Position numbers and translations under genes: made by a program
Part shown: positions 1 to 33,677 of the stretch, one piece after another
Layout of the letters: each line of letters begins with the position of its first letter
Numbering within the stretch: the stretch's first letter is position 1
From: Cytauxzoon felis
Lineage: Eukaryota > Apicomplexa > Aconoidasida > Piroplasmida > Theileriidae
Direction: 5' to 3'
DNA: 33,677 nt
Assembly (NCBI GenBank): GCA_020283715.1
Contig: JAIQCW010000090.1
Location: 1-33,677 of the forward strand
Notes under the pieces: model-generated
What the model was told of the DNA's origin: nothing
Databases searched by the model: none
What the model saw: only the letters and a program-made list of their open reading frames with translations

Positions 1-90
1 CCCGAGAACGATCTACGGGAGTTTGAGGGGGAAGTAAATAGAAGAAGCTGTCTGCAAGACAACGAGAGGTGGATGTAACCTCAGGTGGAT
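1..90. repeat. Modular repeat cluster 1 (B, tag, A)
   Basis: The left edge holds a B module (GATCTACGGGAG core, then GAAGTAAATAGA), a tag hairpin GTCT-TGC-AGAC read on the reverse strand, and an A end unit (ATGTAACCTCAGGTGGA). The cluster is cut by the window edge. It lies downstream of the coiled-coil gene on the reverse strand. Confidence 0.85.
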
Positions 91-120
91 AGACCTTCGT
101 GTATATTTGTCATTTCTCAT

Positions 121-1025
121 TTAGATAATGACTTTGGCGTTTCCTGTGATCATTTTGATATTGCATGGTGATTTGAGATTGCATTCGATATCATTATTAT
201 TGAATTCGATGGTATTATTGTTATGATGATTGATGGAGATATCATTGAATGTTTGTTGTAATTTATAGAGTTTATTTTCGAGTATATATACATTTGATTT
301 GAGTTCATTGATTTGATTATTTTTATATTTAATTAATTGATTGATAAGATTTTCTTTAATTTTGATATTAATAAATAATCTTTTACTTTTATTAATTTCA
401 TTAAGATATAAATTTTGTCTTTGTATATCTTTATTTTTTAATTCATTTTCTAAATTATTAAGTATAATTTCTTTATTATTAATATTATTAATAATAATAT
501 TAAGATGATCAGATAATGATTGTAATTGTTTAATTAATTCATTATTTTTATTATTTAAATCATTAATATCAATTAATAATTTTGTATTTATATTTGTTAA
601 ATTAATTAATTTATCATCACGTTCTTTAATAATATTACTTAAATTATTAATTTGTTTATTATATATAATTATATTTTATTTATTTGTAATTTATATTCAT
701 TATTTATATTATTTAATTTTATTATTTTATTATTTAATTCATTTATATTTATTTCACAATTATGTAATACTTTTTCTAATTTTGTTATTCTATTTTCTTT
801 ATTTAATAAATTTTCATTAGATTCTAATATTTTTATACGTACATTATCTAATGCATTAAATGTTTCATTATATTTTAATTCTAATTCTTTATTTCTATCT
901 CTTTCATAATTTAATTCTTTTATTATTCTATTCAATTCATTATCATCATCATTACAATTCTTTAATTCTATATTCATATATTGTTCATTTATTAATTCAT
1001 TCGTTATCATTGTATCAATTTCCAT
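121..1025 (-). pseudogene. Asn/Lys-rich coiled-coil protein, frame broken once
   Basis: No recognised family. The frame opens with MEIDTMITNELINEQYMN at 1025 and stays open to about 670. It then resumes one frame over and runs to the TAA at 121-123. The two parts together are about 300 residues, almost wholly charged and Asn/Leu/Ile-rich with heptad-like leucine and isoleucine spacing (for example LEKVLHNCEININELNN), so a long coiled coil is expected. The ending (PCNIKMITGNAKVII) is less repetitive. The break falls in an AT-only tract near 660-680, where no GT..AG intron fits cleanly. It is therefore a one-base indel, natural or from assembly, or a very odd intron. I see no signal peptide or membrane segment. 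I call it a pseudogene only because of the break; if the break is a sequencing error, the gene is intact. Confidence 0.55.
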
Positions 1026-1149
1026 TCTTTAATTATACAATCATATACAATATTTATAAATAATCTATACTATAATATATATACACAAATGAATCTAAAT
1101 GGATTATATAACAAATATTATAAATTCATACCATACTATATATACATAC

Positions 1150-1290
1150 AATCCACCGAAAGTTATACAACCTCTCTTTGTCCTACCGTCAGCTCTACAC
1201 TTGAGGTCGTCCTGCCGTCAGCTTCTTCTATTTACTTCCCCCTCAAGCTCCCGTAGATCGCTCTCGGGTTCCACTTGAAGTCATGTAGAA
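1150..1290. repeat. Modular repeat cluster 2
   Basis: This cluster contains tag-like CTACCGTCAG, an A unit in reverse orientation, tag CTGCCGTCAG, a B module in reverse orientation (TATTTACTTCCCC, CCCGTAGATCGCTCTCGGG), then a second reverse A unit. It lies upstream of the coiled-coil gene start. Confidence 0.85.
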
Positions 1291-1377
1291 ATAGTTAATA
1301 TGGGCGGATATCATTAATATATTACAAGTTCTTCATTTGGATAATTGTAACTTAGGGGACCGGGAAAATTATTCAAT

Positions 1378-1667
1378 ATAAATGTCAACCAGGAAGAACG
1401 AAGATAATCAACCCCTAAGAACAGGAATTCTACCCGGAAGAACAGAACTCCACTTGAGGTTACAATCCTACTCTCCTTGCCATTGCATGGAGCTCTTTCA
1501 ATTACCTATCTCTAAAGAGTAGAGCCACTCCCAGAGATCGTGGCATTGAAATGGTAGTGATGTAACCTCAGGTGGAACCTGTAAGCGATCTACGGGAGCT
1601 GGAAGGGGAGATAAATGGAGAAGCTCCATGCAATGGAAAAGATGGTCCTCAGGTGGAGACAAGTAAA
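1378..1667. repeat. Modular repeat cluster 3 (D, A, tag, C, A, B, tag, A)
   Basis: This is a near-complete composite. A D array (units ending GGAAGAAC, CTAAGAAC, GGAAGAAC) spans about 1381-1445. A reverse A unit follows, then tag CCAT-TGC-ATGG (1480-1490). A C module carries CTCTAAAGAG and GCCACTCCCAGAGATCGTGGC. After it come a forward A unit, a B module with the AGCTGGAAGGGG arm, the same CCATGCAATGG tag in inverse form, and a last A unit. Both ends therefore carry the same tag. Confidence 0.88.
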
Positions 1668-1704
1668 GGACATCAGTTCCATAGTTACATTCAACATCAT
1701 TGTG

Positions 1705-2801
1705 TTACGATGTACTTTCATCTTCTTTTTGATCATATTCTTCTAGTTTTGTATAGAATGCTTCTTTTGTGCTTTCGATCCAATTTCCATCATCTAATTT
1801 GATGTAATATATATTACCATCTGATGGTTCGATTGTTTTAATATATAAATGTACTAGTACTGGTTTATCTTCTTTTAAATGTGCAACAGCCATAGTACAT
1901 TTATCATGACCATTAGGACTTTCCCATATAATATTATTACCTTCTGTTACTTCAGTAGTATGTATATTAGAATTTTCAATATATGTTTTAGATTTTAGAC
2001 CATAAAGATAATGATCTATGATAGTAAATTTATTATACATATATGAACGTAATAAATTAAGACGAAATTCTAATGTAAATAATCGAACTTTGGATTTATA
2101 ATCATTTTCATTAATTTCTATCCATATCTCATTAATTTTTTCATAATATTTAAAATATCTATCTGTATTATAATTTATATCAATTAATAAATATATATTT
2201 TATTATTTTTTTTATGTATTGTTATAGATGTACATTGAACATCATCTTCTTCTTCACGCATCCATATTATATTTTTATCTTCACGTATACCAATTATACA
2301 ATAATAATCTGGTGAATTATATTTACCCATTTTATTATTTGGATTATTTAATTTAATTTCATAATCTAATTTTATTATTCTAGGTGATATATCATATACA
2401 CGTTCTGATACCATTTTATATAATAATTTTACATAATATGAATGATGTATACCCATCCATAATTCATCTTTATATTCATAATGATAATATATTAATGATC
2501 CATTATTATTAATCTCTAATGATAATAATTTTATACCATCTATATTTATATAATATGTTATATCTGTACATTTAATATTATCATCTTCATCATTCTCCCA
2601 TAATATTATATCACCATCCTTAACACATCTTATAATTGTATCATTACGAAATTCAAATGTAATATATGATGTACGACCATCTCGAAATGTATAATCTGAT
2701 ATATTCGATGGTGGATTGAACAAATCAAATACCTCATCAGGATTTATAGATAATATACCAATTATGAAATTATATACCAATAATATCACTAAAACATACA
2801 T
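1705..2801 (-). pseudogene. Secreted FAINT (DUF529)-domain protein, frame broken once
   Basis: The reading frame starts at 2801 with a clear signal peptide (MYVLVILLVYNFIIGILS). FAINT-like segments follow, each with an 'I.R.VKDGDIILWENDED' style core: Asp/Gly, then an IxWE motif, then an acidic stretch before a Cys/Lys-Val/Thr strand. I count three: around residues 55-110, 165-205 (NIIWMREEEDD) and the last 80 residues (NNIIWESPNGHDKC). The frame is lost at about 2184-2205, next to an A8 run, and resumes one base shifted to the stop at 1705. FAINT proteins are secreted, highly expanded families in Theileria, many sent into the host cell; the exact role of this one is unknown. The break next to a homopolymer may be an assembly error. 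If so, this is an intact protein of about 360 residues. Confidence 0.68.
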
Positions 2802-2995
2802 TTAATATATCATAAATACAATAATGCACACATTTCTATAATCCTAAATCAATAGACCATATTATGGGGAATAATTCTCTAATAGATCTAATGCAAAATA
2901 AATTATAGACATTTACCCGATGAATCAATACCAATAAAATATCAACTCGAAATCCAATCACTATCGTCACTACCATCCACTACAAACTTTCCTTC

Positions 2996-3420
2996 GTCTT
3001 GCAGACAGCTTCTCCACCTGAGGTTACATTCCTGCCGTTAGCTCTTCTATTTACTTCCCCTTCCAGCTCCCGTAGATCGCTTCCAGGTAGTCCACCTGAG
3101 GTTACAACCACTTTCTCTTTCCACTCGCCGTGGTGGCCTTCCTTATTTACTTCCCCCTCCGCTTCCCTGAGATCAGCTACGGGTAGTCCACTTGAGGTTA
3201 CATCTATTATACTCTAGGCCCGTTCTTCCGGGTTTACAACCTCTGTTCCTCCGGGTAGAATTCCTGTTCTTAGGGGTTGCACATCTACTTTCTTCCGGGT
3301 AAACATTACACCGAGGATGATCTCAGGGAATCCGAGGGGAACTAAATAGAAGAGCCACCACGGCGAGTGGAAAGGTTGTAGTGGATGATAGTGACGATAA
3401 TGATTGGACCTCGAGTGGAG
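2996..3420. repeat. Modular repeat cluster 4, with inverted D array
   Basis: Order: tag GTCT-TGC-AGAC (2996-3006), reverse A, tag CTGCCGTTAG, reverse B (TTCCAGCTCCCGTAGATCGC), reverse A, tag GCC-GTGGT-GGC, reverse B, reverse A, an inverted D array (GTTCTTCCGGGT, GTTCCTCCGGGT, GTTCTTAGGGGT, about 3219-3300), a B variant with CCGAGG at both ends (3310-3340), tag GCC-ACCAC-GGC, and a forward A unit. It lies 3' of SEC63 (reverse strand) and 5' of the FAINT gene. Confidence 0.88.
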
Positions 3421-3488
3421 AACTTTCTTATAGATGATTATTTATGTTTATGGAAGCGATATATATAAGTTATAAAAGATTATGATGA

Positions 3489-6400
3489 TTAGTATTCATT
3501 GCATTGTATAATTTCTTCTTCATCTGATTCATCATTTTGTGTGAGTAATTCACCGAATATTTTTCCGATAGCTGATGGTTCATTATCGAGTGCAATATCA
3601 TCAGGATGTATTTTGGATTCATTATATATAGGTGGTTTAACATTGAAATCGATATTTATAGATTTATCACAACCGAAATAAGAATCACATAATGCTGATA
3701 CAACGATTGTATTATTACCAATTCTATCAGCTATAAATTGTAAATTATGTTCTGATTTTTTTTCTCTATTATTAATAATTGTATATGCTATAGTTTTATC
3801 TTCATCTTTATAATTAATTACTAATGACCATTCTTCATATTTAATCCATGGAAAATATGGAGCATGTATTGCACCACATGATTCATTATCTTGTAGATTA
3901 ATACGATTAAATATAATATTAACAGTAATTAAATCATTAAGATATATATCTTGTTCATCTGTAACAAATAATTTAACATTCATTTCTATCCTAGGAAATA
4001 TATTACAGAATTGTTTTATATCATATAATTGTTCATTAGACATATTATAAGTACCACGTTGTTCTTCAGGTGATAATATAATATAATCTTCAATATATTT
4101 AATACTATTTTTACCTTTATGTATATGATTAATAATATCATAATTAAAATGTGGTATCTGTAAAAACATTTCATTCTTATTAGATAAACCATGTATTATA
4201 CAACGTCTAAAATCTAATATCGATTTTATAGTTAATAACCATCCTTTACATATACATACATCTAGCATACATTGTGTTATTATCATTGAATATTTCAATA
4301 TCTCCTTCTGTACTAATTTCAATGTATCTGGTAAATCATCAATACGATTCATATGACATAATAATAATACAAAATTTCTAAATGTCTCTCTTGTTATATT
4401 CTTCTTCTTATAATCACCAACCACATCATTATATTTCTTCAATAATTGATCATCACCACTACGATATGGTATCATACAACATTCAGTCGAACATGCATAC
4501 ACCTCTGGTAATGCCTTATGTCTAGTATTCTCACTCATCGAATAATATATCAATTGCAATGTCTCTATCCTTATACCAGATGCTATACAAATTTTATTAT
4601 AAAATTTATACACATTCATCAATTCCATTCCACCCGAGGTCAATCCACCATCCTTCGTCCTGCCGTCAGCTTCTCTATTTACATCCCCTCGGATTCCCAT
4701 AGATCATCCTCGGTATTTTGTCAACCCGGAAGAACGAAGATGTCAACCCCTAAGAACAGGAATTACACACGGAGGAACAAAAGGTGTCAACCCGGAAGAA
4801 CAGACCTTGATCATAGGTCCAATCAACCTCGCGTTCTCTTGCAGAGAGCTCTTCTAATTACCTATCTCTAAAGAGTAAAGCCACTCCCGGAGATCGTGGT
4901 GATGAGAGGTTAGTGATTGGACCTCAAGTGGAACCCGTATCTGATCTCAGGGAAGCGGAGGGGGAACTAAATAGAAGAGGCCACCACGGCGAGTGGAACA
5001 GTGGTTGTAACCTCAAGTGGAGGCGAGTGGAATGGATAGTTAGATTGGACCTCGAGTGGAGGTGATTATGATTGACATACCGGTATATAATTTATGATAT
5101 TTGGAGTACCAAATGAAGAGTGATGGCATTACAATTAGGATGAATAAGAAAAGTATAGTTAGAATAGCAATTTGATTATTTTCATCAACAAGGAATCTAA
5201 TATAATAATAAAATAAGTAAATTTTAATAATAAAATATACCTAGGTAAACCAATACCAATTTTCATCATACCCGGACCATCCGGATTACCATATAACGCA
5301 TAATTCTTACGAGATGTCTATAATATATATGTCATAATGAAAATTATATATCATGTAAACATATCCATCCGAGGTCCAATCACTACAACCTATCTATACC
5401 TTTCGTCGTCCTGCCGTCAGCTTCTCTATTTAGTTTCCCTCCGCTTCCCTGAGATCAGCTACGGGTTCCACTTGAGGTCCAATCACTATACTTCGGCCAC
5501 GATCTCTGGGAGTTGCTCTACTCTTTAGAGATAGGTAATTAAAAGAGCTGACGGCAGGACGAAGAAAGGTATAGATAGGTTGTAGTGATAAGTTTTCATT
5601 GATGTTATATTATGTAACATACTTCATTGGTGAGTGTTCGATAAGCTTTGGTGATGAGTGTGAAATGTGCTGACATTTCTGGATCATTAGGGTTACGATC
5701 AGGATGATATTTAAGTGAGAGATGGCGATATGCTTTTTGTATATCTTTCTTATTAGCGTCAGAATTTAATCCTAGTAATTGGAATGGATCAAATCTCTTT
5801 ATATTATCATTTGGATTGATACCTAAAGATTTAAATATGAAAAAAGAAGTAAGTGAAACAGAATTTGTAAACCAGTAAGGATTATAGAAACGAAGTCATT
5901 GTCCATAGAATGTTCTCCACTCGGGGTCTATCCTGCCGTCAGCTCTTCTATTTACTTCCCCCTCCGCTTCCCGTAGATCAGCTACGGGTTCCACTTGAGG
6001 TCCAATTCTCATTACCTTCACGTTCCTCCGGCTAGAATTCCTGTTCTTAGGGGTTAAACATTACGTTCTTCCGGGTATAATTCCTGTTCTTAGAGATAGA
6101 CATTATACCGAGGATGATCTACGGGAATCCGAGGAGAAATAAATAGAAGAGGCTCCACGCCTAGTGGAACAGTGGTTGTAACCTCAGGCGGAACGGCGAG
6201 TGGGAACAGATGTTGTAACTTCAGTTGGACTGGAAAGGGTGGTAGTATAACCTTCGTTGGATATGACATTGTAAGGAATTTATGAATGGTAATAGAGTGA
6301 GAAACAAACCGGTGATAAGAGTGAAGACGATCCACCAGAAGAAGACGAGTAATAGGAATTGTAATAATTTACATGGTGTGATAATATTGGTGATTTTAAA

Positions 6401-6685
6401 TGTACTATTGGTATTAGCGCATCTTTTTTTAATACAAAAAGTACATTTACAATTTTTTACTGTTGGATGTTTATCATCATCTTCAAGATAAATGTCAGAT
6501 AATTTAAGATGTTTTGGTAAATTATTAGTTTTAGGTCCAAACCATTTTTTAAATAAATAAAATGTTATTGGTAATAAGAAGCATGTCATAAATCCACTAG
6601 TAAATATTCTAGACGCAAAATCATCATAGGACAATAATGGATCCTTCTTACTACCACGCATAAACGTATCACGAAATTGTGACAT
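3489..6685 (-). CDS. SEC63: SEC63, ER protein-translocation J-domain membrane protein
   Basis: SEC63 works with the Sec61/Sec62 channel and recruits lumenal Hsp70 (BiP) for post-translational import into the ER. Five exons rebuild to 620 codons plus stop: 6310-6685, 5623-5822, 5241-5317, 5081-5196, 3489-4582. Seen in order: two membrane segments (about residues 28-48 and 104-125), a J domain with the HPD triad at about 165-167 (LSLKYHPDRN), the family motif YGNPDGPG then GIGLPRFLVDE, a third membrane segment (about 227-249), a C-terminal Sec63/Brl domain, and an acidic tail (NDESDEEE). This is the canonical topology. Introns 5823-6309, 5318-5622 and 4583-5080 are inflated by repeats; intron 5197-5240 is a normal 44 nt. 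Splice phases match at every junction. The open frame upstream of 4582 is repeat-derived and intronic, because AATTTGTATAG at 4583 is a good AT-rich acceptor in the right phase. Confidence 0.93.
4622..5066. repeat. Modular repeat cluster 5, inside SEC63 intron 4
   Basis: Order: reverse A, tag CTGCCGTCAG, reverse B with CCTCGG ends, a D array (4718-4805: GGAAGAAC, CTAAGAAC, GGAGGAAC, GGAAGAAC units), tag CTCT-TGC-AGAG (4836-4846), C module (CTCTAAAGAG; GCCACTCCCGGAGATCGTGG), A, B, tag GCC-ACCAC-GGC, and two more A units. The host intron is 498 nt and keeps its own donor GTATGT at 5080. Confidence 0.9.
5364..5588. repeat. Modular repeat cluster 6, long hairpin inside SEC63 intron 2
   Basis: The cluster contains reverse A, then a 41-nt arm at 5381-5421 that is repeated in inverted form at 5547-5587 with one mismatch. 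Between the arms lie reverse B, reverse A and a reverse C module (CTCTTTAGAG). The arms include ordinary-looking spacer sequence as well as tag CTGCCGTCAG, so the whole insert could fold as one cruciform. Confidence 0.9.
5917..6240. repeat. Modular repeat cluster 7, inside SEC63 intron 1
   Basis: Order: reverse A, tag CTGCCGTCAG, reverse B (perfect 7-bp stem CCCGTAG-ATCAG-CTACGGG), reverse A, inverted D units (6027-6090), B variant with CCGAGG ends, tag GGC-TCCAC-GCC, then A units. The host intron is 487 nt with donor GTTTGT. Confidence 0.88.
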
Positions 6686-6892
6686 TGGACAAGTACATAA
6701 TTATTGAAATATACATATATACATGAAAATACAAAATATATTAAAATTTATGAAATAACTATACCACAAACCGATTCCAGTCTATCCCCCAATCCATACA
6801 TCGTAGAAGTATTGTAACATGAGAGAATGTAATAAGCCAGATTAATATGGTAAACTAACTTTCATATAATTTATAGAACTACATCTTTTACA

Positions 6893-7262
6893 GACAACAA
6901 TGCAGCTCAGGTCCTTTCATTGTCTTGGAGACACATCTCCACTGATGTCTTTCAACTAAGCATAGGGCCTTTTCCACAATAGGTCGTCTTGCAGACAGCT
7001 CTCCACTAGAGGTCCAATCCACTACACCTTCCTTTCCACTAGCCGTGGTGGCTCTCTTATTTACCTCACCTCGACTCCCATAGATCGTCTCGGATATTTC
7101 GCCACGATCTTTGGGAGTGGCTTTACCCCTTGGGGATAGGTAATTAGAAGAGGCCACCACGGCGAGTGGAAGAAGAGTAGGATTGGACCTCGGTGGAGGG
7201 TTGTCTGCAAGACGACCTCAGGCGGACCGGTGAATGATACAGATGTTAATTGGTCCTCGGTG
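6893..7262. repeat. Modular repeat cluster 8, intergenic SEC63/MINDY
   Basis: The cluster includes tag GTCT-TGC-AGAC, reverse A, tag GCC-GTGGT-GGC, a shortened reverse B, a reverse C module with the rare stem CCCC-TT-GGGG (about 7125-7134), tag GCC-ACCAC-GGC, A, inverse GTCTGCAAGAC and A. Together with flanking AT-rich DNA it fills the 619-bp gap between the SEC63 start and the MINDY stop. I see no gene there. Confidence 0.85.
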
Positions 7263-7304
7263 ATATGTCTAATGTAAGAATAGATATTACCAATTGAAAT
7301 TATT

Positions 7305-8824
7305 TTAGCTCCTTTTATTATTTTTAACTTTAAAAAATCCTTTAAGTTTTTGTAAGAGTGTAGGCTTATCATTTTCGTGTCTCTGTGACAGCGTACTTTG
7401 TTGTACATCCTTTAATACAAATGGTTTAAATCTATAATCATACAATCCAAAGTCATCCAGCGATTCCCATAGGCAGTCATAACTCAGAAATGATAAATCT
7501 GTAATCAATGAATATAATACACCATTATGTAAAGTGACCACCAAGAAATGATTATTACGATACATAGCAGCCAGTGTATTCGGCATCAATTCCGTCTTCA
7601 ATATTGCTAACCCAACTTCCGTCAATTGAGTAGCATATATATCGAAGAAGTTATACACCAAACTCAAATCCGATCCAATACGCAATAATGATAAGTCGAT
7701 ATCTGATGTTACATTCCCGTCGTCAGCTTCCTTATTTACTTCCCCCTTCGCTTCCCGTGGATCAGCTACGGGTAGTCCACTTGAGGTTACATCCTCTGTA
7801 GTTCCACCATCGCCACGATCTCCGGGAGTGGCTATACCGTTTGCGGGAAGTGAATTAGAAGAAGCCTCCACGGCAGTGGGAACTGTGGCCGTAACTTCAG
7901 GTGGAGCTGCAAGACCTTCGGTGGAGGTGATATTTGAAGGAGTGTTGTTGCTGGATTTTTCGGAGTGTATAGCTAATTTTGTTTGTATCTCATCATAGGT
8001 GTATTTATTGAGTATGGAAGAATAAGGTTCTTCAGCGATCCATCCATGTTTTATTGGTATATTGAAAAGTTGGAATAACTTTTTAGGATTATCATCGATT
8101 ATAGCATTTGTATCATCAAATTTGCAATTGAATATCAATCCAAACCTTAATGAACTTAATGTATCGTATAACTATAAGAAGATTATGATGAATTTTGGAC
8201 ATTTTCCAACAATCTCATGAAGATATCTCAATGAATATTGAATGAATTCTTAATCTCAATACTTCATTGGAGAGGAATTTGATGATTGTATTGAATTTTA
8301 TCATCCTCACTTCATTCCCATTTATATTCACTGAGATATCCCTCCAAACATGGATTCCGTCACTTTGTCCTTATCTCTCTGAAATAAGGTTTATGACCTC
8401 AGGTGGACTACCCGCAGCTGATCTACGGGAAGCGGAGGGACAAGTAAATAGAAGAGCCTCCACGGCGAGTGGAAAGACCTCAGGTGGAACGCCTAGTGGA
8501 AGACAATGTATACTGGATTAATCTCGGATATAAACACATGATTGTAACCTTCTTCTATTTACTGAGTTGTTAGTGTTATAAACATACCCATTCTGGATCT
8601 TCGTCAGGTAATAGTGATGCTATTGATGAGTAGATATAGTAAAAGCTTGTGCGAGTTTCATTTTCACCGATAGTAAATCGTCTTGAGAGTAAAAGAATAT
8701 TGATGAGACAGATAAATGGGCATTCGCCATCTGTGGATTGCAATAAAATGGGTACTATATGCGAATTGTATTTTATCCACTTGATTCTGTACATGACATG
8801 AGTGTCATTCTGGTCATTCTCCAT
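7305..8824 (-). CDS. MINDY-family (DUF544) deubiquitinase
   Basis: MINDY enzymes are cysteine proteases that trim ubiquitin chains, typically K48-linked. Exons are 8588-8824 and 7305-8171 (367 codons if nothing else is removed). Seen: the catalytic Gln-Cys pair with family spacing (LLQSTDGECPF, Gln29 and Cys35), the family block LFQLFNIPIKHGWI, then YATQLTEVGL, the catalytic-His region RNNHFLVVTLHNG, and a closing CLWESL. The donor at 8587 is GTATGT. Intron 8172-8587 holds repeat cluster 10. Compared with human MINDY-1, a short stretch before LYDTLSSLRFG is missing, so a small exon may be hidden in that intron. A second repeat copy (about 7703-7915) lies in frame inside exon 2. It is either translated (about 70 extra residues) or removed as a 213-nt intron; both keep the frame. 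The start Met is the first in the open frame. Confidence 0.87.
7703..7930. repeat. Modular repeat cluster 9, in frame in the MINDY exon
   Basis: Read on the reverse strand: A-like CCACCTGAAGTTAC, tag GCC-TCCAC-GGC region, C module with variant stem CCGC/GCGG-type (CCGT-TT-GCGG on the plus strand), GCCACTCCCGGAGATCGTGGC, A, B (GATCCACGGGAAGCG), and a degenerate tag (CTGACGACGG). No stop codon interrupts the MINDY frame. Confidence 0.85.
8396..8506. repeat. Modular repeat cluster 10, inside the MINDY intron
   Basis: A short copy: A, B (CCCGCAGCTGATCTACGGGA), tag GCC-TCCAC-GGC, and A with a trailing CGCCTAGTGG half-tag. It lies in the 416-nt intron 8172-8587. Confidence 0.85.
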
Positions 8825-8882
8825 GACAAGAGAGTAATTTTAAATGAGAAAATTAATATGTTACATTTATATGAATAATAAA

Positions 8883-9047
8883 CTAAAAACTGAGAAATAA
8901 TATAACTAAACATGTATAATTACTGTTACTGATATAAAGTGATGTTGAAATGTGTATACTCAACCATGAGGTATAATTTAAGAGTACTATAAAATTGATA
9001 ATAGGAATATCGTGCCTTAAATAGTGATCTTCTTCTAGTTCTTCCAT
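8883..9047 (-). CDS. Possible 54-residue small protein (doubtful)
   Basis: An uninterrupted ATG-to-TAG frame starts MEELEEDHYLRHDIP and becomes hydrophobic in its second half (ending CLVILFLSF). It lies between the RRP15 and MINDY genes. I recognise no family, and AT-rich DNA yields such frames by chance. A GT..AG pair also exists inside it, so its exon structure is uncertain. I list it only as a possible gene. Confidence 0.2.
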   Translation of the reverse strand: MEELEEDHYLRHDIPIINFIVLLNYTSWLSIHISTSLYISNSNYTCLVILFLSF

Positions 9048-9079
9048 ACTTCCAGCTATGCATCAAACAGCTTCAATGC

Positions 9080-9526
9080 TCATGAAAATTTATTCATCAA
9101 TTCGAATAATTTACGTACTGATGTGAAATTTATAAGTTAATAAACATTAAATTTACCTCCACGTGAAGCGATTTTGCGATATTTTTGTTCGAGCATGTCT
9201 GTAGGATCCTTAGGCGGAACGCGTATGGATTTATGTTTCCGCTGAATAATATATGTTTAGATTTTTCTGATGAAATAAAATACCTTTACAACAGCTTTAT
9301 CATTTATCTCCTCTTTAGTCTTCTAAAATGGCAAATTTGATATAAATCGGAATCTAAACTTACTGTAGTTGAAGATGCGGTAGATTTATTCTCAAGTGAC
9401 GTATTGAACGCTATAAATGTGTAACAAGAAGTGATATTTATACAAACCCTTGGAGAATCCCTTGAAATTTGGGATATTTTCGTCAGTTGCGGCATCATCA
9501 ATATTAGACTGTCCTTGATCTGACAT
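9080..9526 (-). CDS. RRP15: RRP15-like ribosomal RNA processing protein
   Basis: RRP15 is a nucleolar factor of 60S pre-ribosome maturation. Five mini-exons rebuild to 95 residues: 9448-9526, 9364-9410, 9284-9322, 9157-9241, 9080-9117, separated by introns of about 36-45 nt with GTTTGT, GTAAGT, GTATTT and GTAAAT donors. All phases agree. The diagnostic part is the C-terminal block: a basic KRKHKSIRVPPKDP, then LEQKYRKIASRGVRKLFELM, matching the 'ATRGVVxLFNAV' end of RRP15 proteins. The N-terminal half (MSDQGQSNIDDAATDEN) is low-complexity and acidic. It is much shorter than yeast RRP15 (about 250 residues), as parasite copies can be. It is one of the two multi-exon genes here (with VPS2) whose introns carry no repeat. 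Confidence 0.75.
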
Positions 9527-9732
9527 TATATAACAATTTGTATATTACATTGAAATTTCATTAAATTTAAGTTAACCATTAAATTTATAATATTTAAATT
9601 GTGTATTGAAATATATATAGTGCCGTCTATTAAAAGGTATTAGATCATCAACCATTGAAATCATAGTATTGATCCAGAAAATACCCAATTATAGTATAGA
9701 CAGCCATCCACTCTAAGTTACATATACTGTTC

Positions 9733-9962
9733 CCACTCGCCTCCACCTGAGGTCAAATCCTACTATCCTTCCACTTGGCGTGGAGCCTCTTCTATTATCT
9801 ATCTCTAAAGAGTAATGCCACTCCCAGAGATCGTGGCGGAAGTATAGTGATTGTAACCTCAAGTGGAATACCCGCAGCTGATCTCAGGGAAGCGGAGGGG
9901 GAGGTAAATAGAGAAGGCACCACGCCTAGTGGAAGAGAGGTGGATTGGACCTTGAGTGGAAA
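9733..9962. repeat. Modular repeat cluster 11, intergenic RRP15/CSTF1
   Basis: Order: reverse A, tag GGC-GTGGA-GCC, C (CTCTAAAGAG; GCCACTCCCAGAGATCGTGGC), A, B (CCCGCAGCTGATCTCAGGGA), tag GGC-ACCAC-GCC, A. Both tags are of the GGC/GCC kind. The rest of the 513-bp gap is AT-rich with no gene seen. Confidence 0.88.
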
Positions 9963-10039
9963 TATGGCGTTCGTATTCTAAATTATTATCTACTATGAAT
10001 GAGAGTAAATTGAAACTTCCATTAGTTGTTTAGTGTAGT

Positions 10040-12510
10040 TTACAGTGTTGGGTCATAAAAGTTTATAATTTGACATCTAATGTTATGAAGATTATTGAAT
10101 GTATCAACTAACCTGCAGTCTTCAGCTACAGTGATAACGGACATTTCATCATGTGAAGGTACAGCATCCCAAATTGGCGATCTAAAATGATGGAAATTAT
10201 TAATGAATTTTTAAATGATATTTCAATATACTTTCCTAATGCTTTAGTAATATCAACTTCAATTGATGCATTATTTATTGAATAAACTATAGCTTCAGAA
10301 TGATTAGATTTATCTAAAATTATTAAAATCTTCATAATAAATAATACAAACTTGTAGATAACACAGAAAATGTTACAAAATAATCATAATTATTCAAAAA
10401 ATTCGAAAATGTCCTTATAGAATTCTTACGCTCAATACCAAAATTGTAAATCTATACATATTATTTTAATCAATACATAATCCATACACTACACCTGATG
10501 TCCAATCCATCTCTTCATCTCCCGCATTATCTTCCACTCGCCGTGGTGGCCTCTTCTATTTAGTTCCCCTCGGATTCCCGTAGATCATCCTCGGTATAAT
10601 GTATACCCGGAAGAACGTAAATATGTGAACCCCTAAGAACAGGAATTCTACCCGGAGGAACAAAAAATGTTCAACCCGGAAGAACAGACTTCAAGTGGAG
10701 TACCTGGAAGCGATCTACGGGAGCTGGAAGGGGGAGTAAATAGAGGAGCTGACGGCAGGACGACCTACGGTGGAGGCAAGAGGAAGTGAGTTGGATTGGA
10801 TCTCAGGTAGAAGTGGAAGGAGAGGTAAAAAAGAGGTATCGTATTATTTTTAGATATACAAACCTCTTTGAGCATTCTGAGATCGATAAGTTTGGTAGTA
10901 TTATTTAATCCACTTGAGAGAATGTATCTGGAATAAGGTTCACATTTAACGGAGATGACAGGTAATTCATTATGTATACTATCCATGATATGTACAGCTT
11001 CTAATGATCTAGCATCCCAAATCTGAGTAATAATTTGAATAAATAAATGAATTCAACATACTACAATTGAACCATCACTACCAGCTGTGAATAATAATGA
11101 ACCTGATTGATTAACATCACAACTATTAATACCACCACCATGATGTTGATATATAGTCTCTCTTGATGTATAACATTTACCAGACACTATATCATACAAC
11201 CTTATTATCGAATTCGATGTCCCACAAAATAAAAAATCACCACATGGATGAAACCTTATAGAACGAATGTTAAATGAATCATATATACGCTCTATATTAT
11301 TATATTTAACAAATATAATAAATAAACTGTTGTCTAATCCACATGAGATTACCAACTTGTCTTCCAGTTCTACCATAGGTCGTCTTGCAGACAGCTTCTC
11401 CACCTGAGGTCCAATCCAACTCTCCTTCTCTTCAGAGAGCTCTTCTAATTACCTATCTCTAAAGAGTACAGCCACTCCCAGAGATCGTGGCTGAAGTGTA
11501 ATGGATTGGACCTCAGGTGGATTAGCCGAAGCGATCTCAGGGAAGCGGAGGGGGAGCTAAATAGAAGAGCTGACGGCAGGATTGGACCTCAGGTGGAGAG
11601 CTCCATGCAATGGAAAAGAGAGGTGTAGTAGATCTCAGATGGAGTATTGTATTGAGGTGTATGTAGGTGTCAACTAACGTAATTCGGTGACGGAGTAGAC
11701 AAATCCGTTGGTGGCATTGATATCGTGTATGACAATGTTGCAGTCGATACCACCAGATGCTAAAATGTTCCTATTAATGATTTGTATTTCCATATTATTA
11801 AGAGAACAAACCTCTTTGGGTGGAAATCTATTGCATCAACTTGTTCCAAATGGCCATTCAGACGACTTGTACACATGCCATTAGGTTTCCTGTGATTAAT
11901 CATCGATAATTCAAGTATGAATCATACCTCTTACAGACTGTATCATTTGTTTCTATGAATGGTGTCACATTTAATGATCCCGATACACCTCCAATAGCTA
12001 CCAATGAACAATCACTAGACTGTGCTATACATCTACATGGCTATATGAGGGGAGAATGAATGGATTAATAAATGAATCAACAAAGTTACTTTAAAATTTT
12101 GAAACTCGGCAAAATTATTATATGCCATTACTTTATATTTATATTGATCCTCCATATTCAACGTGTTATATTCACATAAAATCTCCTCCATCTTCTTGAT
12201 TCCACTGAATAATAGGGTATAGGTTGTAATCAACAATCCTTACCTCTCCAGTTCTAATTTGTCATCGCCTAACTCAGCAGTTACTATACTTCTTGAAGAT
12301 AAATATGCGCAGTTGTTGAAAATGTTATACAAATGATCCTTCCGGAGCATAGAATTAGGCTCTACCTTCATTTTACTCTTTATAATATCAGCTGCATCTT
12401 CTAGGCTATAAAGTATCGTTAAAATTAGTAACGCTATAGACAAATTACCCATCATCTAGTAGCTGTTGAGTTACAGCCTCGTAAAAAAATAATTTATCTG
12501 TCTTTACCAT
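10040..12510 (-). CDS. CSTF1: CSTF1 (CstF-50), WD40 subunit of mRNA cleavage stimulation factor
   Basis: CstF-50 is a WD40 subunit of the complex that binds GU-rich RNA downstream of poly(A) sites. Eleven exons: 12244-12510, 12090-12204, 11928-12040, 11812-11889, 11679-11770, 11062-11291, 10864-11022, 10365-10451, 10232-10329, 10113-10181, 10040-10076. Seen: an N-terminal dimerisation-type helix (YEAVTQQLLDDGNLSIALLI), then WD repeats with PCRCIAQSSDCSLVAIGG, VDAIDFHP, IRSIRFHPCGDFLFCGT, LFTAGSDGSIV|IWDARS, YILSSGLNNTTKLIDLRM and a closing VITVAEDC. The order and spacing follow human CSTF1 throughout. Exon 1 holds one extra base in GATGATGGG (12455-12463). Removing one G gives 447 codons in frame, so this is a real lesion or an assembly error. 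Introns 11292-11678 and 10452-10863 carry repeat clusters 13 and 12; the others are 34-50 nt. Confidence 0.9.
10488..10820. repeat. Modular repeat cluster 12, inside CSTF1 intron 7
   Basis: Order: A-like CACCTGATGTCCAATCC, tag GCC-GTGGT-GGC, reverse B with CCTCGG ends, a D array (10602-10690), A, B (AGCTGGAAGGGG arm), tag CTG-ACGG-CAG, and A-like units to about 10820. The host intron is 412 nt. Confidence 0.88.
11378..11642. repeat. Modular repeat cluster 13, inside CSTF1 intron 5
   Basis: Order: tag GTCT-TGC-AGAC, reverse A, tag CTCT-TC-AGAG (loop base lost, stem kept), C (CTCTAAAGAG), A, B, tag CTG-ACGG-CAG, A, inverse CCATGCAATGG tag, A. The true acceptor (AATAATATAG at 11292) lies beyond the repeat. 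Confidence 0.88.
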
Positions 12511-12682
12511 CTGAAGGCACGAAATTTATTATATTACATTTTTAAAAATTATTTTAAGGAGTTTTAGTATTTAAATTTACATCTAATATTACTCCTACAC
12601 CCCTATCACCTCCCTGCTGTAAGTCTAGTACAAAATTATAAAAATGATGAACAATCACATATAAATTAAATTTTTATAAAAA
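12511..12682. promoter_or_regulatory. Divergent promoter region, CSTF1 / UTP13
   Basis: These 172 bp separate the start codons of CSTF1 (reverse) and UTP13 (forward). The stretch is very AT-rich (ATTACATTTTTAAAAATTAT and similar), holds no repeat module, and has one GC-richer island (CCTACACCCCTATCACCTCC, about 12593-12612). It is the only gap between two start codons here, so it must supply both promoters. No motif can be named with confidence. Confidence 0.5.
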
Positions 12683-15600
12683 ATGTCAAATAAAATAGTT
12701 TCATTGACTACAGAATTCAAAGAATCTTATAGATTTAATAGTTTTTCAAATGATACATTTATAGTACTACCAGCTCTAAACGCCTTAATTACAAAGCATG
12801 ATGACTGTCTATATGGATTATCTATACCTAAATATGACCCTAAAGAGGATATTTTATTGAGTAAAGATTTTCTAACTGGTAAATTTCATGTTTTCAATGC
12901 CTTTCATCTCTACCATAGGTGCATCAGATGTTACCCGAGAGTACTACAGGAACATTTCAAATAATGATAGAGTTTTGTGCATATTAAACTCCAAAGAAGA
13001 TAATTTATACGAAACACCACATTACAACAACAAATGTGTCATCTCTGGTGGTGGTTTATCCACTTTTAATGTCAACACAAAAGGCGACGTGCTAACAGTA
13101 TGCTTTTGCAACAGCATAATTTCATCTTACCAAATACTATCCGACTCTAGAACGGAGGAAGCAACTTCAGCATCTGATGGAATCAGTGAAAGTAAACCGG
13201 AAAAGGATAATAAATCGGGTGGACACAATAGCACCACATCAACTAATCAAGTTGATTCATCAAGTAAAGATTGGATTTACTTAAGTCTATTGAAATCTAT
13301 AAAGGTAAGTTAATAAACCCCACGACCCCATAGATGATAATGAATTAATTCTAGACGAATTTAAGGAATATAACATCAATTTCATACCATACAAATGATG
13401 AGTATCTAGCATGCGGTATTGTCGACGGTAATGTAGTTATATACCACAATTATATATTATATCATACTTTCAATAACTTAAAATCAATGGTCTCAATCAT
13501 AAAGTAAGTAAAAAATATTTGGAAAACCCCATTTAAAATACCCCATTTCTAGATTTTGCCCGAATACTAATTGGTTGGTGGTTGGTACACAGATTGGTGA
13601 TATAATGCTATATGATATAAAGAGTAAAGTACCATTAATTAAATTTGAAGATCATATGAGTTATGTAACAGATTTGATATTTATAATAACTTTGGATAAT
13701 AAACCTGGTGGATTCATAACATCATCTAGAGATACAATCGTTAATTTCTGGTCATTAGACATTAAAGTGGGGAAAAATAAAAAGTCAATACAAATACATA
13801 AACCATTCAAAAGGATTTTAATACATCAATCGATATGCTCAATCAACATTGTCACCAATCACAAGTATAGCAACAATTGGATATTACTTGTCGCCACATA
13901 CGATGGAAACATAAAATTTATCAACCCCACCGATGATAATGTACTCAATGTATGTTTTAAACACAGAGATTATTAACTCCTCTACTTCTTTCCATTGTAT
14001 GGAGCTTCTCTACCTGGGGTTACAATCCACCTTTCTTCATCCTGGCGTCAACTCTTCTCCACTCGAGGTCCAATCCAACTCTCCTTCTCTTGCAGAGAGC
14101 TCCTGCAATTACCCATCTCTAAAGAGTAAAGCCACTCCCAGAGATCGTGGCGATAGTAAGGATGTAACCTCGAGTGGAGAACCCGTAGCTGATCTCGGGG
14201 AAGCGGAGGGAGAGGTAAATAGAAGAGCTGACGGCAGGAATGTAACTTCAGGTGGAACGCCTAGTGGAAGAGGTGAAGAGTAGGATTGGACATCGATTGA
14301 TATATCTTCATGAATATATAGGAGCGTTTATGTAGTTATGGTCAGGGTGGTTTGAGGTGTTTACGTTATATTGATTCTACTAATAGTTTGATATCATTGG
14401 GTATTAATGGTTCATTATGTATATATAATGATTCATTGCATATTCAACATCAATTATTGGGTAATATAGACCCCATATTCCATTTCAAATTGTGTAAAAT
14501 AAACCCCACTGTAGAATTGAAATCATTATCGGATGATATGTGTGATTATAGTTATTCTATTGAATGGTTGAATAGAGAGAGGTTGAAGAATAGTGTATTA
14601 ATGTTTGTATTAATTGGTGATGAAATTATACGTTTATTATCATTAAATTCTGGGGAGTATATAACTATGGGGTTATTTAATGAGGATCACAGGCATTCAG
14701 ATGTAGTATTGTCATTATCATATTCTGAAAAAGGTAATTATATTATATATTGTAATTATAATTTTTTTTAGAGGATATATTAATCAGTTCTTCTAAAGAT
14801 GAAAAAATTATTATATGGGATTTAATTACTCTTGTTGCTAATACTATTATTACAATCGATAGCTTATCATTAGCCTGCGTTGAAATCTCAAACTTGTAAG
14901 TTTTATAGGGTTATATGGGGTTTTTTATCCTCATTTTTTCATTTTATAGTGTTGATGAGAATAGATTTCATTTGGCAACATCTGGTGATAATGTACTTAA
15001 GACATTTGATATAAAATTAAAAGATAGAAATACATATATTGAACCACAATTATTAAATAGTAATAATTCTACAACAGCTATTGTACATAAAAAAGTTATA
15101 AATACAATCGCATTTTCACCCAATAATAAAGTATGTTTAAAAAACACCATATTTTTAAAGTTAAAAAACCCCATCTTTTTAATTAGATGTTGGCGACTGG
15201 AGGTGGTGATAAGATGATAGTAATTTATACATTAGAAAATTTGATAATTAAAGGGAAATGTATGGGGCATAAAAGATCAGTAATTTCATTAGAATTTATG
15301 AAAACAACAAAAATGATAATAAGTTCATCAGTAGATGAAACAATAAAAATATGGAATTTGAATGATTACACATGCGTCAAGACATTCCAAGTATGTAAAA
15401 TTTTCTAAAAAATAAAATTAACCATAGGGCCATACAAAACCAGTCATGCGCGTACTATTACTACCAAATGATATGCAAATACTCTCATCCAGCATGGATG
15501 GACTCATTAAATTGTGGAATATACGAACATCCGATTGTATACATACAATAGATAATCATAATGATAAGGTATGTCAAATGAACAATTTGTAGACTACCAA

Positions 15601-16770
15601 CGTAATATCCACTTGAGGCCTAATCACTACCTTCATTTTGTTTTCCACTCGCCTTCACCTGAGGTCTATCCTGCCGTCAGCTCTTCTATTTACTTCCCCT
15701 TCCAGCTCCCATAGATCGCTTCCAGGTATTCCATTTGTGACATTAATCGGGAAAACAAAGTAATCCCAAAGCAGTTGTTAGTAAAACTGCTACTGATCAA
15801 GCTAGAGAACAGATTGCATATAATGGAAATGTGATACAACTCCACTCGAGGTCCAATCCACCTCTCCTCCACTTGTCGTTCCACCTTGTCTTGTCTTGCG
15901 GACAGCTCTTTTAATTACCTATCTCTAAACGGTAATGCCACTCCCGGAGATCGTGGCGATGTTGAAGGTAATAAGGATGTAACCTCAAGTGGAAATGGAA
16001 TACCTGGAAGCGATCTACGGGAGCTGGAAGGGGAGATAAATGGAGAAGGCCTCCACGGCGAGTGGAAAAGAGGTGGATTGGACCTCAAGTGGAAGTTACA
16101 TTGGTAGACTACACATTAATAACTTATATATATAATACATTAGGTATGGGATATGGAATTGTATGGTAGTGATTTGATATCGATATCGGGTGGTAAGATA
16201 ATATATTGTGTTGATATAACGGATGAGGTTGAGCGTAATAGATTAGAGAAGGAGCGTGAGGATGTATTAAAATGTACACAGATAGATATATTATATAAAG
16301 AAGGTAGAGATTATGAAGCATTGAATTTAGCTGTAGAATTAAAGAAACATAATATAGCAAGAGATATAATTATTAAATCATGTAATAAATTATTATATAA
16401 TAATGAATATAATGATAATATTTTTAAAAATTGGATTAAACATTTGAAATTATTTGATGATTTAAAAATTAAATTAACAGCAATATTTGATTTTATACAA
16501 ATTTGGATAAGTAATAATAAAACAGCATGGATAGCTAATTGTATAATTTATGAAATATTAAATCAATTCAAACCAAATGAAATATTTATTATTGAAGGAT
16601 TATCACATCGCATAGATTCAATACTTATACATCAATCTACACATTATAGTCGATTATTAAATCTCATGGAAAAATCACATATATTAGATATACTCATAGG
16701 ATATAAACATGAAGATAATCATAATCTAAACACCAATAACTCAATAACCAGAAAAATATTATACGATTAA
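12683..16770 (+). CDS. UTP13: UTP13 / TBL3, WD40 protein of the small-subunit processome
   Basis: UTP13 is part of the UTP-B (PWP2) subcomplex that binds the 5' ETS of pre-rRNA in the nucleolus. Ten exons: 12683-12878, 12919-13304, 13355-13503, 13553-13949, 14322-14733, 14772-14895, 14950-15130, 15187-15390, 15428-15568, 16144-16770; they sum to 938 codons plus stop. Seen: many WD40 blades (VVGTQIGDIMLYDI, ISSSKDEKIIIWDL, IAFSPNNKMLATGGGDK, ISSSVDETIKIWNL, then GHTKPVMRVLLLPNDMQILS and SMDGLIKLWNI), then the helical Utp13 C-terminal domain starting YKEGRDYEALNLAVELKKHN. That ending separates it from other WD40 proteins. A Ser/Thr/Asn-rich low-complexity insert lies near residues 150-185. Introns 4 (13950-14321) and 9 (15569-16143) are inflated by repeats; the other seven are 36-56 nt. 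Confidence 0.92.
13983..14300. repeat. Modular repeat cluster 14, inside UTP13 intron 4
   Basis: Order: tag CCAT-TGT-ATGG (loop change), reverse A, a partial tag, reverse A, tag CTCT-TGC-AGAG, C (CTCTAAAGAG), A, B, tag CTG-ACGG-CAG, A, half-tag CGCCTAGTGG, degenerate A. The host intron runs from GTATGT (13950) to ATATATAG (14321). Confidence 0.88.
15598..16103. mobile_element. MITE-like copy of the modular repeat with 9-bp target duplication
   Basis: This 506-bp element in UTP13 intron 9 is flanked on both sides by GTAGACTAC (15589-15597 and 16104-16112). Its ends are inverted copies: CAACGTAATATCCACTTGAG at the left and, reading inward from the right, CAATGTAACTTCCACTTGAG. Inside lie reverse A and B modules, tag CTGCCGTCAG, an unrelated-looking central stretch (about 15735-15840), reverse A, tag GTCT-TGC-GGAC, C (hybrid stem CTCTAAACGG), A, B and tag GCC-TCCAC-GGC. 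No coding capacity for a transposase is visible, so any movement would be non-autonomous. Confidence 0.8.
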
Positions 16771-16856
16771 TATACATATCTATCTATCATTTAAATATTA
16801 TCAATAATTGTCTACATCCGAAAATACATATACCTCTACACACTCTCATCCACTCT

Positions 16857-17332
16857 TCGTTCCACATGAGGTCCAATACACTTCTGTTCCACTCGCCGTG
16901 GTGGCTCTCCTTATTTATTTCCCCCTACGCTTCCCGTAGATCAGCTCCGGGTTTTCCACTTGAGGTTACATCACTAACTTCCTGTTCTTCCGGGTTAATA
17001 TTCTCTGTTCCTCCGGGTAGAATTCCTGTTCTTAGGGGTTAACATATTTACGTTCTTCCGGGTTGGTTACTTGAGGTTATATTCCTGCCGTCAGCTTTTT
17101 TATTTATTTCACCCTTCGCTTCCCTGAGATCAGCTACGGGTATTCCACTTGAGGTCTACACTTAGTAGTTAACGGTCCGATCTCCGGGAGTGGCATTACC
17201 GTTTACGGGGAGGTAATTAGAAGAGGCTCCACGCCTAGTGGAAGAAGAGTTGGATTGGACCTCAGGTGGAGAGCTGTCTGCAAGACAAGGTGAGGTTGAA
17301 GTGAAGAGGAAGAGGATTAGACATCAGATGTA
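16857..17332. repeat. Modular repeat cluster 16, between convergent UTP13 and BUB3
   Basis: Order: reverse A, tag GCC-GTGGT-GGC, reverse B, reverse A, inverted D units (16980-17065), reverse A, tag CTGCCGTCAG, reverse B, reverse A, reverse C with stem CCGT-TT-ACGG (about 17200-17209), tag GGC-TCCAC-GCC, A, inverse GTCTGCAAGAC, A. It covers most of the 607-bp convergent gap. No gene is seen. Confidence 0.88.
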
Positions 17333-17377
17333 GACATTTATTGCTGTATAACTTGCTATAGTTTGTTTATGTTGTGA

Positions 17378-18829
17378 TTATTTGGTATTTCTAGGTTTGC
17401 ATTCATCGGGTTTGATTTCTCGTATATGTATTGCAGGTTTATTTGATTGATTGGAATTGAGTTGTAATACATCTGATGTAGCGATTGCTAATTTTGTTCC
17501 ATCATGATTGAATGAAAGTGATGCGATTGCTGTATCGAATACTGTAGTTTTCCATAGTCTCTTACGACAGAATCCATCCCATGCACATACTATACCATCA
17601 CCACCACCAGTTACAAATGTACCATAAATTGGATGAAAATCTATAGAATTAACAGCATATGCAATATCAGAATCTGATGTAGTCTTATTTCTATGACATT
17701 TAAATGCATATTGTTGCGATACAATCTCAGGTGATTTAGAAAAATACTCCCATGCCACACGTCCCTCTATAGATCCCAATGTAAAACCACGCTCATCAGG
17801 AAAACATGATATACAACGATATTGAAATTTCAATACACCACTAAATTTAATAATTAATAAATTTATTAAACAATCTTCAATAGAAAGGAACTTTGGATGC
17901 CATTCCACCTGAGGTTACAATCCGCCTCTGTTGGTCTTGCAGACAGCCTCCACATGAAGTCTAGTCCTGCCGTCAGCTTCTCTATTTACTTCCCCTTCCA
18001 GCTCCCGTAGATCGCTTCCAGGTATTCCAGTCCCACTTGAGGTTACATCCTCACTACATTCACCACGATCTCTGGGAGTGGCTCTACTCTTTAGAGATAA
18101 CAAATTAGAAGAAGCCTCCACGGCTAGTGGGAACACTGGTTGTAACCTCAGGTGGAACGGCGAGTGGAGAAGACGACGTGATGATTGAGGTTTATGTGAG
18201 AGGTTCAACATACTCTTTGGTATCTGGTGTTGCGAATCCATTTAATCCTTTGGAGAGATCGTAGATATAGACTCGTTTCATAGAATCTCCAACAACGAGT
18301 GTATTATTGATGATATCCATACAGTAAACCTTGCCATAGATTTCGATATCAGCAACAGGTTTATTATTATTACAGCGCATATCAAATGCTTTAAGCTTCT
18401 TATCCCATCCACCAGATATTAATGTTTCTGTTTTAGTAATGATAAATTTTCAAAGGATAAAACTAACTTGATGACTTATGAAATCTCAATGAACGCACAG
18501 GAGCGTTATGTTTCCCAGCTGTTATAACAGTACCAGATTCAACATCTAAGATATTTACATTTTTATTCAAATCACCAAATGCTACTTTACTATCGTCATC
18601 CAAAAATATACAATCCAGTATTGGTGATGAACAATCAGATTTACGTAGAGAGCGAGCATCGCCAGTAGGACCGACACTATAAACTCTCAAAGTCTATAGA
18701 ATTTAATTTGAAATTATAATACATATAAACATTTACCTCATCCCATGATGAAGATGCCAGTAAGGAGCCGCTAGGAGAGAAGGTAACTCTTGTAATAACA
18801 TCAGTTGGAGAATCCGATACAGCTTCCAT
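17378..18829 (-). CDS. BUB3: BUB3, WD40 spindle-checkpoint / kinetochore protein
   Basis: BUB3 binds phosphorylated MELT motifs of KNL1 and carries BUB1/BUBR1-type proteins to kinetochores; apicomplexan checkpoints are reduced. Four exons sum to 331 residues plus stop, the family's usual length: 18737-18829, 18468-18693, 18214-18427, 17378-17840. Seen: VTFSPSGSLLASSSWDE at the N-terminus, HNAPVRSLRFH, TLISGGWDKKLKAFDMR, then the strongly diagnostic run RCISCFPDERGFTLGSIEGR and VAWEYF, YAFKCHR, and a GGGDGIVCAWD blade. RAE1 is the nearest alternative, but SIEGRV followed by EYF with YAFKCHR and the C-terminus fit BUB3 better. Introns are 43, 40 and 373 nt; the long one (17841-18213) holds repeat cluster 17 and keeps a GTATGT donor and TTAAATTTAG acceptor. 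Confidence 0.9.
17907..18178. repeat. Modular repeat cluster 17, inside BUB3 intron 3
   Basis: Order: reverse A, tag GTCT-TGC-AGAC, degenerate A, tag CTGCCGTCAG, reverse B (TTCCAGCTCCCGTAGATCGC), reverse A, reverse C (CTCTTTAGAG), tag GCC-TCCAC-GGC, A, half-tag GGCGAGTGG. Confidence 0.87.
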
Positions 18830-19062
18830 TTATTAATGAATTATTTATTTATAATTAAATAATATTTTATTAAGATTAACATTAAATTATTAAATTATAT
18901 ACACCATACCCATCATACCATAGACACTCGACCAATCATCAGTCACATTAACAAAACTATTCAAAAGATTCCATATAGTCGTTAGTGATAGATATTGAGA
19001 CTAGATATAATCTAACTATATTCTTATTATTATATAATCATTCGTTTATTGCAGATAGATCT

Positions 19063-19160
19063 TCCACCCGATGTTACAACGTTGTCTTCCACTTGCCGTG
19101 GAGGCCTTCTCTATTTAGCTCGCCTTCCAGCTCCCATAGATCGCTTCCAGGTATACTTTA
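19063..19160. repeat. Modular repeat cluster 18 (single reverse B)
   Basis: The smallest internal copy: degenerate reverse A (CCACCCGATGTTACAAC), tag GCC-GTGGA-GGC, and a reverse B module ending CGCTTCCAGGTA. It lies in the 377-bp gap between the surface-protein stop and the BUB3 start; the rest of the gap is AT-rich with no gene seen. Confidence 0.85.
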
Positions 19161-19206
19161 TCTGAATTTCAACTGGAGGATACTGAAGCTCTAATATTGA
19201 TTTCGA

Positions 19207-20181
19207 TTATAAAAGTTTTTCTGAGGAGTGTCTATTCATGTTACCCTGTTCTAACATACCATTAAGCTTAGATTCAATTGCAGCCGTGTCCGTTGCCTTA
19301 ATACTGGATGATATATCTACTGTACTCATATTCCCATGTTCCTCCCACTTCTTACCTTTACCATGCCAATGATTTGTATCGTTACCACCTCCAGCGTCCT
19401 TCTTTCGATAATACAAGAGTAGAGGAGTTTCTAGTTTAGGAGTACCATTTTTGGGATCCTTTTCATAAAATATCCATACTTTATTATTAGCATCAATAGT
19501 TATAGTAAGATTCTTATCCAATTCTTCAATACCCCTGATTGGTCTACCATAATGTGTAATCCTATTTATCGTCATGGCACTAGTGTGAGAATGATGGTAA
19601 CCTTTGAATCCATCAATTGTGGTATCTTCTGCTACAGTAATTTCACCACCAGCTTCAGGACGTCCTTTGTATGGACGGGTCCTGTCAAGTTTAATCTCAA
19701 CCCATTATTTAATTTCATTAACAAGATCATCAAGAGGAGCAGGAGGAGCAGTAACACCGTCGTATTTTGTCCATTGGCCACCAGAAGTAACATTATCCTT
19801 ATGAAATATCTTCGTGTCAGTAGACGTTTTAATCTTCAAAGCACCTTTATTAGAGGCGTTCTTATAATAATACACCTCATAGACATCCGAAATATTACCT
19901 CCAGGTATTGTTAAATTTGTGCCACCATTCTTTACCGTAGTGCTCAATGTAAACTTCCCTCCATTTGGTAATGTATGGATATAGAAGTTGAATTGAGTTT
20001 CAGCATAATTTTCCTTCTGATACTTCACTTTCACCTCATCGATGATATCACTACTATAAGTTTTAGTTTTACCTTCAGAAAGACTAGTGCCTTGATAATA
20101 TCCAATGTAATATCTGGTGGTGGTGTTGACCCTCCATTTCCCCCACAATTTTACATCACTTTGATCATATAATTTATTCTA
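19207..20181 (-). pseudogene. T. equi-style surface/secreted protein with one internal stop, 5' end unclear
   Basis: One reading frame runs from about 20181 (after a TCCCCACTAG acceptor-like site) to TAA at 19207, interrupted only by an in-frame TAA at 19705-19707. It contains two similar halves built of beta-strand-like units: VYEVYYYKNASNKGALKIKT with QWTKYD, and GFKGYHHSHTSAMTINRITH, then LLLYYRKK and GKGKKWEE. This 'YYYK...PLLLYYRKK...KKWEE' style is what I associate with large Theileria equi surface-protein families, related in style to FAINT proteins; that is from memory, not a search. No signal peptide or convincing ATG is found upstream, so a 5' exon is missing or undetected. The single stop suggests a recent pseudogene, a sequencing error, or read-through. 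Confidence 0.55.
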
Positions 20182-20493
20182 GTGGGGAGATTTTCATTCA
20201 CATGGTTTAAAATATATAAATTATACTTGCTTAAATATGGATTAGATGGAACTTGATGTTATAATAGTTCATTTTAATATAATGCAGTAATTTATAAACT
20301 TAATTTAGACATGTGTAATATGGGGTAATTTATTATAGTACACATTGAAACATAAATCTATAATAGAATAATCTATACATCAATTAATATTCTTATAATC
20401 TATTACTATCATCTACTACATAGAACCCCATTATTTCAATTTTATATATAATTTCAGACGTTGGAATATATAAAAACTATAGAAGACAGAAAA
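20182..20493. other. AT-rich gap, no gene seen
   Basis: These 312 bp between the surface-protein frame and the LCMT1 stop are AT-rich and hold no repeat module and no supportable coding exon. A 5' exon of the surface protein could be here, but none with a signal peptide was found. Confidence 0.5.
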
Positions 20494-22466
20494 TTACAAA
20501 TTAGTATTTGTATCATTTACAATTGTATCAGAAAAAAATTTTGAAAATGAGGCCATTTTCAACAATGGGGGCTGCATTTTATATAATGTTCCGGTATTGA
20601 TCATTTCAATTACTTCATCTGTTGTATACGATTTTATTTTTTCATTAATTTCTTTACGTGTAAATAAATTATTAATTTCATTAAATGCTTCGGGCTTATT
20701 TGTAGCAACACCCAACACATTATGTCCAGCCATTAATATTAACTCCTCAACCTCATCCACCACTTCTAATTTCTAAGAAGACGTTGAAATAATTTTATGA
20801 ATATAACGTACCCTTATCCTAATTCTCTCATCATTATCCAAGAAATTATCATATATAAATACGTAATCTCTAAATACACAGCTATCCCATCCGAGTTTTA
20901 TATATCTTTAATTGAAATATGACGTTGATATAACAAATATATACTAACCTCTTCACTTGTAACTCGTCATTACCATATTCAACGGGTGAATGCAATTCCA
21001 AATTTATGCTCTATCATATTAGAACAATTGAAAAGTATATTAATCATACATACCTTAAATGTATTAAAAAAATTTTTACCATAAGAATCATGTGAACGAA
21101 ACTATAATAATATTAAATTAGTAAATTGTATATGGAATTAGAAGTATAGAGGGCAAAAAATTTTCTACATAGAAGTGATTCATGAGGATATATACATATC
21201 TATACTATATACTCTCACATACTATACATTATAATCCATCCGATGTTATCACCACCTGAAGTCCAATCCTACTCTTCATTCCACTCGCCGTGGTGGCATC
21301 ACCACCTGAGGTCCATCCTGCCGTCAGCTCTTCCAATTACTTATCTCTAAAGAGTAAAGCCACTCCCGGAGATCGTGGCGGTGAGAGGTTAGTTATTGGA
21401 CCTCAAGTGGAAGTGGAATACCTAGAAGCGATCTACGGGAGCTGGAAGGGGAAGTAAATAGAGGAGGCTCTCTGCAAGAGGAAGACAAGGTTGTAACTTC
21501 AAGTGGAGAAGATGGGGTAATAGGGGGGTTGTAGGGATAATAAACAGTGTTTACACTACATTTTCAATGTCTATTGATGATATATATATACTATATACTC
21601 TCACATGTTATACATTACACTAGACTTTATAAACATACAGGTTCCGAATATAGATAACATGTTGGTTGTTTAGAGAATTGAGCACATGATTTTATAATCT
21701 ATGTGGTGTAAATATTTTATAAATTTATAATTTCAATACCTCATTGGAATATTTATTTTCAAGATATACAAGCGAGAATTCACTTAAAAAAAGTGTTTTC
21801 ATACTAATGATATAAGATGGTTATCATTCTTCAACATACTCGGGAGATAATTTCTCATTAAGAAATTCTTTAAATTTATCTACATCTCTTAAATCAATAT
21901 CTACCTACAAGATTATAAAATAATTATATTCAACATACAAGTGTGTAATATTTAGATGTAACAAGACCATCTACAATTTTAAAATCAGGAAATAATTCTT
22001 TTAATTTAGGTGTAGTATTAATAATTTTAGTTTTAATCTCCAACTGTGTTTTAAAATCTAATTCATATATAATTACATTTTTATAATTCTTTAGTATCCA
22101 ATATGAAATTGTGTCTAATCCACATCCGATATTAACAAATTGTACTAATTCATCACTATATGATTCTATAAAATACTTTAGTATTTTTCTGATTGTAGTT
22201 ACTCTTAGATAATATACTATAACAATAATGTAGTATATGATATATCAACATACATATGTTTAGTACTCGATTGTGTCCAATATTTTCCACAAAATATTGT
22301 ATGTACTCATCTTCATAATAACCAACTTCTACTGATGCTCTAAATTAAATAGTAAATTACCGCATAATGTATATAACAAGATTTACCTTTTATTAAGCAA
22401 TGCTAATGGTGAACTCCGCTTGACAGCCTTATCGTCATCCTGCATAATATCATCAGTACAATCCAT
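20494..22466 (-). CDS. LCMT1: LCMT1 / PPM1, leucine carboxyl methyltransferase of PP2A
   Basis: The enzyme methylates the C-terminal leucine of the PP2A catalytic subunit using S-adenosylmethionine, which controls PP2A assembly. Ten exons sum to 371 residues plus stop: 22387-22466, 22254-22339, 21939-22216, 21840-21904, 21740-21803, 21639-21698, 21054-21101, 20949-21010, 20812-20905, 20494-20772. Seen in order: RASVEVGYYEDEYIQYFV, YYLRVTTIRKIL, the SAM-binding glycine motif FVNIGCGLDTISYWIL, the acidic strand YELDF, VDIDLRD, LFLSEFSLVYLENKYS, IIKSCAQF with CYLYSEP, VKRYIKLGWDSCVF and VDEVEELILMAGHNVLG. All follow human LCMT1 order. A tail of about 60 residues after that is parasite-specific. 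Intron 6 (21102-21638, 537 nt) carries repeat cluster 19; other introns are about 33-50 nt. Confidence 0.9.
21236..21500. repeat. Modular repeat cluster 19, inside LCMT1 intron 6
   Basis: Order: degenerate A, reverse A, tag GCC-GTGGT-GGC, reverse A, tag CTGCCGTCAG, C (CTCTAAAGAG), A, B (AGCTGGAAGGGG arm), tag CTCT-GCA-AGAG in inverse form, A. The insert is enclosed by a 30-bp imperfect direct repeat (21202-21231 and 21588-21617, two mismatches). Confidence 0.88.
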
Positions 22467-22504
22467 CAATTAATCGTTATATAATTTACATTTATAATAT
22501 AAAG

Positions 22505-22901
22505 TTAATAATTTAATTTATCTCTAATTAAAGTGTATATAATATTACTTGTCCTCTTCTTCCTTTTCATCACCACCTTCCTAACATCCATGACATCATC
22601 GTCTTCAAATTCCTCGTCATCCTCTTCTTCATCATCCAATTGATTCTCATTCATTAGTGTACAAGATGGTTTAGACAAGTCATCCTGATTCTTAATCTTT
22701 ATATTCTTAGATTGCAAATACGCCGTAATTGCTAGAGATGTTATGATGAAATATAAAATTTAACACACCTGAAATTCAGCCTTGTCTATACTAGTAAATT
22801 TATACTCCAAATCATCCCTTAATGATATCAAAATCGTAAAGAAACGATTCTGTGATACGATACCAATACTTGAAAATTCAATCGTAACCACATCCTCAAA
22901 T
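22505..22901 (-). pseudogene. SSRP1: Orphan C-terminal piece of FACT subunit SSRP1/POB3
   Basis: SSRP1/POB3 is a histone chaperone subunit of FACT. Two exon-like pieces remain: 22769-22901, reading RFEDVVTIEFSSIG and DLEYKFTSIDKAEFQ; and 22505-22731, reading ITAYLQSKNIKIKNQ followed by an acidic stretch (QLDDEEEDDEEFEDDD) and a basic end (VVMKRKKR). The first two match the end of the SSRP1 middle domain (FEEI, FTFSSIEREEY, then a helix before 'KNIKIKN'). The acidic tail fits POB3. No upstream exons for the other 400 or so residues exist between 22901 and the GCN2 stop at 23746. The joining intron (22732-22768) also puts the two pieces out of phase. I infer a broken or displaced fragment. Alternatives are a misassembly, or a gene whose 5' part lies elsewhere. 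Confidence 0.6.
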
Positions 22902-22937
22902 CTAATTTAAATATTGTAATATTCCATTATCTTATAA

Positions 22938-23213
22938 GTTCCGCCACCTGAGATTACAATCCACCTTTCCTTCGTCTTGCAGACAGCTCTTCCAATTACC
23001 TCCCCGTAGACGGTAATGCCACTCCCGGAGATCGTGGCGGATTTCCCACTTGAGGTTACATCCAACACATCCTTAGAACCATCTTCCATCATTCCCATGA
23101 TGGATGATCCATCACTTCCCTTCATCACTAACTTCCACTCGCCGTGGTGGCTTCCTCCAATTACCCATCCCTAAAGGGTAGAGCCACTCCCAGAGATCGT
23201 GGCGGAAGTACAA
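22938..23213. repeat. Modular repeat cluster 20 (two C modules and an F unit)
   Basis: Order: reverse A, tag GTCT-TGC-AGAC, C with stem CCGT-AG-ACGG (about 23005-23014), reverse A joined to an F unit in reverse orientation (CATCATTCCCATGATGGATG, about 23089-23108), tag GCC-GTGGT-GGC, and a second C with stem CCCT-AA-AGGG (about 23171-23180). It lies directly upstream of the SSRP1 fragment. Confidence 0.88.
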
Positions 23214-23225
23214 GCACTATAAATA

Positions 23226-23619
23226 GGTCTTCACCACACAAACCCCACAATTATAAGGATAATAAACACTATTTACACTACATTCTTAGTGTCTATTGAT
23301 GAGTTCTCTTCTAATACAACATATACTAATATATAAATACAATTGAGGGAAGATCTATAGTTATATGAAGATATATATCTATTAATATAAATAATTTATA
23401 TAATATATATACTATTTAACTACTAACATGATATGAAGTATACTACCTATATAAGATAGTAATACATATATATAATTAACTAACTTCAATAAAATTATAT
23501 AAATACTAAACTTCAATTATATAAATACTAAACTTCGGTTATAAATGATAAAATACATTAGATGAATAATTTACAGTAGGATTGAAATTAAATATTTAAT
23601 GTCGTTAGTATACCTGAAT
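23226..23619. other. AT-rich gap upstream of the SSRP1 fragment
   Basis: No coding exon is seen on either strand. A stretch at 23256-23302 (GGATAATAAACA, TTTACACTACATT, TGTCTATTGATGA) repeats sequence at 21533-21580 in the LCMT1 intron. A TATAAATACTAAACTTC motif occurs twice in tandem (about 23500-23540). Confidence 0.6.
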
Positions 23620-23624
23620 ACATT

Positions 23625-23720
23625 ACCTCATCGCCACGATCTCCGGGAGTGGCTCTACCCTTTAGGGATAGGTAATTAAAAGAGCTCCATGCAATGGGAA
23701 GATGAGGTGGGAGATGAAGA
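23625..23720. repeat. Modular repeat cluster 21 (reverse C)
   Basis: A reverse C module with stem CCCT-TT-AGGG (about 23657-23666), followed by tag CCATGCAATGG. It lies just 3' of the GCN2 stop. Confidence 0.85.
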
Positions 23721-23745
23721 GTTGCATTGTCTTCGGTGTAGATGA

Positions 23746-26700
23746 TCAATTTCTATTGAGGATATGATTGATGACATCATTTTCGTGTAGAAAGTTATAT
23801 TTTGTGTTATTAATGACATCGTGTATGGTGAATTGGATATTATTTTCTTGTATATGTACGAGGTTATTATTGGTATTGAATTTGAGTGAGATGATATATT
23901 GTAGGTTATGGTATTGTTTATATTTTTTTTTCATAAAGGTGATTTTTTTATAATTTGACTGTGTGATTGTTTGTATGAATGAGTATAGTTGATGTTTTTG
24001 TAGTGTATGTTGTAGAATTTTTGCGTGTATGAGTAGTGTATTATGTGTGATATAGATGATAATTTCTGGTGTAGTAATTAATTGTTTATTATGATATAGA
24101 TTTTTGAGTAAATCTAGATCGATTTCGAATCCGAACGTTCTTCTTTGTAATAGATTTTGATTAATGACATTATAAGATCCACCAATGATAAGATTATTGA
24201 TGATAATTTTATTATATTTGATAGAGATGATAAATTGAAATTTATTGAATAGACCTCTATTTAATAATGGTATAAAGATGATATTATATGGTAATAATGT
24301 AAGAAATTTATTCATGTATAATAAATTATCAATTTGTGATTGTAATTTATTAAAGGATGGTAATGATAATTTTTGTAGTGATGATATAAAATCTTGTAAT
24401 GTAGATGGATTTTTTATAGAAGATTGAATTAATTTATATATATCAATAATGTATTGAATAATAATAGTATCTTTAATGATGTTGTTAATTTTCAATTTAA
24501 AATCAGTAAAGTTTGTAGCACTTCCATTAAGATGTAATTCAAATAAATCTATTAATTCATTTATAATAGCATTATTAAAATTAAATAATATAGATAATAA
24601 ATTATATATAAAACCATGTAATGTCCATTGTATAGTTATATTTAAATTATTTAAAAATTTAATCAATGGTTTAATAGATACATATATTAATTCAAATGTA
24701 AAAAATGAATCTAAATATTCATGTTTAATAAGTGAATTATCATTAATAATAATACCATAATCAACAATAATATCATATGCACATCTATAATGTTCATATG
24801 GATATTTATTAAATTTATTATAACTATATACTAAACCCCAATACCATCTTCTCATTATAATTAATATATTATTTGGTATACATAATGAAAATGAATATAA
24901 TAATAACAATCTTAATTTTATTATATTACCATCTGATAATAATAAATTATAATAATTTTTTATAAAATTATCTGTTAAATTATTATTATTTATATCATCA
25001 TTTATAAATAATGGTATTATTATTCTTAATGCACCACGTAATTTAAATTCATTTCTATATAAATTATATAAATTTTTATTTATATATTCCATTATATTCA
25101 CATCATTATTATTATTTATATTATAATAATCTATTATACGTTCTTTTGTTTCCTTTCTATTAAATAAATTATTTAATAATAAATTACATTCCATTGAATA
25201 TGGATATTTTATAATTACATTATATAATTTATCTAAATCTAATTTATCATATATAAATAATTCATCTTGTAATATACTTGATGCTGATGGACGCTTATTT
25301 GGATCTATATTCAACATCTGATCTAATATTCTAAATAATCTAGGATTTATACCCTCACGAAATCCATTCGGATATTTCTTACTACTTGTAGAAAATGTAG
25401 ATAATATCTCACAACGCTCCATATATGTATTAAATGGTGGAGATAACATCTCAAATAATACTACACCTGCTGAATATATATCAACCTTCTCATTACATCC
25501 ATCACCATTTATATTCTCTGGAGCCATATAATACATTGTACCTATATTACCAACATGCTTTGGTGTTTCTGTTGTAATAGTACGCTTTGATGATGATGAA
25601 TTTATATTCAAATTTCCCCCCATATTCCCACTTCTACCTAAAAAAACCCCATTTGTACCCACATAATTTCCCCCACTTTTTCTCTTTGTTCTATTAGAAC
25701 ATAATTTAGTAGTAAGACCGAAATCACCTAATTTAACAATAGTATTACTATCAGTATTAATAAATATATTAGAAGGTTTAACATCACGATGTATAATACC
25801 TTTTTCATGAATATAACTAAGGGCTTCTAAAATTTGTCTAAAAATATCCAAGACTTTTTGTATAGAATTATATAAATTATCTTTTCTAATAAGCTCTAAT
25901 AATGTAGTTTCACCACAATATTCCATTAATATAAATAAATATTTTTTAGGTAAATTCATATTATGCTTATCTAATTTCAATAATCTATAATTATTTATAA
26001 TCTTAAAACCTTTATCATCTATAATATTCAATCTTTTACCCAATATGGGGTGATTAATATCATCAATTATACCATCACTTTTCATTTTATTTAATAATAT
26101 TAATTCTGTATTATATTCTATCCAAGCATCATAATAACGTACAATATTCCTATGCTGAAGACTAGCTAATATCGATGCCTCATCAAATAATATCTCATCA
26201 TAATTATCATAAATCGGTATCTGCTTTATAGCATAATTTACACCATTCCTATTCACCTTTGCTACACAACCAAATGAACCTGAACCTAATAACTTCTCAT
26301 GATTATACTCCCTTAAATATCTAGAATTAGATATTATATAATCCCATCTATTATTTCCTATCATCTTACGCATAGATCCTAAAGATAAATGCTCACTACC
26401 ACAATACAAACCATCACGATAACTACCTACTGTACGATGATCATATGAATGTAGATGACTACCATCAGATGAAGGAAGATATATACCTTCAGATGAATGA
26501 AGATGGTTACCTTCGGATGAAGGAAGATAATGACCATCAGATGAATGAAGATATATACCTTCAGATGATTTAAATGAGTCATCACTAAAAGTAGCCTCAA
26601 GATTTTTATCCTGTAGATATAAATCATTCTTTAAAAATAAATGGAAATCATTAATCAAATTAAACAATTTCAAATCATCATTTCTAAATACAATCTTAGA

Positions 26701-27051
26701 CAAATAATCATCACACTTTTCATATAATTTAATAGATGAATTTATAACCTCAATCAAATCAACAATGATTTTACCATATGGATAATCATACGGTATATCA
26801 AACCTCAATATAATAATAGTATTGCGCTGCTTATTAATAGCATAACGACAATACTTCATCGCCATACGTATTTCCAATTTATATACCGCCGGTTCATATT
26901 GTAATGAAGACGGCGACTCAAATAATACATTACTATCATCCTCATCAATATTACGATTACTATCATCAATCATACAAAGTTCAACACCCTCCAAATCCGA
27001 TATCAAGCGTACATCCTCACTTAATATATCAGGAAATACCAAATTCGACAT
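23746..27051 (-). CDS. GCN2: GCN2-type eIF2-alpha kinase (RWD, kinase, HisRS-like)
   Basis: GCN2 phosphorylates eIF2-alpha when uncharged tRNA accumulates, lowering translation under amino-acid starvation. It is a single exon of 1101 residues. Seen: an N-terminal RWD-like domain (about 1-145, with DIPYDYPYGKI); an 8-residue tandem repeat (about 162-203, units like SSDGHYLP); a kinase domain (about 251-600) with GSGSFG at 256-261, Lys276 in YAIKQIP, HRDVKPSN at 421-428, DFG at 443-445 and APE at 510-512. The kinase holds two inserts, one after YYDAW and one before GNIGTMYYMAPE, typical of eIF2 kinases. A long Asn/Ile/Leu-rich region follows, matching a degenerate HisRS-like part (residues about 610-850) and a C-terminal region. 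No active-site residue is missing. The lack of introns sets it apart from its neighbours. The nearest alternative is another eIF2 kinase (IK2/PK4 type), but RWD plus HisRS-like layout favours GCN2. Confidence 0.88.
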   Translation of the reverse strand: MSNLVFPDILSEDVRLISDLEGVELCMIDDSNRNIDEDDSNVLFESPSSLQYEPAVYKLEIRMAMKYCRYAINKQRNTIIILRFDIPYDYPYGKIIVDLIEVINSSIKLYEKCDDYLSKIVFRNDDLKLFNLINDFHLFLKNDLYLQDKNLEATFSDDSFKSSEGIYLHSSDGHYLPSSEGNHLHSSEGIYLPSSDGSHLHSYDHRTVGSYRDGLYCGSEHLSLGSMRKMIGNNRWDYIISNSRYLREYNHEKLLGSGSFGCVAKVNRNGVNYAIKQIPIYDNYDEILFDEASILASLQHRNIVRYYDAWIEYNTELILLNKMKSDGIIDDINHPILGKRLNIIDDKGFKIINNYRLLKLDKHNMNLPKKYLFILMEYCGETTLLELIRKDNLYNSIQKVLDIFRQILEALSYIHEKGIIHRDVKPSNIFINTDSNTIVKLGDFGLTTKLCSNRTKRKSGGNYVGTNGVFLGRSGNMGGNLNINSSSSKRTITTETPKHVGNIGTMYYMAPENINGDGCNEKVDIYSAGVVLFEMLSPPFNTYMERCEILSTFSTSSKKYPNGFREGINPRLFRILDQMLNIDPNKRPSASSILQDELFIYDKLDLDKLYNVIIKYPYSMECNLLLNNLFNRKETKERIIDYYNINNNNDVNIMEYINKNLYNLYRNEFKLRGALRIIIPLFINDDINNNNLTDNFIKNYYNLLLSDGNIIKLRLLLLYSFSLCIPNNILIIMRRWYWGLVYSYNKFNKYPYEHYRCAYDIIVDYGIIINDNSLIKHEYLDSFFTFELIYVSIKPLIKFLNNLNITIQWTLHGFIYNLLSILFNFNNAIINELIDLFELHLNGSATNFTDFKLKINNIIKDTIIIQYIIDIYKLIQSSIKNPSTLQDFISSLQKLSLPSFNKLQSQIDNLLYMNKFLTLLPYNIIFIPLLNRGLFNKFQFIISIKYNKIIINNLIIGGSYNVINQNLLQRRTFGFEIDLDLLKNLYHNKQLITTPEIIIYITHNTLLIHAKILQHTLQKHQLYSFIQTITQSNYKKITFMKKKYKQYHNLQYIISLKFNTNNNLVHIQENNIQFTIHDVINNTKYNFLHENDVINHILNRN
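26438..26567 (-). repeat. 24-nt coding tandem repeat in GCN2
   Basis: About five units of 24 nt encode alternating SSEGIYLH / SSDGHYLP / SSEGNHLH / SSEGIYLP / SSDGSHLH octapeptides between the RWD and kinase domains. Units differ by few bases, so length change between strains is likely. Confidence 0.85.
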
Positions 27052-27324
27052 TATATAGAGATAACGATCCCATTATAATAATCTAAATTGTGACCCACCT
27101 ACTACCACTATAACATGTACCATCAGCGTGTATAAAATCCCAAAGACAGCCTTCAAACATCAATTAATTTACATCATTTATTGTAAAATATTAGTTATTT
27201 TTCATGTATTTTCCTAATTCAATTACACATTGAACTCACCGCAGCAGCGTACATGTACATCTGAGCGTTCATGTATCTCCAAAATTATAACACATATTAA
27301 ACCAGTTAAAAATATTTTTTGATT

Positions 27325-27559
27325 ATGACTAATGATAAATCTTGGAGGTTATGTATTTTTGCAATCATGACCCTAACTCTTATCGATTTAATAGATTTTT
27401 ACATTTTTGGGTATGTTTACAACTTTCATCACTCATCTATACCTAACTTCAGCCTGGGACCATAAATTATATACACAAAGACCACACATCCATATAATGT
27501 ACGTCTTATCACCACCCATGCTACTAACAAGCTTAGCCACTAAAACATCCTCTACCTGA
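27325..27559 (+). CDS. Possible 54-residue small membrane protein with one intron
   Basis: Not recognised. Exon 1 (27325-27410) reads MTNDKSWRLCIFAIMTLTLI and continues DLIDFYIFG, a plausible membrane segment. It ends at a strong donor, GTATGT, at 27411. An acceptor at 27480 (ATACACAAAG) keeps phase and gives a second exon with HIHIMYVLSPPMLL. The stop TGA (27557-27559) is formed inside an A unit of repeat cluster 22. The hydrophobic start, good donor and 54-codon coherent frame are the only support. A longer 5' part, or no gene at all, is possible. Confidence 0.3.
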
Positions 27560-27882
27560 GGTCCAATCCACCTCTTCATTCCACTCGCCGTTCCACCTGA
27601 GGTTACAATCCACCTTTCCTTCGTCTTGCAGACAGCTTCTCTATTTACCTATCTCCAAAGAGTAAAGCCACTCCCAGAGATCGTGGCGGAGATAGTGATG
27701 GATCATCAATCATGGAAATGATGGAAGACTGTGCTAAGGATGTGTTGGATGTAACCTCAAGTGGAAGTGGATTACCCGAGAGCGATCTACGGGAGCTTGA
27801 GGGGGAAGTAAATAGAGAAGCTGTCTGCAAGACGACCTACGGTGGATGTGGAAGATAGGTGGATTGGACCTCAGGTGGAGTA
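27548..27882. repeat. Modular repeat cluster 22 (A, C, F, B with matching tags)
   Basis: Order: reverse A, half-tag, reverse A, tag GTCT-TGC-AGAC, C (CTCCAAAGAG, one stem mismatch), an F unit (about 27693-27750), A, B (CCCGAGAGCGATCTACGGGA), inverse GTCTGCAAGAC tag, A, A. Both outer tags are the same type. It ends about 50 bp before the VPS2 start. Confidence 0.88.
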
Positions 27883-27929
27883 TACATTACATTAAATATT
27901 ATATATAAATAGTATAGATTATATTTAAG

Positions 27930-28588
27930 ATGGGTTCGGCACAGGCTCGTATGGATGATAGATTACGTGAGAATAAGCGTCAGGTGAATAGAACGATGCG
28001 TGAATTGGAGCGTCAGAAGGTATCGGCTGAGCGTGAGGAGCAGATATTGATAGCTAAATTAAAAGCTGAGGCTAGGAAGGGTAATATGAGGAATGTAAGG
28101 ATAATGGCAAAGGATATTGTAAGGAATAGGAAATTAGCAACACATTATTGTAATATGAAATCACAGATGTTATCAGTATTATCACAATTACAATCTGCTC
28201 ATTCTACAAATATGCTTAGTAATAATTTTAAAAATGTTAATAAATTAATGTCTAAAGTTAGTAGTAGGACTAATATTACAGAATTTCAAAAGATTATGCA
28301 AGGTATTAGTCGTGAAGGTGAAGTATTAAATTTGAAAATTGATTTAATGTCTGAAGCTATGGATGATACACTTAATGGTATATTATTTAAATATAAATTA
28401 ATTTAACATCATATAAATTAGATGCAGAATGTATAGAAGAAGAAGATATCATTGTCAATCAATTATTAGAAGAATTAGGATTAGAAACCAATGCCAAATT
28501 AGATACAGCTAGCTGCCCTATCGATAATGTCATTACAAATGTACAAGAAGAATCACTCGAATATAGAATAAATAATCTCAAAAGATGA
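27930..28588 (+). CDS. VPS2: VPS2 / CHMP2, ESCRT-III subunit
   Basis: VPS2 polymerises on membranes with VPS24 and SNF7 and recruits the AAA-ATPase VPS4 for membrane scission. Exons 27930-28377 and 28422-28588 give 204 residues plus stop; the intron is 44 nt. Seen: a basic N-terminal helix (RLRENKRQVNRTMRELERQK), the family motif MRNVRIMAKDIVRNRKLA (human CHMP2: AVRIMAKDLVRTRR), the hinge region QKIMQGISREGE, and a helix with MDDTLND. An acidic linker (ECIEEEDII) precedes a C-terminal MIT-interacting motif of MIM1 type (EESLEYRINNLKR, with Leu/Arg/Ile/Leu-Lys spacing). The length is close to the family's usual 210-225. It differs from CHMP1 and VPS24 by the RIMAKD block. No repeat lies in its intron. 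Confidence 0.92.
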
Positions 28589-28619
28589 TATATAAAAACA
28601 ATGATTATCATAATCACAA

Positions 28620-29095
28620 CTTCTCCACCAGATGTTACAACTACTGTTCCACTCGCCTCCACCTGAGGTCATCCTGCCGTCAGCTCTTCTAATTACCTAT
28701 CTCTAAAGAGTATAGCCACTCCCGGAGATCGTGGCGATGGTAATGAGGAGGTACAGAGAATGTCAACCCGGAAGAACGAAAATAATCTACCCGGAGGAAC
28801 GAAAGATTTTAACCCCGAACAACGTGGACGTTCAACCCCTAAGAACATAGAATTCAACTCGGAGGAACAAAAGATGTTAACCCGGAAGAACAGACATCCA
28901 CTCGAGGTCCAATCCTATTCTTCATTCCCATTGCATGGAGCTCTTTCAATTACCTATCTCTAAAGAGTAAAGCCACTCACAGAGATCGTGGCGTTGTAGA
29001 GGTTAGTGATTGGACCTCAGATGGAACCAGAGAGTGATCTACGGGAGCTTGATGGAGAAGTAAATAGAGAAGCTGACGGCAGGACGACCCCAGGT
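28620..29095. repeat. Modular repeat cluster 23 (long D array, two C modules)
   Basis: Order: reverse A units, tag CTGCCGTCAG, C (CTCTAAAGAG), then the longest D array of the window (28763-28896, about six units, one degenerate), reverse A, tag CCAT-TGC-ATGG, second C (CTCTAAAGAG; GCCACTCACAGAGATCGTGGC), A, B (AGCTTGATGG arm) and tag CTG-ACGG-CAG. Confidence 0.88.
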
Positions 29096-29579
29096 TAAAA
29101 GTAGTATACATACGTACATATAGACATGATATCGGTAGTTTATTACATCATTTGATGAAATATATGATTGATGGTTTAATATGTGATGATTATATATTTC
29201 AATATAATACAATAAAGATATCCTTCTCTCCCCTTTATTTCTTGGGTGATTGAGATGTTATTATTAGCTCTCTTCTTATAATGTTGACATTTAATTATGG
29301 GTATTTATTGATTATATTTTACATTAATAGAATTAATATAAATAATATTATATATATATAATAGACAATATTATTTGTAGTAGTATTATTCTGGTGAACC
29401 TTCTGTTGACATTGTACCACACATTTTATTTATAAAAAATTATGCATTGTGAATTATTTTAAATTTTATTTCAATAGGTTATTATAGGGTTGTTGTTTTT
29501 AAGAAGTTTTTTTTGGAATTTGGATGATATTGGATATTATTAATTTTTTTTGGTTAGGGTTGTTATGAGTATATAAGAT
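29096..29579. other. AT-rich gap upstream of citrate synthase
   Basis: No gene or repeat module is seen. The stretch is very AT-rich with T-runs (GAAGTTTTTTTTGGAATTTG near 29501-29520) and likely contains the citrate synthase promoter and 5' UTR. Confidence 0.5.
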
Positions 29580-31640
29580 ATGGTTATATTGAAGGGTACA
29601 TTTATGATTACAAAAAGATATAATAATATTATTGACAATTTATTATTACCGATATTTAAATATGAGATGGTTCGTAGATCAATATCATATGATATTGGTA
29701 ATAGAACATTATATAATGATAATAAAAATATATTTTTATTGAATAGATGTGATAATACATTATCAAATCATAATTTTAATGGCATATCAGCCAATAATAG
29801 AAATGAATTGATATTACAAAAAAATTATTATAGTAATAATAATTTATCAATATTTGATAAATTATGTAATAAAATTGAATTATTATTAGATAAAAAAAGA
29901 TTACAATTAAAAAATTTATTAGTAAATTATGGTGATTTATCATTAGGTAACTTAACATTTTCATGTATATTTAGTGGTCTTAAAGATGTTATAGGTTTAA
30001 TAACTGAAACATCAGAATTAGATCCATTATCTGGTGTTAGATTAAGATCTTATAATATAAATGAACTATTAAATAAATTACCATCAAAAGTACCAAATAG
30101 TAATTGCCCATATACTGAAGCTATTTTATGGTTATTATTAACTAATGAAATTCCAACATTAGATGATACATTACAATTATCTAATGAACTTAATAAAAGA
30201 TCAAAATTACCTGAACATGTCTATGATGTTATCGATTCTTATCCTAAAGATACACATCCTATGACACAATTCATTACAGCCGTTGCTGCACTACAAACAG
30301 AATCTAAATTCAGTAAAGCATATACTAATAAATCATATAATAAAGATACATTCTGGAAATTAGTACTAGATGATACCCTCGATCTTATTGCTAAAAATAT
30401 CGTCATCGCCGGCTATATCTATAATCGATCCATACTCTATAAAAATGTCAAACATAATTTTAATACCGATCCCAATCTAGATTATGTACGTAAAACCATT
30501 TCATATATACATTCTCATACAGGGAGCCAATCTAGCCAAGTTTTTTGGAGGTAACTCCGATATCTTCCAAAACAGTATGAGACTCTATCTCGCCATCCAT
30601 TCAGATCATGAAGGTATGTCATACGAACATTGAAACCAAACACAACTGAAATCAATCTGTTCCACTCGAGGTCCAATCCAACTCTCTTCGTCTTGCAGAC
30701 AGCTCTCCACTTGAGGTTACCTCTACCAACGGTCCAACCTCTCCTTCCACTCGGCGTGGAGCCTCTTTTAATTACCTATCCCTGAAGGGTAATGCCACTC
30801 CCGGAGATCGTGGCGGAGGTGAAGGTAGTCAGGATGTAACCTCAAGTGGGAGTTGAAAACCCGCAGCTGATCTCAGGGAAGCGGAGGGGGAAGTAAATAG
30901 AGAAGGCCACCACGGCGAGTGGAAGACCTCAGGTGATGTGGATTGTCCTCATGTGGATGTTATTTCGTATAATATAATTTCAATAGGTGGTAATGTATCT
31001 GCACATGCTTCTCATTTGGTTGGTTCATCATTGGCTGATCCTTATTTATGTTTATCATCTGCATTATGTGGTTTGGCTGGTCCATTGCATGGTATGGCGA
31101 ATCAAGAATGTTTGATATGGTTGAGGAATTTATGGAGTCAATTGGAGGGTAAGGAATTGAATTACGAGAATGTGAAGAAGATGGCTGAGGAGACATTAGC
31201 TCGTAAACAAGTTATACCGGGTTATGGTCATGGTGTATTAAGAGTTGTAGATCCTAGACATGTGGCAACATTTGCATTTATAAAGAAGCATTTCCCAGAT
31301 GAGCCATTAGTGAAGTTATTAGATATTTGTACAGAAGCTATACCGGATGTATTAAAGGCTACTGGTTAGTTTTGTAATTTTATATTTTAAAATAATTATA
31401 GGTAAAGTACGTAGTCCATATCCTAATGTAGATTGTTCTAATGGTCTACTATTACAATGTATAGGTGTTGATAATCCAAATATATTTACTGTATTATTTG
31501 GTGTATCTAGAGCATTTGGAATTTTATCCCAATTAGTATGGTCACGAGGTTTAAGATTACCTATTGAACGTCCCAAATCATTAACATTGGATTCTATTGA
31601 AGAATTATGTGTAGCACGATCAAGTGAACGTACACAATGA
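29580..31640 (+). CDS. CS: Citrate synthase, mitochondrial
   Basis: It condenses acetyl-CoA with oxaloacetate to start the TCA cycle. Exons 29580-30485, 30523-30613, 30987-31364 and 31402-31640 sum to 537 residues plus stop. Seen: [20 protein letters not shown] (substrate region), [19 protein letters not shown] across the exon 2/3 junction, the catalytic-His blocks [12 protein letters not shown] and [16 protein letters not shown], the catalytic Asp in [10 protein letters not shown], and the closing [18 protein letters not shown] and LPIERPKS. The N-terminus is rich in Asn, Lys and Arg and long (about 130 residues before the core), fitting a mitochondrial targeting region. The first Met (29580) or a second at residue 9 may be used. 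Introns are 37, 373 and 37 nt; the 373-nt one (30614-30986) holds repeat cluster 24 while keeping GTATGT and TTTCAATAG ends. Confidence 0.94.
30658..30957. repeat. Modular repeat cluster 24, inside citrate synthase intron 2
   Basis: Order: reverse A, tag GTCT-TGC-AGAC, reverse A, degenerate A, tag GGC-GTGGA-GCC, C with stem CCCT-GA-AGGG (about 30779-30788), A, B (CCCGCAGCTGATCTCAGGGA), tag GCC-ACCAC-GGC, then degenerate A units to 30957. Confidence 0.9.
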
Positions 31641-31707
31641 GATGGTCCAATAGAAGTCTTCATTTAAATTTTTCCATATTTAATAATTTTATATATAATT
31701 TATTATT

Positions 31708-33677
31708 ATGTTTATTTATCTTTTATTAATCAATGTAGTTCATACCATTGCATACATTAATACACTCAACGTATGTCTAGGTGTAAATCAACCGTAATCA
31801 TATCATTCTATAGAAATTTAATAACAATAAATTCACATTATTCTCAAATTTAGGTTAGTTTTATAATTACAATAAACTAATGAACCCTGAAAATGATGTT
31901 TTATACACAGAAGGTTTACCACCAGAAATACAACCCTTGTCTTTTACTCCACCTTGTCTTCCACTCACCGTTCTTTGTCCTGCCGTCAGCTCTCCACCTG
32001 AGGTTACAACAACCTTGCATTCTCTTGCAGAGAGCTCTTCCAATTACCTATCTCTAAAGAGTATAGCCACTCCCAGAGATCGTGGTGAAGGTAGTGATGG
32101 ATCATCCATCATGGGAATGATGAATGATGGTGCTAAGGATGTGTTGGATGTAACCTCAAGTGGAACCCGTAGCTGATCTCAGGGAAGCGGAGGGGGAGAT
32201 AAATAGGAGAGGCTGTCTGCAAGACGATGAGAGGTGGATGAGCGAGTGGGATGATGTATAGTACTGGACCTCAAGTGGAATACCCGTAGCTGATCTCAGG
32301 GAAGCGGAGGGGGAGATAAATAGGAGAGGCTGTCTGCAAGACGATGAGAGTAGGATTGGACCTCGAGTGGACTATTCATTTCGTTTATTAATATAATTAT
32401 AGACAATGTATATTGTGAATCGATAGTTAATAGAGTGAGATTTCCTACTCGTCAAGTTAGGATTGGTAATATTACAATTGGCGGTAATGAGCCGATTGCA
32501 TTACAGACGATGACATCATGTGATACGAATGATATTGATGAGACTGTGAATCAGGTATATTGTATAAATTATTATTGTTTTATATATATATAGATTATTA
32601 AAGCTAAAGAGTATGGTGCTTCAATGGTTCGTGTTACTGTACAATCTACAAGGGAAATTAAATCATCTATAAAGATTAAAGATAAATTATTATCACTTGG
32701 TTGTGATATACCACTTATTGCTGATATACATTTTAATCCAAAGGTATATTTATATGTAGAAAAAATTATATTATATTAGGTTGCATTATTAGCTGCAGAT
32801 ATTTATGATAAAGTACGTATAAATCCTGGTAATTATGTTGATGGTCGTAAGAATTGGGATAATAAAGTTTATGATACTGAAGAGGATTTTATTAAAAGTG
32901 GTGAATATTTAAAAGAAATGTTTATACCATTAGTTGAAAAATGTAAAAAATTGAAACGTGCTATAAGAATTGGTACTAATCATGGGTTAGTTTATTATAT
33001 TAAATATAAATTATATTATTATTATTAGTTCATTATCATCAAGAGTTATGAGTTATTATGGTGATAGTCCTAGAGGAATGGTAGAATCAGCTATTGAATT
33101 TGCTAAAATATGTATAGATTTAAATTTTCATGATATTGTCTTCTCTATGAAATCATCAAATGTATATGTAATGATAAATGCATATAGATTATTAGTTAAT
33201 GAATTTTATAAAAAGAAATGGGATTATCCAATACATTTAGGTGTAACTGAAGCTGGTTCAGGTAATTTTTATATTATTAATTATATATATAATCCATTTT
33301 ATTAGTTGATGATGGTCGTATAAAAAGTGTATTAGGTATAGGTACATTATTATTAGATGGTATTGGTGATACAATAAGAATGTCATTAACAGAAGATCCA
33401 TGGTTAGAATTAATACCAGCAAGAAAATTATTACAATGTGTTAATGAATTAACAAATAAAAAATATAATAAAAAATTATTAGAATTTAGAAATTTTAATG
33501 ATATTAAAAGACGTAAACTAAATTTTATTACCAATCAACTCTGGGATATTAATAATAAAAATAATTTCACCATACTCAATCCTAATGGATCCGTAGGATG
33601 CTATATCACCAAATCCAATCTCAATGATCCAGTAAGTAATTATTACTACATACAAATGTTCAATCCAACTCTCTTCG
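31708..33677 (+). CDS. ispG: IspG (GcpE), HMB-PP synthase of the apicoplast MEP pathway, 3' end off window
   Basis: IspG reductively converts MEcPP to HMBPP in the non-mevalonate isoprenoid pathway, in apicomplexans inside the apicoplast. Exons: 31708-31770, 31814-31853, 31911 to about 31955, 32403-32554, 32594-32743, 32780-32985, 33029-33261, 33306-33631, then an intron that runs off the edge. Exon 1 encodes a signal peptide ([20 protein letters not shown]) and exon 2 an Asn/Lys-rich stretch ([13 protein letters not shown]), the usual two-part apicoplast leader. The enzyme core shows [59 protein letters not shown], then [18 protein letters not shown]. After that come LRRKLNF-type sequence and the start of the plant/parasite-specific A* insert. 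The Fe-S cysteines lie beyond the window. The donor of the third exon is uncertain because repeat cluster 25 begins there. In this gene only the last two of six completed introns reach 43 nt or so; intron 3 is about 447 nt. Confidence 0.9.
31956..32372. repeat. Modular repeat cluster 25, inside ispG intron 3, with tandem duplication
   Basis: Order: half-tag, tag CTGCCGTCAG, reverse A, tag CTCT-TGC-AGAG, C (CTCTAAAGAG), F unit (about 32093-32150), A, B plus inverse GTCTGCAAGAC tag, A, then the same B plus tag again, A. The two B-tag stretches (32166-32233 and 32283-32350) are identical over 68 bp. Confidence 0.9.
33658..33677. repeat. Modular repeat cluster 26, cut by the window edge
   Basis: After the ispG donor GTAAGT (33632) the window ends in TTCAATCCAACTCTCTTCG, the same stretch that follows A units in clusters 13, 14 and 24. 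This suggests another repeat-bearing intron. Confidence 0.65.

Follow-up and report, generated by a model that had tools for sequence, protein, structure and literature searches.

A modular family of short hairpin-forming repeats in the Cytauxzoon felis genome, with copies in frame inside coding exons

A family of short, GC-rich, modular repeats is found throughout sampled parts of the genome of the piroplasm Cytauxzoon felis, between genes, in apparent introns, and within coding exons. Its modules follow a common grammar, its hairpins remain complementary across different stems, and some of its copies lie in frame within long open reading frames (ORFs). It is likely, in our judgement, that these repeats are short non-autonomous selfish hairpin DNA elements of the nuclear genome, REPIN-like in build and compatible with coding. 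The more specific proposal, that nuclear REPIN-like hairpin DNA evolved a coding-compatible C-type and colonised exons of essential genes, has about even chances.

Clusters, copy number and distribution

The window covers positions 1-33,677 of C. felis contig JAIQCW010000090.1. Together with 200 kb of the same assembly it makes up a sample of 233,677 bases, which is non-random, as its contigs were picked from the best matches of a search and its core density is 1.39 times that of the genome. The host had been predicted to be a piroplasm, and the published C. felis antigen cf76 is 100% identical in the assembly. Repeated 12-mers (at least 5 copies) define 26 clusters in the window, one of which is a 12-base stub at the window end and another a merger of two. 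Repeated 10-mers over the 233,677-base sample again yield 26, in a list that is not exactly identical. The 26 modular clusters of the original prediction are thus borne out by both calls, and its total of about 7.4 kb gives way to a measured span of 6,916 bases (20.5%). The 10-mer calls comprise 156 clusters in the sample as a whole, with a GC content of 0.49 within clusters vs 0.30 outside; 1,246 10-mers qualified in the real sequence vs 0 in a first-order Markov shuffle. Neither Rfam matches nor tRNA genes were found in the window.

Genome-wide, a 19-base core occurs exactly 2,489 times (reversed control, 0), so that the expected abundance of copies holds at a scale of thousands. Extrapolation from the cores gives about 4,100 clusters, or about 12% of the C. 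felis genome. The exact core was absent from viral contigs and had five isolated matches in 257 Gb of prokaryote genomes, vs about four by chance. A protein search with the cf76 repeat returned only two cf76 entries among 212 length-comparable candidates (0.55-1.75 times 723 aa), and piroplasm proteins aligned at the protein level are without the repeat. A published survey reports no transposable elements in C. felis (PMC9141347), and no account of the family was found in the portions of the literature searched. The original prediction of a dense, modular, probably undescribed family is therefore supported, yet it was incomplete, since the in-frame coding copies and covarying hairpins had gone unnoticed.

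Copies occur on contigs with nuclear-type genes (citrate synthase and a MINDY deubiquitinase in the window, coatomer gamma on contig C162) rather than in a mitochondrial location. Of the 156 clusters, 39 were classed as exonic, 3 of them doubtfully, and 117 as non-exonic. The two core types differ in this respect: B'B-type clusters number 0 exonic and 21 other, C-type clusters 32 and 73 (Fisher p 0.0018). Orientation outside exons lacks a clear bias (30 sense, 20 antisense).

Module grammar and hairpins

The modules proposed originally (A, B, C, tandem D/F and hairpin tags) all proved real. An element has the anatomy (A'T')n-core-(TA)n, built around hairpins with a constant loop and seven alternative complementary stems. 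Modules C and B are one hairpin in inverted versions, and the A and T modules point one way left of the core (312/322) and the opposite way right of it (355/355). The C/B inversion, this opposite polarity and the in-frame cluster at 7721-7916 had been overlooked earlier. As for the composite order proposed at eleven positions, A' T' C A B T stands at nine (1378, 9733, 13983, 15840, 21236, 27548, 28900, 30658 and 31956); C is followed by an H module at 27548 and 31956, and the final A is uncalled at 28900. The remaining two deviate: the composite at 11378 has a variant inner left tag, uncalled by the tag pattern, and in the one at 4622 the outer A' T' is separated by B' and F modules from the inner T' C A B T. 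The features of the window are collected in Table 1.

Table 1. Repeat clusters, modules and associated gene features in the window
Feature	Position	Strand	Basis or remark
MINDY-type deubiquitinase, single open frame (Pfam PF04424)	7308..8171	-	repeat composite in frame between domain halves
In-frame composite A' A' T5' C A B, read as GLAAPPEVTATVPTAVEASSNSLPANGIATPGDRGDGGTTEDVTSSGLPVADPREAKGEVNKEAD	7721..7916	-	module calls, translation
Presumed citrate synthase intron GTATGT...CAATAG, holds composite	30614..30986	+	bounds from sequence; Pfam Citrate_synt on both sides
Composite A' T2' A' T6' C A B T5 A A, within citrate synthase intron	30657..30935	+	module calls
Putative intron GTATGT...ATATAG of WD-repeat-like gene, holds composite	13950..14321	+	sequence reading
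Composite T4' A' A' T3' C A B T1 A	14003..14291	+	module calls
Another putative intron of WD-repeat-like gene; clusters 15607-15730 and 15840-16096	15569..16143	+	sequence reading
Composite A' A' T2' C A B T5 A	15840..16096	+	module calls
Type composite T2' A' (variant tag') C A B T1 A T4 A	11377..11625	+	11390-11620 folds as long hairpin, ssDNA z -4.74
Type composite, A', left end module TCCACCTGAGGT	11399..11410	-	sequence, module calls
Type composite, inner hairpin CTCT-AA-AGAG of module C	11457..11466	+	covariation
Type composite, module C core GCCACTCCCAGAGATCGTGGC, reverse complement of stem-GATCTNNGGGA-stem	11471..11491	+	hairpin analysis
Type composite, middle A module ACCTCAGGTGGA	11510..11521	+	module calls
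Type composite, module B loop GATCTCAGGGA, stem mismatched in this copy	11533..11543	+	sequence
Type composite, tag T1 GCTGACGGCAGG	11569..11580	+	module calls
Type composite, terminal A module	11586..11597	+	module calls
Composite A' T6' C A B T6 A	9741..9952	+	ssDNA fold of 9735-9960, z -5.39
Cluster F F F A' T4' C A B T4 A	1381..1659	+	module calls
Cluster B' F F F A B (B'B type) and second A B T A	2953..3460	+	module calls
Cluster A' T1' B' F F F T3' C A B T5 A A	4628..5061	+	module calls
B'B-type cluster, F array reversed	5912..6203	.	module calls
B'B-type cluster A' T5' B' F F F F A B T1 A A	10500..10821	+	module calls
Composite A' A' T5' A' T1' C A B T3 A	21253..21512	+	module calls
Composite A' A' A' T2' C H A B T2 A A	27551..27882	+	module calls
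Cluster A' A' T1' C F F F F F A' T4' C A B T1, two C cores	28643..29088	+	module calls
Composite T1' A' T3' C H A B T2 A B T2 A	31945..32371	+	module calls

The stems vary and stay complementary. With one mismatch allowed, the loop GATCTNNGGGA has 305 matches, 260 of which carry perfectly complementary 3-bp stems of seven different kinds. Stem pairs 1-3 are Watson-Crick in 275, 280 and 272 of the 305, as compared with shuffle means of 142, 112 and 103, in counts that treat element copies as independent. The stems of the inner C hairpin likewise covary (CTCT-AA-AGAG, CCGT-AA-ACGG, CCCT-GA-AGGG), its two most variable pairs being complementary in 106/109 and 107/109 copies vs 61 and 71 after shuffling. 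The two composites that were folded as ssDNA give z values of -4.74 and -5.39 (Table 1). A conserved unit thus occurs as an inverted doublet that forms a hairpin and shows compensatory changes. Outer inverted A'...A ends, called with fuzzy end patterns, were found in 81/156 clusters. The same tag occupies both arms in 19/79 clusters vs 16.0 in shuffles, no different from chance, and same-tag pairing of the arms was rejected because left and right tags are independent.

On the selfish-element reading, the basic half-unit would be hairpin-tag-end (B-T-A, about 90 bp) and the usual element two inverted half-units (A' T' C ... B T A), foldable as one long hairpin. Arms may lengthen or shorten by gain or loss of tandem T-A units, which measure 33 bp in cf76, and tags and stems may be swapped between copies with complementarity kept. 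The single-stranded hairpin would be a substrate of copying machinery, by which the elements would move or have moved.

In-frame copies in coding exons

When both flanks of a cluster-strand case are long and open, the frame stays open throughout in 29/31, and the C cores there are in sense orientation in 25/25. When the flanks are shortened to 150 bases, 11/47 break the frame and one through-frame C is antisense. In ORF-continuous clusters C is in phase in 32/32 copies, and the C-to-B spacing is a multiple of 3 in 24/24 vs 34/59 elsewhere, both figures being partly so by construction. The exonic share, 29/156, is commoner than the approximately 7% estimated under a model in which insertion is random and one frame in six survives. 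Coatomer gamma carries three in-frame copies, with none in six relatives aligned; the MINDY deubiquitinase carries one, and the orthologues compared are without the insert; a HEAT/GCN1-like protein is also among the carriers.

The antigen cf76 contains two repeat copies in frame. It has been reported to consist of one exon, and cDNA served as the template from which its 2172-bp ORF was amplified (PMC3748084). Its two allele types measure 723 and 706 aa, and a single repeat accounts for most of the differences between them, with 47/61 differing columns of two alleles in repeat 1; the alleles thus differ in their modules. Repeat 2 contains a tandem pair of a 33-bp tag-plus-A unit (32/33 identical), and the 30-bp tandem polymorphism reported by the cf76 authors in the C-terminal region (PMC3748084) is probably a module duplication at this unit pair. 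Two of their subcloning primers fall in repeat modules (PMC3748084, Table 1).

Some copies of the family sit in apparent introns. The citrate synthase stretch at 30614-30986 is presumably removed by splicing, because it splits HSDHE|GGNVSAH, and two putative introns with clusters belong to a gene that we take to be WD-repeat-like. It could accordingly be asked whether the exonic copies are themselves stop-free introns removed from the mRNA. We regard this as highly improbable: splicing does not demand that 29/31 long-flank cases be in frame and stop-free, and for cf76 it is contradicted by the single-exon ORF obtained from cDNA (PMC3748084). In genes other than cf76, translation of the copies appears to follow from their open frames. 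C copies in exons differ in diversity by codon position (0.158/0.067/0.211 vs 0.122/0.120/0.132 in other copies; 0/1000 shuffles), a signal that is partly an artefact because stem subtypes differ between exonic and other C copies. It weakens when the inner hairpin is left out (18/1000 shuffles) and in the main subtype alone (61/1000), so that the sign of translation after subtype control is modest.

The repeat peptides are rich in G, S, E and P, with 60% AEGKPQRS vs 36% in host residues, and are hydrophilic and probably disordered. An AlphaFold model of the MINDY ORF (alignment of 6) is poor, with a mean pLDDT of 47; the insert scores about 30-38 and shows no secondary structure, too weak a result to argue for disorder. 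It is conceivable that such peptides are useful, as immune decoys or flexible linkers, and selected rather than selfish; their presence in a surface antigen, their composition and the distinct stem subtypes of exonic C copies point this way. We think this quite improbable, as copies also lie in the housekeeping protein coatomer gamma and the HEAT/GCN1-like protein, 117/156 clusters are not classed as exonic, and repeat-bearing cf76 fragments are less reactive than the C-terminal one. It was reported that the N-terminal and central fragments of cf76 reacted less with immune serum than the C-terminal fragment (PMC3748084). Because the two less reactive fragments also hold pieces of the repeat, the repeat is not simply the dominant epitope, and that candidate role was rejected.

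For selfish elements, by comparison, a copy landing sense and in frame in a protein loop would be tolerated and translated, because the modules C, A, F, H, B and the tags are stop-free in one orientation and phase and read as a hydrophilic, probably disordered peptide. Copies in other frames would persist in introns and intergenic DNA.

Mode of spread and comparison with known systems

With regard to the mode of spread, no target-site duplication above shuffles was detected in 81 complete-ended clusters. One 3-mer test among many, at offset 3, gave 5 vs 1.2 (2/500 shuffles). No site was observed in an empty state, nor any fresh insertion. Searches of the genome for rve and DDE_3 returned no matches with working controls, and the RAYT/Y1 transposase profile PF01797 also returned none, its control being positive in 5/14 genomes. 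The Helitron and DDE_1 searches are uninformative because their positive controls were silent. The sole RVT_1 gene carries Telomerase_RBD and is telomerase; retroposition was rejected, as no other reverse transcriptase was found. The better conservation of doublets than of singlets that is expected of REPINs did not reach significance (p 0.31 for B, 0.065 for C).

A conventional MITE family, that is, DNA-transposon derivatives whose transposase was lost or is unrecognised, would explain short, dispersed copies with inverted terminal modules A'...A. To our knowledge, however, hairpins with variable stems and a constant loop are not a MITE trait. The 81 complete-ended clusters without target-site duplication and the missing rve and DDE_3 also speak against it, and the published survey reports Apicomplexa to be without class II elements (PMC9141347); we consider this explanation unlikely.

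Somewhat less doubtful, but still clearly behind the selfish-element reading, is spread without transposition, by template switching, gene conversion and recombination, with quasi-palindrome correction keeping the stems complementary. It agrees with the searches in which rve, DDE_3 and Y1 were absent and no enzyme was detected, with the independence of left and right tags, with cf76 alleles that differ by modules at one site, and with the tandem unit in cf76. It does not readily account for an extrapolated total of some 4,100 clusters that keep a constant grammar and are scattered through unique, mutually unrelated sequence.

Elements that are REPIN-like and coding-compatible have counterparts in several known systems. 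The Rickettsia palindromic elements (RPE) were reportedly described by Ogata et al. in 2000 and 2002. R. conorii has 44 RPE insertions of about 150 bp in ten families, and many of these short palindromes lie in frame in unrelated host genes, reportedly in a way compatible with protein structure (PMC10969869). In C. felis, in-frame insertion in unrelated genes is found in 29/31 cases, and retention in the mRNA for cf76 only (PMC3748084). The RPE host is a bacterium, whereas the present family, likened to RPEs by description and not by sequence, has about 4,100 clusters (extrapolated) in a eukaryotic nucleus, and its arms are modular, with tags and stems that can be swapped. IESs are cut out of the DNA and introners are removed from the RNA, unlike the cf76 copies, which stay in the mRNA. 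Mass colonisation of protist genes, in each case with short repeats, is what the family shares with IESs in Paramecium exons (PMC8354472) and invasive intronic elements in Amoebophrya (PMC7789003). REPINs and REPs also combine inverted doublets, a long hairpin, compensatory changes and single units, but they are bacterial, extragenic and RAYT-linked (PMC3116915), whereas many copies here are intragenic and no Y1_Tnp match was found. Yeast mitochondrial GC clusters are likewise GC-rich palindromes in an AT-rich genome, with tandem arrays, within-species indels and insertions in VAR1/rps3 and rRNA genes that alter product size; they are mitochondrial, 30-80 bp long and number about 120 per genome (PMC4464245), whereas the present repeats are nuclear, number thousands and lie in frame in many genes. 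PARCELs, known from bacteria and a number of eukaryotes, are dyad-symmetric coding repeats for which mobility has been proposed, but they form 25-residue tandem arrays in ORFs without assigned function (PMC2996958), in contrast to dispersed inserts in conserved proteins.

Apicomplexan genomes have been described as poor in mobile DNA (PMC9141347). By extrapolation, about one-eighth of the C. felis genome would be one unrecognised family, partly translated in conserved proteins. The finding bears on the published allele differences, tandem polymorphism and subcloning primers of cf76. It makes testable how selfish DNA lives in exons and how stem complementarity is kept up without a known transposase, and also whether the shared insert may distort C. 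felis gene models, orthology calls and serology. If the proposal that coding-compatible hairpin DNA colonised exons is true, genome-scale in-frame selfish DNA would not be confined to Rickettsia, and much of the C. felis proteome, including the published vaccine candidate cf76, would share one family of disordered peptides.

Architecture and abundance of the repeat family

The assembly comprises 8,623,106 bases in 181 contigs, with the window on contig C54. The 26 module-built clusters of the original prediction were recovered in the window as GC-rich clusters, both by repeated 12-mers (26) and by repeated 10-mers (26). When the sample was enlarged by 200 kb out of three further contigs (233,677 bases), 156 clusters were found, totalling 38,271 bases (sum of four spans), with a GC content of 0.49 within clusters vs. 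0.30 outside; a Markov shuffle of this sample contained no repeated words of the cluster-defining kind. For C. felis, a genome size of 9.1 Mb and a GC content of 31.8% have been published (PMC3748084). Genome-wide, the exact core 19-mer CCACTCCCRGAGATCGTGG is present in 2,489 copies (1,211 forward and 1,278 reverse), and its reversed control has 0 occurrences. Because 94 of these copies fall in the sample, the latter is 1.39x richer than the genome, and scaling by this enrichment gives an estimate of ~4,100 clusters, which would occupy ~12% of the genome.

Viral contigs contain no copy of the same 19-mer, and prokaryotes yield five isolated matches, about chance level. No transposable elements were found in C. 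felis in a survey of 64 apicomplexan genomes, which discarded MITE candidates as likely false positives (PMC9141347). No account of these repeats in C. felis was found among the matches listed from the open-licence literature; a description may exist elsewhere.

The tokenised clusters follow a main grammar, (A' T')n - core - (T A)n, in which A is the end unit, T a hairpin tag and the prime denotes reversed polarity. The usual core is C (F array) (H) A B, comprised of core hairpins (C and B), a tandem unit (F) and an extra module (H); alternatives are B' F array A B, or a single half, e.g., B T A. With clusters oriented by their core beforehand and those without a called core omitted, 158 A and 154 T to the left of the core share one polarity (10 A are opposite), while 184 A and 171 T to the right have the polarity opposite to the left side, with no exceptions. 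Left and right tags look independent of each other, inner pairs being of the same type in 19 of 79 cases vs. a shuffle mean of 16.0.

B and the reverse reading of C represent the same hairpin in different versions, with a near-constant loop, GATCTNNGGGA, and complementary stems on either side. Counting each copy separately, even though copies are not independent, a perfect 3-bp stem is found in 260 of 305 loop matches (66/69 exonic, 194/236 other), with seven distinct sequences, the commonest being CAC/GTG (102), GCT/AGC (85), AGC/GCT (41) and GAT/ATC (22) and the rarer ones GAC/GTC (6), AGT/ACT (2) and AAC/GTT (2). The second, inner hairpin of C is likewise variable (CTCT.AA.AGAG, CCGT.AA.ACGG, and CCCT.GA.AGGG), and tags with the loop TGC have the stems GTCT, CCAT, and CTCT. 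The two composites (clusters with A' T' arms around the core) that were folded each give one long hairpin (z -4.74 and -5.39).

In-frame copies within coding sequences

Several clusters in the sample sit within very long open frames, as listed in the table.

Open frames bearing repeats and other located features (C56, C114, and C162 are contigs of the same assembly)
Feature	Location	Strand	Remarks
HEAT-repeat ORF, EF3/GCN1-like (Pfam)			3,295 codons; four whole clusters, more repeat sequence at ORF end
Coatomer gamma			three clusters in open frame
1,210-codon ORF			three clusters; single weak RPAP1 match, below cut-off
DHHC palmitoyltransferase			one cluster in open frame
MINDY deubiquitinase ORF	window		cluster in open frame
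cf76 (723 aa)	C114:6540-8708		100% identity over full length
Doubtful exonic clusters	C162:12835, C162:50230, C162:90753		
Example F array	window 28763-28891		
FAINT (DUF529, PF04385) domain protein	window 1705-2199	minus	
Large protein kinase ORF	window 23746-27072	minus	
24/48-bp tandem repeat	window 26440-26568		inside the kinase ORF
Telomerase reverse transcriptase	C56:72901-76100		Telomerase_RBD + RVT_1

The test least open to circularity considers flanks only: a cluster is included on a given strand if the sequence to its left and to its right each stays open for 300 bases or more. Under it, 29 of 31 cluster-strand cases read straight through in one frame, and all 25 C cores in these 29 cases are sense. 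With shorter flanks, 34/39 cases are open through at 210 bases and 36/47 at 150 bases, where through-frame C cores number 30 sense vs. 1 antisense. The ORF-based classification places 39 of 156 clusters, three of them doubtful, in exons; here, all 32 C copies and 29 of 31 B copies keep the sense orientation and the phase, and the C-to-B distance is divisible by three in 24/24 cases vs. 34/59 elsewhere. Relative to same-strand neighbours, non-exonic clusters are oriented 30 sense and 20 antisense, and the strict sense rule is therefore confined to exons. The strictly flanked exonic copies (29 of 156 clusters) exceed the ~7% calculated for random insertion with one frame in six surviving. The F unit is mostly 23 nt (32/44 spacings in exonic clusters), so that neighbouring units fall in different frames (NPEEQ, STPKN, and LPGGT); the frame is restored after three units.

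By codon position, C copies show diversities of 0.158/0.067/0.211 (32 exonic copies) vs. 0.122/0.120/0.132 (76 others), a contrast due in part to subtype mix. GC-richer inner stems are favoured in exonic copies (CCGT 13, CTCT 12, CCCT 7), and the others are mostly CTCT (59 of 76; CCGT 8, CCCT 3, rest 6). With the inner hairpin removed, the values are 0.065/0.034/0.095 vs. 0.092/0.106/0.102, a contrast matched by 18/1000 label shuffles; within the main C subtype alone it was reached by 61/1000. In addition, the residues AEGKPQRS make up 60% of repeat peptides vs. 36% of host residues (27 ORFs). B'B-type composites are 0 exonic and 21 elsewhere, C-type 32 and 73 (Fisher p 0.0018), and single B halves 5 and 20. 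No frame is open across the whole cluster in 19/21 B'B-type composites, but closed frames are not peculiar to this type, because 59/73 non-exonic C-type composites are closed as well. That C is a coding-compatible version of the element fits these data but is unproven.

The repeat is absent at the three coatomer gamma sites from all six relatives aligned out of 37 matches (T. orientalis, T. parva, T. annulata, Babesia sp. Xinjiang, B. gibsoni, and one other), some of which have short unrelated inserts there. At the MINDY insert site, two T. orientalis entries, T. parva, and one more relative have their own unconserved linker, and a further, shorter relative has a much shorter one.

Expression and allelic differences of cf76

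A protein search with the repeat-bearing coatomer returned cf76, a published surface antigen, alongside Theileria, Babesia, and other orthologues, and one with the cf76 repeat, run over 212 candidates of similar length, matched only two cf76 entries. Two composites lie in frame within cf76, a gene reported to be a single exon whose 2172-bp ORF was amplified from cDNA (PMC3748084); the repeat is therefore present in its mature mRNA. The protein was also expressed in vitro and was serum-reactive (PMC3748084). Two public alleles differ at 61 alignment columns, of which 47 lie in the first repeat (aa 168-275, bounds set by us) and 0 in the second. In the assembly, the latter contains two tandem copies of a 33-bp unit made up of tag plus A (32/33 bases identical), which is probably the 30-bp C-terminal tandem repeat reported as double in ten of eleven samples (PMC3748084), though the stated lengths differ. 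A simple antigen story is disfavoured because the N-terminal and central fragments, which contain parts of repeat 1, were less serum-reactive than the C-terminal one (PMC3748084). Two subcloning primers (PMC3748084, Table 1) fall in modules A and C and so may match many genome sites.

Possible origin of the elements

No target-site duplication was found at 81 complete-ended clusters; two isolated flank tests, a direct 3-mer at offset 3 (2/500 shuffles) and an inverted 2-mer at offset 2 (4/500), stand out and were discounted as two among many. The genome search gave no match to RAYT, rve, or DDE_3 domains, for which controls worked, and was uninformative for Helitron and DDE_1, whose controls were silent. 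Retroposition by an own reverse transcriptase was rejected, since the single RVT_1 gene detected is telomerase. Spread solely through recombination and template switching is a serious rival to the reading below. Bacterial REPINs are described with the features seen here of an inverted doublet, stems with compensatory changes, and lone halves (PMC3116915), and the in-frame coding copies match the Rickettsia palindromic elements (PMC10969869). By this likeness, the C. felis repeats most likely represent hairpin elements that spread, or once spread, by themselves and that some machinery handled in the form of single-stranded DNA. The arms would later have grown by tandem T-A units, and modules would have been exchanged between copies.
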